Assembly (NCBI GenBank): GCA_022606425.2
Contig: JAHDVF020000578.1
Coordinates: forward strand, 682,001-746,000
DNA length: 64,000 nt
DNA from: Lepidostoma basale
Lineage: Eukaryota > Arthropoda > Insecta > Trichoptera > Lepidostomatidae
Direction: 5' to 3'
Of this stretch, positions 1 to 64,000 are shown piece by piece. The translations under genes were made by a program, and so were the position numbers. The notes below the pieces were generated by a model that was given only the letters and a program-made list of their open reading frames with translations, ran no database searches and was not told where the DNA came from. Each line of letters starts with the position of its first letter. The first letter of the stretch is position 1.

Positions 1-455
1 AATAAATTCTGATTGTTGCTGTCGATACGCATGTGTTTGTTCTTCCAGACCAGATTCTTCAGACATCCTGACACGGCAGAGGCTTTACTGACTTGTTCGC
101 GTACTTCGGTATAAAGGTCATTTTGGCTGCAGATCTCTACTCCCAAATATCGGAAACTCATTACTTTCTCCACAGGTATATCATTAACAGTCATCTTACA
201 TCTTGTAGGTTGCCTAGATATAGTGAGACTTTTTGTTTTGTTGACTGATATGGCCATATTTAGCCTTTGTGATACTGTGTAGAATTTGTACAACATTATT
301 TGCAAGTCATCTTCAGACTTAGACAGTAATGCGGCATCGTCTGCATAGCAAATGACGTTCACAGTTTTACTGTCCATTTAATAACCTAGTCCCAAGTCAA
401 CTACCTCTCTATATGATGTCGTCCATAATAAGTTTGAACAGAAAGAGGCTCAAAC
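1..455 (-). pseudogene. non-LTR reverse transcriptase fragment with YADD, running off the window
   Basis: The reverse strand is open from an ATG at 377 to the window edge (about 125 codons, no stop). It reads ICYADDAALL (YADD at 336-347), then SVNKTKSLTIS and FRYLGVEI, the palm and following motifs of a non-LTR reverse transcriptase. Just upstream, 378-455 encodes SLSLFLFKLIMDDI, the region before YADD, but is separated by a frameshift and a TAA. It is therefore a LINE relic whose 3' half lies outside the window. The clade is not resolved. Confidence 0.85.
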
Positions 456-469
456 TTCATCAATAGATA

Positions 470-795
470 AATATCTCCTTATATGTTTTAGCCGTCTCAG
501 TTGGAAGAAATAAATCAGAATTAACAAGCCTTGATATTAACATGAAATTAATGTCGACTTTCGTCCTATGTTCCACGTCATTTTCGAGATTGCCATCCTT
601 AGTAAGAAGATAGACGAGATATGTGAAATAGGCTGCTTGTTTTATTGAAATGATTCCGAGACATCATAACTATTTTCTCTCCTATCCTATAATATATCCT
701 AGTTGTAGCAATTGTATCTCTTCTGTAAGTTCGTCCATTACCAGATTGAATAAGAGTGGGATAAGGCTGTCAGCTTGGCTTATGCCTGGTATACT
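470..795 (-). pseudogene. second reverse transcriptase relic lacking the YADD box
   Basis: The reverse strand encodes GISQADSLIPLLFNLVMDEL, a degraded form of the GVPQGDSLSPLLFNL motif. After stops it continues with YLLTKDGNLENDVEHRTKV and LISRLVNSDLFLPTET, the region after YADD. The YADD segment itself is missing. It lies directly beside the fragment at 1-455 but is a separate, more decayed copy. Confidence 0.7.
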
Positions 796-1038
796 ATTGT
801 GATTATAATTATTTTTATATGATAGATAAAATATAGTTTATTTTACATCAAAATATACAAAAATAGTGAAGTTCGATTTTTTCTTCTTCATTAAGATACT
901 TACGATTCCTTCTCATTTTTAAACTCGCCCATTGACTTACCTGTAACAAAAGAAAAATAATTGTTATTTTATCTCTCATAAGTCTCAAACAATATAATTA
1001 AATAGTCCATTGTTTTCCCCGAAACACTATGATACTTT
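796..1038. other. AT-rich spacer, no gene seen
   Basis: A strongly AT-rich stretch with stops in all frames. The last 40 bases, with a GAAACACTATGATAC motif, form the outer edge of the type A palindrome that follows. Confidence 0.5.
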
Positions 1039-1261
1039 AACATTTTATAACTGTTAACGAAAAAAAAAACACAATTTTATTTTATTTTACGACAGCTCTT
1101 TCATCAACCATTGTTGACATTATCAGGTGTTACAATTCATCAACATTTGATATATTATGTTAACACCTGATGATGTCAACATTGGTTGATGAAACAGCTG
1201 TCGTAAAAGAAAATACAATTGTGATATAAAACCAAAGTTTTTTCATTAACAGTTATAAAAT
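1039..1261. repeat. type A palindromic repeat (hammerhead-bearing)
   Basis: Two arms of about 105 bases are inverted copies of each other around a centre near 1150. Each runs from an AACAGTTATAAAAT-type outer end, through CACAATTGTATTTT, to the block CACCTGATGATGTCAAC...GGTTGA.GAAACAGCTGTCG. Other type A copies lie at 4.9, 26.8, 29.1, 29.2 and 51.1-51.6 kb. The right arm has an intact hammerhead-like core; the left arm (reverse strand) has CTGATAA and a mutated stem III. Confidence 0.85.
1160..1209 (+). ncRNA. hammerhead ribozyme-like motif, type A
   Basis: CTGATGA (1167-1173) is followed by a stem II hairpin (GTCAAC pairing with GTTGAT, one G-U), GAAA (1191-1194), and the self-complementary octamer ACAGCTGT (1194-1201) ending in the cleavage triplet GTC (1200-1202). 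These are the invariant boxes of a type I hammerhead in order. Stem I is weak (two pairs next to the core). Stem III is a palindrome without a loop, so only a dimer could form it. Activity is inferred, not shown. Confidence 0.6.
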
Positions 1262-1269
1262 ATAATCAA

Positions 1270-1727
1270 ACTTTTAGTTATAAAATAAATTTTTCATTTG
1301 TTCCAATGACAATTTGAATAAATTCTTCAATCAAATTTTCAAGTTTTTGCTGGTGTTGGATTGTTTTAAGTGCCTAATTAAAATTAAAACAGTGGAATAA
1401 AAAATTAAATAAACACAAATGTTCGGATCGTCCAGCTGACAACAAGTGCACCATTTTAAAGAACATTATGTGTTAAATTATTTTATGTGTTATTTTATTT
1501 TATATCATTGTATTTTGTATAATTTGTTTTTATGTAGACGTTGAATGATCGAAGTGTGCGCGGGAGATGCCTATTGGTGGCGATGAGGTTCGCAACCCAT
1601 CACACCGCGTCTCTCGCGTTGGCGAAAAGAGAAGGATGGAATGCAGCATCGATTAAAGTGTTGCAGTCCATTCTTTCTGTCTACCCTTTCGGGGAAACGG
1701 CGTGATGGTTAGTTAGTTATTTAGTTA
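1270..1727 (+). mobile_element. composite repeat: Penelope-like end joined to LINE-A 3' end, copy 1
   Basis: The left part (about 1270-1540) carries the AATTTTTCATTTGTTCCAATG segment, also found inside type A elements at about 5.0 and 51.2 kb. The right part (about 1545-1727) is a variant LINE-A 3' end: GATGCCTATTGGTGGCGATG, GTTCGCAACCCATCACACC, then the terminal TTTCGGGGAAACGGCGTGATGG and (GTTA)n. The same junction recurs at 9.4, 32.0 and 49.1 kb, so the composite was copied as a unit. Confidence 0.7.
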
Positions 1728-2389
1728 ACTTTTAGGAAATTTATGTTAAAATTAATATTAAACGCACGGTGAAACTTAAGCAGGAAGAGAAGTGCTAAGA
1801 GGAACATGGTAGTAGGCCTGGGTGAAATATAGGTGTAACAGGACAAGAAGCAGATGAAAAAACAATACCTCCTACGGGTCCTTTGAATAATCAATATTTC
1901 ACGCTGTAATTTGATCAGGCACTCGAAAAGCCCTCGAAAGGGAAAAACTTAAGGGCGGCGAAATAAATTACACCTATATTTCGATGTTCTCAACAATACG
2001 GGCGTAATTCCCGAGTTCCATCACTGTCGGGAAATGATTTCGTTCGCCTGCCAGTGACAAGTGAGAACAGTGCCGATAGAAAATTATCTGAAGCATTTTT
2101 TCCGAACCATTTCATTTCATTTATCCCGCCAGATAAAACGGACCGCGATCCAGCAGCCAGAGAGCGCTTTAGGGAGAAGAATGGAGGCAGAAATGAAGAA
2201 ATCCCTTCGGCTGAAAGACGAAATATTCGGATTCATGATGTAACACTTTGAATCCAACTTTATCGGTAAAAAAAACAAATTTCGAATACGTTTTTCTTTT
2301 ATCCATTTTAATCCTAGGGATTGATTTGCAACAAGGTCTATTAGCATCTTTACTGCTTCTTGGGATGCCACTTGGGCTTTTTAATTAAA
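1728..2389. other. apparently single-copy, moderately GC-rich stretch
   Basis: From about 1870 to 2230 base composition rises and no repeat seen elsewhere in the window matches. The short open frames have no recognisable motif. It may be unique host non-coding DNA. The stretch at 2270-2390 weakly resembles 29.42-29.54 kb. Confidence 0.35.
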
Positions 2390-2910
2390 TTATTTTTTTT
2401 AGGGTAACAAACAGCGAGTAAGTACATATATAAAAATACACAAAAAAGTTCTCAAATAAGGCCAATTAAATGTTACCACAAAACATAAATAAATTAACAC
2501 AGTTAACATCGTAGACTTATGAAACGAGATTTAACTAAACTAAAATCAAGATAAAACTAACTAAGGTAATGGTATAAAAATTAACAAAAATATAATAATA
2601 ATAATACAAGTTAAGGAATATAACATTAGCACTATACTCGTACACATCGAAAAGTTGCTTTTAACTATTTTTAACTATTTTTTTAAAATCATAAGCGTTT
2701 AGGTGAAAAACATCGATGGCATTAAAATATTTGTAAAAAGTGTCGCATATCCGGTACATTGCCGCACTCCGAGCGTAATTGGTGCGATAAGCAGGAAGGT
2801 ATTTGGCTCGCGGTGTGTCTTGTACGAAACATAGAGGTATTAATGGTCAATTTGCTAAGAAGTTCGGAGTTATCAATTTTGAAATATACGATTTTGTGAA
2901 GTAGCATTAT
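2390..2910 (-). pseudogene. LINE-G 3'-terminal relic, copy 1
   Basis: The reverse strand reads IPSCLSHQLRSECGNVPDM, then ...IDVFHLN near the stop, the tail of a non-LTR polyprotein (the tyrosine/arginine-rich C-terminus after the RT). It is followed by an AT-rich 3' flank containing GGCCAATTA and GGGTAACAAACAGC (reverse). The same C-terminus (IDVFHLNESD) and 3' flank recur at 30.29-30.67 kb, so this is a repeat family and not a host exon. Confidence 0.6.
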
Positions 2911-2997
2911 ATCGTTTAGAGTTCGTCTATGTTCGTCATGTTAAAAAAAAAAGTAAATACAACCACAGCCCAGCATCATTTTTAATGTAATAGACAA

Positions 2998-3110
2998 AAA
3001 TGGTTAAATGCCCTCCCAGAAGAACTCAGAAACCAGGCCTCATACAATAAATATAAACTTTCAATCAAAACGAATCACAAAAAGAATTGTGACTCAATGA
3101 CATAACTTAA
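2998..3110 (+). pseudogene. non-LTR C-terminal relic
   Basis: Forward frame WLNALPEELRNQASYNKYKL resembles the W.SLP.E.R....FK..L C-terminal block of CR1/Jockey-type LINE polyproteins. It is short and has no intact start. Confidence 0.5.
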
Positions 3111-3119
3111 ATTTAACTG

Positions 3120-3869
3120 ACATTCATGATACTCCTCTCCTTAACACAGTACATTTTTCTTTATAAGGAGAGTAAAAGAAACGCAAATAAAAGTTTTAAT
3201 ATATTTGTATTTTTTTAAATATAACAAGAAAAATAGTTTTGTACCATTTGTATATAATAAAAACATATTTAAAAAAAAAGTTTTTAAATCTAAGAATTTT
3301 AAGAATCATATCGTGTGACTGTATTGTACGAGTACTTTAGTGTAGGCAAATATTTCGTAAAAATTTAAACTAAAATCTTGGTGGATTAGTTATTGATTAT
3401 TCAAAAATACTCGAAAACTTCGCTAGATTAGCTTCCCTTGTCAATAATGATTAATGAATAATTTTTCAGATGGATTGCTCAAGCTAAGATAACTTCATTA
3501 CATCATCTTAATATCCTAAGCTCCCGGCTAAGTGCCATTAATTCGCAGCATCCTTGAGATAAAGTTTTTTTTATTTTGTTACGTAAACTGTTCCCGAAAT
3601 AGATATTAATTGCCGAATTTGTTATTCACTTTTAAAAGCGAAAGGAAAACATCCACTCGAACTTTGGATTTTTGACGGTCGAGGAATATTTAAAAAGAAA
3701 ATTTTCTTAGCGCTTCGTTAGATTGCTCTTAAACGATATAATTTAATAAATATTTTTTATTAATCTAACTTAATCAATTTATTGAAAGTTAAGGCGTTCA
3801 CACTGTGAACTTCCATTGTTAATTGAAGTTTAAAACACAACACTGTATATTTTCCACTTAAGTTAATTC
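3120..3869. other. AT-rich region, no gene seen
   Basis: Low-complexity AT-rich DNA with stops in all frames. Around 3780-3830 the sequence TTAAGGCGTTCACACTGTG matches a module found beside hammerhead-type repeats at 16.92, 42.95 and 48.97 kb (see findings), so part of it is repeat margin. Confidence 0.5.
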
Positions 3870-4548
3870 AATATCTTTATAAAATAATAATAAAAATATG
3901 TTCCGGTTTTTAAGAATAACTCATGTTTAAAAACCGGAAAATACCGAATAACCTGAAACGAAAAGTCTATGAAGCCTGCGTTCTGCCAGTTGGTACTTAC
4001 GGTCTTGAAACTGTTACACTGTCCAAACAAAGTGCCGAGAAACTACGAGTGACCCAAAAAGCCATAGAAAGAGTCATGTTAGGAATAAACCTAAGAGACA
4101 GAGTCAGAAACGATGCGGTGGGAGAAAAAACAAAGGTCACTAACATCATCCACCGGGTGGCGACTCTAAAATGGCGATGGGCAGGTCACGTAGCCAGAAG
4201 CTCTGATGAAAAGTGGACAAGAAGAGTGCTGACTTGGAGACCGTGGATGGTAAAGATAAGTGCAGGGTGACCGCAACTACGGTGGAAGAATGATCTAAAC
4301 AGACACGTCGGAATAACCTTTGTGCAGTCTGCACAGGACAGAGTGCAGCAAATGGAGGAGGCCTTTGTCCAAGAGTGGACGGGAATAGGCTAAGGAAGAA
4401 GAAGTAGAAGACTATATTTAATATATTATTTTACATGTTCTCAATAGATGCCTTAAACCTTAATTTTGTAATGTCTATTGATGAAATGAACTGATTTGAT
4501 TTGATTTGATTTGATTTGAATATCTTTATAAAATAATAATAAAAATAT
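3870..4548 (+). mobile_element. compound LINE insertion with a 30-bp direct repeat
   Basis: A 30-base sequence (3870-3899) is repeated without mismatch at 4519-4548, as expected of a long target-site duplication. The 619-bp insert has two parts: a LINE-C C-terminal coding piece with a GAAGAAGAAG tail (3910-4412), then a LINE-D-like 3' UTR ending in (TTGAT)n (4413-4518). The (TTGAT)n end abuts the right duplication, so LINE-D machinery probably made the insertion and carried LINE-C along. Confidence 0.8.
3918..4392 (+). pseudogene. LINE-C reverse transcriptase C-terminal domain
   Basis: The forward frame reads LKRKVYEACVLPVGTYGLET, then LRVTQKAIERVMLGI and LKWRWAGHVARSSDEKWTRR, breaks at a stop near 4268, and resumes with QDRVQQMEEAFVQEWTG. 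This is the usual tail of a LINE family in which conserved WRWAGHVAR follows the RT. It is 5'-truncated, with no RT palm. A second copy lies in reverse at 14.45-14.93 kb. Confidence 0.8.
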
Positions 4549-4625
4549 TAAAACACAATGTTTCGGAGGTGACCTCCATCTCCAGGTGTAAGGATAAAAC
4601 TAAAATATAAATTTAGAAAGACTCA
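4549..4625 (-). repeat. type G repeat fragment, hammerhead-like but broken
   Basis: On the reverse strand ACAC, CTGGAGA, a perfect stem II (GGAGG and CCTCC) and GAAA are present. The following CATTGTGTT has lost the GTC cleavage triplet seen in other type G copies (ATGTCGTG). It flanks the 30-bp duplication and is probably the host repeat of the compound insertion. Confidence 0.6.
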
Positions 4626-4699
4626 ATATATATATAGACATAATATAATCAAATGATTTTACTGAAATCTCTTGATGGAAGTTCATTTTAAATAATAAT

Positions 4700-4840
4700 T
4701 AAATAAAACAATGTTTTTTAACTACTTCCACTTCCAGTCTGTCGACCAGTCTGTCGATGCCAGCGAGCCTGGCGAAACCGGTCGCTGTCTAAATAAAGAC
4801 AAAAGTGGAAGTAGTTAAAAAACATCGTTTTATTTAATTA
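4700..4840. repeat. type D palindromic repeat
   Basis: TTTTTTAACTACTTCCACTT at the left is inverted as AAGTGGAAGTAGTTAAAAAA at the right. The centre holds a hammerhead-like motif. Copies lie at 17.05, 33.4 and 36.34 kb. Confidence 0.8.
4747..4790 (+). ncRNA. hammerhead-like motif, type D
   Basis: CTGTCGA (4751-4757; one change from CUGANGA), stem II GCCAG (4759-4763) with CTGGC (4769-4773), GAAA (4774-4777), palindrome ACCGGT (4777-4782) and GTC (4781-4783). Stem I can form from CAGT (4747-4750) and GCTG (4784-4787). The A-to-U change at the conserved A would be expected to harm catalysis, so this may be a decayed ribozyme. Confidence 0.5.
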
Positions 4841-4854
4841 GACATAATATTTCT

Positions 4855-5290
4855 AACTTTGTTTTATGTATCACAATTGAATTTTATTTTACGCGATAGC
4901 TGTTTCGTTAACCTATGTTGACATCATCAGGTGTTACAAATATATCAAATGTCAAATTTTCGTGATTTTTCGGGCCTTTGTTTGTTTTTGTTCCTATGTC
5001 AATTTGAATAATTTCTTTGATATAATTTTGAAGTTCTTGTTGGAGTTAAGTTAGGTACCTAAATATTTTAATTAAAAGAACGGTTAGTTACTATTTATAG
5101 GAGAAAATATTAAATGTGGAAAATGTAAAAATAAAATAATAATAATAATAAAAACAGTAATTAGAAGGAACAATTACACATAGTATAGAGTCAAAAACAT
5201 AATAAATTAAACACGATAAACAATAAAAAGAAGTAGATTACATTAATAAGAAAGGTGACAAAAGTTGAAGGTAGTATTATTATTTTTTAG
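4855..5290 (-). mobile_element. type A element with interior
   Basis: The left end (4860-4940) is a reverse-strand type A hammerhead-like block (CTGATGA, GTCAAC/GTTAAC stem, GAAA, CAGCTATC). The rest is AT-rich and matches 51.16-51.49 kb along its length, including AGTTAGGTACCTAA, AACAGTAATTAGAAGGAAC and AAGTTGAAGGTAGT. The right arm present at 51.5 kb is missing here. It is interpreted as the terminal repeat of a Penelope-like element. Confidence 0.65.
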
Positions 5291-5821
5291 CTAGATTGTA
5301 TAGGGGAAAAGTTTTTAATGTTCTTCATACTTATGGGGAATAAGCTGGAACTTGGTTGTTTATAACATACAATTTACATTTTTTTGCCTTTAATATTTCT
5401 AAATTATTTTAATTCTTTAATTTTTAGGGATTATTTGCTATATGCAAAAAAAATGTTTTTCGTTTCGAAATGATGGTCAAAATTCACACAATGATATTTC
5501 GACTAATCACTAAAAGTTTTGAGGACTATTAACAGTGAGGAAAAAACACATTTTCAAATCAACACAATAAAATATAAAGACCAATTTCTGAAAATAACGG
5601 GGACTAATAACAGTGGGGAATAATTGGTTTTTAGTAGTTTAATATATTATTTAATTATATGCAAAAACTTAAATTCATTTAAAAATAACAAAGGTCAACT
5701 CAGAAATACTGTCGTGTTTTAATATACGAGTATTTATTATTATTTTATGAAGATGTTGAATAAACTGTGGAAAATATGCAGTGTTGAGTTTCAAACTCTA
5801 ATTTCATTTGATCAACTTTAA
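5291..5821. other. AT-rich spacer, no gene seen
   Basis: Stops in all frames and no recognisable motif. It contains runs such as TATTATTATTTTATGAAG near 5740, with no clear match elsewhere in the window. Confidence 0.4.
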
Positions 5822-5835
5822 GTAAAAGCATTTTA

Positions 5836-6491
5836 ACTAACTAACTAACTAACCATCACGCCGTCTCCCCGAAGGGGTAGGCAGAAAGAATGGACTGCCA
5901 CACTTTTCTTTCCTAACATATTTCTCTCGGTCCTCAACATTCATACATCGTGTAATGCACGCGCGTCGATTTCTCTGACTCCTCACATGGCCGATATTCA
6001 ATATTTGATTTATTTGATCGTGCCACGTTTTCCTCGGTCTTCTTCTATTTCTGGTTCCATTTACATCATTGACATATAATTTTTTTACCATTCTTTCTTC
6101 ATTCATTCTTTCCATATGTCCAAACCATCTTAATGCTCCTTTCATTATTTTGTTCATGACACCATCATTCGCACCGCATTCACTTCTTATATTTTCATTC
6201 GGCACTCTATCATACACAGAGTATCCACACATTCTTCTAAGAGATCTCATTTCAACTGCATTTATTCTAATTTCATCCTTCTTTTGCCAGTTCCATACTT
6301 CGCTTCCATACATAAGGGTCGGTAGAAGAACACCATTGTGCACTGCCATTCTAGCTTTTTTTGATAGGTTTTTGTTTGCGATGACAACTTTAAGTGCACC
6401 ATTCACTTTGTTGCCTGCCCCAACACTTCTTTCAATATCCCTCTCCACTCGCCCATCTCTTGTAAATTTATTTGTAAAAAGTTAAATTCTT
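5836..6491 (-). pseudogene. LINE-A 5'-truncated copy with target-site duplication
   Basis: The reverse strand holds one of the longer LINE-A frames (199 codons, 6448 to 5849). It has FTRDGRVERDIERSVGAGN, HNGVLLPTLMYGSEVWNWQK, RSLRRMCGYSVYDRVPN and LRWFGHMERMNEERMVKKLY, the region after the RT palm. The 3' end has (GTTA)n at 5836-5855. GTAAAAGCATTTTA (5822-5835) and GTAAAAAGCATTTTA (6492-6506) flank it, a roughly 14-bp duplication with one indel. No palm or endonuclease is present. Confidence 0.85.
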
Positions 6492-6506
6492 GTAAAAAGC
6501 ATTTTA

Positions 6507-7250
6507 TTTTTGTTTAAAATGTTTTTATTTAATAAAGCATTACGATTACAAAACAAAGTATCCAATTCAACACCCTGATCAGTGAGTAAGTGGGTATTAA
6601 ATCATTTCAAACGCACTCAATTAAATAAACACCTTCAGTAATTACGTAATATATTCTAGAACATTTTGAAATAAACGTATGCTTATGTAGGTATGTGTAC
6701 ATAATGATTCCAATGAACCCTGCTCAAAACAAAGTAATATCGACTCTGCTTAATTCCCAATTCGCCAGAGGCCTCCCGCTGCGGTCCTGTTAAACTTCAG
6801 GGGTAGGTACGTGTATAATAACTACCCCTGCGAATACCAAAGAAAACTGTGGCATCGAACTGCGGCTTACAGGAGAGGGAGGAATTTGCATATTATTGGG
6901 CAAAATAGATTCTGAAATCCGCCACAACATAACACATCCCCTTGGCTGGAGGAGATTGGGTGAGCACATTTGAATTTACATGTGCGGAAAATGTAGGAGA
7001 ATCGATTTAAGTATGATATTGTATTCTATTTTTAACTAATGGATATATTATATAAAATTCAATTGTTATACTTTTGCTTTTTAATTTTTTCTATAAGAAT
7101 AAGTTTTATTATGTTATTTTATGTTGTAATTAGTGTTATTGGTACCTACTTGAACAAGTCTTGGCCGTTATCTATGAGATGGCGCTACGTTATCCGTTTG
7201 ATGTTTTTTGCCTCTGGCAATTACATATTGTTATAGGTATATAGGGGTTC
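6507..7250. other. spacer with a GC-richer, apparently single-copy core
   Basis: The part at about 6720-6985 is GC-richer than its surroundings, includes GGAATTTGCATATTATTGGG and CTACCCCTG, and has no repeat partner in the window. The rest is AT-rich. No coding potential is visible. Confidence 0.35.
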
Positions 7251-7650
7251 AAAAGGGTAGTAGGGCTACGATAGGGGATGTTTTGCTGGAAAATATGCCT
7301 CTACAAAATGTCGTAAGACGCCATGGTGCATTTACAACAGCAACACTACTATCAAGTCCAACTCTCTAGCGTCCACGGGAGGTCTTTTTAAAGACCCCGC
7401 GAACCCCGGGCAATGTGGCACATATAACTTAGTGCCATAACAGATAGAAAGAGGACGAATGGCGAGCTTCCAGCGCCATAAAATTGGATACACCCAGCTA
7501 AGGTAAGATAACCCCGACAGAAAATCCTCCAGAGAAGGCAAGGGGATACCACTCTGGATATTTCTCCCCAGGTCATCACCATGAGGCCTACTCAAGGGTG
7601 ATAGTCAACGTTAGGGAGACCTGACAAGACACAGAAAGAAGAAGAAGATA
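7251..7650 (+). repeat. GC-richer repeat-like block ending in a LINE-B 3' tail
   Basis: The last 70 bases (TACTCAAGGGTGATAGTCAA...GACCTGACAAGACACAG then GAAGAAGAAGA) match the LINE-B 3' terminus at 17.88, 39.31 and 46.0 kb. The upstream part (7330-7570), with AAAGACCCCGCGAACCCCGG, is not identified and may be 3' untranslated sequence or another repeat. Confidence 0.5.
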
Positions 7651-7674
7651 GGTATATAATTTTAATTTAAATAT

Positions 7675-7885
7675 TTTGGCAGCATTATCACTGAAGATTA
7701 ATCCGGACATTGAAATAAAATACAGAATTGAAGTTGCAAGAGCTGCATTTAATAAAATGAGAACATTCTTTTGCAACGATAATCTTAACTTGAAACTCCG
7801 ACAAAGAATGATTAAATATGACTGCGAAACCTGGACTCTGAAAGTGAATGTAATGAACCAGTTGGAAGCATTCTTTCCCCGGTAT
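7675..7885 (+). pseudogene. LINE-B segment between RT palm and C-terminus
   Basis: The forward frame reads INPDIEIKYRIEVARAAFNK, FFCNDNLNLKLRQRM and CETWTLKVNVMNQLEAF, the block just upstream of the GHVLRGEKY domain seen at 52.2 kb. It stops abruptly at AFFPRYAF, so this is a separate truncated piece and not continuous with the tail at 7.6 kb. Confidence 0.75.
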
Positions 7886-8159
7886 GCTTTTATATGAAGA
7901 AAAGTATTTTCCAACACGATAACTAACATATATCAAAACTTTTATTCAAGAATTGAATCAGAAATCTTTTTATTTAGATTCCCGAGCATTACCACTGCGC
8001 CGGTGAGTAAAAATCATGGTGTTTTATAAGCCGAATATAACCACGCAATGAGTATGAAATTTATTATAATTGGAGCTCTTTTTACAAAAAAGATGTTGCC
8101 ATTTATTACTTTAAACGCTTCGTGGGTAGGTACTCAAGTTCTTAAATAAAAGTTTATTT

Positions 8160-8525
8160 CCCCATCAGGATGAAACACCGGCGAGGCTGCGCGGCATACG
8201 GGCCACCGACCAAGTACTGAGCGGAGCGCCCCGCGGTGGGAAAACTCCCATTTTTCCAACCATTCCGGAAGTTTAATTAAAAAACGTCCCAATTAAGTGA
8301 AAAAAATAATTTGTGCGCCCGCGCTGCCCGTCTTGCCGCAAATGACGATATCACCCGCTCCAATTTGCATTATAAGGAAATTATTATTTGTGAACGGTGC
8401 TAATACTTCGGGCTTATTTGCATATCCGGCGGAGTTACTCTTCACAAAGAACGATTTAATTACTTATGCATTATGCGAGAATCTAATTTACCAAGCATCA
8501 GTACCTACGCATTTATACAATTAAT
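8160..8525. other. GC-rich single-copy island (candidate conserved non-coding)
   Basis: A sharp rise in GC (GCGAGGCTGCGCGGCATACG, GAGCGCCCCGCGGTGGG) inside AT-rich DNA, followed by CTCCAATTTGCATTATAAGG and GCTTATTTGCATATCCGG, two octamer-like ATTTGCAT sites. No copy elsewhere in the window. The open frame across it has no motif, so I treat it as non-coding. Confidence 0.4.
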
Positions 8526-8589
8526 TAAAATACGAATTTAACAAGATTCAATTGATCGTATTAAAGTATCAATGGGGTTTGAATATATA

Positions 8590-8700
8590 TAATTACACTT
8601 GATATTACAACACTTTATTTTACTTAACACAGACACGTTTCGGTTATAACATTAGCTTTATCGATGTATACAATTCTAACAATAAAATCAAACAGTGTGG
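8590..8700 (-). repeat. possible degraded hammerhead-type repeat end
   Basis: The reverse strand has ...ACCGAAACGTGTC after a weak hairpin, with TCGATAA where CUGANGA would be. Two conserved positions are lost. It is listed because the GAAAC-N-GTC arrangement matches other families here, but the assignment is weak. Confidence 0.25.
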
Positions 8701-8849
8701 CCACTTATATACTAAAATGGGGTGGAGTTGTGTATAAAGGTGGAGGGGGTATAAATAGGATTGTGGAGAGAGGAGACGGGAACAATTTGAGAATTGATAT
8801 TGAATTTAAATTAAACTGGTAATTTATTGTTCTAGGATTATAGCAAGCA

Positions 8850-9112
8850 AGACACTGAGAGATCGCGTGAGGAACACCAGAATTAGAGAAGTAAAACTGA
8901 GGATATTATGAGATAGTGTAGATAGCGAAGTAGGGACTGGTATGGTCAAATCTAAAGAAGGGACACCACTAGACTCCCCTATTGAACTACATAATCAGCC
9001 TCACGGGACTCCTCGTGGAAGACCTTCTAAAATATGGAAGGACATCCGGCAAACTACCTTACAGGAGGAACAGACCACATAGGTCTACAACAAAGTAGAA
9101 GCAGAACAGAAG
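8850..9112 (+). pseudogene. non-LTR C-terminal relic
   Basis: Forward frames read KTLRDRVRNTRIRE, then after frameshifts TPRGRPSKIWKDIRQTTLQE, matching the LRDRVRN...GRP...W..DI pattern of LINE C-termini. It abuts MITE M on its right. Confidence 0.55.
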
Positions 9113-9392
9113 GACTATTTATTATATAATGAATGGCGCTAGTGCAGATTGAACTAAAAAAAATGTGAAGTGCTACGCAGCATTCTAGCATATATACATC
9201 TTCCAAAAATTTGTCAGACTTGGTGGTCGTAAGAAGGGCGGAATGGGGAATGTTGTTAAACATAAAGCGATCGCTTAACCCAACCAATAACAGTTCATAA
9301 GTCCTGTAAGCACCTCGACCACCATATTCTGTTCCCAGAAAAACAATTTACATCTTCATCTCTATTGAGATACAATTAATCCTTATAAAAAA
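9113..9392 (+). mobile_element. MITE M, partial copy
   Basis: The stretch contains the M landmarks GATTGAACTAAAAAA, TTGTCAGACTTGGTGGTCGT, GGCGGAATGGGGAATGTTGT and CGATCGCTTAACCCAACC, then TCTATTGAGATACAATTAAT. No transposase. The left terminus is missing. Other copies lie at 10.57, 15.69, 16.26, 30.74, 48.6 and 54.6 kb. Confidence 0.8.
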
Positions 9393-9439
9393 ATAAATTA
9401 AATTAAAATTATACAAAACAATACGTTAAAATTATACAA

Positions 9440-9790
9440 GTTTTTTCATTTATATAAAGAATTTTGACAGGTGTAAAAATAAATTTTTCATTTGTTCCAA
9501 AGACAATTTGAAAAATTTCTTAATATTTTTATTTTGTTATTTTATTTTATTTTATATCATTGTATTTTATATTATTTGTTTTAGATTTATTTTTTGGATG
9601 TTGGACGATCGAAATGTGCGTGAGAGATGCCTATTGGTGGCGATGAGGTTCGCAACCCATCACACCGCGTCTCCCGCGGGGCGAAAAGAGAAGGATGGAG
9701 TGCCGCATCGGTAAAAATGTGACAGTCCATTCTTTCTGCCTACCCTTTCAGGAAGCCGGCGTAATGGTTAGTTAGTTAGTTTTAGTTAGT
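9440..9790 (+). mobile_element. composite repeat (Penelope-like end + LINE-A tail), copy 2
   Basis: AATTTTGACAGGTGTAAAAA and TTTGTTCCAAAGACAATTTG are joined to GATGCCTATTGGTGGCGATG, GTTCGCAACCCATCACACC and the LINE-A terminus with (GTTA)n, the same order as copies at 1.27, 32.0 and 49.1 kb. The internal part is shorter than in the 32-kb copy. Confidence 0.75.
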
Positions 9791-10130
9791 AAAAAAAATA
9801 ATTTATACGCAATGGGTAAAATCCAGTATTTGTCTATAAGTATTTGTATCCATTTAAAATGTTGTATTTATTATATAGTTTAACACCATTGTTCAAGAAA
9901 AAATACATTTAAAAAATGTCTTGTTCTTTCATCTTTCATAATATTTATTTTGTTTCATTAGCAATAATGTTATCTACGGGAAATTATATATTGTTAATAG
10001 TATACAAAGCATCAAAGAACTTTGATGCTTCTATATTAAAAAATAAATTTGAATTTCCCGCCACAATATAAGAGATAGCAACAATATAAAGCGGCATTTG
10101 ATTAAAACATTCAAAATTCAATAAAGCTGA
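9791..10130. repeat. MITE M terminus fragment and a small hairpin
   Basis: 9800-9860 carries the M end (CGCAATGGGTAAAATCCAGT and TATTTGTCTATAAGTATTTG). A perfect 11-bp hairpin, AAGCATCAAAG-AA-CTTTGATGCTT, lies at 10007-10030. The rest is AT-rich. Confidence 0.6.
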
Positions 10131-10569
10131 CATCTGTTTTGAAAAATTCTATTTGATTTAATTAGGCGGCGTATAATATTTCGCTACCTGGGAAATTCTT
10201 GCCTGCGGGTACGAAATTGTTTTTTGATCTTCCGGAGAGGTTTCGAAAGTCACTTGGGATAAATATTAATAAAACATCCCTCAGCTAATAATTTGGGGTT
10301 GTTTGTTTTATTTTATTTATGTTTATCTTGCGATACTCAGCCCGGCGGGCAACTGGGCGGAAAATGGTCCGGAATCTTCAAATTCACTTAAATTTTGAGC
10401 TGGAAGCCCTCAGATCGAACTAAGTGTTATAATGGCCAGTAATTTATATTGCGACGTCCCTTCGTCTTACAAAATGACAAATATTTAAAGCACTTCTTCA
10501 AAAAAATGTTTATACGAAATTTGAATTTTAAACAAAACATATTAATATTGTAATACATATCTGGTTTAA
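10131..10569. other. GC-richer, apparently single-copy stretch
   Basis: It contains GGCGGCGTATAATATTTCGC, GATCTTCCGGAGAGG and CTCAGCCCGGCGGGCAACTG with no partner elsewhere in the window and no coding frame. Candidate host non-coding sequence. Confidence 0.35.
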
Positions 10570-11004
10570 GTTTGGCATATAGATAGGAGTGTGACATCTC
10601 CAGGCGGCTTCTAACAATGCGCTAATGGCGGGGTAGTTATTCACATTGAGTTAAAAAGATGTTCTGCTTAATGCTTAATAAACATAAATCTCCATAGATG
10701 GCGTTAGTATGTAGATTATATATAGAGTAATCTTAAAAAAGATTAACATATGTAATCAAAATCTTCATAGATGGCACATTGAAACTGACATGTTAAATCT
10801 AGCATAGGACTTTAACATATAATAAATACAACTTCCAAAAATTTATCATACAATGTCATAAAGAAAGGTGGAATAGGGAATGTTGTAATTACATAAAGCG
10901 TGTGCTTAACCCAACCAATGACGGGTCATAAGTCCTGTAAACACCTTGATCAACCATAGTCAGTTTCCAATTTGCATCTTCGTCTCTATTGAGATACAAT
11001 TAAA
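10570..11004 (+). mobile_element. MITE M copy truncated by the mariner junction
   Basis: Left part GTGACATCTCCAGGCGGCTT and ATGCGCTAATGGCGG, then AGATGGCGTTAGTATGTAGA and AGGGAATGTTGT...CTTAACCCAACCAATGAC, to TATTGAGATACAATTAAAT. At about 11004 M sequence stops and the mariner coding region begins, so the terminal repeat is lost. Confidence 0.75.
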
Positions 11005-11481
11005 TCATGAAAACATATTATTTCGTCGGTTCAAAGGTTCATTATTGTGCCGGTTGAGTAATGCAACGCGGCAGTCAACGCGCGTTTGTTGATTTGCTTC
11101 ACTCAATTCGTGAGGTACCCACCTTTCAAGCTTTTTCACTTTCCCAATTTGCTTCAAGTGGATTAAAACAGTTTTATCACTAACACCGCAGCCTACAGCT
11201 AACTCGGACGTGGTTTGCGATGGATCCGCTTCCACAATAGCCTTCAATTCTTCATTATCAACTTTGGTCTCCAGCCGTCCACGGGGCTTGTTCTGCAGGT
11301 CGAAATTTCCAGAACGAAAACGTTGGAACCAAAAACGCACTGTGTTTTCTTTTGCGGCACCGTCGCCATACACATCATTAATCCTTCGAGCCGTTTCTGC
11401 AGCACTGGTGCCACGGTGGAACTCGTACTCGTAAATAACGCGATATTTCAAGTTTTCCATTTTGTAAACTGAGTGACGCAA
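11005..11481 (-). pseudogene. mariner transposase, N-terminal DNA-binding half
   Basis: A frame of 158 codons. The likely start is the internal Met at 11460 (MENLKYRVIYEYEFHRG). Residues about 8-60 form the first helix-turn-helix (GTSAAETARRINDVYG, VRFWFQRFRSGNFDL), and residues about 65-125 the second, with the conserved linker NKPRGR, SQTTSELA and GKVKKLERWVPHEL. A complete mariner transposase is about 345 residues; the catalytic D,D34D domain is missing here after LLNRHNNEP, so the product could bind DNA at most. Host derivation is not indicated. Confidence 0.85.
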
Positions 11482-11649
11482 AGAAAAAAAACAATTGAGG
11501 AAAAAACAAATGAATTATAATTTTCGAAACACAAATACTTGAGTAAATAGCTGTATAAATTTGAATTTGGAATTCCTAACCAAAGAGAAGATATTTGAGA
11601 TCAAAGTTGCCAGTACGGCAAAACGCCAATTTCATATGTAAGGACCTAA
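11005..11649 (-). mobile_element. mariner element, 5' half
   Basis: The reverse strand begins with a mariner-type terminal repeat, TTAGGTCCTTACATATGAAA (11649 back), preceded by TA (11650-11651), the mariner target dinucleotide. After a leader comes the transposase N-terminus. The element ends mid-gene at 11005, against MITE M; the 3' half and its terminal repeat are absent. Confidence 0.85.
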
Positions 11650-11679
11650 TATTTCATGGGAATGACATGTTTCACTAGA

Positions 11680-12475
11680 ATTTTTTTTTTTATATATATA
11701 CTTTGTATATACAACACTTGTATTAAAAAAATAAAATTACATAGACATGTTTCGGACAAACAGTCCTTCTTCAGTGATACATATTATAAAGATACATTTT
11801 TAATAATATTATAAAATTGTTTACATGATCTGAGGCCGCCAGGGCAAGAGTGGTCTAACCCCAGATTTAGACAATGGAGATAAATGCGATTGAAAATTTG
11901 ACGTTTTTTCCCCATTTTTTTTTTAAACTATATGGGTTAGGGTCTTCTTTAGTGATAAATCTTGTTTGTTTGGTGAATGTATTTAGAATAGTATTTTGAA
12001 ATATTGGGAAATATAAAGTTTAAGGATATTTTTTGATAGTTACTTATAATAGACCACATTTGACTGCATATATTTTGATTTTTTGTCAGAGTAAAGGAAG
12101 TATTTATGGCGATATCTATGTTTCCACTTGGAAATGGTGGTTAGATTATTTTTTCTTTTATAGTAGGTCACAAATAGGTGTGGGTTAGACCAGTAACTCA
12201 TTTTTTCAAAAAATGTTGGTTAGACCACTCTTGTCTTAGTGGCCTCATCTGACAGATATTATAAAGATTTATTTTGGAAGGCTTTTGTTATAACAAATAT
12301 TATGATTCAATTTAAAATTTAAAATTATAATTTTAAGTTCTTTTTGGGGTTCAGGTACTCGTAATTACTTACAACAAAGGAAATAAATCAAAGATTTGAC
12401 TTGATATAAAATTATTTGATTATTTATTTGAAATTTTTAATATAAGTGTTGTATATACAAAGTACATAAAAAAGA
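11680..12475. repeat. type F foldback element, about 800 bp
   Basis: Ends CTTTGTATATACAACACTTG (11700s) and its inverse CAAGTGTTGTATATACAAAG-like (12440s) mark terminal inverted repeats of about 40 bases. An inner pair, CCGCCAGGGCAAGAGTGGTC (11830s) and GACCACTCTTGTCTTAGTGG (12220s), is also inverted. The left arm carries a hammerhead-like core. No coding frame, so the element is non-autonomous. Confidence 0.7.
11744..11774 (-). ncRNA. hammerhead-like core, type F
   Basis: Reverse strand: CTGAAGA (11768-11774) fits CUGANGA exactly, then stem II GGAC-TGTTT-GTCC, GAAA, and palindrome ACATGT overlapping the GTC triplet (11744-11746). All invariant boxes are present. Stem I pairing next to the core is poor in this copy. 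Confidence 0.55.
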
Positions 12476-12578
12476 AAAAGAGAAATGAAACATCATAAAA
12501 ACACAAAGTATGGCGTATATAGAAGAAAAAGAAAATATTAGTTCAAATCCATCGCATAATATCAGTCGACAGTCGACC

Positions 12579-12840
12579 TTCGTGGCCGAGTGGTAAGTGC
12601 ATTGACTGCCACCCCGAAGGTTCCTGGTTCGTTTCCCGGAGAGGGCAGTGTGATTGTCACACTGTCTTTGGTCTGGTGTAGAATTCACGTGACAATAAAA
12701 TGGCGATAGATTAACTACCTATCACAGGTCACGAGAATCACTATGATAGCTATAATACTGTTTACATCGATTTGGCTCATGCTGTCATGATGTGAAGAGC
12801 GATTCAACAAAATAATAATAATAATGCTAATAATATCTGC
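12579..12840 (+). mobile_element. tRNA-headed SINE, (AAT)n-tail subtype
   Basis: The head has an A box (GTGGCCGAGTGG) and a B box (GGTTCGTTTCC, one change from GGTTCGATTCC), then the conserved hairpin CAGTGTGATTGTCACACTG, body GTAGAATTCACGTGACAAT and CTATCACAGGTCACGAGAAT, and tail GAGCGATTCAACAAAATAAT. The head resembles a tRNA but lacks a credible anticodon arm, so it is a SINE promoter. Confidence 0.85.
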
Positions 12841-13564
12841 AAACTATCGAAAAAAAATGTTGTCGACTTTTATCATGTAAGCAACTTCACATAGAATATA
12901 AGTTTATCTTTTCTTCTAATGTTAATGTCTATAATGATTTATGAGAGTCGAATAATGATATTCATTAATTTCGCCTTTTAAAAATTTCCTTCTGTCGTTT
13001 TGCTGAATGAAAAATGAGGAAAACGTCGGATGGGGAGTAAATCAAATCTGTTCGTGATTGATTGAAAGGAAATATTTAAATTTCATGAAAATTGTTCGTT
13101 TCTTTTTAATGCCTTTAAATTAATATTAATTGGTTCATTTATTCTGATTTATTTTTACTATATTGAATTACATACGATCAGTGAAAAACATTTTTCCAAA
13201 ATGAAAAACAGTTAGTTGAACAATTTATTAATAATGTTTTCCTCTACGTCGAAAAAATGGCACTTGATAAATAGCTTGTTATTATTTGTTTATTTGGTTT
13301 TTGACGGAATTGATTCCATTAATTTTTTTGTTGATACAGATAATTGACATAAATCTGAGTACATTTAAATACAGTAACAGTACAAATTAAGTCTATGACA
13401 AGTTAAGACGATATTATAATATAAGTTAAGAACATTTAGATCATTAAGGAAGGAAGGATTAATAAACAAATAACTAGAGCATTATGAACACGACTAACAA
13501 TTAGCGAGCGACGTGTTTTATTATATTGTGGTAGGGTTTCAAACAGGGTACAAGTAGTGACAAA
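12841..13564. other. AT-rich spacer, no gene seen
   Basis: Stops in all frames and no internal repeat partner found. Confidence 0.45.
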
Positions 13565-13566
13565 AA

Positions 13567-14011
13567 CTTTATGTTTTTTAGAGGTTTGGTTTTTAAACTG
13601 ACAACGTTGTTTTTACAGACTGTCAATTTGACAGTTGAAAGTTGATTTGTAGTTAATACGTTTTGGCATTTTACCATGAATAGACTGACGTCAGAACAGC
13701 GCTTGCGAATTATGCAAATTTATTTTGAAAATTATGGTTCGGTTCGCCAAACTTATCGTGCACTACGTCCATTTTACGGTGGACATAATCGTCTATCCGA
13801 GAAAGCCATTTGGAAGACCATGGATCGTTTTCGCACCACATACACTCTAGTAGATAATACGCATCCACAAAGATAACAATTGTCGAAAATTGGATTTCAC
13901 GATTGCGCTTCATTCGAGCTAGCATTTAAACAATAATGACATAAAATTATCGATTATTATAAAGGCAATATCATAGACATTAACATTATTTTCTCTAAAA
14001 AAAACACCTAT
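13567..14011 (+). mobile_element. DUF4817-type DNA transposon, internal deletion derivative, copy 1
   Basis: Inverted ends TGTTTTTTAGAGG (left) and CTCTAAAAAAAACACC (right) enclose the transposase N-terminus joined to its last codons (GTCGAAAATTGG, read as VENWISRLRFIRAS in another frame). The middle of the gene is deleted. The copy at 39.29-40.24 kb has the same fusion point. Confidence 0.75.
13676..13876 (+). pseudogene. DUF4817 N-terminal domain of a Tc1/mariner-like transposase
   Basis: A 66-residue frame: LTSEQRLRIMQIYFENYGSV, then RQTYRALRPFYG, NRLSEKAIWKTMDRFRTTYT. This fits the helix-turn-helix DUF4817 domain found at the start of several insect transposases. The frame stops at THPQR where the deletion junction begins. 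The catalytic domain is absent; it is probably not functional. Confidence 0.8.
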
Positions 14012-14452
14012 AGCATAAATTGAGTTGGTTTACAATTATTATTATTAATATATCTTTCTCTTGCTCCTACCAATGCGGTGGAAAGTTTTACTGACTCGTG
14101 GTGTCGTTTTAGATGCGCAAAATGTTTTAGTTGTAGTGTCCACCTTTCTTGTTGCATTGTTACAGTATATGAAAAATTACAATTTTGCAATAATTATACA
14201 AGGCTACTGGTCCACACCCATGGCCAATCTTATCCCACTCAGTTCTATATCCAGGACCAATCGGCCCCCACCCAAGGCCACTCCCTGTCACCATCCCTCA
14301 GTCTCCATCCAAGACTTTGGCCCCCGTCTAAGACCACCCTAGAACCATTCACACTTTCTCCCTACCCGGGTAGTTAGGTACAAATGTCGGACACAACCCA
14401 CTATATCTTCCAAGTAACCCTCCCCTCACAGTCTAACAATCTTGTTCTTCTT
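14012..14452. other. spacer with a C-rich tract
   Basis: 14205-14400 is unusually C-rich (CCAATCGGCCCCCACCCAAG, ACCATCCCTCAGTCTCCATC) with open but motif-free frames. It is probably low-complexity sequence; no gene is supported. Confidence 0.4.
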
Positions 14453-14935
14453 CTTCTTTCTCAGCCTATTCCCGTCCACTCCTGGACAAAGGCCTCCTCC
14501 ATTCGCTACCATGTCACTCTGTCCTGTGCAGACTGCATCCAGGTTATTCCGACGTGTCTGTTCAGATCATCCTTCCACCGTAGTTGCGGTCGCCCTGCAC
14601 TTCTTGTCCACTTTTCATCTGAGCTTCTGGCTACCTGACCGTGTTTTTTTCTCTCACCGTATTGTTTCTGACTCTACCTCCTTAGGCTTTATTCCTGACA
14701 TGGCTCTTTGGGTCACTCGTAGTTTCTCAGTACTTTGTTTGGACAATGTAACAGTTTCAAGACCATAAGTACCAACTGGCAGAACGCAGGCTTCATAGAC
14801 TTTGCGTTTCAGGTTTATCGGTATTTTCCAGTTTTTAAGGATGTAACTCATGTTTCCGTTAGCTGCCCAGCTTAGTCCAATTCCTCTTTTTAGCTCTGCG
14901 GTTTGGTTATCTCCAACAATATCCAACCTCAACAT
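14453..14935 (-). pseudogene. LINE-C C-terminal relic, copy 2
   Basis: The reverse strand reads SYILKNWKIPINLKRKVYEA, LPVGTYGLETVTLSKQS and LRVTQRAM, then, after frame breaks, sequence matching 4.1-4.4 kb. The 3' tail TTCTTCTTCTTC (reverse GAAGAAGAAGAA) is at 14450. Same family as 3.9-4.4 kb. Confidence 0.8.
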
Positions 14936-15685
14936 CAAAGAAAGAAATTTCCAACATTTGGGGGAGCAATAGCCTTCTGGCTGGTACTCCCGAAAAAACA
15001 ATATCCAAGATTGACTCTTATATTTATAAATCCTTTTTTTTCTTTTGTTTTGTGTGATAAAATTTGTTTGATAAATCATCGCTTAACAAAATTCAATTAA
15101 TATTTTGTGTTTCTTTGCTAATGTTTTCTCTGCTTAGTTAAACGATCTAATTGAACTTAACAAGATAATTTAATTAAAGCATTACGTTGTCTGTGATTAT
15201 TTCTATTAAATTTTCAGTAGTTTTCAGAATCTCGCGTTTAAAAGACATTTAAAGGAACATTCTGAGAGGAATCGCTGGACTCTGAGCTTTAATATTCGTT
15301 AAAGGTAGCTCTGTCGCTTGCTCCGCATACAAAAAGCTTTTAATTATCACAACGTATAATTAGCGTTTAAAATACAAAAAAACTGTGCGCGATGGCATCT
15401 ATAGGTACAGTAAAAATATAAACACCCAATTTATATGGATCTGTATCCATTTTAATTGTGCGATATCTAAATTGACCCATATATTATTATTATAGCTTGT
15501 GTGTTTAAAAATATTAGTTATCGTTTTTAAATTATAGTTCTCATTTATAGTTCTCATTCATATTCAAATGTAGCGAAAATCAAAAGCAAAACATGTTATT
15601 CCCGTAAAACATAATAAAACATCTAGGAAACAGACGTTTTCATTTGTATTAATTATTTAATATTTTATAACTTTTTTTTTAATGT
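14936..15685. other. AT-rich spacer, no gene seen
   Basis: Stops in all frames. 15595-15660 (AAACATGTTATTCCCGTAAAA, GACGTTTTCATTTGTATTAA) is a fragment of a type C repeat. Confidence 0.45.
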
Positions 15686-16062
15686 TTACAAATACTTGTA
15701 GACAAATACTGGATTTTACCCATTGCGGGTTAATCATTATTAAGGATTAATTGTATCTCAATAGAGACGAAGATGTAAATTGTTTTTTGCTGGAAACAGA
15801 ATATGGTAGTCGAGGCGTTTACAGGATAATAAATGGCGCTAGTGTAGATTGACCTAAAAAATATGAAGTGTTCTTAACATAGTATCATTTTGTCAGACGT
15901 GGTGGTCGTAAGAAGGGCGGAATGGGGAATGTTGTTAACATAAAGCGATCGCTTAACCCAACCAACAGATCGTAAGTCCTGTGAACACCTCGACTACCAT
16001 ATTCTGTTTCCAAAAAAACAATTTACATATTTGTGTCTATTGAGATACAATGTTATAACATT
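15686..16062. mobile_element. MITE M, most complete copy, right end clipped
   Basis: The left end is ACAAATACTTGTAGACAAAT with ACTGGATTTTACCCATTGCG, followed by TCTCAATAGAGACGAAGATG. The right part returns inverted (GTCTATTGAGATACAAT, ACCATATTCTGTTTCC), giving inverted arms of over 90 bases at 15730-15830 and 15965-16062. No coding frame; it needs a transposase in trans. Confidence 0.8.
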
Positions 16063-16261
16063 GTTAAAGAAACAATAAAGTATGATAAAATTTCTGGAAA
16101 ACATACGTTTTCATTCGTATCAAGAGAAAAATTTAAATATTGTAAAATTGTCTTGTTTCAACTAACCACGGCATTATCATTCATTCACATTATCATATAA
16201 TAATGCTACTTGTGGTTTAAGACTCGTATCTCTGTGTACAAACAGAAATCTTGTGTTTTTC

Positions 16262-16480
16262 TAACATTTTGAATGTATACAAATACTTGTAGGCAAATAC
16301 TCGATTTTACCCATTGCGGATTAAGATTAGGTGTAAGCATTAAGTAAAAAATCTTTATTAATGCACTTTGAAAGGCTTTGCAATTATCATACTGTGCTAG
16401 ATTACGCTTGGAGATGTCTCTCCAATTTTTATGCTTTTAACTTGGACCAGTTTTTATACAACGTGTGTTTTTCTAGATAA
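16262..16480. mobile_element. MITE M terminal fragment
   Basis: GTATACAAATACTTGTAGGC and ATTTTACCCATTGCGG mark the terminus, followed by the subterminal block CTTGGAGATGTCTCTCCAAT also seen at 54.95 kb. Confidence 0.7.
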
Positions 16481-16559
16481 TATTATAATAAACTAAAATT
16501 TGCTCAAAAAAGTTAATTACGTGAGGCTCCATATGTGATCTACGGTTTTGACCATAAAA

Positions 16560-16760
16560 AGTTTAGAATATTTCAGCTAGTTCCGGCCGGGGTGGAGAGG
16601 ATGTGAAGGCTTCCTTTGACGGAGGTTGGCGGAGTGCTCGCATCACCATAATGTGTCGAGGGGTAAACTAATTAGTACGACTCCCGGATAAACTACCCCA
16701 CAGGATGCTCCTAATGTACGCCCTACATTACAATTAAGACCAACGCTGAAACAACGAGAA
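16560..16760. other. GC-richer single-copy island
   Basis: It contains CCGGCCGGGGTGGAGAGG, GTTGGCGGAGTGCTCGC and CTCCCGGATAAACTACCCC. No repeat partner and no coding motif; candidate host non-coding sequence. Confidence 0.35.
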
Positions 16761-16960
16761 AAACTTCTCGTCATAAACAAAAGTTAAACATATTTTCGTT
16801 GACGATTTTTTTATGAAATTAAACACTGTTTTTTTGCTTTGGAATCTATTTTTCTCGACATGTGTTGAAAGCTTATACCTTTATCATCGGGAGAACGATA
16901 TAAACTGTTAATATCGTTATTATGGAATCCCACACTGTTAACGCCTAAAGTTTATCTAAA
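16761..16960 (-). repeat. type K repeat, degraded hammerhead-like
   Basis: The reverse strand has TCTC, CCGATGA, stem II AAAGG/CTTT, then AACA in place of GAAA, and CATGTC with GAGAA. It pairs with the better-preserved copy at 35.36 kb. To the right, TTATGGAATCCCACACTGTT matches the flank module at 42.95 kb. Confidence 0.6.
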
Positions 16961-17039
16961 ATTAAATATGCTAACAAAGCTACACTGAAAAAACACTAAG
17001 ATTAATTTTGCATAGAATCATGTTTACCCTCCTGATCTG

Positions 17040-17170
17040 TATGTATATAAAGAACTCGGTTTACAATAGTCTCACCAGTCTGTCGATGCCAGCGAGCCTG
17101 GCGAAACCGGTCGCTGTCGAAATAATGACAAAAGTGGAAGTAGTTAAAAAACGTCGTTTTATTTAATTAA
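17040..17170 (+). repeat. type D repeat, single arm
   Basis: It contains the type D motif block and the arm AAAAGTGGAAGTAGTTAAAA. The left arm is missing. Confidence 0.75.
17076..17117 (+). ncRNA. hammerhead-like motif, type D
   Basis: CTGTCGA (17080-17086), stem II GCCAG/CTGGC, GAAA (17103-17106), ACCGGT palindrome and GTC (17110-17112), with CAGT/GCTG stem I. It matches the 4.75-kb copy across the whole motif, including the non-consensus U in CTGTCGA. Confidence 0.5.
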
Positions 17171-17640
17171 CATTTAAAATGAACTTTCTTCAAGAGATTT
17201 CAGTAAAATCATTTGATTATCTTAAAATGAAATATTTTCCTCTTATAATTTCAGACTTCTAAGGAGATTCTTTAAAAATTCCGTCATTTTGGAGGATTCC
17301 ATCTTTATGGTATGTTCCGGATTATCTTCGGTCGGTTATTGATATTCTTCGACACCGTCAGCACATTCTGTTTTATCTCCCAACATGCAGAACCAACCTG
17401 CCTCTGGTGATGCTAGTGGGGAGAGCAATCAAACTTCTGAACATGATCGCTTCGGGGATTGACGTCTTTCATATCAGTGAAAGTTCGTTCAGAAGACAAA
17501 CACTATTGACTTAAGAAAGTATTTTATATTCCTAAAGTCGAGCAATCTCTCATGCGTTTCTGATAATATACAATATTTTACATCATGGTTTACCATAGCT
17601 GTTCTTAATAGATGACTTAAACTGTTATTGTTTAATTAAT
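17171..17640 (+). pseudogene. LINE-D C-terminus and 3' UTR
   Basis: From about 17308 to 17513 the forward frame is open: WYVPDYLRSVIDILRHRQH, LFYLPTCRTNLPLVMLVGRA, LNMIASGIDVFHISESSF, ending at TAA. This is the usual end of a Jockey-like polyprotein. The region before it appears at 34.49-34.96 kb in another copy. The 3' UTR (GTTCTTAATAGATGACTTAA) resembles the end of the compound insertion at 4.44 kb. Confidence 0.7.
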
Positions 17641-17805
17641 GCGAATGAAAACGTCAGTTTTCTAGAAGTTTTATTATATTTTATGGGAATGACATGTTTC
17701 GTCCTTCTTACGCATTATCGAATGTGACGAAACTTCAACTCGTTGCAGTTTATATACACTAGTGAATGAAGCAGAATATGGTTATTAACGAAAATTAAAT
17801 AATTA
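17641..17805 (-). repeat. type C repeat
   Basis: AACGTCAGTTTTCTAGAAGT, ATGGGAATGACATGTTTCG and TTCAACTCGTTGCAGTTTAT mark the commonest palindromic family here (15.6, 20.7, 22.5, 26.6, 29.9, 35.1, 37.7, 52.8, 56.9 kb). On the reverse strand it has a hairpin, GAAA, ACATGT and GTC, but the first box is degenerate (TCGATAA in this copy). Confidence 0.7.
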
Positions 17806-17880
17806 TTTGGATAGGTCCAGAAATATTGGAAAATGTTTTTTGGAACTCGTTAAGAAATTTTATGACAATGATTACATAGT

Positions 17881-18059
17881 TACTTCTTCTTCTTTCCGTG
17901 TCCTGTCAGGTCTCCCCAACATTGACTATCACCCTTGAGTAGGCCTGCCTATCCTGGGCAGCTCGGAACAGCTCCCCCACGGTCCTCAGCCCCGTCCACT
18001 CTCGGATTTTCCTCAGCCAGGAAACCCGCCTTCTTCCAACACCTCGTCGACCCTCAATC
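17881..18059 (-). pseudogene. LINE-B 3'-terminal copy with 9-bp target duplication
   Basis: On the reverse strand it encodes the end of LINE-B (VSWLRKIREWTG, AQDRQAYS-type frames) and its 3' tail. TTACATAGT flanks both sides (17872-17880 and 18060-18068). It is severely 5'-truncated. Confidence 0.75.
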
Positions 18060-18068
18060 TTACATAGT

Positions 18069-18754
18069 ATATCAAAAATAAGTTATTTAAGGTAGGACGA
18101 AATAAAGTGTTTCTCAGAAAAATATCTTCTTACAAATTGTTTTCAAATATTATATATAGATTCATAAGTCACCTTGAAATATGTAAAATCTATCTTAAAT
18201 GTGTTCATATTTTTTTTTCTAATATACTCGTAAAAGCCACGGCGATAATTTTTTTATAGAAATTGACTGTCTATTGCGCTTTCTTATTTCGACTATGGAC
18301 TACTCTTAGGGGGTACTATAATACAATCCTGCAATATCCTATCCCAAAGTCAATTTTCTATGTCGTGCCTTCGCCTTGTTAGAAGAAACAAGTGATAGAG
18401 GTGATGATTCTTTTCATCTTCAATAGTTATTGTATTATTAAACACCCTGTACTCTATTATTAACATGCACAAATAATTTAAATCGCGTTATTTGGACAAA
18501 GCAGATGCTGGTTCATGCGTTTATATACAGTTCCACGAGCGTCAAATAAATTAAAATTTTAATGCGACAAACGAGCGCGTGACTTTGCGAACACCCTATA
18601 ATTCAACGATTTCACGAAGCGAGTTCAGGAAAGCGTTAATTCTAAGAGCTATGGGTAGAATAATTTTTCGCAGTGCAGGAACTTTGTAATGCTTACTGCG
18701 TTCTATTAAATGCTGTATTTTTATCTATTAAGTAATTCGTGTTTTACTACATAG
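18069..18754. other. AT-rich spacer, no gene seen
   Basis: Nothing recognisable; stops in all frames. Confidence 0.45.
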
Positions 18755-18762
18755 CTTTATGG

Positions 18763-18956
18763 CAGAGGTTCCCAAACTTGTTTATTCCGTGGACCCCGTG
18801 CTGATTTATTTTATTTTGTGAAGACCCCCTGAATGGGAATGAGCTAAAAAGAAAACGTTGTTCAGGGACCCCCAAATCAATTTTAATTTTTCACGGACCC
18901 CCTGAATGATTCCAGGGACCCCTAGGGGCCCGTGCGGACCACTTCGGGAACCACTG
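18763..18956. mobile_element. hAT-type MITE, 194 bp, with 8-bp target duplication
   Basis: The terminal inverted repeats are CAGAGGTTCCCAAACTTG and ...CTTCGGGAACCACTG. The flanking octamers CTTTATGG (18755-18762) and TTTTATGG (18957-18964) differ at one base. An 8-bp duplication with CAGNGGTT ends is typical of hAT elements. No coding frame. Confidence 0.85.
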
Positions 18957-18964
18957 TTTTATGG

Positions 18965-19170
18965 GATTTGGAAATGGAATTTTAATAAATTTCATAATTT
19001 TGTTCATAATACCTTATTTTGCTCTATATTCTGTTCTAATATCAGCATTTGAGATTCTGTCGTACATCGTTCTACAACACTTACGTCTTAGGGACCTCAT
19101 CTCTACCGCATTTATTCTGCTCTTATCATCATGCTTCGCTTCCACAGCTGGTTCCATATTAAATATTTGC
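18965..19170 (-). pseudogene. LINE-A coding relic
   Basis: The reverse strand holds stop-broken sequence for the LINE-A block SRINAVEMRSLRRMC through NADIR...MNKIM. It is recognisable only by alignment to the copies at 35.8 and 56 kb. Both ends are missing. Confidence 0.65.
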
Positions 19171-19876
19171 TAATATTTGTAAATTCATACAAATGCAAAT
19201 TCTTAAATATCTCGATACATTAAAAAATTGACTTATTCCACTTTCAAAAATAATGGTACAAATGATATTTTTTGGAAATACGTTAGATTAAGTGTATTCA
19301 TTCAGCTAAAATTAGTCTATGTAGAAAAATTGTTTTGTTCCTTAACATATTTTTCTAGTAGCGAGGCCGGATACTGATCATACAACTATCGAACTAATCC
19401 TTGTTAAATAAACATATTTTCACAGCGATTGTATTTAATGACAGTAAAATTGATCAAAAATGTCGTCAAAACTATGTCAAATATGAAGCTTTATAAATCA
19501 AATTCTTTGATTAATGGTGCACGCGCTTATATGAATTATTTTTTTGACAAAAACAGCCAACCCGAGTTGCGCAGACAACAGACTGTTCAATTTTCCACCC
19601 TGGCCTTATTTTATGTCTGTTTGTCTCAATAGTTTCACTGTCACAAACCCCTAATTTAAAAAAATCTTAAACCTTGGGACCACCTCACTATTTTATAAAA
19701 AACATTTACATAAAAAATAAGATTAAAAGATATAAGATAAAATTCCATGCGTCTTCGTACCTCTTAAGACCAGTTGCGTCAACTTAATCAATAACCCTTG
19801 TAAGAAAACAGCATCATAGCAAGAAGAATTTTCCATATTTGAAAAACTTACTTTTTTATATCACAAAAACAATAAC
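19171..19876. other. AT-rich spacer, no gene seen
   Basis: An open frame at 19429-19632 has no recognisable motif and no homologous repeat in the window; I do not call it a gene. Confidence 0.4.
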
Positions 19877-20280
19877 AAACCATCACGCCGTTTCCTCAAA
19901 AGGGTAGGCAGAAAGAATGGACCGCTACACTAATCTATCCTAATACGATTCTCGAGATTTTTCCGAATTCTAACATGGACCGACCTATAAAACTTTATTA
20001 ATTTGGTCATGTCTTGTTTTCTCGGTCTGCCTCGACTTCGTACTCCATTGACATCATTATCGTATACTTTCAATTTACATTTACATAATTATCGTACATT
20101 TCGTATAAATCAAATATTGAATGTCATCCATGTGAGGGGTCAGAGAAATCGACGCGCGTGCATGACACGATGTATGAATGTTGAGGAATCGAGAGAAATA
20201 TATCAGGAAAGAAAGGTGTGGCAGTCAATTCTTTCTGCCTACCCCTTCGAAGAGACGGCGTGATGGTTTGTTAGTCGTAT
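19877..20280. repeat. two LINE-A 3' fragments in inverted orientation
   Basis: 19877-20060 is a reverse-strand LINE-A 3' end (CATCACGCCGTTTCCTC at its terminus). 20110-20275 is a forward-strand copy ending TTCGAAGAGACGGCGTGATG. The two overlap in the region of the element they cover, so a transcript across them could fold into a hairpin of roughly 130 bp with mismatches. Confidence 0.75.
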
Positions 20281-20645
20281 ACTTTCTTCATCCATGCGTT
20301 CATTGTTTTTATGCCACTGTAAAAAAAAATATTTATCGAATTTCATTATTTTCTTTCTTTATATACTCTTTATTATTAATATAATGAAAGGGAATAAAAC
20401 TACAGTCATCCTAATAATCTCTCTTATATTTATCTTCACATCATCCCGCAATTACCCACAATAAAACGAAAACCCTTATCTGTCCTTTCCACTTCAATTT
20501 CGCCTTTCTGGACGACTATTCCAGACAGGACTCTTTATATTATATCGTCTACCCATATTTTAGTGGGCACACTAAAATCTTTAAGCCCCTTTCGTCCTTG
20601 ATGTGGTTTACTCCAAAGACCATTTCGCAAAACATCTCAGAGGAT
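20281..20645. other. spacer, no gene seen
   Basis: Moderately AT-rich, with C-rich patches near 20440-20560 and no recognised motif. Confidence 0.4.
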
Positions 20646-20890
20646 TTAACAATTAAAAACTTTGACGATTTGACAATTTTCGTTAATTACCATATTCTGC
20701 TCCATATACTAGTGTATATAAACTGCAACGAGTTGAAGTTTCGTCACATAAAAACATGTCATTCCCATAAAATATAATAAAAACTTCTAGAAAACTGACG
20801 TTTTCATTTGTATTAATTATTTAAAATGGAGTTTTCCAACATTGTTCAATTCACAATAAATAAGTTTTGACAATTATTTTTGCTTCCACA
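20646..20890 (+). repeat. type C repeat with deleted stem II
   Basis: GTCACATAAAAACATGTCAT replaces the usual hairpin, so the hammerhead-like segment is deleted here. Flanks AACTTCTAGAAAACTGACGT and AAAATGGAGTTTTCCAACAT are intact. Confidence 0.65.
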
Positions 20891-21039
20891 AATAATTTAG
20901 TTTTTGTTTATTGATATAATAAATAATTAAATTCCAGAATATAGACATTTTCGTTATTATTAAATTGTTTTATATTTTATTGCGTTCAAAATGAAAGTGT
21001 TATGACCAAAATTATTATTTTTATTTTTTATTTTTATTT

Positions 21040-21278
21040 TTTTTATGTACACAACAGGTCGTTTGGACCCAATTACTGTATACAATTTTTTTTAGCTATT
21101 ATATTGATTCTCGTGACATGTGATAGGTAGCAAATCTATCGCCATTTTATTGTCACGTGAATTCTACACAAGACCAAAGACAGTGTGACAATCACACTGC
21201 CATCGCCGGGAATCGAACCCAGGACCTTCGGCATGGAAGTCAGAGCTCGTAACCACTCTGCCACGAAGGCCGTCAGGC
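21040..21278 (-). mobile_element. tRNA-headed SINE, TTGTATACA-tail subtype
   Basis: On the reverse strand: head with GTGGCAGAGTGG (A box) and GGTTCGATTCC (B box), hairpin CAGTGTGATTGTCACACTG, shared body, then the tail TTGTATACAGTAATTGGGTC and AACGACCTGTTG. This tail differs from the (AAT)n subtype at 12.6, 26.5 and 43.3 kb. Confidence 0.85.
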
Positions 21279-21284
21279 CGTATT

Positions 21285-21552
21285 AAAAGGATAGTCAAGA
21301 TAGTTTGGACAAAATGAAAAAGAATAAAGAAAGATTATGTTAATGGAACTAGAAATAGAGAAAAACGTGATACGATCAAATCAATGAAATATTAAATTTT
21401 GGCCAAGTGAGGAGTCGGAGAAATCGACGCGCGTGCATGACACGATATATGAATGTAGAGAAAGCGTGACAATGATGTCGGGAAAGAACAGTGTGGCGGT
21501 TCATTTTTTTTATCTGCCTCTTCGGGGGGATGGTGTGATGGTTAGTTATTTT
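21285..21552 (+). pseudogene. LINE-A 3'-terminal copy
   Basis: AATGGAACTAGAAATAGAG, AGGAGTCGGAGAAATCGACG and the terminus CTTCGGGGGGATGGTGTGAT plus GTTAGTTA. Frameshifted throughout. It sits immediately beyond the head of the reverse SINE. Confidence 0.75.
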
Positions 21553-21674
21553 TTTATGGTTTTGCATCATTGTTCAAGTAACAATAAATAAGTCAAACTT
21601 GTTTTCAAAACATATCTCATTACTTCTAAAATTATTTATGCTGTTATTTAAAATTTCTTGGTAGACGTTCATTA

Positions 21675-21862
21675 ATGATAATGAAAATTTCTTTATAGTA
21701 TATATTTGATTTAATTCTACTTGAGTTTATGGCTTCGACCGGTTTAGGCAGCTCGCTGCCATATTCTGGAATATAAAAAGCAGAAGATTGCAGCGAGCTG
21801 CCGAAAACGGTCGAAGCCATACACCTGAGTGGAATCAAACTAAAAATATACTATAAAAGTAA
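21675..21862. repeat. type E palindromic repeat
   Basis: The arms TATGGCTTCGACCGG...GGCAGCTCGCTGCC and GGCAGCTCGCTGC-type/CGGTCGAAGCCATA are inverted around a centre near 21772. The right arm has GCAGAAGA, stem II (imperfect), GAAA and CGGTC. It shares the ACCGG(T)-type stem III with type D but has a different stem II. Confidence 0.7.
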
Positions 21863-22059
21863 TATTTTCCCTTTTTTATATTCGTTACTTCTCAAATAAA
21901 AATGTTTTTTTTATTATGGTGTAGATAAAAGATTCATAACATTAATAAAAACATAAATGTGCGTAGATTTTAATAAGAATTCATCCCCTTACCAAAACTT
22001 ACCCCTTGCTAAATAAAACTTACCCCTTACTATATGCATCAGGCCCATAATGACTTAGG

Positions 22060-22440
22060 GAATCGAAGCAAGAACAGACACTGTCAGAACCAAACATATC
22101 TTAAGAGTAGCAGAAATAAGAACATTGCGGCCTATTGTGGGGCCTTAGAGATAGGATACCCAATGAAGAAATTCGAAAATCCTGCAAAATTGAAGACTTA
22201 GAGAGATGGAATAGGCAGAGAAGACGATTCTGGAGAGACCATATCGAAAGAATGGATCCAGAGAGAATTCCTAAGATCGTGATGCACGAGACTCTAGGGG
22301 GCCGTCGATCACCAGGAACGCCACCAAATAGATGGAGAGACCGGTCGTCTTCATCACAGGGAGAAACGTAATATCCTGCATAAATAGATCGCAAGATCTA
22401 CAATCAGACTATATAAGGAATGTATTTATAGTTTCTTGAA
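22060..22440 (+). pseudogene. LINE-F C-terminal relic
   Basis: Forward frame LRDRIPNEEIRKSCKIEDLE, RRRFWRDHIERMDPERIPKI and GGRRSPGTPPNRWRDRS. This is the LRDRI.NEEIR/DHI.RMD C-terminal type of a non-LTR element. The downstream TCCTGCATAAATAGATCGCA resembles 37.66 and 40.76 kb. No RT core. Confidence 0.7.
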
Positions 22441-22474
22441 CAATGATGTAACATAATATGTAAGAAAAAACGAT

Positions 22475-22617
22475 AATTTTCAAGGAGTTTTATTATAATA
22501 TTTATGTACAACATGTTTCGCTCTTCTGAGGCATTATCAAATGTGTTTGATGGGTAAAACATGTCATACATAAATATTATAATAAAACTCCTTGAAAACT
22601 ATCGTTTTTCATACATA
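22475..22617. repeat. type C palindrome split by a Helitron
   Basis: CAAGGAGTTTTATTATAATA and its inverse TATTATAATAAAACTCCTTG flank a reverse hammerhead-like block (GAAACATGT; hairpin GCCTC/GAGC imperfect). The type C tail is cut at 22617 by the Helitron and resumes as TAATAATAAGG after 25328. Confidence 0.7.
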
Positions 22618-23414
22618 TCTATCTATCTATATAAATAAAAGGCAATTTTGGATGTGTGTGTGGACTATTTCCGCGGTTATTCCTGAGCAAATCCTTCTGA
22701 AACTTGGAGAATGGATTAAGTGGAATACGGCGGTGGTCATAGGCATATTTTCGTTATTAATCGAGCTCTAATTAACTTCATAAATTAATAAATTTTCGTA
22801 GTGCGAGCGAGTATAGACCTTCATGTTCGTATCACCTGAGTATCAATCTTAAGAGTCTATATTCGCTTGGCGTGATTATAGCAAATTAGTCGCTTATTTG
22901 TCTCTTGGCGTGGTTAGATAGGAAATTAGTCGCTTACTTGAACGGAAAAATGTACGCACGTAATATTTTTAACCAATCTGTCAGGCCGTCTCGAATCTAT
23001 GGAAATTCTTTAACACGCCATCGTTTAAATTGATCGCAGTACAAATTATTTGAAACTATTCATGTTTCTTATTCATAATCTATATCTTCAGGCTTAATAT
23101 TTTTTAATTCCGGAATTAATGCATTCCGTAATATTATACGCACGTCTTATTTTCTTCAAGTCGCGTCGTCTGTGGTCTGTCATCTATGTAAAGGAAGCCG
23201 TTCAATTGGTCACGTGGTGTCTGATCTGTCAAAGTTCTTCGGGCAAGTATAATATTTATATTTCTAATTCATATATATCTTCAGGTTATTCTATTTTGCC
23301 GTTCAAATTAATACAGATTATATTTCCGCATTACATATTTTAAAGTTGTAGTTCTAAATTATATCGAGTAGAGAAGAAATTATATATCGTTTTACTTACG
23401 TATTATTTTAGGTT

Positions 23415-23998
23415 AAACACGGCTGATACTGGAATGCGCATGTGCAGAGGATGGATCCCACACCTCGATATATGCGTATTACAAGACATGTTGTTATATT
23501 TATGAACTAATTTGGAATGGGATGTACAGGTTTAAACTGGATTAATTGTTTTAATTTGTTACAAAAGAATATAGACTATGCACAATCGTAACTACATTTA
23601 TAAGCATAGTTTTTGATAGTTATTTTTGCCGTTCAGGTAATGTATCTAAAATCTTCTGCATGTAATATGTAAACATTCCCAAATGGTCTGATGTTTCCAC
23701 GCCAACCTAACAATGATCGATCAAGAGCCTCGAGTGTTTTTTTTTTTAATATACTGCTCATTTTAAAATAATTATTTGATTTTTGCAGAGATGCCGACGC
23801 TAAGGATGATAGCAGGAAAGACTCTGAGATAGAAACACGGCTGATACTGGAATGCGCATGTGCAGAGGATGGATCCCACACCTCGATATATGCGTATCAC
23901 AAGACATGTTGTTATATTTATGAACTAATTTGGAATGGTATGTACAGGTGTACAGGTTGGAATAATTGGTTTAATTTGTTACTTATGAATATAGACAA
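23415..23998. repeat. internal Helitron duplication
   Basis: ACACGGCTGATACTGGAATG...CACACCTCGATATATGCGTA occurs at 23417-23580 and again at 23835-23998, about 419 bases apart, with near identity over roughly 120 bases and decay after. Related pieces follow at 24000-24180 and 24470-24790 (CTTTTATTTCTAGGAA, AAACGGCTACACAAATTCTG). Confidence 0.8.
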
Positions 23999-24749
23999 TT
24001 TATATGAAGAAGGCCTCTTCGATGTCCGCCTTATAGCAATTTTATATTTTTTTCTTTTATTTCTAGGAAACAAAATTAATGAATCAGAGATGGGAATGGA
24101 ATCGGTCATATAGCAAGGACAACGGATGATAAGATGCACCCTGAAGTGGCGGACGAGAAACGGCTACACAAATTCTGGCAGAATTGGGATGTTTGTTTTA
24201 TGAAGTTTGGATAGGCCATATAACCTAGGGATCTACGGGATCTATAAACTAAGGAGATTATTTGAAGATAGGACCTTCTTGATGTTAAAAATGTTGTTGT
24301 TTCTTTAGCACAATCGTAACCGCATTTATTAGCATAGTGGTAGTAAGATTCGACTCAATCTCACCTCTGATTGCTGTTGTCACATACACCTCTCATGACT
24401 AAAAACCTTGAGGTGAGCTATTCACGAAAACGGTGCTATACAAATTAGCCTAATTATTATTATTATGCATATAACATGAACTGCCTTTTATATGAAGAAA
24501 ATCCACATTCATATTTGAAATTTCCCCACATATTCGATGAAGACATGTGAACAACAGTTGTAATTCATTCATTGTATGGAAATTGAAAATTTGCCTTATG
24601 CGCCTCTTCGGTGTCTGCCTTATGGCAATTCTAATATTTTTTCTTTTATTTCTAGGAACAAAAATTAATGAATCAAAGATCGAACCAAAGCTGCCGATGC
24701 AGCGTGTAAAATAACCAATGTTTAAATGGAATGGGATCGCCCGGAGTGG

Positions 24750-24895
24750 CGAAAGATAAACAGCTACACAAATTCTGGCAGACCACAAGCAAGATAGTCT
24801 GATGACATTAAGCGAGTGGCAGGAGGTCAATGGCGCAGAGCGGCGAGGGATAGAGAGTTGTGGAAGTCGGGAAGGGAGGCTTATGTAGTATTATA
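24750..24895 (+). pseudogene. LINE C-terminal scrap inside the Helitron
   Basis: Forward frame RPQARQSDDIKRVAGGQWRR, then AARDRELWKSGREAYV, is the W.DDI.RVAG..W...A.DR..W C-terminal pattern of non-LTR polyproteins. It is either captured by the Helitron or inserted into it; no target duplication was seen. Confidence 0.65.
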
Positions 24896-25339
24896 ATCTA
24901 TATTACTATTCCACGCCAATGGACTCGTAGTGCCGAAATAACGATCGTAGAAACTTACTTTATTGGCTCTGATGTGAATTTCATGGACAACAAAATCAAG
25001 AGTTTTGTTTCTCTAAACATATGAATGTTTTGTGCAAATGTGATATAATATTGTTTATTTGATTATTAAATTTCATATAAAATATTCAAAAAAATGTTTT
25101 TCAATTACATTAGTAATATGTATTCAAGTTTAAAATTCACAGCGAGTTCGCTTGGATTAAAACATTGTTTTATATATATAGACACACATTTTTGCATTCA
25201 TACACATGTCATTTAATCCAATAAATAAACTAATTGATATTGAACTTCAATTGAATTTGTTGAATATATATTGGATTTATTTATATACTCGAATTTAGCA
25301 ATAGCGAAGCGTTGCCGGGTCAGCTAGTTAATAATAAGG

Positions 25340-25790
25340 AATGAAGTTAACCTTTCCCTTACGGTGCTAAAATAAAAACGTGCGTTCCGGTGTAGGGTAG
25401 TCAGTACGCGTTAAAATCGGAAAAATAGGAACATTCATAGCTAATCCCCTTATATAATTATAATTGAAGTCAAAAATTATAATAATTGAGATTTAATTGC
25501 TAAAAACATTTAAAAACCATCTGGCAACGCTCACGGAACGGGCATAGACCCGCTCTGGTTGGAAGCCCGAAAGCGACTGCCGGCGGCGGCGGGACGGCCG
25601 AGAGTGAGAACATTGCGCTAGAACATATGCAAGAGTGAGATGCGAATATAGTGTCGCGTACTCAGCGCTACGAATTTTGTTTCCGATGTTCACAAAATAC
25701 CTCCGATGTACCCGATGAATTCTGATTATAATTAATATTATTTTTTTAATCAATGCGTAAATATATTAAAGAGGAATACCTAAAATCTTA
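25340..25790. other. CpG-rich block within AT-rich DNA
   Basis: 25520-25690 holds TAGACCCGCTCTGGTTGGAA and GACTGCCGGCGGCGGCGGG, many CpGs, then GTGTCGCGTACTCAGCGC. No coding motif, no repeat partner in the window. It could be a promoter-like island or a terminal segment of an unrecognised transposon. Confidence 0.35.
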
Positions 25791-25979
25791 ACCTCGTATT
25801 TATTAAATGTAGAGATATTGATGGTTATTAGAAGCAACGTGTAGAAGATACCCGTCACAGGGAAGGGAGGGTTAAATAAACATATATTTAGAATAATCCG
25901 TTTTCCACGTTTCAATTCCGTATAGAAAATGCTTTCATGATATTTGCTTCCGCCGAAAAATCATGAAATTGTGTCTAAA

Positions 25980-26235
25980 ATAAAATTTAAAGGAGGATTA
26001 TTTTATATGGACTATACAATAAGAATGATTCCAGGAGCAAGCGGGTAACCTGTGGATGAATATTTCATGGACCGCCAGCCGCCCCACGTGCCCTTTGGAT
26101 GTTTATTCATCCCAGAAGACAGACTTCTCCGAGGTATTCCGGAGGATTGCTCGCCTTTCGAGGCAATAAAAACTACTTGGATAACATGAAAATATTATTC
26201 AGTCACACGGAGAATAATACAGGAGATATGTATCA
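25980..26235. other. single-copy GC-richer stretch (candidate conserved non-coding)
   Basis: AGCAAGCGGGTAACCTGTGG, CGCCAGCCGCCCCACGTGCC and CTCCGAGGTATTCCGGAGGA, which contains the short palindrome CTCCG...CGGAG. No repeat copy, no protein motif. Confidence 0.35.
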
Positions 26236-26473
26236 CGTAGATGCGTAAAGGTACACGCGTAAGCAATAAACAAAACATCGTCCCATTCACACATAAATCT
26301 TGTTCCTCAAACACTTCAGAATTATTCGAGTTTTGTTATATCACTAGAAAGACTCTTTCGACTTCGATCTCGCAGTTCCTAAACAGATTATTAACAGATA
26401 CAAAGCCGATTCATTTTCTAACACTAGTCAGCCAAAAATATTAGTATTTATGATTTTACTGTTTCTTAAACAA

Positions 26474-26622
26474 TAAAATTATTATTATTATTATTTTGTT
26501 GAATCGCTCTTTAGCTAATCTATCGCCATTTTATTGTCACGTGAATTCTACACCAGACCAAAGACAGTGTGACAATCACACCGCCCTCGCCGGGATGCGA
26601 ACCCGGAACCTTCGGGGAAACA
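26474..26622 (-). mobile_element. tRNA-headed SINE, (AAT)n-tail subtype, head clipped
   Basis: On the reverse strand the B box is GGTTCGCATCC, followed by the CAGTGTGA-type hairpin (partly mutated), GTAGAATTCACGTGACAAT, and the tail with AACAAAATAATAATAATAAT. The 5' head is lost where a type C repeat begins (about 26620). Confidence 0.8.
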
Positions 26623-26775
26623 TCTGTTTTGTAAAAGTTTTATTAAATGGGAATGACATGTTACGCCTTGCATAATCACAAACATTTCTCAAGGCATTAT
26701 CATATACCATTTGATAATGCCTTAGCAAGGAGAAATATGTTAGTTCCATAAAACATAATAAAAACACTATGATAC
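26623..26775. repeat. type C palindrome
   Basis: Inverted arms around 26700. The right arm (forward) has TTGATAA, stem GCCTT/AAGGA, GAAA and TATGTT. No GTC triplet. Confidence 0.65.
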
Positions 26776-26784
26776 CTTACTATT

Positions 26785-26970
26785 TTAGACTATTTAATTA
26801 AATGACTATATTTTATGTATCACAATTGTATTTTATTTTACGCGACAGCTGTTTCGTCAACCTATTTTGACATCATCAGTAACATTATAATACCTGAAAC
26901 AGCTGTCGCGTAAAATAAAAAAAAAATGTGATGCAATAAACAAAGTTATTTAATTTAACAGTTTAAAACA
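26785..26970. repeat. type A palindrome with asymmetric right arm
   Basis: The left arm has a full type A block on the reverse strand. The right arm reads CCTGAAACAGCTGTCGCGTA: the stem II hairpin has been deleted exactly between CTG and GAAA. The outer ends CACAATTGTATTTT and AAAACAAAG-type are present. Confidence 0.8.
26838..26886 (-). ncRNA. hammerhead-like motif, type A
   Basis: Reverse strand CTGATGA (26873-26879), stem II GTCAA/TTGAC, GAAA (26852-26855), palindrome ACAGCTGT and GTC (26844-26846). All invariant boxes are intact. Stem I next to the core is weak. Confidence 0.6.
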
Positions 26971-27119
26971 ATCTACTAAAAAGCATTCATAGTATTCATA
27001 GATTTCATTCAAAGTATTATATTTTTTAGTACCAAGATTTGAAACAATACACAAAATATAAAAACTTTTTTTTCATATTACTTTTATTCGAACTATAATA
27101 AATAATTACTAAAAATCAC

Positions 27120-27815
27120 GTCGTCTTGAAAAAAATACATACCACTACACTGTTATTTCCTGAAATATTTCTCTCGCTTCCTCAACATTCATACACCGTG
27201 TCATGCATTCGTACTACATTTTCCCCGGTCTTTCCCTATATCGTGTTCCGTTTACATCGTTCATATTTATATTTTTTCATTAAATCTTTCCGTCTTTCTA
27301 AACCATCTTAATGATCCTTTTGTTCATAACATTTTCATTCGCCCTGCATTCACATCATATATTTGTTGTATTTGTCACTCTTATGTACGGAAACGAAGCA
27401 TGAAACTGGCAAAAGAAAGATGAAAGTAGAATAAATGTAGTAGAAATGAGATCTCTTAGACGAATGTGTGGATACTCTGTGTATGATAGAGTGTCGAATG
27501 AAAATATAAGAAGTGAATGCGGTGCGAATGATGGTGTTATGAACAAAATAATGAAAGGATCATTAAGATGGTTTGGAAAGATGTAAATGAAATTATAAAT
27601 AGAGGAAGACTAGGGAAAACGTGGCACGATCAAATAAATCATATATTAAATGTCGGCCACGTGAGGAGTTAGAGAAATCGACACGCTTGCATGACACGAT
27701 GTATGAATGTTGAGGAAGCGAGAGAAATACGTCAGGAAAGAAAATTGTGGCAGTCCATTATTTCTGCGTACCCCTTCCGAGACACGGCGTAATGGTTAGT
27801 TAGTAAGTTAGTTTA
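27120..27815. repeat. inverted pair of LINE-A copies
   Basis: 27126-27365 is reverse LINE-A (3' end side left). 27372-27812 is forward LINE-A, from LMYGNEA through RSLRRMCGYSVYDR to the terminus ACGGCGTAATGG and GTTAGTTAG. The covered parts overlap, so this is a head-to-head pair and not a twin-priming inversion. Both are stop-broken. Confidence 0.8.
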
Positions 27816-27834
27816 GAAACAGCAAAAACATCTA

Positions 27835-27925
27835 ACCCCAGTAGGTACCAGAAGATGGCAGCAAGCTGCCGAAACCGGTCGACGTTAAACACATGTGGAA
27901 GCACACTAAATATATTATAATAAAG
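27835..27925 (+). ncRNA. hammerhead-like motif, type E
   Basis: CAGAAGA (27849-27855; one change from CUGANGA), stem II GGCAG-CAAG-CTGCC, GAAA (27871-27874), ACCGGT palindrome and GTC (27878-27880). Stem I is imperfect in this copy. Confidence 0.45.
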
Positions 27926-27927
27926 AA

Positions 27928-28382
27928 CTAACTAAACTAACTAACTAACCATCACGCCGTCTCCCCGAAGGGGTGGGCAGAAAGAATGGACTGCCACACT
28001 TTTCTTTCCTGACATATTTCTCTCGCTTCCTCAACATTCATACATCGTGTCATGCACGCGCGTCGATTTCTCTGACTCCTCACATGGCCGACATTCAATA
28101 TTTGATTTATTTGATCGTGCCACATTTTCCTTTAACTTCCTCTATTTCCTGTTCCATTTACATCATTAACATATAAATTTTTTACCATTCTTTCTTCATT
28201 CATTCTTTCCATATGTCCAAACCATCTTAATGATCCTTTCATTATTTTGTTCATGACACCATCATTCGCACCGCATTCACTTCTTATATTTTCATTCGGC
28301 ACTCTATCATATACAGAGTATCCACACATTCGTCTAAGAGATCTTATTTCTACTGCATTTATTCTACTTTCATCCTTCTTTA
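27928..28382 (-). pseudogene. LINE-A 5'-truncated copy, possible 9-bp target duplication
   Basis: Reverse frames give RRMCGYSVYDRVPNENIRSE, LRWFGHMERMNEERMVKNLY and VNDVNGTGN, with the usual 3' terminus and (GTTA)n at 27930-27950. AATAAAGAA occurs at 27919-27927 and 28383-28391. Both flanks are AT-rich, so the duplication is only suggestive. Confidence 0.75.
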
Positions 28383-28590
28383 AATAAAGAAATTTTAATA
28401 ATAAAGAATTTCAATAATAATAAATAATTTTAATAATAATAATAAATAATAATAATTTATTAATTTAATAATAAATTTTAATAATAATAAATAATTTTAA
28501 TAATAAAGAAATTTTGTGTAATATTTTTATCATTGTTTGTTGTTGTTTTCTTGTTTTTTACCCAAAAATAAAACGATGGGTGTGGTGATG
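28383..28590. repeat. AATAAT-rich low-complexity tract
   Basis: Interspersed AATAAT and TTTTAATAAT units with no coding content. Confidence 0.7.
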
Positions 28591-29049
28591 ATAAAAAGTA
28601 CTAAAAGAAACAGCCTCTTGATTTCAACGCCTGCTCCAATACTGGCGCTTTTCGCATTACACGTGTAAGTTAGCGTGAAGTTCTGGGCCTCCGCGGAGAC
28701 ACCTAAAGTGGAAACACGCTCCGAGGAGGGATAGAACCGAGAATTAGATATTTAAAGTGGTCTTGCTGCTCCACAATGCGAGAACTTTGCGGTAGGGCTT
28801 GTCAATTATTTAAAGGATTCAGCACCGCTGAACGGAAAGGTGAGGGAATTGGAGGGATATCCGATCGCAGATGTTATGACCGAATTATGCTCATCTCTTT
28901 CCGTAAATTATGTGTTGTGTGTGAACATAAAACATATTGAAAATATATACGATATTTTCTTCGGATTTTTTAACACGTACAATTATATAATCGATGGTTT
29001 TGGCGGAAACACTTTGATATTTCAACATTATTAACTGTTCAAATAATAT
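28591..29049. other. GC-richer single-copy stretch
   Basis: 28600-28860 contains ACGCCTGCTCCAATACTGGC, GGGCCTCCGCGGAGACACC and GAACTTTGCGGTAGGGC with no repeat partner. The open frames at 28840-29166 show no motif. Confidence 0.35.
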
Positions 29050-29170
29050 AAAATTTTTAAATATCACAATTGGCTGTTCCTGGCGATGTTTACATCGGTT
29101 AGCGAAACAGCTGTCGCGACAAAATATAATCAATTGTGATATGTATAACAAAGTTTTTTTATTCAAATAG
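29050..29170 (+). repeat. type A single arm, degraded
   Basis: CTGGCGA, decayed stem II, GAAACAGCTGTCGCGAC and AATTGTGATATGTATAACAA. The conserved A in the first box is G and stem II does not close. Confidence 0.65.
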
Positions 29171-29180
29171 TTAATTGATC

Positions 29181-29400
29181 AAAATTTAAAACGCTGTTAT
29201 AATATCACAATTTCTTTTTATTCACTGAGAGTGTCGGGACAGCTGTTTCGCCAACCGATGTTGGCATCATCAGGTGTTACAATAAATTGAATGTTTATTG
29301 TAACACCTGATGATGCCAACATCGGTTGGCGGAACAGCTGTCGCGACACTCTCAGTGAATAAAAAGAAATTGTGATATTATAACAGCGTTTTAAATTTTA
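29181..29400. repeat. near-perfect 106-bp-arm palindrome, type A
   Basis: The left arm 29181-29286 and right arm 29294-29400 are complementary with very few mismatches (two near the stem II/GTC region), around a 7-base loop. Each arm holds a type A hammerhead-like block. Relative to other type A copies, stem II has changed on both sides (GCCAAC/GTTGGC instead of GTCAAC/GTTGAC). Confidence 0.9.
29231..29280 (-). ncRNA. hammerhead-like motif, type A variant
   Basis: Reverse strand CTGATGA (29267-29273), stem II GCCAAC/GTTGGC, GAAA (29246-29249), ACAGCTGT (29239-29246) and GTC (29238-29240). The facing copy on the forward strand has GGAA in place of GAAA, so only this arm keeps all boxes. Confidence 0.6.
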
Positions 29401-29404
29401 ACAG

Positions 29405-29850
29405 TAATAATGTTGAAGTATCATAGTGTTTCAGCCAAAACAATCTTCTTCTCTGGTTTCAATCCTGGGATTGGTTTGCAGCAATTTCCTCCATTATTCT
29501 CTTCCATTTTTTCCCAAAACAATGGACTATTTAAATATTTAACATAGAATTAAACTTTTTAAATGTTATATCTACTATGTTGAAAAGCTCTTTTCTTGAA
29601 TACTGATGTAAAACTCCATATAAACTTATGAATACGAATGAATACGTCTGTTTTTAAGACCCTGCAACTGGAACCATGTTGACCTCCTGCAACATGAATG
29701 TCCACAGTAAGGAACGACCCGAAAGCGTTGGGACTGGACAGCAATATGACCCTGGATCGTGAGACTTGGCTGAGCCATACTAGGAGAGCCGAGAGACGAC
29801 CCCAAATAATGGGCAATGTCTAGACGAAACAAGAAGAAGAAGAATACGTC
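29405..29850 (+). pseudogene. spacer ending in a non-LTR 3' scrap
   Basis: 29690-29842 (CAGCAATATGACCCTGGATC, GACTTGGCTGAGCCATACTA, GGGCAATGTCTAGACGAAAC then AAGAAGAAGAAGAA) has the look of a LINE 3' end with a GAAGAA tail, related to LINE-B/C tails. The rest has no motif. Confidence 0.4.
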
Positions 29851-30060
29851 TGTTTTCTAGAAGATTTAAGATATTTTATGTGAATGACATGTTTCACCTG
29901 TCTAAAGCATTATTAAATCTAACGCATTATCAAATATTTTCATTGGAAAGACCCAAAACAAAATAATTTTTCATTTGTATTAATTATCTCATGACATATG
30001 ATAGGCAGCTAATCTATCGACATTTTATTGTCACGTGAATTCTATACGAGACCAATTATT
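29851..30060. repeat. type C repeat followed by a SINE scrap
   Basis: TCTGTTTTCTAGAAGATTTA and GAATGACATGTTTCACCTG are type C. 29995-30050 (GACATATGATAGGCAGCTAA, GTCACGTGAATTCTATACG) is a reverse SINE body fragment without head or tail. Confidence 0.65.
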
Positions 30061-30289
30061 TTCCTTATTATTTTGTTCAGAACACTTTCATTACTTTGTT
30101 CATAACACTTTCATTCGCATTGTGTAGAAATCACTATTCTAATCCTGAATGAAAATATAAATAAAGAAAGGTCAAGAAGAGTATTACATAGTAAACAAGT
30201 CAAATAAAAAGGCGTCAAAATTTTATCAATTATTTTTATAAACTTCAAAATGATATTCTCCTGATTTATTTTATTTTTATTTATTTTTT
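30061..30289. other. spacer with LINE-A scraps
   Basis: 30055-30125 repeats TTATTTTGTTCAGAACACTT and CTTTCATTCGCAT, short reverse LINE-A pieces. The rest is AT-rich. Confidence 0.4.
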
Positions 30290-30665
30290 ATTATCGAGGG
30301 TAACAAACAGCAATTACAGTATATGAGTATAAACACATAGAGACAACAAAACAAGGCCAATTACATGGTACCACAAATATTATATAACAACTGACATAAG
30401 GTTAAATATATAAGAGTAATAAAGTAACACTTTGATAAGATAAAGAGAAAACTATTTGTAATAATAAATTAAAAATGAAATATAATTTTAAAATGTAAAA
30501 AAAAAAAAAAAGACAAAAAAAGAAAAAAAATAGAGTAACTAATTTCATTCACCCCGAAGGGTTGCTCCAACCATTTTTTTTAAATCACTTTCATTAAGAT
30601 GGAACACATCGATGTTACTAAAGTACTTACTTATTGTACGTGTCGCACGTCCGGTACACCGTCCG
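30290..30665 (-). pseudogene. LINE-G 3'-terminal relic, copy 2
   Basis: It shares GAGGGTAACAAACAGCAATT and the reverse frame IDVFHLNESDLKK with 2.39-2.91 kb. An A-rich tract at 30498-30533 interrupts the flank. Confidence 0.55.
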
Positions 30666-30725
30666 TACTGATGATGAAGACGTAAAACCTTTGAAATATG
30701 TAGAGCAAAACTAACTAAATATTTT
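30666..30725 (+). repeat. type K hammerhead-like fragment
   Basis: CTGATGA is intact at about 30669, with the expected GAAGACGTAAAACCTTT hairpin region decayed, then GAAA, TATGTA and GAGC. It abuts MITE M on its right. Confidence 0.4.
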
Positions 30726-30739
30726 GTTTTTCTGCTTAA

Positions 30740-31258
30740 TGCTTACATCTAGTCTCAAAAGATGGCGCTAGTGTATATTGAACTAAGACATGTGAAATGT
30801 TTCTCAACATGGTAGCATATAAACAACTTTCAAAAATAATTGTCAGACGTGGTGTTCGTAAGAAAGGCGGAATGGGGAATGTTGTATTACATAAAGCGAT
30901 CACTTAACCCAACCAGACGACCTTAGTGGCAGAGTGGTAAGAGCTCTGACTTCCATACCGAAGGTCCCGGGTTCGATTCCCGGCGATGGCAGTGTGATTG
31001 TCACACTTGCCTTTGGTCTGGTGTAGAATTCACGTGACTATACAATGGCGATAGATTGGCTTCCTATCACATGTCACGAGAATCAATATAATAGCTAAAA
31101 AATAAATTGTATACAGTAATTGGGTTCAAACGACCAGTTGTATACAAAAAAAAAAAAAATCAATGACAGGTCATAAGTCCTGTAAATGCCTCGACCACCA
31201 TATTCTGCTTCCAAATAATTTACATATTCGTCTCTATTAATACACAATTAATTCTCAA
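30740..31258 (+). mobile_element. MITE M copy interrupted by a SINE
   Basis: M sequence runs to CACTTAACCCAACCA (about 30915), then the SINE, then continues CAATGACAGGTCATAAGTCC to TCTATTAATACACAATTAAT. Rejoining the two halves restores the order seen at 48.6 kb, so the SINE is the later insertion. Confidence 0.85.
30916..31160 (+). mobile_element. tRNA-headed SINE, TTGTATACA-tail subtype
   Basis: A box GTGGCAGAGTGG, B box GGTTCGATTCC, hairpin GCAGTGTGATTGTCACACT, body GTAGAATTCACGTGACTAT, tail TTGTATACAGTAATTGGGTT and an A-rich end. This is one of the best-preserved heads in the window. The target duplication is at most 2-3 bases. Confidence 0.9.
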
Positions 31259-32015
31259 CTAAATATTGGATAAAACAATGTTTTAATTCTATCTGTTTGA
31301 ATCTCAACTAGAACTAGGATTAAAGTGATTAGTACTCCCTTTTATTTTGTAACTCTTTCAAGGATAGAACGGGTGGATAAGTAATCCTGTAATTGCAATT
31401 TGTGTATTAAAATGTCCAAAACTTTAAGAAGTTCAGCTCACTTAAATACCTAAAAATTCAAAACTAAATTCATAAATAACAACTTTGATCATAAAAAAAT
31501 GTCACATTAATTTAATCTTCATTTTTTATAAAAGATTTCCAGTTTTAAACTATTAAATACCCATTAATCATTCGAGGTTCATGCTAACTTTATGAGAATA
31601 TAACAACAGGACCATTCATCTTCTTTTTCTTTAGATTTAGACAGGCCGAGATAGCTCTTAGCTTGCAGGATCAAACAGGATGGATACAAATCTTACATTC
31701 AGGGCTGGTTCGTAAATCTAAATAAATACAATTTTTTTAAATTTAAACATAAAGACTATGTTTTTTCCTGGATATTTTAACACTTTTCAATCGGAAGTTT
31801 GTTACTTTAAATATTTATTGTTAGTTGATAATGTAACATAAGATATCGCATTTATATTTTTCAGAATTTGCTAACCAGCTTGTTCTGTAGATAATGGCGT
31901 TAAAATTTTACACTTTCATAGCAGAAATACAACATTAAATATCCTTAAAGTTATAAAAATTAAAAAGTCATTAAAATTATTCAAATATCATATTATAAAC
32001 GTAGTTTTTGAGTTT
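31259..32015. other. AT-rich spacer, no gene seen
   Basis: A splice-acceptor-like TTCTTTTTCTTTAG at about 31622-31635 precedes a GC-richer patch (GACAGGCCGAGATAGCTCTT) but no coding frame follows. Confidence 0.4.
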
Positions 32016-32600
32016 TGTCGTTTTTATAAAGAATTTTGACAGGTGTAAAAATAAATTTTTAATTGGTTCCAATGACAATTCGAATAATTTCTTCAATATT
32101 ATTTTTAAGTTCTTGCTGGTTAAGTGCCTAATTACAGCTAATTTAAAAAAAAGTGGATACGTGTAAGATAAATTAAATAAACACAAAAGTCCGGATCGAC
32201 CATGTCAACATATGCAACATCGAAAAAAACATTATGTGTTATTACATTATGTGCTAAATTAAAAAAAACGGTGGATTCGTGGAACATAAATTAAATAGAC
32301 AATATGTACACCATCTAAAAAAACATTTTGTGTTAAATTTTTTTTTTAATTTATTATTTTATTTTATATCATTGTATTTTATATTATTTGTTTTAGATTT
32401 ATTTTGTGGATGTTGGACGATCGAAGTGTGCGCGGGAGATGCCTATTGGTGGCGATGAGGTTCGCAACCCATCACACCGCGTCTCCCGCGGAGCGAAAAG
32501 AGAAGGATGGAGTGCCACATCAGTAAAAGTGTGACAGTCCATTCTTTCTGCCTACCCTTTCGGGGAGACGGCGTGATGGTTAGTTAGTTAGTTAGTTTAA
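32016..32600 (+). mobile_element. composite repeat (Penelope-like end + LINE-A tail), copy 3
   Basis: AATTTTGACAGGTGTAAAAA, then roughly 100-bp units around GTGGATACGTGTAAGATAAA and GTGGATTCGTGGAACATAAA, then TTATTTTATATCATTGTATT, GATGCCTATTGGTGGCGATG and the LINE-A terminus TTTCGGGGAGACGGCGTGAT plus GTTAGTTAGTTAG. The longest copy of this composite without the RT piece. Confidence 0.8.
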
Positions 32601-33080
32601 ACGTAGTTTTGAGTCCAATAACTTACATGTTGGAATAGTCCTACGATCCTTATTAAATAACGAATATCACTACCTCTTCTACATCCTGTTTCATTAAGTA
32701 TGTCAGTGACGATTTTGTATCATTTTATTGTTTAAGTTTTTGCACGGACGAAGGACATCTGCGGTACGAAACATTTTGCGAAAAGTGCAAAATAATGTTG
32801 TTTAAATACGATGTTTTTTTAAAGTTATTCAAATGTATATTTCATTAATTAATTTACTATCTCATTAGACTAATCTAACTAGAATCGAAAGTTTCAATTA
32901 ACAATTTACAGTTTCATTTTATTATTTCCATGCTTAATTGTCAAAAAAAAAAACAGAAATATTATATTGGTATGAACTACGTAATCACAGTTGTACGTAT
33001 CTACAGTTAAACTTAAAATAATAATGATTCAGGTTATTGAACTTTCAATTATTTTTTAAGCAAGTTTTTAAAAAAAAAAT
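32601..33080. other. AT-rich spacer with a doubtful hammerhead-like piece
   Basis: 32745-32800 reads GCAC...GACGAAGGAC...GTACGAAACATTTTGC...GTGC. GAAA and flanking GCAC/GTGC pairing are present, but the first box does not fit. No coding frame. Confidence 0.3.
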
Positions 33081-33084
33081 GGTA

Positions 33085-33305
33085 AAAAGATTGGTTTCTT
33101 ATTTAGAATGAGAAATAAATTGGATATAAATAGTAGTATGCTGGTCTATAATGCTTTAATATTGCCTCACTTTAATTACTGTTCTTCTGTATTGTTTTTT
33201 AGCAAATAAAGGAGATATTGATAAACAACAGCTTTTACAAAATAAAGGAGTGAGGGTTATACTTGGTTGGGGTAGATATAGTAGAATTTCAACCTTTTTC
33301 TCTCT
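33085..33305 (+). pseudogene. non-LTR RT C-terminal relic
   Basis: Forward frame FRMRNKLDINSSMLVYNALI, LPHFNYCSSVLFF, stop and shift, then GDIDKQQLLQNKGVRVILGW. This is the thumb-like segment following the RT palm in Jockey/CR1 elements. Confidence 0.75.
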
Positions 33306-33404
33306 GAAGTAATAATATTTCGACAATATAAAATCAATAGAAAATGTACTCGCACATTGGAATTAATATATTAAATATATGCTATGATATAAAAATTAAG
33401 ATAT

Positions 33405-33655
33405 TAATGAAATAAAACGATGTTTTTTTTAACTACTTCAACTTTTGTATTTATTTCGACAGCGAGCGGTTTCGCCAGGCTAGGCGGGACGGCTTCGACA
33501 TACTGGTGACACTGTTATAAACTGACTCCTTTAGATACATACAGATCAGGGGAGTAAAAATGATTCTATGCAAAGATAATAATAAATAAATAATTAAAAA
33601 TGGAAGTAGTTAAACAAATGTCGTTTTATTTTATTATTATTTAAAATAAACTTCT
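33405..33655. repeat. type D palindrome, degraded
   Basis: TTTTTTTTAACTACTTCAAC on the left and AATGGAAGTAGTTAAACAAA on the right. The reverse-strand motif has ATGTCGA, GAAA and CCGCTC with a disrupted stem II. Confidence 0.65.
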
Positions 33656-34260
33656 TAAAACTTTCATCATCTTAAAACTTGTTTAAATTACTGCTGATAA
33701 CACTTTATTTCCGACTTTGTGAGAAGCTTCAAAAATTTTACGAGCTGCCTTTGTTCTGTCTAAAGGTCCTGACACAAGACAAGAAAGGATTACGAATTCT
33801 GGACGTGCTCGGAATGCCGTCACAGAGGCGGAGAGGGTGTAATGGTAGGCAAATGGCTCGCGGATGGACACCATAGGAGGAGGGGGTTGGGATCTGCTGA
33901 TGGCACAGGTTTTAGGGGGGCAGGAGGGGTGCACGCACATAGGGATACATCTTGAGATTAGGAAGTTTGTCTTATCTCAAACAAAAAGGATTTATCTGCT
34001 GTTCAAGGTGATAAACAAAATTAAAGAAAGTAAAACCTTTCGCATTTAATTGTAATTACCAAAGAGATTCGCCTGTTGAAATTCTATACCTATAATCAAT
34101 AATACTTTTAACAGCCATTTATGTCATAACTAGTAGGCCATCAATATCTTCTTCCTATCGATTCTTCCATATAGAATCGAATAAATAAATAGATAAAAAT
34201 AAAATAAAAAATATAATAAATACAATACATAAAAAATATTATTTTCAATGGAATCATTTA
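33656..34260. other. spacer with a G-rich stretch, no gene supported
   Basis: 33800-33950 is G-rich (GGAGGAGGGGGTTGGGATCT, TTAGGGGGGCAGGAGGGGTG). Open frames on both strands lack motifs. Confidence 0.35.
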
Positions 34261-34261
34261 A

Positions 34262-34405
34262 CTTGAGTACCTTCATGGCAGAGTAGCAAGAGATATGTCT
34301 GTCACATCGTAGATCCCGGATTCTCACACTGTCTTTGGTGTAGAATTCACGTAATAATAACATGGTAAAAAATCAGCTATCTTTCACATGTTATGAGAAT
34401 CAGTA
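34262..34405 (+). mobile_element. degraded tRNA-headed SINE
   Basis: ATGGCAGAGTAG (A box), GATCCCGGATTC near the B box, then TCACACTGTCTTTGGTGTAG, AATTCACGTAATAATAACAT and TTTCACATGTTATGAGAATC. There are several deletions relative to the 30.9-kb copy. Confidence 0.7.
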
Positions 34406-34489
34406 ATCAAATGCAATTCGATTCCTGTAAATGCGTTATGCTATATTTTACTAGAGCATTGGGAACTGTATATCATAGATACACAATGA

Positions 34490-34960
34490 ACAACCAGCAA
34501 CTGGCACATGTATCTACGATGAGAGATCTCGGCATCATCAGAGTAGGCTGACTTTTCGTGCACATATCGAGAGGATTTGTGACATTGCACTGAGGATGTT
34601 GGGGTTCATCGTTCGGACCGGAAGAGTTTTCAGAGATCAAAATGTGCTCAGAATCTTATACAACGAGTTGGATTGGAGCAGACTCGAAAGTGGTTCTGTG
34701 ATATGGAGTCCTCACGAGGCGAGATATTCCGTTATGCTGGAGAGGGTTCAGAAAAAATTTCTGAGGTATCTCTACATGAGGGAGTATGGTAGTTATCCGT
34801 GGCTCTATTCCACGGTATTTCTTTTGGAAATGTTCGGAACCAATTCTCTTCAGCTTCGAAGAGATGGACATGTAATAACCCATTTCTTTAGATTAATTAG
34901 GGGATACTTCGAGAACTCGGCCGTACTGGAGGATGTTGGTCTACTCAATACTCAAAACTT
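34490..34960 (+). pseudogene. LINE-D (Jockey-like) RT C-terminal region
   Basis: With one frameshift: STMRDLGII, LTFRAHIERICDIALRMLGF, RTGRVFRDQNVLRILYNEL, then ESGSVIWSPHEARYSVMLER and VQKKFLRYLYMREYGSYP. This is the YN.L....LE.GS.IWSP.........VQ..FLR block of Jockey-type elements. It stops at VLEDVGLLN; the matching continuation is at 17.25-17.51 kb in another copy. Confidence 0.8.
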
Positions 34961-35079
34961 TCTCAATACTTTCATCTACACAATGGTCAACTCAATACTT
35001 TCAATTAAAAATCCTTTCAAAATTTAACCCATTGATATGTCTATTTTTATCTCCCTAGTACTAGTCAAGTTAACTAACA

Positions 35080-35290
35080 CATAAAAAATGAAAACGTCAG
35101 TTTTCTAGAAGTTTTATTATATTTTATGGGAATGACATGTTTCGCCCTTCTAAGGCATTATCAAATGTGACGAAACTTCAACTCTTTGCAGTTTATATAC
35201 ACTAGTAAATGGAGCAAAACATTTTTCATTCGTATTAATTATTCTTTATGGAGTGTAACATCATTGTTCAAGAAACAATAAAACAACTAA
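35080..35290 (-). repeat. type C repeat
   Basis: The reverse-strand block 35134-35164 has TTGATAA, stem GCCTT-AGA-AGGGC, GAAA, ACATGT and GTC. It is the best-preserved type C block, but two positions of the first box (C3 and G8) differ from the hammerhead consensus. Confidence 0.7.
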
Positions 35291-35354
35291 TACATGTTTT
35301 ATATAATTCTAGGTTCTTGCACTCAGTTTCTAATAATTTTGGTTAGTTTTTATC

Positions 35355-35402
35355 ATTTTCCCGATGATGAAGGTGTAAGCCTTCGAAACTTGTCGAGAAA
35401 AA
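35355..35402 (+). ncRNA. hammerhead-like motif, type K
   Basis: Stem I TTTTC (35356-35360) pairs with GAGAA (35395 on). CCGATGA (35361-35367; one change), stem II GAAGG/CCTTC, GAAA (35385-35388), ACTTGT (near-palindrome) and GTC (35392-35394). Apart from the U-to-C change in the first box, every helix closes. Confidence 0.5.
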
Positions 35403-35799
35403 TCAACTCAAAAGTGGAAAAAACAGTGTTTTAATTCATAAAAATTCGTTATCATATATTTTGTTTCAACAAATCAATTCTCAAAATATAATGCTAAAAC
35501 GAGTATTCATTGAAACGTTTCCTGGCTCTAAATCAAACGAATTTATTGAATTCATTTCCAAGGGTTTCTAATCATTCAACTAAAGGTTCAAGTGTATCCT
35601 TTTTCCTGGTCATACAAATATCCTCAAAGAGCTTAGTTATAGCTTAGTAGTTGGTAAGAGAAACGAAGTGATATTAATACCGGTAGATGTAATGACTAAT
35701 TAACTATACAAAATTTAATTTTCGTAAGCTAAATTATAATGAGAATATGAATAATTGGATTTTGAAATGAAAATCAGATCGATGATGATAATATAATCA
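35403..35799. other. AT-rich spacer, no gene seen
   Basis: No motif or repeat match noticed. Confidence 0.45.
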
Positions 35800-36330
35800 T
35801 GATTATTGTTATTGGAAATTGGAGTTCTGGCCCCAACCCTAATGTATGGAAGCGAAGCATGGAACTGGCAGAAGAAGGATGAGAGCAGAATAAATGCGGT
35901 AGAGATGAAGTCCCTAAGACGTATGTGTGGAAGAACGATATACAACAGAATCTTAAATGCTGATATAAGAAAGAATTGTATAGCGGAAGAAGATATTATG
36001 AACAAAATTATGAAAGGATCGCTGCGTTGGTTCGGACATATAGAACGCATGGATGGAGAAAGAATGGTTAAGAAAGTATACGTTAATGATGTAAATGGAG
36101 TACGGAGTCGAGGCAGACCGAGGAAAACTCGGCATGACCAAATTAATCCAACTTTAAAGGTTGGTCATGTTAGAACTCGGAGGAATCGACGTGGGTGTAT
36201 GACTCGTTGTATAAATGTGGAGGAATCTAGAGAGGTTTTCCGGGATAGAGTAGTGTGCGGGTTCATTCTCTCTGCCTACCCCTGCGGGGAAACGGCGTGA
36301 TGGTTTGTATTGTATTGTATTTGTATCATG
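35800..36330 (+). pseudogene. LINE-A-related copy, divergent subfamily
   Basis: The 165-codon open frame (35806-36300) has LAPTLMYGSEAWNWQKKDES, MKSLRRMCGRTIYNRILNAD, LRWFGHIERMDGERMVKKVY and CMTRCINVEESREVF. At protein level it is close to LINE-A but clearly different in DNA, and its tail is (GTATT)n, not (GTTA)n. This is one of the least decayed C-termini in the window but has no RT palm, so it is not a functional gene. Confidence 0.85.
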
Positions 36331-36334
36331 AACA

Positions 36335-36560
36335 TTATAATTAAATAAAACGATGTTTTTTAACTAATTCCACTTTTGTCTTTATTTCGACAGCGACCGA
36401 TTTCGCCAGGCTCGCCGGCATTGACAGACTGGACGAAACAGACTGGAAAACATGGCATCACCAGTCTCTCGACGCCAGCGAGCCTGGCTAAACCGGTCGC
36501 CGTCGAAATGTGGAAGTAGTTAAAAAAACATCATTTTATTTAATTATTATTATAAATGAA
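36335..36560. repeat. type D palindrome
   Basis: Left arm AAACGATGTTTTTTAACTAA and right arm AGTTAAAAAAACATCATTTT. The reverse motif has CTGTCAA with GAAA and CGGTC. The forward motif has CTCTCGA with TAAA in place of GAAA. Both are degenerate. Confidence 0.75.
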
Positions 36561-36619
36561 CTTCAATCAAGAGATTTCAGTAAAATCATATGATAATCAT
36601 GAACGTTCAATCCGTATAA

Positions 36620-36800
36620 AATAAAACGTGGCACGATCAAATTAATAAAAGATTAAATATTGCACACATGAGGTGTCGGAAATATTAACGTGCTTGTATT
36701 ACACGATGTATGAATGAAGAGGAAACAAGAGAAGTATGTCAGAACTGAGCAGTGTGGGGGTTCATTATTTCTAACAGCCTGTTGGTTAGTTAGTCAGTAA
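36620..36800 (+). pseudogene. LINE-A 3'-terminal relic
   Basis: AAACGTGGCACGATCAAATT, ATTACACGATGTATGAATGA and CAGTGTGGGGGTTCATTATT, with a truncated terminus before GTTGGTTAGTTAG. Frameshifted. Confidence 0.7.
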
Positions 36801-36835
36801 AATATAGGATTTTTAAGCTATTGTACCATATATTA

Positions 36836-37423
36836 TATGGATTTTTAAACTTTTATCCCATAGCCAGCAGACTCGACAAGGCAATGGGAGCTTTCGCTGT
36901 GCTTCGCCCTGTATGCCGTTCCAGTATCATTTCGAGAAAGCTCAAGCTCCAAATATTCAGCAATACCGTCAAAAGCGTACTGCTGTACGAATGTGAGACT
37001 TGGAAATCTACCGCAGACGTTATTGGAAAACTCCAGGTGTTTATAAATAGGTGCCTTCGCTCATTATTCAAGATCTTTTGGTCCCAAACAGTATCAAATG
37101 CCGTTCTCTGGACCATGGCAGGCGAAAAGCCAATTAGAGAACAAGTCGCTAGACGCAAATGGCAGTGGATCGGTCACACTCTGAGACGGATCCCAGTTTG
37201 CATCGCTCAGGGCGCACTAGACTGGTCCCCTATGGGGGGAAAGAGGAAGCGAGGCAGACCTAGAGCTAACTGGAGAAGAGCCTTTCAGGACGAGGTTAGC
37301 AGCAGGCCTCACTTGGGATGATGTTAGGCATCAGGCATGCGATAGAATCGGGTGGAGAAGGTTCCTTGAGGCCCTATGCACCACGGAGGTGTGGCAGGAC
37401 AAAAAGAAGAAGAAAAAAGAAGA
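36836..37423 (+). pseudogene. LINE-E C-terminal copy with 12-bp target duplication
   Basis: TACCATATATTA flanks both sides (36824-36835 and 37424-37435). The forward frame reads KAMGAFAVLRPVCRSSIISR, KLQIFSNTVKSVLLYECETW, then RRKWQWIGHTLRRIP and GKRKRGRPRANWRR, breaking near 37320 and ending in an AAGAAGAAG tail. This is the K...WIGHTLR...GRP...W C-terminus of another non-LTR family, 5'-truncated, recent enough to keep its duplication intact. Confidence 0.85.
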
Positions 37424-37464
37424 TACCATATATTAAAATGAGTTTATGAATAATTGAGTGATAA

Positions 37465-37715
37465 TTAATAAAAAAATAGTGAGATGGAGTAGGCAGAGAA
37501 GACGTTTCTGGAGAGACCACATAGAAAAGATGGACTCAGCAAGGATTCCTAAGATCGTGATGCGAGAGACTCCAGAGGGTCTTGACCACCAGGACAACCA
37601 CCAAAGATATGAAGAGAAAGCTGCACGTCTTCATCACTGGAAGAAATTTGATATCCTGTCTAAACAGATTGTACGATCTACACTAAGGAGAAGTAGAAGA
37701 AGATAATTAATACGA
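37465..37715 (+). pseudogene. LINE-F C-terminal relic, copy 2
   Basis: WSRQRRRFWRDHIEKMDSAR and IPKIVMRETPEG match 22.1-22.4 kb. The 3' part TTGATATCCTGTCTAAACAG also matches the LINE scrap at 40.76 kb. Confidence 0.75.
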
Positions 37716-38000
37716 ATTAAAACGTTTTCTAGAAGTTTTATAATATTTTCTTGGGAATTACATGTTTCGCCAAATGTGATGATGAAACCAAAAAAATTAA
37801 AATCCCTTAGCTTGGGAAAACATTTCTTTCTCATAAAATATAATAAAACTTCGAGAAAACGTTTTCATTCGTTCACACCGCGTCTCAAGCGGGACGAAAA
37901 GAGAAGGATGGAGTGCCGCATCGGTTAAAATGTGACAGTCCATTATTTCTGCCTACCCTTTCGGAGAGACGGCGTGATGGTTAGTTAGTTAGTTATAGAA
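37716..38000 (+). repeat. type C repeat joined to a LINE-A variant tail
   Basis: 37720-37870 is type C with a shortened centre. 37875-37995 (CACACCGCGTCTCAAGCGGG, GAGTGCCGCATCGGTTAAAA, TTTCGGAGAGACGGCGTGAT, GTTAGTTAGTTA) is the tail of the composite repeat only. Confidence 0.65.
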
Positions 38001-38039
38001 TTTAACATCATTGTTCAAGACATCGAAGAGAGAAACGAA

Positions 38040-38290
38040 AAATATATTAAATACATGCGCGTATCCTAATGCAACGTTGTATCAAAATTCATAAGCAATC
38101 AGTAAATAACAAAATTTCAAAGCAATCGGTTTTTTCCAAATGAATAAAAAGAAGAAAAAAAGAGTATTCAAAAACTCGCGCGTATTGTAATGTAACGTTG
38201 TGTCAAAATTTCGAAGCAATCGGTAAATAATAAACGTTCAAAGCAATCGGTTTTATTCAAAAGAAGAAGAGCATTTCATTCAAACTACTC
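38040..38290. repeat. tandem pair of about 115-bp units
   Basis: Unit 1 (CATGCGCGTATCCTAATGCA, TTCAAAGCAATCGGTTTTTT) and unit 2 (CTCGCGCGTATTGTAATGTA, TTCAAAGCAATCGGTTTTAT) are in the same orientation, separated by AAAAGAAGAAAAA. Confidence 0.7.
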
Positions 38291-38465
38291 TTATAATTGT
38301 CCTGGGATGAATAAGAACAAAAAAAATTGAATTATAACAGCGAATTTTATGAATGATAAAAACGTCCGATTTGATAAGAGTCTTATACCAAAGCTTATAT
38401 TATATAACCGTGAAATTGTGTATATAATTTATATTTGATTTATTGTAATTGTAATTTCATATTAT
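38291..38465. other. AT-rich spacer
   Basis: No motif noticed. Confidence 0.4.
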
Positions 38466-38714
38466 TATTATTCTTCTTATTTTATTGTGCTCTTTGCATA
38501 ATTACAGCGCAAGCCAAAACGATGTAAAGGATATTGCTATCATATTGATTCTCGTGACATGTGATTGGTAGCTAATCTACCGGCTTTTTATCGTCACGTG
38601 AATTCTGCACCAGACCAAAGACAGTGTGACAACCATACTCCCACTGCCGAGAATCGAACCCGGGCCTTTGGATGGCAGTCAAATCACTTACCACCCAGCC
38701 ACGAAGGCCGTATA
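38466..38714 (-). mobile_element. tRNA-headed SINE, degraded (AAT)n-tail subtype
   Basis: Reverse head GTGGCTGGGTGGTAAGTG, B box GGTTCGATTC, body CACGTGACGATAAAAAGCCG and tail with AAGAATAATAATAAT. The conserved hairpin has lost part of its left side. Confidence 0.8.
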
Positions 38715-39288
38715 TTAATAAATTATTTTATTGAAAAAAAAAATGGTACCGGTAGCACATTTACAAATCTTATATATCACAAATTCGTCATTATAAAGAT
38801 GCTATTCTCTGAAAGCAACTTAATTTTTGATAAGTAGTTAAGTATGGCATATTAATAATATTTTTTCCGTTCAAAATGCTCTCATTAGAATCTTTTGAAG
38901 AGATCCGTATTGATTTACTTAGTTCACAGGTTCAAAGGAAATCAAAGTCTATTGAAAAGTTTTCAATGGAGCAAAATTTCCAGCAAAATTGAAAATAAAA
39001 TCGCGAAACTTTAGCGAGAGCTGCCTTACTGATAATTATTTCCATGGTAGTGTGTAATCAAAGTGGAATTAACTTCCTGGAAACATTTTATAGCTATTAA
39101 ATGTAAACACGAACGTACACTGATCTAAGCATACTACGAGTATATGAATCCCTTAAACTAAGTAAACAAAGTAAGCATAACATTTAAACTCCCTTAAAGT
39201 TTACATAAATAGATACGAAAGAACTTTATATATACTGCCCTGTTCTTCTTCTTTTTCTCCTTTAGACCCTTGGTTTGTTCCTATCATA
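38715..39288. other. AT-rich spacer, no gene seen
   Basis: No repeat match or coding motif. Confidence 0.45.
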
Positions 39289-40236
39289 GAGTGTTTTTTT
39301 TAAAGGTATCATCTTCTTCTTTCTGTGTCCTGTGAGGTCTCCCCAACGTTGACTATCACCCTTGAGTAGGCCTCCCTGTCTTGGGCAGCTCGGAACAGCT
39401 CCTCCACGGTCCTCATCCCTGTCCACTCTCGGATGTTCCTCAGCCAGGAAACCTGCCTTCTCCCAACACTTCGTCGATCCTCAATCTTACCCTTTAAGAT
39501 CAGATGTAACAGTGCGTATTTTTCGCCTCTCAGAACATGGCCTAAGTAGAACACCTTACGGACTTTAATGTTGGTCAACAACTCTCTGTCAACTCTGGCT
39601 CTATAGAGAACGTTTGTGTTGCTGACCATATCAGTCCAGGAGATGCGTAAAATTCTTCGGTATATCCACATCTCAAAGGCCTCTAATCGGTTCATAATAT
39701 TGACTTTAAGGGACCATGACTCCACCCATTCTTTGTCGTATAAAGGTATACAATACATATTCAAAATAAATAAAAAACAGATTAAAATAATGTTATTGTC
39801 TTTGATATTGGCTTTATTCAATAGATAATTTTATGCCATTATTGTTTAAATATGATTTCGGTCATATGACCTCCACGGCTAGCTCGAATGAAGCGCAATC
39901 GTGAAATCCAATTTTCGACAATTGTCGTCTGTGGGGATGCGATTTATCCACTAGAGGGTACGTGGTACGAAAAGGATCCATGGTCTTCCGAAGAACTTGC
40001 TTGGATGGACGATTATGTCGACCGTAAAATGGACTTAGTGCACGATAAGTTTGGTGAACCGAACCATGATTTTCAAAATAAATTTGCACAGTTTAGAAGC
40101 GTTTTTTTGACTTAAGTCTTCTCATGATAAAATGGCAAAAAGTATTTACTACAAATCAAATGTTAATTGTCAAATTAATAGTCTGTAGAAACAGTGTTGC
40201 TAGTTTAAAAACCAAACCTTTAAAAAAAACACCCTA
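39289..40236 (-). mobile_element. DUF4817-type transposon derivative, copy 2, split by LINE-B
   Basis: The left end GTGTTTTTTTTAAAGG (39291) and right end CCTTTAAAAAAAACACCC (to 40234) are inverted. A LINE-B copy sits just inside the left end. On the reverse strand the N-terminal domain MQIYFENHGSVHQTYRALSP, FYGRHNRPSKQVLRKTMDPF is fused at the same point as the 13.57-kb copy to the codons for the transposase end. Confidence 0.8.
39310..39740 (-). pseudogene. LINE-B copy nested in the DUF4817 element, 9-bp target duplication
   Basis: TAAAGGTAT flanks both sides (39301-39309 and 39741-39749). The reverse frame reads SWSLKVNIMNRLEAFEMWIY, LYRARVDRELLTNIKVRKVF, YLGHVLRGEKYALLHLILKG, WLRNIREWTGMRTVEELFRA and AQDREAYSRVIVNV. 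Largely open, 5'-truncated. Confidence 0.85.
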
Positions 40237-40324
40237 TATTATGCTCTTCTCTTAAGGAAGTTAACTCCCAGTTATTCCTCCATCCTTTTGGTTATCTTCC
40301 AGATTAACGATAGCCAACAGGAAT

Positions 40325-40625
40325 CTGAAGCATCACAACGTGTGGGATTCTGGATGGATCCATCCTCTACATGTTCGCATGCCAGTTTCTTCTTTATTGT
40401 CCCTCTGATAACATCTCCCACCTTGCAGATTAGGCGGATAGCCGTATTCCTCTCTATCTCGAAGAGTCTTGCCTACTATTATCCTCTGCGTCTGCATGTC
40501 TGCACCTTCGTTCATGTGGTGTCTGGTCGCAAAGTCATATGTCAATATAAGTCTTACGCAGGTTTTGTATATTTTCACCTCTCTGTCAGTTCTCATAAAC
40601 TATATTTATTTTTACAGATGTTCCT
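40325..40625 (-). pseudogene. non-LTR C-terminal relic
   Basis: Reverse frame REVKIYKTCVRLILTYDFAT, then IIVGKTLRDREEY, the VRIY..CVRPILTY...GKTLRDR pattern of LINE C-termini, ending in frame-broken sequence. Confidence 0.65.
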
Positions 40626-40677
40626 TTGAAACAACTTAATATAAACTAATCTGTTAGATACCATATTTATCTTTATT

Positions 40678-40797
40678 TTAAGACTCCAGAGGGCCGTCGA
40701 CCACCTGAACGAACACCAAAGAAATGGAGTGAAAGCTGGACGTCATCAAAGGAAAAATATTGATATTTTATATAAAGACATAGCAAGATCTAAATGA
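40678..40797 (+). pseudogene. LINE-F-type 3' scrap
   Basis: GACTCCAGAGGGCCGTCGAC, AAAGAAATGGAGTGAAAGCT (PKKWSESWTSS) and GATATTTTATATAAAGACA match the end of LINE-F copies. Confidence 0.55.
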
Positions 40798-41125
40798 TGT
40801 TTTTTTAGAGGTATATAAATAAAAATATAAAAAAAACACATTCAAACAATGTTAATGTCTATAATACAGGATTTGTTTAATAGATATTTTTTTTCCATTA
40901 TTGTTTGAATTTAATTTTGTGTATATGAACGCCACGGCTAGCTCGAATGAAGCGCAATCGTGAAGTACAATTTTCGACAACTTTATCGATCAACTGGGGC
41001 CGTATATCGGCAATAACACGACGAATGTTGACTTACAAATGGTCCAACGTCTCTGGTTTATCGGCATAGACTAGTGACTGCACATACCCCCAAAGAAAGT
41101 AATCTAATGGTCATAATATGAATCA
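40798..41125 (-). pseudogene. C-terminal part of the DUF4817-type transposase
   Basis: The reverse strand gives DYFLWGYVQSLVYADKPETL in two frames, then VNIRRVIADIRPQLIDKVVE and SRLRFIRAS, the usual end of Tc1/mariner-like transposases with the last catalytic Asp of the D.FLWG motif. The left end TGTTTTTTTAGAGG (40800) is the same terminal repeat as at 13.57 kb. The N-terminal part is absent here. Confidence 0.7.
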
Positions 41126-41738
41126 ATAATGTTTTATTTGTAGGTATTACTGGATAAACTAAATTAGACATACTATTGCTTCAATTTTATTATAGTGTAC
41201 ATGAATTTGCTGACAATGGAGATACTAGTGTCGAGTAAGACGTAAAAACTGAAAAGGCTTCACCGTGTAGGTACGCAAAACAACCCTTAAAGAAGACATG
41301 CCTTGTCTCGTTTCACGCCCTTGGGGAGGCCCGTGAGACTGCATAATTCCTCCCTCTAATCAACCCTCCATCTAAGGGCACCCTCCGACGTTCTGCTACC
41401 ACTTCATCTTTCATATCTCCCCTTTAGAATGCTTCGTCTATCGTTTATTCGGTCGCCGAGAGACATGTTACAAAAAATATGTTTTAATAATTGGTAGCAT
41501 GCCAGACAATGAACCATTTTTTTAATAGTACATCATTAAGAATCAACAATCCGGCAGCCTATTATTTCAGAAAGGTATTTGGTTTTATTTTTGATCAAGC
41601 AATAAATTATTTTTCATTTTTCTCTTCCACAATCGTTTCACTGATAGACATTTGCCTCTTCTGAACTCTTACAAAATTTTCTCTATTAGACTCTCTGGAA
41701 CCATTCATGCATGACTCGCAAGCTGAACAATGTCATCT
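41126..41738. other. spacer, no gene seen
   Basis: 41290-41450 is moderately GC-rich (CCCTTGGGGAGGCCCGTGAG). No motif. Confidence 0.4.
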
Positions 41739-42035
41739 GTCCACCTTTTAGGAATCTTTGAGAAACATCACAATTAGAGCCAGAATCGGGGTGTTGGACA
41801 TCATCAAAAGATTGGCAGCTCACAGCTCTGACGATAGATGGACAAGACTCCTCCTTTACTGGTATCCTAAAACTGTGACCCGAAACATAGGACGTCACAA
41901 CATCAATAGAGGGACTACATTAAAGAGATTACATGGATTCGTGTTATCCAGGATTAACAGACACGGAAGCAGCTAGAGGAGACCTACATCCAAAAGTGGA
42001 CGGATACAGACTGATGGGGATGATAATGATATGAA
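41739..42035 (+). pseudogene. LINE-C-like C-terminal relic
   Basis: Forward frame RARIGVLDIIKRLAAHSSDD, RWTRLLLYWYPKT, NIGRHNINRG, then frame-broken ETYIQKWTDTD resembling the AYVQ.WT end of LINE-C. Confidence 0.6.
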
Positions 42036-42164
42036 TATAATTTAAAGTATTCTGCATTCATAAAACATCGATTTATATTAGAAAAAAAATATAAGAAAAC
42101 AATACCTTGGAATTTAAAAAAACTTTGTTTAATCCACTATTTAATAAAAAATATTTTAAAAAAA

Positions 42165-42203
42165 ACACGACATGTTTCCGAGGATACCTCCATCTCCAGG
42201 TGT
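42165..42203 (-). ncRNA. hammerhead-like motif, type G
   Basis: Reverse strand: stem I ACAC pairs with GTGT (42165-42168), CTGGAGA (42193-42199; one change), stem II GGAGG...CCTC, GAAA (42175-42178), palindrome ACATGT and GTC (42169-42171). It lies just downstream of the Penelope-like frame on the same strand. Confidence 0.5.
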
Positions 42204-42459
42204 AAAAAAAAACTAAACTAATAAAAACGCATTTAAAAATCGATACAATAATTCAAATTTAAAAATTAACCTGGGCTATTTGTTATAAGTAGGTACTTAG
42301 AATTATTTTTTAACATTAAGAACTAAAAATAATATTAAATAATAATAATTCTTTATGATAATATAAAAAAATATAAAAAAATGTTATTTAAAAAAAACAT
42401 ACATTTGAAAAGATATAATTTATATAGTATAGATATTAAAAATAGTTATTAATTAATGA

Positions 42460-42723
42460 TTAATTTGCATTTGATTGGAAATGGGAGCTTGGAAGATTAA
42501 ATGTAGACAAAATATTTAATGAGAAAGGAGTAAAAGGAGGAATCTGATTATTAATTATATTTTCACTCAATTTCACCGACTTGAGGATTTCAAAATCTTC
42601 AAGTTTGTTTAATTTATTGCTATTGTTAACTGTGTGTAGAAATTTTGTGTCATTTTTATCGAAACTGTGGTCAAATTCAATACAATGTTTAGCCATCTCA
42701 GAAAAAAATAATATGTTTAACAT
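42460..42723 (-). pseudogene. Penelope-like polyprotein C-terminus (candidate)
   Basis: An 87-codon frame: SEMAKHCIEFDHSFDKNDTK, FLHTVNNSNKLNKLEDFEIL, KSVKLSENIINNQI, PFSLNIL. The order S.MA.H....HSF.........LH......KLN.LE.FEI.K......I.N.QI....LNIL is what I would expect after the GIY-YIG endonuclease of Penelope-like elements. The catalytic GIY-YIG residues are upstream and absent. The match is from memory of the family pattern and not from a search; a less likely alternative is another GIY-YIG-bearing element. Confidence 0.55.
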
Positions 42724-42852
42724 ACTGTTTTGGCTGTTTGTTAGTACCTTCTTATAACAAATAGCCCCGGTTAATTTTTAAATTTGAATTATTGTATCAA
42801 ATTTTAAATGCGTTTTATTAGTCATTATTTGTTTAGTTTTTATATTATTTTT

Positions 42853-42888
42853 ACATCTGAAGATGGTATCCTCCGAAAAATGTCGTGG
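42853..42888 (+). ncRNA. hammerhead-like core, type G, shortened stem II
   Basis: CTGAAGA (42857-42863) fits CUGANGA. Stem II is reduced to GG-TAT-CC, followed by GAAA (42875-42878), AATGTC and GTGG. Stem I has three pairs. Antisense to the Penelope-like frame. Confidence 0.4.
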
Positions 42889-42940
42889 TTTTTCAATATT
42901 TTTTATTAAATAGTGGATTAAACAAAGTTTTTCAATTTTC

Positions 42941-43140
42941 AAAGTATATTACTATGGAATTCCACAGTGTTAATGCCTTAGCATTCAATAAGTTGACAAC
43001 AATAGCATTATTAATAACAATTATTCCTGCCTCTATAATCTCAAATCCACTCCTTTTATTAAGTATAAAAGAACCGATTTTCATTTATTTTTTTGTTAAA
43101 AATTTTCTAATGAAAAAGTATAATACAATCCGAAACATTT
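42941..43140. other. flank module and AT-rich spacer
   Basis: 42950-43000 (CTATGGAATTCCACAGTGTT, AATGCCTTAGCATTCAATAA) is the module seen in inverse at 48.97 kb and in decayed form at 3.79, 16.92 and 53.6 kb. No gene. Confidence 0.5.
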
Positions 43141-43830
43141 TCGAGTGCAAAAAAGCGTTGTAAAATACAGTGTTACTCAAAACTTCATCAAATGTATATC
43201 CACAGCTCAAAATGATGGCGAATATGGAAGAAAAAATTAATATAGATAGAGTAATACATATTTTTAAGTATTTATATGACGACCTTCGTGGCCGAGTGGT
43301 AAGTGCATTGACTGCCACCCCGAAGGTTCCGGGTTAGATTCCCGGCGAGGGCAGTGTGATTGTCACACTGTCTTTGGTCTGGCGTAGAATTCACGTAACT
43401 ATAAAATGGCGATAGATTAGCTACCTATCACATTTCACGAGAATCACTGTGATAGCTTTAATAACCTTTACATCGATTTGGCTCATGCTGTCATGATGTA
43501 AAGAGCGATTCAACAAAATAATAATAATAATAATAAACAGGCGTTGTCAGAATTAAGTGGCAGAATGTGAAGAAAACTTGTTCAAATGTGAATCTACAGC
43601 TTAAAATGATGGCGAATATAGAAGAAAAAATTAAATTAGATAGAGTAATGCATCCTTTTAAATATATAATTCTACTGAAATAGGCGTTGTCATAATTTAG
43701 TGGCGGAATGTGAAGAAAACTTGTCCAAATGTGAATGAAGAGCTCAAAATCATGGCGAATATAGAAGAAAAAATTAATTTAGATGAAGTAATGAATCCTT
43801 ATATATAATTAAATATGTATAATTAAATTC
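43141..43830 (+). repeat. 143-bp tandem repeat, three units, broken by a SINE
   Basis: AAAATGATGGCGAATATGGA (43211), AAAATGATGGCGAATATAGA (43603) and AAAATCATGGCGAATATAGA (43746) head successive units with GAAAACTTGT(C/T)CAAATGTGAA at their ends. Removing the SINE restores roughly equal spacing. A further unit fragment (TAGAGTAATGCATCCTTTTA, GAATTTAGTGGAGGAATGTG) is at 44862-44938, beyond a LINE-A/LINE-B block. Confidence 0.8.
43278..43540 (+). mobile_element. tRNA-headed SINE, (AAT)n-tail subtype, in satellite
   Basis: A box GTGGCCGAGTGG, B box GGTTAGATTCC (one change), hairpin CAGTGTGATTGTCACACTG, body, and tail GAGCGATTCAACAAAATAAT plus (AAT)n. Almost identical to the 12.58-kb copy through the head. 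Confidence 0.9.
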
Positions 43831-44495
43831 AAATGTGAAAGTAGAATAAATGCAGTAGAAATGAGATCTCTAAGACGAATGTACGACAAATCTGTATATG
43901 TTAGAGTGTCAAATGCAAGTATAAGAAGTGAATGCGGTACGAATGAAAGTGTAATGAACAAAATAATGAAAGGGTCATTAAGATGGTTTGGACACATGGA
44001 AAGAATGAGTGAAGACAGAATGGTGAAGAAGATATATGTAAACGGCGTGAACGAAGCTAGAAATAGAGGAAGGCCGAGGAATACGTGGCACGATCAAATC
44101 AATCAAATATTGATGAGATCTCTTAGACGAATGTGTGGATACTCTGTGTATGATGGAGTTAAGAATGAAAATATTATAAGTGAATGAGGTGCGAATGATG
44201 GTGTTATGAACAAAATAATGAAAGGATCATTAAGATGGTTTGGACACATGTAAAGTATGAATAAAGAAAGAATGGTAAAAAAATTGTATGTTAACGATGT
44301 AAATGGAACTAGAAATAGAGGAAGACCGAGGAAAACGTGACACGATCAAATAAATCAAATATTGAATGTCGGTCACGTGAGGAGTCGGAGAAATCGACGT
44401 GCGTGCATTACACGATGTATGAATGTTGAGGAATCACGAGAAATATGTCAGTAAAAAATGTGTGGCAGTCGACTCTTTATGGTAAGTTTGTTAGT
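43831..44495 (+). pseudogene. two LINE-A copies in direct order
   Basis: The first (43832-44110) covers ESRINAVEMRSLRRM through RGRPRNTWHDQINQIL. The second (44111-44490) restarts at MRSLRRMCGYSVYDG and runs to the 3' end, ACACGATGTATGAATGTTGA. Duplication of the same region in the same orientation points to two insertions or unequal exchange. Confidence 0.75.
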
Positions 44496-44861
44496 TAGTT
44501 GGACCCTGAAAGTTAACTCAATGAACAGACTGGAAGAATTTGAAATGTGGCTCCATCACCGAATGCTCAGAGTTCCCTGGACAGACATGGTTACCAATAC
44601 CGAAGTCCTGAGGCGAGCTAGAGTTGACAGGGAATTGTTATCAACTATCAAGGCTCGAAAGATCTCACATCTGGGTCATATGCTGCGTGGGGAAAAGTAC
44701 CACCTTCTCCAACTGATATTGGAGGGAAAAATTGAGGGACGCCGAGGGCCCGGAAGAAGACAAATGTCCTGGCTGCGAAACGTGGGGGAGTGGACCATCA
44801 TCCGAAGTGTGGAGGATCTGTTCCGAGCGGCGCAGGACAGGGACAGGACAAAAATACATTT
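44496..44861 (+). pseudogene. LINE-B C-terminal region
   Basis: Forward frame LKVNSMNRLEEFEMWLHHRM, LRVPWTDMVTNTEVLRRARV, SHLGHMLRGEKYHLLQLILE, QMSWLRNVGEWTIIRSVEDL, FRAAQDRDR. Open over its full length. It ends where satellite sequence resumes, with no tail. Confidence 0.8.
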
Positions 44862-44939
44862 ATATAGAGTAATGCATCCTTTTAAGTATATAATTCTACT
44901 GAACCGGGCATTATCAGAATTTAGTGGAGGAATGTGAAC

Positions 44940-45184
44940 TTTTTAGAACACTAACGACTCCATTAATCCATTAGGCGGCGCCGGAGGAGGGGGAAGTAAT
45001 TCCCAGCGGCCCTACAAACCTCCGGAAGCAAGTTAAAAATTAACATTTTACTAAACACTGCTCTTAGTATATAAGTGTACCGTGCACAAGGTGTTCTTAA
45101 ATTAATGACTCGATCTATAATTAAAAAAAACTACTGTAGATACAAAAAAAAAATAGTTTCGTTCTTGTTTCATTTTTAAGCCAT
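44940..45184. other. short GC-rich patch in spacer
   Basis: 44970-45030 (TAGGCGGCGCCGGAGGAGGG, CAGCGGCCCTACAAACCTCC) stands out, the rest is AT-rich. No gene seen. Confidence 0.35.
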
Positions 45185-45690
45185 GAAAGACTAACTAACT
45201 AACTAACTAACCATCACAGGGTAGGCAGAAAGAATGTACTGACACACTTTTCTTTCCTGACATATTTCTCTCACTTCCTCAACATTCATACATCGTTTCA
45301 TGCACGCGCGTCGATTTCTCTGACTCCTCACATGTCCGACATTCAATATTTGATTTATTTGATCGTGCCACGTTTTCCTCGGTCTTCCTCTATTACTGGT
45401 TCCATTTACATCGTTAAAATATAATTTTTTTACCATTCTTTCTTTATTCATTCTTTCCATATGTCCAAACCATCTTAATGATCCTTTCATTATTTTGTTC
45501 ATTCGCACCGCATTCACATCTTATATTTTCATTCAACACTCTATCATACACAGAGTATCCACACATTCGTCTAAGAGATATCATTTATACTGCATTTATT
45601 CTACTTTCATCCTTCTTTTGGCAGTTCCATGCTTCGCTTCCATACATAAGGGTCGGTAGAAGAACACTATTGTGCACTGCCATTCTAGCG
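45185..45690 (-). pseudogene. LINE-A 5'-truncated copy
   Basis: Reverse frame: LLPTLMYGSEAWNCQKKDES, then MNKIMKGSLRWFGHMERMNK, KTWHDQINQILNVGHVRSQR, with (GTTA)n at 45190-45210 and a deletion of the GGCGTGATGG terminus side. A small internal deletion removes the GANDGV segment. Confidence 0.8.
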
Positions 45691-46045
45691 CCAGGAAGAA
45701 AAAGAAGAAGAATATTGACAAAAGAGACACAAGCGAAGATGTATTGCAGCAAATGAAGGAAGAAAGAAAGAAAAATTATTGTGACCATTGAGCCATGAAA
45801 CGGCTGCAAATAAGTTCTTACGTAGGGAAAATAACAATATGAATTTCAGCACCTGATCATTGCGGACAAATTGGAGGGTAGACGAGATGTTGGCAGAAGT
45901 GAATCTCCTGGTTCCACAACACAAGGAACAGGACTGGCTTAAAAAGCGTTGATGAGATGTTTTGAGCTGCAAGGAACAGAGATCTATACTCTGGAGTGAT
46001 AGTCAACGTCGGGGGACCTGACATAATACTGAAAGTTGAAGAAAA
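45691..46045 (+). pseudogene. LINE-B-like relic
   Basis: AAGAAGAAGAATATTGACAA and GCAGCAAATGAAGGAAGAAA match 46.98-47.07 kb nearly base for base. 45800-46040 then follows the LINE-B C-terminus to GTGATAGTCAACGTCGGGGG, with multiple frame breaks. Confidence 0.6.
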
Positions 46046-46084
46046 ACTAGTAGCGATAAGAAAAAAAAGTTACTTCTATATTAA

Positions 46085-46615
46085 CAAACTAACTAATCAT
46101 CAAGCCGACTCCCGTTATTTCCTGACATACTTCTCTCGATTCCTCAACATGCATCATCGTGTCATGCACGCATGTCGATTTCTCTGACTCCCCAAGTGGC
46201 CGACATTCAATATTTGATTTATTTGATCGTGCCACGTTTTCCTCGGTCTTAATATATTTCAAGTTACGTTTACATCGTGAAAATATGTTTTTTTTACCAT
46301 TATTTCTACATTTAATCTTTCCATGTGTCCAAACCATCTTAATGATCTTTTCATCATTTTGTTCATAACACTTTCATTCGACAATTTATTACACACACAT
46401 GCATTCGTCTAAGGGATCTCATTTCTAGTGTTTATATATCTACTCTCATCATTACACTTTCATTCGACAATTTATTACACACACACACACACATTCGTCT
46501 AAGTGATCTCATTTCTACTGCATTTATTCTACTCGAATCTATTTTTGCTAGTATGCTTCCATACACAAGGGTCGGTGCAAGAACACCATTGTGCACTGTC
46601 ATTTCAACTTAAAAA
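46085..46615 (-). pseudogene. LINE-A relic with an internal repeat
   Basis: The reverse LINE-A region runs from a damaged 3' end (46095) to GGTGTTCTTGCACCGACCCT-type sequence (46570s). A roughly 80-bp part around ACACTTTCATTCGACAATTT is duplicated (46365 and 46445) with a (CA)n expansion. Confidence 0.7.
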
Positions 46616-46689
46616 TTAAATACAAATATTTGATATATCATTGGGGTATCGCTGAGAAAGAAAATAAATAGTTCACGCATTCGGGGTAG

Positions 46690-47230
46690 TCTGGGAGTTA
46701 CTGATATAGGTAAATGGTAAGCTTGAAGAAAGGCAGATGAAATAGTACGGGCATATTAAACGGAGACCACCAGACCACACAGTAAATAGAGCTTTGTTTG
46801 TGAATATTCCTCGTCAACCATCCAGAGGAAGAACTAGGAACGCGTGGATGATTCAGTGCAATAGCGTCTTGCAGAGAAATGTCTTGAGTGAAGGCGATAC
46901 TCAGAACCATGAGAGGTACTGCCTGAGATCGAGAAGAGCCAACCCCAACAGTCAACACAGACAATTATTTGGGATAGCGCCAGAAAGAAGAAGATTGACA
47001 AAATGAGTCACAAGAGAAGAAGTATTGCAGCAAATGAAGGAAGAAAGAAAGAAAAATTATTGTGATCATTAAGCGCAGGAAACTTTAGTACTATACTTCA
47101 TCACGGTATGAAAAACGAGAAATGTAAACTGCTGCAATTAATTATCCAGAGTAAAATAGAAGGAAATCAGAAGAATAAAACTACAAGAGTAATATTTAAA
47201 AAAATTATGCTTGAAATAATTAGTTTTTTT
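46690..47230 (+). pseudogene. non-LTR C-terminal relic
   Basis: Forward frame QPSRGRTRNAWMIQCNSVLQ, NVLSEGDTQNHERYCLRSRR, preceded by MKYYGHIKRRPPD in a shifted frame (G.I.RR pattern). The tail AAGAAGAAGATTGACAAAAT is shared with 45.7 kb. 47090-47200 (ACTGCTGCAATTAATTATCC) resembles the KYELLQLII segment of LINE-B. Confidence 0.55.
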
Positions 47231-47574
47231 TTGTTTTTATTACTTCACTAAATTCGTATTAAAATTATTTATTAATACCACCCTAAATTTGCATTATACG
47301 AGTAAAAAATTTCTCACCGCGAATATAATATTTGAAATCATCTTAATAAGGATACTGTTTGGCGATTAGGTTTAGTTTGAGAATTAGGTTTAGTTTGAGA
47401 ATGCCCTCGCAAGGTGAAACAGATTTGTAACTATTGTTTATATATTTTAAATATATATAAATCAATGTGAAACCGGAATAGCAATCATTCTTTCAATATA
47501 TTATATATTAATCATGCTTGCACATCATATCATGAAGCTTAAAACTATGGGGAGATGAAATACAATTCTTTTAT
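47231..47574. other. AT-rich spacer, no gene seen
   Basis: GAATTAGGTTTAGTTTGA is repeated once near 47365-47400. Otherwise nothing recognised. Confidence 0.4.
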
Positions 47575-47712
47575 TTTATTATTATTTTGTTAAATCGCTT
47601 TATATATCATTTAGGCGCGAGCCAAATCAAAAGGGTGTAGCCATCATATTGATTCTCAAGACATGTGATAGGTAATTTATATATCGCCATTTTATTATTC
47701 TTACTTGAATTC
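47575..47712 (-). mobile_element. SINE 3' half, head replaced by (CT)n
   Basis: Reverse tail with AACAAAATAATAATAA, then GCGCCTAAATGATATATAA and AGAATCAATATGATGGCTAC to GAATTCAAGTAAGAATAA. The tRNA head is missing where the dinucleotide tract begins. Confidence 0.75.
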
Positions 47713-47788
47713 TCTCTCTCCCCCCCCCCTCTCTCTCTCTCTCTTTCTCTCTCTCTTTTTCTCTCTCTTTCTCTTTCTCTCTTTTCGA
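47711..47788. repeat. (CT)n microsatellite with a C-run
   Basis: TCTCTCTC tracts interrupted by CCCCCCCC and single T runs. Confidence 0.95.
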
Positions 47789-48289
47789 CACTAGAAATTT
47801 ATTGCCAAATTAATTCATATTGATTGTTTTTCCTTAGCATAACTAGATTTTGATCACCACTAATAATCATATACTTATCATATAGAGTAAGAGATGAATG
47901 ATAAAAATAACAAATTTATGTTTACATCTTTTCATTTATGACGTGTGATTCGTAGTAAGAAAATATATTAATAAATTACGTATTTAGAAGTCATTTCAAA
48001 AGTCTATATATTTATTTAGTATGCGATATGAATAAAATCAGACATAAAAATAAGTTTCGCTCCCACATTCACACGTTTTATTTTACTCACACCTCGAAAT
48101 AGAACCCAATAATACGGGACATAAAATAAAATACTATTTTATTATCAAGAATGAACTAGGGATGTTCGTCATGCGCTTAAACCGGTTCACTTGAACCGGA
48201 TTTAAACGCAAAATTATGCTTTTAACATAAACAAGATCAATATTTTTTAACTCTTATTGTCATGAGATATGCAACGAATTTAATGAATA
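47789..48289. other. AT-rich spacer, no gene seen
   Basis: CGGTTCACTTGAACCG at about 48182-48198 is a short perfect palindrome. No coding motif. Confidence 0.4.
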
Positions 48290-48578
48290 TATGGGTTTAC
48301 TATATCCCAGTCTCTCCACACAGATTAAACTGGATAGACTAAGATGGGTCAGTCGCGTACATGGGATGCAGTCATCGTGAACCCTAATAATAATGCTGGA
48401 GTGCACCCAGGAGGTAGAAGACTAAATGGACGACCAAGGCTACGGATGGGAGGATGAAGTTGATAGAGATTTAGCGAATTTTTTACGAGTGTCTAGCAGA
48501 GGATAGGATCGAGTTGGTGGCGAGGTATAATGAAGGCTTAGACTCGACATAGGCTGTAGGACCATCGAATAAGAAGAT
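48290..48578 (+). pseudogene. non-LTR C-terminal relic
   Basis: Forward frame KLDRLRWVSRVHGM, then shifted GRRLNGRPRLRM and DEVDRDLANFLRV, ending AATAAGAAGA. It fits the LRW.GHV.RM...GRP...W.DEV pattern. Confidence 0.6.
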
Positions 48579-48589
48579 TATATCATTAC

Positions 48590-48930
48590 TTATAAATTAT
48601 CTTAATAGATGGCGCTAGTGTAGATTGAACTACAAAACGTGAAGTTATTTAAAAATAGTAGCATTACAAGTTCCAAAAATTTGTCAGATGTGGTGGTCGT
48701 AAGAAGGGCGGAATGGGGAATGTTGTGAACATAAAGTGATCGCTTAACCCAAACAATGATAGGTCATAAGTCCTGTAAACGCCTCGACTACCATATTCTG
48801 TTACCAAATAATAATTACATCTTCGTCTCTATTGAGATACAATTAATCCTTAAAAATGATAACCCGCAATGGGTAAAAATCCAGTATTTGTCTACAAGTA
48901 TTTGTATACATTCAAAAAAACAAAAGGATT
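48590..48930 (+). mobile_element. MITE M copy with complete right end
   Basis: ATGGCGCTAGTGTAGATTGA, GGCGGAATGGGGAATGTTGT, TCTATTGAGATACAATTAAT, then ACCCGCAATGGGTAAAAATC and TTGTCTACAAGTATTTGTAT. This defines the terminus (inverse of the 15.69-kb left end). Confidence 0.85.
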
Positions 48931-49070
48931 ATATGAGTTTATTATGAAGTAAATAATATAATTAACACAATTTATTGAAAGCTAAGGCATTCACACTGTG
49001 GAATTTCATAGTATTATAATATAGTAAACCTTGGAAATATGTATTACTATGTATGATTATTATTTAAATT
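48931..49070. repeat. flank module of hammerhead-type repeats
   Basis: TTTATTGAAAGCTAAGGCAT, CACACTGTGGAATTTCATAG is the inverse of 42.95-43.0 kb. Confidence 0.6.
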
Positions 49071-49074
49071 ATAT

Positions 49075-49860
49075 TAGTTTTATCGTTTTTATAAAGAATT
49101 TTGACAGGTGTAAAAATAAATTTTTCATTTGTTCCAATGACAATTTGAATAATTTCTTCAATATTATTTTTAAGTTCTTGCTGGTGTTGGTTGGTTTTAA
49201 GTGCCTAATTACTGCTAATTTAAAAAAAAAGGTGGATACGTGGAACATTAATTAAATCATATAATAAACAATATGTGCACCATCTGGTTAAGTGCCTAAT
49301 TACAGCTAATTTAAAAAACGGTGGATACGTGTAACATAAATTAAATAAACACAAAAGTCCGGATCGTCCATGTCAACATGTGCAACATCGAAAAAAACAT
49401 TGTGTTATTATTATACATTATGTGCTAAATTAAAAAATGGTAGATTCGTGGAACATAAATTAAATAGACAATATGTGCACCATCTAAAAAGAACATTTTG
49501 TGTTAAATTATTTTTATTTTTTTATTTTATTTTATATCATTGTATTTTGTATTATTTATTTAAGATTTATTTTGTGTTCCGTCTCTTGTATGCGGATGAC
49601 GCTTTCCAACTTGCAGACAACGAGCATGAACTACAAGTCATGGTGAATTGTATGTATGAGGTATGCATGCTAAATGATCTGATGATGAATGTTAATAAGT
49701 CCAAGGTTATGATTTTTGATGTGCATGACACTATGTATGAACGTTGAGGAAGCGAGAGAAATATGTCAGGAAAGAAAAGTGTGGCAGTCCATACTTTCTG
49801 CCTACCCCTGAAGGGAGACGGCGTGATGGTTACTTAGTTAGTTAGTTACTTACATTTTAA
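49075..49860 (+). mobile_element. composite repeat, copy 4, retaining a LINE-A RT piece
   Basis: Same left part as copies 1-3 (AATTTTGACAGGTGTAAAAA, ~100-bp units near GTGGATACGTG). In place of the GATGCCTATTGG segment it has 49577-49725 encoding RLLYADDAFQLADNEHELQV (YADD at 49589-49600) and LMMNVNKSKVMIFDV. This fuses directly to the LINE-A end (CACTATGTATGAACGTTGAG, GGGAGACGGCGTGATGG, GTTA repeats). About 330 codons between YADD and the terminus are deleted. Confidence 0.8.
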
Positions 49861-50455
49861 ATAGATTTTTTACAACCAAAAAATTTTCAGTTAAAAATAA
49901 TATATTAATGGTGAAATTGAGAAACCGGTTATGAATGTTTTTTGGTACGTCACTGTTGTGAACTGTATTTTTATGTCCCAGAAGCCGATGAAATCATGCA
50001 TGAATAAGTTATATTATTATGTGAGAACGGCAGAATTTCGATCGGTAACTGTCAAACGCGATGGCGGGAAGTGACATGATTGGTCTATTTATGTTGTATT
50101 GGCTCCGAATTCGGCGGCCATTTTGATCTTACACCCTGTATAATGTTACGTTATGTAAGAGAGATGATATTTTCGTAGTGCCAGCGAGTGTCAGTTTATT
50201 TTAATAGGGGAAATATACTCTTCGAAGCGGTAAAATAGAGTGGGGGAGTGTAAAATAAAACCAAATGTAGTAGATAATCAAAATGTTGGTACCTATGCGA
50301 CGATGATCTGATAGATATACAAAATATTCAAATTTTGAATTTAGAAGTGTCATTATTATTTACGAACACTTTTGTTTTTTTCTTTTAAAAGTCGTTTGTT
50401 TTATGAAAATGGATTGTTTTTTCACGACTTTAAAATGTTAATAAAAATATGAAGT
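49861..50455. other. spacer, no gene seen
   Basis: A few GC-richer patches (GGCTCCGAATTCGGCGGCCA near 50100) but no frame or repeat identified. Confidence 0.4.
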
Positions 50456-50459
50456 TTCA

Positions 50460-50845
50460 ACTTCATGTATGAAGCATGCAAAAGAGTGAACTTGTAATGA
50501 ATATGTCCAAGTCTAAGGTGATGGTATTTAATAATGAAGAAATGTATTACAATTTGTGACATAAGCGCGAACGGTGAGAAACTGGAGCAATTTACAGAAT
50601 TTATCTATCTGATAAGCATCTTTACAAGAGATAGAAAAATGAAGAAAGGTATCAAAGGAAGGGTTGGTGCTGGAAACACAATTTTGTATACAAGCAGTGT
50701 AAGTGGAAAGAAAAGCCGTGGAAGAAGTCGGAAAAATCGACGAACGTGCATGTAACAATGTATGAATGTGGAGGAAGCTATAGAGGTATGGCGGTCCATC
50801 CTCTCTTCCCACCTTTCCGGGGAAACGGCGTGATTGTTTTGTAGT
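50460..50845 (+). pseudogene. LINE-A internal-deletion relic
   Basis: MSKSKVMVFNNEE, then after a stop NGEKLEQFTEFIYLISIFTR and GRVGAGNT, joined to RRNRRTCM-type 3' sequence and the terminus TTTCCGGGGAAACGGCGTGA. It preserves the segment that follows YADD and, like 49.1 kb, lacks the middle of the C-terminus. Confidence 0.7.
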
Positions 50846-51040
50846 AGTTAGTTTCAAGTTTAAAAATGGTGTCTAGGGACAGCTGTATTTAAAACATTAC
50901 AAATAATATTTTTTCATTATTTTTACAACTATTTCAATAAACTGATATTGTTCTTTCTGCTTCAGATTTTTGATTTTCAGATTTTCAAAGAGGTTTATTA
51001 AATAGTCTAATGTTTTGGCCGAAACACTATGATATTACAT
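50846..51040. other. AT-rich spacer
   Basis: No motif until the GGCCGAAACACTATGATA type A margin at 51015. Confidence 0.4.
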
Positions 51041-51592
51041 TATAACCTGTGATACATTATAACCTGTGAAATTAAAAAAACCTGTTTTATGTATCACAAT
51101 TGTATTTTTATTTTTTGCGAAAGCTGTTTCGTCAACCTATGTTGACATCATCAGTATCTTCTTTATGTGTATTTGCTCCTTATGTCAATTTGAATAATTT
51201 GTTTGGTATTATTATATATAATTTTGAATTTCTTGCAGGAGTTGAGTTAGGTACCTAATTATTTTAATTAAAAGAACGGCTACTTACTATTTATGAGAGA
51301 AAATATTAAAGGTAAAAAATATAATAAAAATAATGATAATTAATATTATTATAATAAAAAATAAAACAGTAATTAGAAGGAACGATGAGACATAATGAAT
51401 TAAAGACGATAAACAATATAAGGAAGCAGATTACATTAATAATAAGGGTGACGAAAGTTGAAGGTAGTGTTATTATTTTTTTCACGATGATGATGTCAAC
51501 ATAGGTTGACGAAACAGCTGTCGCGAAAAATAAAAATACAATTGTGATACATAAAACAAAGATTTTAATATTTAACAGTTTATAAAGAGGTT
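51041..51592. mobile_element. type A element with both arms and interior
   Basis: The left arm 51050-51160 (reverse-strand motif: CTGATGA, GTCAAC/GTTGAC, GAAA, CAGCTTTC) and right arm 51485-51590 (forward: ATGATGA, GTCAAC/GTTGAC, GAAA, ACAGCTGT, GTC) enclose about 320 bases matching 4.95-5.28 kb. Each motif has one lesion. It is the most complete type A element here, and lacks any coding frame. Confidence 0.75.
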
Positions 51593-52125
51593 TATGTCAT
51601 CCTGTATATATGTTCATACTTACATCCAACTATAGAGCAACAATGTTCCATATGAAACAAAAACAACTCAAACAATTGAAGCGAAATTTCATTATGTCAG
51701 AAGCAATTAGATAAGGAATGTACTGTTTGGCGTCTTGGTAAACATTATCTTTGCATTTTGGGTTCCTCTGACCCTTGGCCATTTAAATTAATGAACTTTG
51801 GAAATAATCACTAAAGTTGGGGTCCGTGGAACGGGCGGACCCCGGATCGAGCAGGGGCCTTACTTCGATACAATGTCAAAATTGCGGGTCTCCCATGCTT
51901 CTTCGCAAGCTTACAAGTGTTTTCAACTCTAAGAAATTCAGTCCATAAACTCATATTATGTACATTGGAGGCGAAATTTGATTGTTAAACTTTACATGTA
52001 ATGCTACAGTTGCGAAACAGTTGGCTACCAATGACAATTCCTGGCGAGTCGTCTCTCAAAACTACCCAAAAATGGTTAATATCAAGATATTTTATTTTTA
52101 AATAGTCCATTGTTTTGGCCGAAAC
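51593..52125. other. spacer with a GC-richer patch
   Basis: 51820-51900 (GGTCCGTGGAACGGGCGGAC, CGGATCGAGCAGGGGCCTTA) is locally GC-rich and unrepeated. 52090-52135 is a type A margin (GCCGAAACACTATGATACC). Confidence 0.35.
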
Positions 52126-52139
52126 ACTATGATACCTGC

Positions 52140-52707
52140 TTCTTCTTCTTAAAGTGCCCTGTCAGGTCCCCCCGTCGGCGATCACTCTGGTAAACTCTTC
52201 CCTATCCTGCGCTGTCCGGAATAGCTCCTCCACAGTTCCGATTCCCGTCCATTCCCTCACATTGCGCAGCCAAGAGATCTGCCTTCTCCCTGCCCTCCTG
52301 CAGCCCTCTATTTTTCTCTTCAATATTAGATGCAGCAGGCGATACTTTTCTCCTCGCAGAACGTGACCCAGATATGAAATCTTGCGGACTTTGATTAATG
52401 TCAGCAGCTCTCTATTTACTCCTGCACGATTCAGAACTTCTGTGTTCGTTACTCTGTCTGTCCATGGGATCCTGAACATTATTCGGTGAAGCCACATTTC
52501 AAATGCCTTTAACTGGTTCATTGTATTTACTTTTAATGTCCATATCTCACAGCCATATAACAGAACAGACCACACATAACACCTTAACATCCTCTGTTAT
52601 AATTTTAAGTTGACATTGTCATTGCAAAAGAGTGACTTCATTGCTGTTCTTACTGCTTTAATCCGACATTTCAACTCTACATCTGGGTCAAGGTTGTCTG
52701 TAAGCAT
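52140..52707 (-). pseudogene. LINE-B, longest C-terminal copy
   Basis: The reverse strand runs from NLDPDVELKCRIKAVRTAMK and LFCNDNVNLKL (stop) into MLRCYVWSVLLYGCEIWTLK, AFEMWLHRIMFRIPWTDRVT, YLGHVLRGEKYRLLHLILKR, WLRNVREWTGIGTVEELFRT. One stop divides about 185 codons. The 3' tail (GAAGAA)n is at 52140. This copy shows that the separate pieces at 7.68, 39.3 and 44.5 kb belong to one family. Confidence 0.85.
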
Positions 52708-52724
52708 GAAGAAGAAGAAGAAGA

Positions 52725-52885
52725 TCAAGTAATTGGGTTCAAACGACCTGTTGTATACAAAAAAGGCTTATTAGAAAGCGAAACAAGTCATTCCCATACC
52801 ATAACTTTTAGAAAACAGACGTTTTCACTCCCATTAATTATTTAAAATAGATTTTTCACCATTGTTCAAGGATCATTAAATATAT
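52725..52885 (+). repeat. SINE tail fragment and type C fragment
   Basis: GTAATTGGGTTCAAACGACC and TGTTGTATACAAAAAAGG are the TTGTATACA-type SINE end without body. 52775-52880 (AAACAGACGTTTTCACTCCC, TTCACCATTGTTCAAGGATC) is a type C 3' end. Confidence 0.65.
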
Positions 52886-53389
52886 TTGTAAATGCTTAGT
52901 AATATTGCGTTTTTTTATATCATACATTTAACTTTAAATTATTTTTTTGTCAAATACGTATAATTAATGTAATAATAATGTAATTAACAGCTTTACATAT
53001 CAAATATTATATATTATTATATATTATGAACTTATACTCGGTTGATTCATATCCTTGTATGTATGATGTAATTAACTTATACAGCTCTCGAGTACATATC
53101 CGTGAAAACTTTTCGCTTAAAACGTAATCCATAATTCGAGAATGTCCGTAACTTTCCGAGTGCAAGGGCGGCACGTGTGCCTAACCCGCTCGGGTCAACT
53201 TTTATTACAACCCTTAACATCTTACCCCACACTCTTGTGCCGCGGTTAGAGTCCACTTGTCCGAAGCCTTCCACCCTTTGATGTACATAAATGTTAAGTA
53301 TTAATATGATTTCTTTGAAATAACCAGCAATCCTCTTCATGATCACTATAATATTCCACAATTTATCAGTCTATTAATTATGTAATTAA
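52886..53389. other. spacer, no gene seen
   Basis: 53150-53290 is GC-richer (CACGTGTGCCTAACCCGCTC, CTTGTGCCGCGGTTAGAGTC) and unrepeated. The reverse open frame has no motif. Confidence 0.35.
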
Positions 53390-53592
53390 AATAAACAAAA
53401 GTGGTTTAAAAATGGAAGAACTAAAAATTCTATAAATTATATGAAGTATTCACACGTGTTTCGTCTTATGAGGACATCTTCGAGTGGACCCTCGAAGATG
53501 TCCTCATAAGACGAAACACGTGTCGTGAATATTTCATATCATTTATAGAATTTTTAGTTCTTCTATTTTTAAACAACTTTTGTTTATTTTAA
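53390..53592. repeat. type H palindrome, about 85-bp arms
   Basis: AGAACTAAAAATTCTATAAA...CACGTGTTTCGTCTTATGAG pairs with CTCATAAGACGAAACACGTG...TTTATAGAATTTTTAGTTCT around a short centre near 53490. The right arm (forward) has TCGAAGA, hairpin GTC...GAC, GAAA, the palindrome ACACGTGT and GTC, then GTGAAT. The first box deviates at two positions. Confidence 0.85.
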
Positions 53593-53954
53593 TAACATCA
53601 TTATGGAATTCTATGCACTTAATCATACATCGATTAATAGTCTATTAATTGTTGTAATTTTGTAAAACTCCACATATACTCGTAATTATTATGAACAAAA
53701 TCGCCTTTGAACAATGTTCGTAACTTTGTAAACAACACTAAATTTATTAAAAAATTAATTTAATTTACTAACGTGTTTCGGATACAGAAGCCCTTCATTT
53801 GTGTTTTGTTAGTTTTTGTATATACAAAATTAATATTTTAACAAATATATCATAAATGTGGTCAGTTTTGACAGATATCAAAATGATTTTTTTTTTCTTT
53901 TGAAAATATCATTTTGATATCTGTAAACTTTATCGCCATTTTTATAACTAATTA
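53593..53954. repeat. degraded hammerhead-type end and spacer
   Basis: 53755-53830 (ACGTGTTTCGGATACAGAAG, reverse GAAACACGT with ATGAAGG) is a decayed motif. 53885-53935 contains an inverted pair, CAAAATGATTTT.../...ATATCATTTTGATATC. Confidence 0.4.
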
Positions 53955-54325
53955 ACTAAAATCCATCACGCCGTTTCCCCGAAGGGGTAGGCAGAGAGGA
54001 TGGATCGCAACACTGTTCTATCCTGATATAAATCTCGCGGCTCTTCAACATTCACACATGCACGCTCGTCGATTGCTCCTACTTCGAACATGGCCGCATT
54101 TTAGTATTTGATTAATATGGTCATACCATGTCTTCCTTGGGTTTCCTCGACTTATTTTTCCAGTCACACTACTTGTATATATATTTTTAACCATTCTTCC
54201 CCCATCGTTCCATATGTCCAAACCATCTCAGTGACCCTTTCTTAATTCTATTTATCACGCATTCATCCGCCTTACATTCCTTTCTTACTTCATCATCAGA
54301 TGTTTCGAACATTGTTTTTCTACAT
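53955..54325 (-). pseudogene. divergent LINE-A-related relic
   Basis: The reverse 3' terminus GTTTCCCCGAAGGGGTAGGC-type and decayed GHMERM..., MTRC... regions align with LINE-A but with many changes. Closer to the 35.8-kb subfamily in wording (GACCATATTAATC). Confidence 0.6.
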
Positions 54326-54614
54326 ATTCAATAATCTAGTATCAAATAATCTCGACAAAAAACTTAATAACATATGTTATAATTAATTTTGGCACTTGAA
54401 ACAGGTCAATTATCTTTTTTTTATTTTTCCGATGAAATTTCACTTTTTGTTTGAACGTCAGACAATGATGAGTTTTTAGAACGAATATCGAAAAATTCAA
54501 CTAATTTTAAAAAAGACGAATATTAGCGTTGACGAATATTGGAGTTTTCCTGTATACGATTTAATGTGGAGTTGTATATAGTTTATTAAAAGTTGCGAAT
54601 AGATAATTCTTTCA
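54326..54614. other. AT-rich spacer, no gene seen
   Basis: No motif noticed. Confidence 0.45.
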
Positions 54615-55590
54615 AGAATCAATTATATCTCAATAGAGACGAAGATGCAAATTGAAAATAGAATATGGTTGATCGAGGTGCTTACAGGACTTATGACCTA
54701 TCATTGGTTGGGTTAAGCGCACGCTTTATGTAATACAACATTCCCCATTCTACCATTTTTTCTAATGACCACCATGTCTGACAAATTTTTAGAAGTTGTA
54801 TATATGTTAATCTGTAAGACCACATGGTAGTTTTTGTAATCTACACACTAACGCCATCTATGAAGATTGTATTTTTTTAAGCATCAAGCAGAAGATCTTT
54901 TTAACGCAATGTGAAAGGCTACCGCCATTTAGCGCATTGCTAGAATCCGCCTGGAGATGTCACTCCAATCTATATGCTATAATTTTTTTACCAGAGTTTG
55001 TTTTTACAACAATTTGAATGTATACAAATACTTGAATCCTTATGTATGGAAGCGAAGCATGGAACTGGCAAAAGAAGGATGAAAGTAGAATAAATGCAGT
55101 AGAAATGTGATCTCTTAGACGAATGTGTGAATACTCTGTGTATGATAGAGTGTAGAATGAAAACATAAGAAGTGAATGCGGTGCGAATGATGGTGTCATG
55201 AACAAAATAATGAAAGGATCATTAAGATGGTTTGTACATTTGGAAAGAATGAATGAATAAAGAATGGTAAAAAAATTATATGTTAATGATGTGAATGGAA
55301 CCAGAAATAGAGGAAGACCGAGGAAAACGTGGCATGATCAAATAAATCAAATATTGAATGTCGGCCATGTGAGGAGTCAGAGAAATCGACGCGCGTGCAT
55401 GACACGATGTATGAATGTTGAGGAAGCGAGAGAAATATGTCAGGAAAGAAAAGCGTGGCAGTCAATTCTTTCTGCCTACCCCTTCGGGGAGACGGCGTGA
55501 TGGTTAGTTAGTTAGTTAGTTAGTTTACAAATACTTGTAGACGAACAACTGGATTTCACCCATTGCGGGCTATCAATTCATGAATTGTAT
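54615..55590 (-). mobile_element. MITE M copy split by LINE-A
   Basis: The reverse M sequence runs from TCTCAATAGAGACGAAGATG (54633) through GGTTGGGTTAAGCGCACGCT and CGCCTGGAGATGTCACTCCA to GTATACAAATACTTG (55034), then continues after the LINE as ACAAATACTTGTAGACGAAC and TTCACCCATTGCGGGC (55527-55570). Removing the LINE rejoins the terminal repeat. Confidence 0.85.
55035..55525 (+). pseudogene. LINE-A copy with perfect 12-bp target duplication
   Basis: TACAAATACTTG flanks it at 55023-55034 and 55526-55537. It starts at TATGTATGGAAGCGAAGCAT (LMYGSEAWNWQ), passes frame-broken RRMCEYSVYDR and LYVNDVNGTRNRGRPRKTWH, and ends CGGGGAGACGGCGTGATGG with (GTTA)5. Because the duplication directly follows the tail, it defines the LINE-A 3' terminus. 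Confidence 0.9.
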
Positions 55591-55934
55591 ACATTCAAAA
55601 TGTTGTAAAGATAATTCTTTATTTAAATATTCCGTTTCACTGGATGGGATGCAAGCCGACTATGCAAGCGTGGCGCTTATGAGTCCTTATGTCTTAACGT
55701 GTTTCTACCGACGAAACTTTCATAATACGAGTACATGTAATACCCGGGTGCGTACGTACGTACTCGTATACGTATGCGGCGAATGCCGGCAGTAAAATCT
55801 TTCTTTCGCACAACTGGCATCATAAACACGACTCCAATATAAGATTAGACATTGAAAAAAGCTTCATTTTTAATGTGGTCATAATATATTTACTGCTTGA
55901 GAAATCAGAATTTCATATTAAACTCAAAATAATA
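55591..55934. other. spacer, no gene seen
   Basis: 55650-55800 is GC-richer with CGTACGTACGTACTCGTATA. The frame across it has no motif. Confidence 0.4.
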
Positions 55935-56400
55935 ACTAACCATCACGCCGTCTCCCCAAAGGGGTAGGCAGAAAGAATGGACTGCCACACTTTTCTTTCC
56001 TGACATATTTCTCTCGCTTCCTCAACATTCATACATCGTGTCATGCACGCGCGTCGAGATCTCTGACTCCTCACATGGCCGACATTCAATATTTGATTTA
56101 TTTTATCGTGCCACGTTTTTCTCGGTCTTCCTCTGTTTCTGGTTCCGTTTACATCGTTAACATATAATTTTTTTACCATTATTTCTTCATTCATTCTTTC
56201 CATATGTCCAAACCATCTTAATGATCCTTTAATTATTTTGTTCATGACACCATCATTCGCACCGCATTCACTTCTTATATTTTCATTCGATACTCTATCA
56301 TACACAGAATATCCACACATTCGTCTAAGAGATCTCATTTCTACTGCATTTATTCCACTTTCATCCTTCATTTGCCAGTTCCATGCTTAGCTTCCATACA
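55935..56400 (-). pseudogene. LINE-A copy with a long open C-terminus
   Basis: The 142-codon open frame (56371-55943) reads MRSLRRMCGYSVYDRVSNEN, KGSLRWFGHMERMNEEIMVK, TWHDKINQILNVGHVRSQRS and CMTRCMNVEEAREICQERKV to SAYPFGETA, the reference form of the LINE-A C-terminus in this window. It is 5'-truncated near AWNWQMKDE. Confidence 0.85.
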
Positions 56401-56915
56401 TAATATAGTCTAAAAAGACAAAAAAACACGCTAATCTAAGTACTAATAAAGCAAATTAAACTTAAATATTGGTTTATTTCGTTATTGTATGTAGTCGTAT
56501 TGTAATCATTTTCCCATATTTCAAAAACTTTTATGGGAGGGGGGCGTTGAACGTTTATTTTTCTTGTAACGCGGGCCCAGAAAAGATTGGAAACCTATGA
56601 TTTAGAGGAATGTTTTTCACCAGCGTCTTTTTTTTAGATCATCAAGGATGTCGCTTACAGGCTTAAAAAAGGACCTCTACCTACTGGACCGGAAGTCGCT
56701 ATCGACCCCTAAAAAAAATTCGCCACCGGATTCTCTGTCTTCTAACCGGAAGTCGCTGATGAGCTAAAAAAAGAGGTCGCCATCGACTTCCTTCTAAATA
56801 AGTACGTGTCACGATTTTCATTTTTATTATGAAAATCGTCACCAGCGCTTTTTTATTTATTTATAAATTTTACCCACTTGCGAAAACGGTTCGCCATCCC
56901 TGGTCTAGTAAATGG
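56401..56915. repeat. unidentified block with short direct and inverted repeats
   Basis: CACCAGCGTCTTTTTTT (56620s) and CACCAGCGCTTTTTTATTT (56840s) bracket a segment with ACCGGAAGTCGCT twice (56690, 56740) and the palindrome ACGATTTTCAT...ATGAAAATCGT (56811-56840). 56560-56610 (GGAAACCTATGATTTAG) resembles a hAT-type end. No coding frame. Confidence 0.4.
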
Positions 56916-57165
56916 AGCAGAATATGGTAATTAACGAAAATCTTTCTCGAAAAATATTCTGCTCCATTTACTAGTGTATATAAACGAGCTGAAATTTGAT
57001 AATACGAGCTGAAATTTGAAAACTTCACATTTGATAATTCCTTAGAAGGGCGAAACATGTAATTCCCATAAAATATAAAAAAACTTCAACATTTTCATTC
57101 GTATTCATTATTTAATATGGAATTTTACATCATTGTTCAAGAAACAATAAACAACAATTCCTTGT
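56916..57165 (+). repeat. type C palindrome
   Basis: AATGGAGCAGAATATGGTAA and ATATTCTGCTCCATTTACTA are inverted. The forward block 57024-57070 has TTGATAA, CCTT-AGA-AGGG, GAAA and ACATGT, but TAA replaces GTC. Confidence 0.7.
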
Positions 57166-57199
57166 GTTCCTTCTCAGATCCTCTATTTTTCTCCATATC

Positions 57200-57450
57200 T
57201 GATGGCAAAAAGAAATAATGGGATAATCTCAATGCTAACAATGTAAATGTAACTAGAAATAGAGAGAGACCGAGGAATAAAAATAAATCAAATGTTAAAT
57301 GTCGACCGCGTGAGGAGTCGGAGAAATCGACGTGCGTGCATGACACGATGTACGGATGTTGAGGAATCGAGAGAAGTATGTCAGAAAAGTTTGGCAGTCC
57401 ATACTTTCTGCCTACCCCTTCGAAGAGACGGCGAAATGGTTAGCTAGTCA
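57200..57450 (+). pseudogene. LINE-A 3'-terminal relic
   Basis: GTAACTAGAAATAGAGAGAG, GTGAGGAGTCGGAGAAATCG, CATGACACGATGTACGGATG and terminus TTCGAAGAGACGGCGAAATG with GTTAGCTAGTCAG. Frameshifted. Confidence 0.75.
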
Positions 57451-57469
57451 GTTAATTTATAATTATTAT

Positions 57470-57557
57470 TTTTTAAATTTAACAAATATAAAAATTACTT
57501 ACAAATTAATTGCGAACGAACTTGCGAACAAATTAATTCTTTTGTAAACATACTGCC
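57470..57557 (-). pseudogene. LINE-A RT relic, downstream part (host of the Jockey insertion)
   Basis: The reverse strand continues the frame broken at 61552: after EQVDEFVYL comes GSMFTKELI (57557-57520). Rejoining the pieces across the insertion restores the VYLGSMFT motif that follows YADD. Confidence 0.8.
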
Positions 57558-57570
57558 TAAATACACGAAC

Positions 57571-57770
57571 CCTCTCCTCTTCCTTCCACCCTCTCCTCTT
57601 CCTTCCACCCTCTCCTCTTCCTTCCACTTCCCCTTCCACTTCCTCTTCTCTCCCTTCCACTTCCCCTTCCACTTCCTCTTCTCTCCCTTCCACTTCATCT
57701 TCTCTCCCCTCCACTTCCTCTCCTCCCCCTTCCTCTTCCTCTTCTCTCCCATCAGACTTTCTCTCGAAAA
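57571..57770 (+). repeat. polypyrimidine tandem repeats in the Jockey 5' leader
   Basis: The 19-base unit CCTCTCCTCTTCCTTCCAC occurs three times in a row from 57571, followed by two copies of a longer CTTCCCCTTCCACTTCC-type unit. Jockey elements have internal 5' promoters; whether these repeats act in that way is not shown. Confidence 0.85.
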
Positions 57771-57778
57771 TAACGAGA

Positions 57779-58687
57779 GTGCCTCCAATCATAATTTACA
57801 AGGCCAACATCAACTGGCCTTCCATCAACGCAGCCCTGATCGAAAATGGTGTTGACTTCGTCGCCAAAAACACAAAGGACTGTATCAATATAACTCCCAA
57901 ATCCGCCCTCGCCCACACAATGGCCACCAAACTCCTGATTGAGCGAGGTGAAAAATTCCATTCCTTTAGATTGAATGGCGATAAGCCACTAAAAGCTGTC
58001 ATTCGAGATGTTCCCGAATGGGTCTCCACGACCCAATTCCACAACCAGCTTAAGGAACTAGGGTTTCCCATTCTTAAAGTCCAGAGAATGAAAGCCGGTC
58101 CCGAAAGGCGACCCATCGCCATGATGATGGTCGACCTGGAGCGATCGGATCAAGGCAAAAAAATATTTTCCGACCTCAAAGAGGTCGACAAATTTAGGGT
58201 GCGGGTGGAGTCACCCCACTCTAAAACAAAATCCAGCCAGTGCTTCAACTGTCAACAGTTCGGTCACGCAACTTCGGGCTGCCATGCTGATCCGAGGTGC
58301 GTGAAGTGCGGACAGAAGCACCACACCTCCACCTGCACAAAATCTCGCAATACTCCGGCCAAATGCGCCCTATGCGCAGGGTCACACCCAGCCAACTTCA
58401 GTGGGTGTCCAAAGCACCCGAAAAGAACCCAGCCTTGCGGACAAACAAACCCTCAGCCATCACCATCTAAAATAATAAGTACCCCTGCCTTCGTGAACAC
58501 ACAATGGCCAGCGCCTTCATATGCCAAGATGGCCGCATCAACTAGCCCCCCCACACAAACATCGATTCCACAAATTTTCCCTCCACAAATTGATCCTTTC
58601 CATGCACTAATCCAAGGTTTTTCAAGCTTGGTTAATGAGCTAAGAAAGACTGTCACCTTCAACGCCATCAACCCATCTAATGTCTAA
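57779..58687 (+). CDS. Jockey ORF1, gag-like zinc-knuckle protein
   Basis: A 302-codon frame. Residues about 60-145 (FRLNGDKPLKAVIRDVPEW, ELGFPILKVQRM, MVDLERSDQGKKIF) match the PRE_C2HC region that precedes zinc knuckles in Jockey-type ORF1. Three cysteine knuckles follow: C155-C168 (CFNCQQFGHATSGC), C174-C186 and C196-C210 (CALCAGSHPANFSGC). The C-terminus is rich in Pro, Ser and Gln. The role is binding the element RNA in ribonucleoprotein particles. The first codon (57779) is GTG in a frame open on both sides; the context GAGAGTGCC suggests a mutated ATG, and the first in-frame ATG is at 57920 (Met48). Confidence 0.9.
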   Translation: MPPIIIYKANINWPSINAALIENGVDFVAKNTKDCINITPKSALAHTMATKLLIERGEKFHSFRLNGDKPLKAVIRDVPEWVSTTQFHNQLKELGFPILKVQRMKAGPERRPIAMMMVDLERSDQGKKIFSDLKEVDKFRVRVESPHSKTKSSQCFNCQQFGHATSGCHADPRCVKCGQKHHTSTCTKSRNTPAKCALCAGSHPANFSGCPKHPKRTQPCGQTNPQPSPSKIISTPAFVNTQWPAPSYAKMAASTSPPTQTSIPQIFPPQIDPFHALIQGFSSLVNELRKTVTFNAINPSNV

Positions 58688-61430
58688 CCCTACACCTACC
58701 CTACCAACCAACCTCCAAGTGGCATTTTGGAACGCGGGTGGTACCCTGCGATCACACCGCCTGGAGGTAGAACACTTCCTCTCGACCTACAACCTTGACA
58801 TTCTTCTTGTCACAGAAACGTGGCTTAAACCTAGCCTTCGCTACTCTATCCCTAATTACCTCACCTACCGAACCGACCGCCTTGATAACAAAGGAGGTGG
58901 TACAGCAATCCTAATAAAAAAATCCCTCCAGCATTGCTCCTCAACAACACCTTCTAACATAAATATTGAAACCACTGCTATAGTGATACAAACAAAAAAT
59001 TCTGGTCCCCTTAAATTCATTTCCGCCTACTCTCCACCTCGTAGACGATTCACTCCAATAGAACTGGACGATATTTTCTTCGAAAACATTCCCACAGTCT
59101 TAGCTGGAGACCTAAATTCCAAACATGGCGCCTGGCACAGTTTCAAAGATAATAAGAAAGGCAAAGATCTTTTCGACTATTTCCAAAATCGACCAGACAT
59201 ATTCATCACAGCTCCCGATACTCCGACAATTTTCAATAAAAATCCAAAACATTCCCCGGACGTCATCGATATTGTCATGACTAAAAACTTTACCCTCCCT
59301 CTCACCCTACAGGTAGTAGACGAACTATCCTCTGATCATATCCCTATACTTATCTACATCTCTGATGAACCATTCCACCGTGACCCCCATTTCCCCACCA
59401 GAAATAAAATTAATTGGTATTCTCTTCCCGAAATCATCCACGAAATGATCAAAATCCCAACAAAAATTCCAGACCCAGAATCTCTCGATCAGGTCACGAA
59501 TGAAATGACATTTATCCTACAGACTGCTCTAAAAAATGCAACCACAGTTGTAGACAACGACATATACAGACCAAATCTACCTGCCGATATCCAACAGATA
59601 ATACGCCACAAAAATACCATTAGAAAAAGATGGCAAAAATATCGACAACCTCAGGATAAAACACTTCTCAACAAACTAAACATTGACGTCAAAAAAGCCA
59701 TCACCGACTTACGCAATGACCGCTGGATGGATTATCTAGAGTCATTAAACGATGACGACAAGACAGCCTTCTGGAAATTATCTAAAAATCTTCGCAAACC
59801 CCACTCAAGAATCACACCGTTACAAGGTCCAAATGGATTAGTGTACTCCGACGCCGACAGGGCAGAAACATTTGCATCGAGCCTAGAAGATCAATTCACG
59901 ACAAATAACGAACATGACAATCCATTATTCGTGGCCTCGATCGAATCTCACGTTTCACAACTCTTAGCCAAAACTCCTTCATCCCCACCGATCCCATTCA
60001 CCTCACCTAGAGAGGTGAAACAACAAATAAAATATCTTAATACCCGCAAATCACCAGGTCCTGACTCAATATCTAACAAAATTCTCAAATCTCTCCCTCT
60101 CAAAGGCATCTGTGCCCTGACAGCGATCTTCAACGCATCCCTTAGACTCCGATACTTCCCGAAACCCTACAAAATCGCAGACGTTATCCTTCTTCCCAAG
60201 CCAGGCAAGGACCCAACAGCTCCTTCAAATCATAGACCAATTAGTCTTCTTCCTTGCACTGGTAAATTGTTGGAAAAACTCATACAATCAAGACTCAAAA
60301 CAACACTTCACGAACAGAGTACCATTCCAGATTTTCAACACGGTTTCCGTGCCCAACACTCCACACAACATCAGCTACTTCGCGTAGTTGAACTTATTGC
60401 CACAAACTTTAACACGCGCAAATTCACCACTTTCTTTTCCCTAGATGTCAGTAAAGCATTCGACCGCGTCTGGCACACTGGCCTGTTATACAAAATGGGA
60501 AAAGCAAACATCCCACTGCCTATGATTCAACTCATAGCCAGCTTTCTGTCCGATCGCCTTTTCAGCGTCAAAATCAACAAGGCCAAATCCCTTGTACGCC
60601 CTATCAGAGCAGGAGTTCCCCAAGGTTCAGTAATGGCTCCTACTCTGTTCAACATCTACTGCAGTGATATCCCTCTTCCCCGAGATCAGAACACCCACAT
60701 TGCCCAATTCGCTGACGATACGGGCATCATCTCCAGTGCTAAAAGGCCGCTTCTCGCGACCCGCAGGGTGCAAAAACAGGCCGATGTGCTAGAGGTGTGG
60801 TGCAGAAACTGGCGCATTACCATCAATCCGAGTAAAAGCGCAGCGACCCTTTTCAGTAAAAGACACATTCCTCCAAACATTCCCAACATAAAAATGTTCG
60901 GCCAAGACGTTCCTTGGACCAAAACAATCAAATACCTTGGGGTTACCTTGGATTCTAAGCTGACATGGAGGCCACACATTACAAATAAAGTCAAAGCCGC
61001 GTCAAAAGCAATCTCAGCCCTCTACCCAATGTTAGCTAGAAACAGTAAACTAAGCATCGACAATAAACTCCTGATATACAAAACGGTTATAAGGCCGATC
61101 TTCACTTATGCAGCCCCAATCTGGGGCTATGCAGCTTCGAGTCACATACAAAAACTCCAAATCCTGCAAAATAAGGCTATCCGTTTATCGCTTGGTGCGC
61201 CTTCATGGACCAGGATTACACAACTGCACCTAGAATCGGGAATCCCGATGATAGATGAATTCATTCTGAAACTTGCCGAACGTTTTTACAAAGGACTCCC
61301 TTCACATCCCAACCCCACAATAAAAGACCTCTCTAATTACGACCCAAACACTTCCAGCCGCCACAAGCGCCCAAAATCGATTCTCCTTCAGAGGAACACT
61401 CCGGGCCACACAAATCATGCCCCCGAATAA
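58680..61430 (+). CDS. Jockey ORF2, endonuclease-reverse transcriptase
   Basis: 916 residues, the usual length for a Jockey ORF2. The N-terminus is an APE-type endonuclease: N18 (VAFWNAGG), E46 (VTETW), D144/N146 (AGDLNSKHG), D194 (SPDVIDIV), D219/H220 (SSDH). The RT runs from about 455 to 740: SPGPD (458), ISLLPCTGKLLEKLI, FSLDVSKAFDRVW (D589), AGVPQGSVMAPTLFNIYCSD, and QFADDTG (D679, D680), so the catalytic triad is intact. The thumb-like tail has KYLGVTLDSKLTWRPHI and FTYAAPIWGYA. No RNase H domain is visible. It overlaps ORF1 by 8 bases (ATGTCTAA), suggesting coupled translation. Confidence 0.97.
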   Translation: MSNPTPTLPTNLQVAFWNAGGTLRSHRLEVEHFLSTYNLDILLVTETWLKPSLRYSIPNYLTYRTDRLDNKGGGTAILIKKSLQHCSSTTPSNINIETTAIVIQTKNSGPLKFISAYSPPRRRFTPIELDDIFFENIPTVLAGDLNSKHGAWHSFKDNKKGKDLFDYFQNRPDIFITAPDTPTIFNKNPKHSPDVIDIVMTKNFTLPLTLQVVDELSSDHIPILIYISDEPFHRDPHFPTRNKINWYSLPEIIHEMIKIPTKIPDPESLDQVTNEMTFILQTALKNATTVVDNDIYRPNLPADIQQIIRHKNTIRKRWQKYRQPQDKTLLNKLNIDVKKAITDLRNDRWMDYLESLNDDDKTAFWKLSKNLRKPHSRITPLQGPNGLVYSDADRAETFASSLEDQFTTNNEHDNPLFVASIESHVSQLLAKTPSSPPIPFTSPREVKQQIKYLNTRKSPGPDSISNKILKSLPLKGICALTAIFNASLRLRYFPKPYKIADVILLPKPGKDPTAPSNHRPISLLPCTGKLLEKLIQSRLKTTLHEQSTIPDFQHGFRAQHSTQHQLLRVVELIATNFNTRKFTTFFSLDVSKAFDRVWHTGLLYKMGKANIPLPMIQLIASFLSDRLFSVKINKAKSLVRPIRAGVPQGSVMAPTLFNIYCSDIPLPRDQNTHIAQFADDTGIISSAKRPLLATRRVQKQADVLEVWCRNWRITINPSKSAATLFSKRHIPPNIPNIKMFGQDVPWTKTIKYLGVTLDSKLTWRPHITNKVKAASKAISALYPMLARNSKLSIDNKLLIYKTVIRPIFTYAAPIWGYAASSHIQKLQILQNKAIRLSLGAPSWTRITQLHLESGIPMIDEFILKLAERFYKGLPSHPNPTIKDLSNYDPNTSSRHKRPKSILLQRNTPGHTNHAPE

Positions 61431-61538
61431 ACTAACAACCCACCAAATCACCTTCCAACAATGTTCCCATCAGACGTAAGAGGAATAGCCACATGAGCTG
61501 AACCTCTGTAAGCCAGAAGATCCAAGTCCAAGTCCAAG
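61431..61538 (+). other. Jockey 3' UTR and (TCCAAG)n tail
   Basis: A 108-base 3' UTR ends with about three copies of TCCAAG (61521-61538), directly against the right target duplication. There is no poly(A). Confidence 0.85.
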
Positions 61539-61551
61539 TAAATACACGAAC

Positions 61552-61865
61552 TCATCTACTTGCTCCAAATTTTCACCATTCACGCTAATGTTGCAGACTA
61601 TCACGATTTATTCTTTTTCAAAAATTGCCTTGAACTTATTCACATTCATCATCAGATCATTTCGTATGCATACCTCATACATACTATTCGCCTGGACTTG
61701 TAGTTCATGCTCGTTGTTTGCAAGTAGGACAGCGTCATCCGCATACAAGAGAGCTTACTGACACTCCGCTCATTTTGGCACCTACATCCAACCCTTTCAG
61801 CTCTTTCATATATGTATACATATTTAATTAATATCACGCTTTCGCAGAAGGTACTTATTAAGGCC
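61552..61865 (-). pseudogene. LINE-A RT palm relic (host of the Jockey insertion)
   Basis: The reverse strand reads YMKELKGLDVGAKMSGVSVS, then LVCG/LLYADDAV-like (YADD codons 61745-61734, now shifted) and LANNEHELQVQANSMYEV, NDLMMNVNKFK, then NISVNGENLEQVDEFVYL at the insertion point. A frameshift near YADD and one stop show it was dead or decaying. It matches 49.58-49.73 kb. Confidence 0.8.
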
Positions 61866-62234
61866 ACGAGTTGAGAAGGATAGCAACATCTTGAATTGCG
61901 ACTTTGTCACGGTTCCCGACCCCAATATTCGCTGACTCCACTGAAGAAAATGACCCAATTTGTACCTTTACACTTTACACAGTATCGACACAAAATCTGC
62001 TTCAGTTTATCGGTCGCAAATGACGGAATTTAGTGGGCGATAAACGCTTTGGGTGGTGGAATGGTGTTAAATCCGTATACTTATTACGTCAATATTATGA
62101 GCCTAACATCTGTATGGCATATTTTCATCTTTCAGTGGCGTTTTATCTTGTTATTTATTCTCGATAATACAATAATGTATCTTTTTAATGAACTTAAGTA
62201 CTCATTTTGTTTTATTTTAAGAAAACTAACTAAC
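61866..62234. other. AT-rich spacer, no gene seen
   Basis: No motif in the frames across it. Confidence 0.4.
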
Positions 62235-62720
62235 TCACCATCACGCCGTCTCCCTGAAAGTATGTTCTTCTTCTACAGCCAATTGTTGCCATCCACTCTT
62301 TTTTGTGACATTGTGACTATCATAGCATAAGTGATTCTTGGCAGAACACAAGCGTAGAGTACTCTCCTTTTCAAATTAATTAGTATTTTCGGATTCTACT
62401 TTCTTCTCATTCGATTCTTCTCCCCGAAAGTATAGGCAGAAAGAATGGACCGCCACATTGTTCTATTCTGACATAATTCGCACATCGCGTCATCCACGCA
62501 CGTCAATTTACTCGACTCTTCGCGTAGCCTTTAATATTTAATTCATGATGTAAAATTTTATTTTGCAAGTATTTCCCCGGCTTTCATTATTTCTTGTTCC
62601 GTTTACATCGTTAATACATGCTTTCTTGATCATTATTTCTTCATTTATTATTTTCATTAGTACAAACCATCTTTATGAGTCTTTCATTATATTACTCACA
62701 ACACATTCTTGTGCACTGTT
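62235..62720 (-). pseudogene. LINE-A relic interrupted by a LINE scrap
   Basis: The reverse terminus CATCACGCCGTCTCCCTGAA (62240) breaks at about 62263, and CCCCGAAAGTATAGGCAGAA resumes at 62423. Between them, TCTTCTTCTACAGCCAATTG... looks like a reverse LINE 3' end. The LINE-A part continues decayed to about 62710. GAAAGTAT is repeated at both junctions (62256 and 62426), a possible 8-bp duplication. Confidence 0.65.
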
Positions 62721-62935
62721 TTCAGTTCTTTTATTTGAAATTGACACTTTTCATCTACAGATTCAAGACATATTCAAAAATAAATTGTTATTTAAAATGT
62801 CACAGTAAAAGATCATTGTAAATATTGAAAATAAAAAAATGCATTAATTTTGGTTTATAAAATACTGCAATTATGTATGTAAGTTGGCATCGCAAACAAA
62901 AGCCTATCTAAAAATAGCTAAAATAGCAGTGCAAA
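62721..62935. other. AT-rich spacer
   Basis: No motif noticed. Confidence 0.4.
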
Positions 62936-63354
62936 ATAGTGTTCTTGTACCGACCCTTATGCATGGAAGCGAAGCATGGAACTGGCAATAGAAAGATAAA
63001 AGTAGAAAAATGCAATAGTTCTCTAGAAAATCTGTTCAGAATATGTAATTAAAATTCAAGAAGTGAATGAAATTTCGAATGTAAGCGTTATAAAAAAAAT
63101 AATGAAAGGAACATGAAGATGGTTGGGATACATGGAAAAAATGAATAAATAATGATAAAAAGTACATGGTAACGATGCAAATGGAACTAAAAAAAGAGTA
63201 GCAGAATCAAATAAAAATATTGAATGTCGACCACGTGAGGAGTCGGACAAATCGACGTGCTTGCATGGCACGATGTATGAATGTAGCGAGAGAAAAGTGT
63301 GGCAGTTCATTCTTTCTACCCCTTTGCAGATACGGTGTGATGGTTAGTTAGTTA
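62936..63354 (+). pseudogene. LINE-A copy, heavily decayed
   Basis: ACCGACCCTTATGCATGGAA (PTLMHGSEAWNWQ), then small deletions, GTCGACCACGTGAGGAGTCG, CACGATGTATGAATGTAGCG and the terminus AGATACGGTGTGATGG with GTTAGTTAG. Confidence 0.75.
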
Positions 63355-63445
63355 GGTGCTTCAACCGGTTTCGGCAGATAGCTTCCATCTTTTGGTATTG
63401 AAGCCATAAACCTAATTAAAATTTAACTAAATATGTATTAAAAAA
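63355..63445 (-). repeat. type E fragment, hammerhead-like
   Basis: Reverse strand: GGCTTC and GAAGC can form an extended stem I, with CAAAAGA, hairpin GGAAG...CTGCC (imperfect), GAAA and ACCGGT, then T in place of C in the triplet. Confidence 0.5.
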
Positions 63446-64000
63446 AAAAAAAGATTTAAATTTTTATTGACACATTCTTCTTAATACCTCGTTGCAATTT
63501 CATTTTTCTATTATAATCCTTCTTTTGCCAGTTGCACTATTCAAATTATTTCTCTATTCATTGTTGTATTATACGAGTATTTATTTAAAAAAATCACTTT
63601 AAACATATGATTTTTAATAATCCACAATCCTGCTAACTATTTATTTACTACGTAACAAAAATAAAACAACTGACAATTTTGCCACTAGTCTGCAGTTTTG
63701 CAAGCACAGTGTCGGCACGTGTGATTTCTTCCAATTTAAACTGATTCCGTGTGGACACAGCGGCGTCCGCACTTGTCTGAGAGCTGTGACCATTTTGCGC
63801 TGGCCTCGTTTAAAGGGCAAACATTTACAGAATTACGGACGGCACTGCCAAATAATTTAATACCACTGAAAGATTTTCTCTCGCTGTATTTATTTAACTT
63901 ACAAGTTTCCGAAATATATTAATAAAAACGTTTAAAATGGTACATTAATTCTTTCCGAAAAACACATCTATTGTATTTTTATTTTAATATGCTAGATCTC
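63446..64000. other. spacer with a GC-richer, single-copy stretch
   Basis: 63680-63840 (GCACAGTGTCGGCACGTGTG, GACACAGCGGCGTCCGCACT, TTGCGCTGGCCTCGTTTAAA) is unrepeated in the window. No coding motif is visible. It may be host regulatory or unique intergenic DNA. Confidence 0.35.

Follow-up and report, generated by a model that had tools for sequence, protein, structure and literature searches.

The window, that is, the whole 64,000-nucleotide stretch of Lepidostoma basale DNA that was analysed, contained 30 hammerhead-like sites, counted by stem II word. With close variants included, GUCAAC was represented by nine sites, GCCAG and GCCUU by five each, GGCAG and GGAGG by three each, GGAC by one and GAAGG by one good and one doubtful site. 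All seven words had been named in the original prediction. The ACACGUGU palindrome carried the motif in two arms. Family letters A to O are labels of the present analysis and not the types of that prediction; A and A2 are subtypes within one family, and 13 stem II types were compared.

Family A (stem II GCCAAC/GTTGGC, stem III ACAGCTGT, GTC) occupied both arms of the palindrome 29181-29399, at 29238..29273 on the minus strand (left arm) and at 29307..29342 on the plus strand (right arm, GGAA replacing GAAA). A further plus-strand motif from the scored scan, 29080..29115, had the altered core CTGGCGA. The palindrome 1070-1223 held 1091..1126 (minus, CTGATAA) in its left and 1167..1202 (plus) in its right arm, and the inverted repeat 51083-51558 held 51119..51154 (minus) and 51487..51522 (plus, ATGATGA) in the same order. 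The motif 26844..26879 (minus) lay within the inverted repeat 26783-26968. The last family A motif, 4895..4930 (minus), scored 24.5. Family B (CTGTCGA, GCCAG/CTGGC, ACCGGT) was found at 4751..4783 (plus, stem I CAGU/GCUG), at 17080..17112 (plus, TATATAAAG at -36), in the left and right arms of the palindrome 36384-36509 (36395..36427, minus; 36466..36498, plus) and, altered, at 33464..33501 (minus). Family C (CAGAAGA, GGCAG/CTGCC, ACCGGT) comprised 27849..27880 (plus, scored scan) and two altered minus-strand motifs, 21737..21768 within the inverted repeat 21692-21857 and 63363..63394. The altered B and C motifs 33464..33501 and 63363..63394 both scored 21.5, in the chance range, and were retained on family likeness. 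Family D (UUGAUAA core, GCCUU/AGGGC, ACAUGU, GUC) was present at 35134..35164 (minus, TATATAAA at -35), 22510..22540 (minus, left arm of the palindrome 22466-22609) and 57031..57061 (plus), with diverged motifs at 26711..26741 (plus) and 17691..17721 (minus, TATA at -35). Family E (CCGATGA, GAAGG/CCTTC, ACTTGT) was represented at 35361..35394 (plus, stem I UUUUC/GAGAA) and family H (CTGAAGA, GGAC/GTCC, ACATGT, GTC) at 11744..11774 (minus). Family K (TCGAAGA, ACACGTGT) filled the left and right arms of the palindrome 53375-53603, at 53451..53483 (minus) and 53492..53524 (plus). Family G (GGAGG) flanked a Penelope-like endonuclease C-terminal fragment at 42441..42711 (minus): the motif 42169..42199 (minus, core CTGGAGA, stem I ACAC/GUGU) lay 291 nt 3' of it, and a shortened motif in the opposite orientation, 42857..42884 (plus), lay at its other end. 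A third G motif, 4556..4585 (minus), was damaged on the cleavage-site side.

In the scored scan of the window, 20 sites reached the threshold of 26, compared with a mean of 0.53 and a maximum of 2 in 30 Markov-2 simulations; the reversed window sequence gave a top score of 22. The shared hammerhead layout claimed for the palindromic families was thus confirmed. A first, separate scan yielded 16 sites, with one in the reversed control and a mean of 2.4 over 20 simulations. A second region of 200 kb from the same genome yielded 30 sites, of which three were mariner, whereas five simulations gave 1-3. Several of the 30 window sites (33501, 63394, 42857, 53483, 42199, 4930 and 22540) stayed below 26 in the scored scan and were retained on family likeness alone. 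Family D was the commonest family, with 13,593 + 13,744 = 27,337 places at up to three mismatches in the 769-Mb genome and none for the control. Sites scoring at least 20 do arise randomly (mean 15, compared with 40 in the window), but the simulated and reversed controls, the 200-kb region, the genome-wide D count and the tests leaving out one part each refuted an origin by chance or as a low-complexity artefact of AT-rich DNA, the probability of which is practically nil. Among the 20 sites, 30668+ was doubtful. The cluster CTCACGA...CAAACGCGCGTT (11114-, which was also one of the 20, L010, L037, L041 and L046) was rejected; 11114- lay inside a mariner HTH_48 reading frame.

The core, GAAA, A15.1-U16.1 and the cleavage-site H17 conformed to the type I hammerhead register. 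Across the 13 stem II types, this one register was shared by the core, stem II, the palindromic stem III and GUC. The dimer-type layout, predicted for at least eight families, was supported in more than eight. The core was exact or had one change in A, B, C, E, G, H, M, N and O and two changes in K, while D and L shared a compensatory U3-A8 core. Cores off consensus were those of B (A6U), C (U4A), E (U4C), M (A6U) and K; a natural A6C hammerhead variant is described as slow (PMC3088659). The original prediction was too strong on the CUGANGA-like box: it was exact only in GUCAAC, GGAC, some of GGAGG and the one doubtful site, and the remaining families had CTGTCGA, CAGAAGA, TTGATAA, CCGATGA or TCGAAGA. 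Stem III had been called palindromic throughout, which did not hold for ACTTGT at 35361, AAATGT at 42857 and ACAGCTTT at 51154.

Each part of the motif was also assessed in sites selected without it. Stem II closed in 17 of 26 sites selected without a stem II criterion, compared with 8% of shuffled inserts. This comparison replaces a stem II permutation (63/65), which was circular because the sites had been picked by pairing. Stem III was palindromic in 17 of 26 sites selected by core and stem II (control 0/2). Dropping the core criterion gave 36 sites against 3 in the control, 12 with an exact core and 23 within one change. Stem I pairing within the own family reached 31/52 compared with 21.5 after permutation (p ~0.0015, 13 hand-picked copies) and 28/48 with A counted once (p 0.002). 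This support weakened to 27/52 versus 20.0 (p 0.02) when A2 and M were represented by less favourable copies, which paired at 0 and 2 bp. In the 13-copy comparison, 3-4 of 4 bp formed in A2, B, E, G, M and N, including all 4 bp in B, E and G; 1-2 of 4 bp formed in C, D, H, K, L, O and one A copy, with 2 bp in D. Such compensation from family to family points to selection acting on the RNA fold, which by these comparisons is conserved between them. Both monomer and dimer folds were obtained with ViennaRNA and favoured neither side; in several families, e.g. G, the preferred dimer differed from the hammerhead dimer.

No Rfam hammerhead model reached its cut-off in the window, the top match being RF00163 at 53448-53530 with 24.8 bits against a cut-off of 34. 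Eleven loci likewise gave no hammerhead with an E value of 1 or below. The Rfam matches, whether taken at the cut-off or up to E 10, were uninformative, being mainly miRNA-like matches on palindromes, together with tRNAs and a single weak RF00163. A genome-wide search with RF00008 had zero matches, and its controls likewise matched nowhere.

The link of family G to Penelope-like elements (PLEs) was direct. Its hammerhead lay 282-492 nt 3' of the endonuclease end, on the same strand, in all six fetched copies and in the window; one of the six (L052) had an insertion on the cleavage-site side. The endonuclease piece at locus L057 matched the GIY-YIG domain with 26.2 bits (cut-off 22.6) and had a G-type motif downstream, so that the profile match itself comes from this locus and the adjacency from the six copies and the window. 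A 60-mer of the PLE endonuclease was matched by 150 of 150 scored candidates, out of 4,931 first-look candidates. A large protein set searched with endonuclease pieces of 99 and 182 aa gave no match. The identification of the repeats as terminal repeats of PLEs is thus supported for family G, as judged from sequence. For the other families a PLE origin would follow from shared anatomy or, in family A, from one weak endonuclease remnant at 5334..5468 (minus, 49% identity, E 0.002), about 400 nt 5' of the motif 4895..4930.

Neighbouring D copies in the window and the 200-kb region were arranged head-to-head in eight cases, tail-to-tail in one and directly in one. Among 29 distinct D loci fetched by motif, 14 head-to-head, two tail-to-tail and two direct pairs were counted, at limits of both 150 nt and 250 nt. 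Inverted, mostly head-to-head, pLTR-like copies are a PLE trait. The original prediction had described the repeats as palindromic, which applied to about half of the sites. Judged among the 25 of 52 inverted-repeat pairs listed, at least 11 of the 30 window sites lay in repeat arms and at least four between close arms, and 15 lay outside both.

Copy starts were compared with the predicted RNA start of family D at -4. Of 43 sampled copies from the window and the 200-kb region, 14 began at -7..0 (1/14 in the window, 13/29 in the 200 kb), six reached into the promoter and one began no more than 3 nt from the +31 cleavage site. Another 11 of the 43 formed a second cluster at 16-24, five of them at position 19, equal to the number at -4. 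Nine copies began at 18-20, coinciding with the 3' strand of stem II; these could be reverse-transcriptase stops or alignments cut by a loop-divergent subfamily. In family B, 3 of 17 copies began within 3 nt of the cleavage site at +33, too few to interpret. TATA was located at -35 in five of 33 D copies (L017, L018, L028 and the window copies 17721- and 35164-), elsewhere in four and absent from 24; B 17080 had TATA at -36. The hammerhead of families A, B, C, D, E, G, K and M overlapped an AUG (CUGANG-AUG), which H, L, N and O lacked. A stop came within four codons of this AUG in some window copies of A (51487), D and E.

Taken as a whole, the repeats resemble end fragments of Penelope-like retrotransposons, present in very high numbers and bearing a small hammerhead-ribozyme-like fold. 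They are quite probably 5'-end retrocopies of several PLE families and of elements using PLE machinery. RNA would start at a promoter within the repeat (TATA, then initiator), 4-6 nt before the core in D and B, the two families that allowed this to be read, and the opening 35-40 nt of the transcript would form a minimal type I hammerhead. Because stem III is self-complementary, the complete three-stem fold would require two RNA copies. The palindromes would be two copies united at their 5' ends, which could arise if both strands of a single target break primed reverse transcription and each cDNA reached the RNA 5' end.

The original prediction went further, in that dimeric hammerheads would cut element RNA and cleavage would be a selected step in present mobilisation. 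The constant register across 13 stem II types and the 4-bp stem I of B, E and G agree with this, and a review states that tandem PLE hammerheads may self-cleave via dimers (PMC7761336). Selection for self-cleavage as the driver of present copies is not supported; family D has a 2-bp stem I and a UUGAUAA core. In vitro, cleavage-dead hammerheads of an anole PLE inserted equally, and the ribozyme needed the protein (PMC11167929). In the small D sample, a single copy of 43 began near +31, 14 began at -7..0 and six extended into the promoter, which speaks against cutting as what fixes the 5' end of inserted copies and in favour of a fold located at the RNA start. A use of cleavage in the spread of the repeats is unsupported, and the cleavage reading as a whole, with the few B starts near +33 in its favour, is possible but doubtful. 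We tentatively suggest another, in itself rather unlikely, role for the dominant families, in which the fold is retained for a non-cutting 5'-end job. As a start-site, start-codon and dimer structure it would deliver a pair of uncut RNAs for two-strand reverse transcription, the step that would write the palindromes, with the palindromic stem III pairing the templates.

Two further readings were considered. Metazoan non-LTR retrozymes, described as tandem 150-450 bp repeats with type I hammerheads that move as circular RNA (PMC7229834), are likewise small, non-coding and short in stem III. However, D neighbours were head-to-head in eight cases against one direct, so tandem repeats of that kind were not seen in this family; the two tandem arrays of the window (units of 143 and 252 bp, two copies each) held no site of at least 26, and PLE sequence adjoined family G. 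Movement as such tandem retrozymes is very unlikely. Alternatively, the repeats might be DNA palindromes only, either inverted-repeat DNA transposons (MITEs) with hammerhead-like arms or palindromes to which proteins bind; CAGCTG and CACGTG resemble E-boxes. At least 15 of the 30 window sites in or between close arms fit this, but half lay outside such repeats among the pairs listed, and single copies exist, e.g. L017 and L028, fetched by motif. Head-to-head pairs were favoured over tail-to-tail ones, many copies were 5'-truncated, stems I and II compensated and the PLE endonuclease adjoined family G. This reading is weakened and now extremely unlikely.

Much of the preferred retrocopy reading has precedents, since earlier publications already describe head-to-head repeats, repeats that contain a promoter and a start codon, minimal dimer-type hammerheads and the U3-A8 core. 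The review (PMC7761336, citing Cervera and de la Pena 2014; Lunse, Weinberg and Breaker 2017) describes minimal type I hammerheads of PLEs with short or missing helix III, dispersed copies, pseudo-LTRs (pLTRs) and possible dimer action, as here. The present case differs in its 13 stem II types in one genome and in family D, with 27,337 places, a UUGAUAA core and a 2-bp stem I. Poseidon PAc of Anolis has the AUG at the same place, where stem II begins, behind C3 and G8, and its protein cuts and extends both target strands (PMC11167929); L. basale, by comparison, has many short non-coding copies. Penelope of the rotifer Adineta vaga (PMC3846280) shares mostly head-to-head inverted pLTRs with palindromic junctions, TATA with a TCACT initiator, and first codons within the pLTR; its authors infer self-priming on an antisense template, whereas two-strand priming is proposed here. 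U3-A8 replacing C3-G8 was already seen in several natural hammerheads (PMC3088659). The compensatory change is the same in D and L, but here it marks the 27,337-place family and a second stem II type (GGTTA, L042 and L037). With about a dozen stem II types and a family of that size, 5' ends, stem compensation and palindrome junctions become countable in one genome.

The scored scan looked for the core, stem II, GAAA, a palindrome of 6 or 8 bases and UH. In the window, which covers positions 682001-746000 of contig C1194 in a 769-Mb assembly, 20 sites scored at least 26, 15 at least 28 and 10 at least 30, compared with means of 0.53, 0.13 and 0.03 in 30 Markov-2 simulations. No site in the reversed window sequence scored above 22 in the same scan. 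A separate, earlier scan of the window gave 16 sites; its controls gave one in the reversed sequence and, over 20 simulations, 2.4 on average. A second sample, 200 kb taken in even steps from contig C2 and scored with U3-A8 treated as one change, held 30 sites of at least 26 versus 1-3 in five simulations; mariner copies accounted for three of the 30. Because the counts exceeded the controls in the window and in contig C2, the sites are real and extend beyond the window, bearing out the original observation of a hammerhead-like layout shared among repeat families. By rough extrapolation from contig C2 alone, the genome may contain close to 100,000 of them. In the window, a mariner fragment with an HTH_48 domain (11005-11514, reverse strand) was rejected as a candidate; its repeats mimic a hammerhead in the scan.

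Tests leaving out one part of the motif were run on the window and the 200 kb. Selection without stem II, using the core (CTGANGA or T3/A8 forms), GAAA and a palindromic stem III, yielded 26 sites and none in reversed sequence. A stem II of at least 4 bp closed in 17 of these and failed in nine, against 8% for shuffled inserts. Selection by core, stem II and GAA likewise gave 26 sites, with a palindromic stem III present in 17 and absent in nine; the control gave two sites, neither with a palindromic stem III. With the core left out, 36 sites were selected versus three in the control, 12 of the 36 having the exact core and 23 a core with at most one change. Stem I, which played no part in any site selection, was compared in 13 hand-picked copies, one for each stem II type, with G-U counted as a pair. 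Family-matched strands paired in 31 of 52 cells versus 21.5 with 3' strands permuted among families (p about 0.0015). The result was 28 of 48 cells with family A entered once (p 0.002) and weakened to 27 of 52 versus 20.0 with less favourable copies of M and of the A subtype A2 (p 0.02). All four positions paired in B, E and G, three in A2, M and N, and only one or two in A (copy 29273), C, D, H, K, L and O. A further hammerhead-like type, with CTGTAGA, stem II GGAAG and stem III ACTAGT, occurs twice at a locus elsewhere in the genome (L016).

C3-G8 is a base pair of the hammerhead active core. In family D, the core reads UUGAUAA and C3-G8 is replaced by U3-A8. The 31-base family D motif, at up to three mismatches, was found genome-wide at 13,593 forward and 13,744 reverse places, individual matches being listed for perfect ones only; the reversed pattern was found at none in the same search. 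The U3-A8 core was also present with another stem II type, GGTTA (loci L042 and L037). The exchange itself is already known, and several natural hammerheads have U3 and A8 (PMC3088659). What is notable in family D is how many places have it.

The kind of repeat is also known, since PMC7761336 describes minimal hammerheads of Penelope-like elements (PLEs). Citing Cervera and de la Pena 2014 and Lunse 2017, it reports that minimal type I hammerheads number in the thousands across metazoan genomes and PLE pseudo-LTRs (pLTRs), that they may act as dimers and that their role is unknown. A topic-level literature search, covering few subscription papers, found no published report of this family set. 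The proposal that the repeats are PLE terminal repeats held for family G, which is Penelope-like as judged from its sequence context. A 60-aa endonuclease query from window positions 42523-42702 (reverse strand) was matched by all 150 scored candidates, of 4,931 first-look candidates. Six matches, picked because they lay on low-numbered contigs, were fetched with flanks, and all six had the family G motif 282-492 nt downstream on the same strand; one (L052) carries an insertion on the cleavage-site side of the motif. In the window, the motif lies 291 nt beyond the endonuclease stretch. A longer copy (L057) showed a GIY-YIG domain at 26.2 bits (cut-off 22.6) and a G-type motif at 3127. The only link for family A is a weak PLE endonuclease remnant lying 404 nt upstream of copy 4930- and matching at 49% identity (E 0.002). 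Anatomy tentatively places families B, C, D, E, H and K among the PLE repeats.

In 5 of 33 family D copies examined (L017, L018, L028 and window copies 17721- and 35164-), TATATAAA stands at -35 relative to the motif and TCACAT ends at -1, so that transcription is predicted to start at the A of position -4, 31 bases past the -35 position. Of the remaining copies, four had a TATA-like word elsewhere and 24 had none, as expected if copies begin at the RNA start. Two family B copies carry similarly placed words at -36, TATATAAAG in 17080 and TATCTAAA in 33501. Starts were counted in 43 family D copies spanning +45 to +70 from the window and the 200 kb: 14 lay at -7 to 0, six copies extended into the promoter, and eight starts lay at 1-15, 11 at 16-24, one at 29-34 (predicted cleavage site +31) and three later. 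Starts at -7 to 0 comprised 1 of 14 window copies and 13 of 29 copies from the 200 kb, with five and one, respectively, extending into the promoter. Positions -4 and 19 held five starts each. Across all collected sequence, a set enriched for intact motifs, the commonest start was -4, with 24 of 135 matches to the L017 query. The 5' end of most family D copies is not set by cleavage. Family B starts (n = 17) fell upstream at -40 (two), -8, -6 (two), -5 and -3, and downstream at 7, 10 (two), 23 (two), 30, 31 (two), 40 and 47; three were within 3 nt of the predicted cleavage site (+33), too few to interpret. Nine of the 43 family D starts also cluster at 18-20, where the 3' strand of stem II lies; reverse transcriptase may have stopped at the hairpin there, or the cluster may come from the alignment. 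In one D copy (20761-20808, forward strand), the promoter end TCACAT runs straight into AAAACATGTC, as though stem II had been left out.

Adjacent family D copies in the window and the 200 kb were head-to-head in eight cases, tail-to-tail in one and direct in one (seven, one and one in the 200 kb alone). Among 29 distinct loci fetched via the motif (L014 excluded as the same pair as L013), an inverted partner lay within 150 nt upstream in 14; within 250 nt, two had a tail-to-tail and two a direct partner. Two of the 14 head-to-head centres overlap inside the motif and 12 have spacers of 4-101 nt. In nine of these 12, the left arm retains ATGT, which is complementary to the ACAT at -4. PMC3846280 describes inverted pLTRs, most often head-to-head and with palindromic junctions, and places TATA and an initiator within the pLTR; its authors infer that an antisense template serves for self-priming. 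RNAs starting at -4, combined with priming on two strands, would produce palindromes like those seen here.

Other elements were also present. A two-frame non-LTR retrotransposon occupies 57548-61430 on the forward strand; its first frame matches PRE_C2HC and its second, stop-free over 928 aa, matches endonuclease and reverse transcriptase. Two tRNA-like sequences just above the Rfam cut-off (43282-43353, forward; 21198-21270, reverse) are perhaps tRNA-derived SINEs, and locus L036 has four stronger ones. A large inverted repeat lies at 55040-56403, with arms of 471 nt that are 94% complementary and 422 nt apart.
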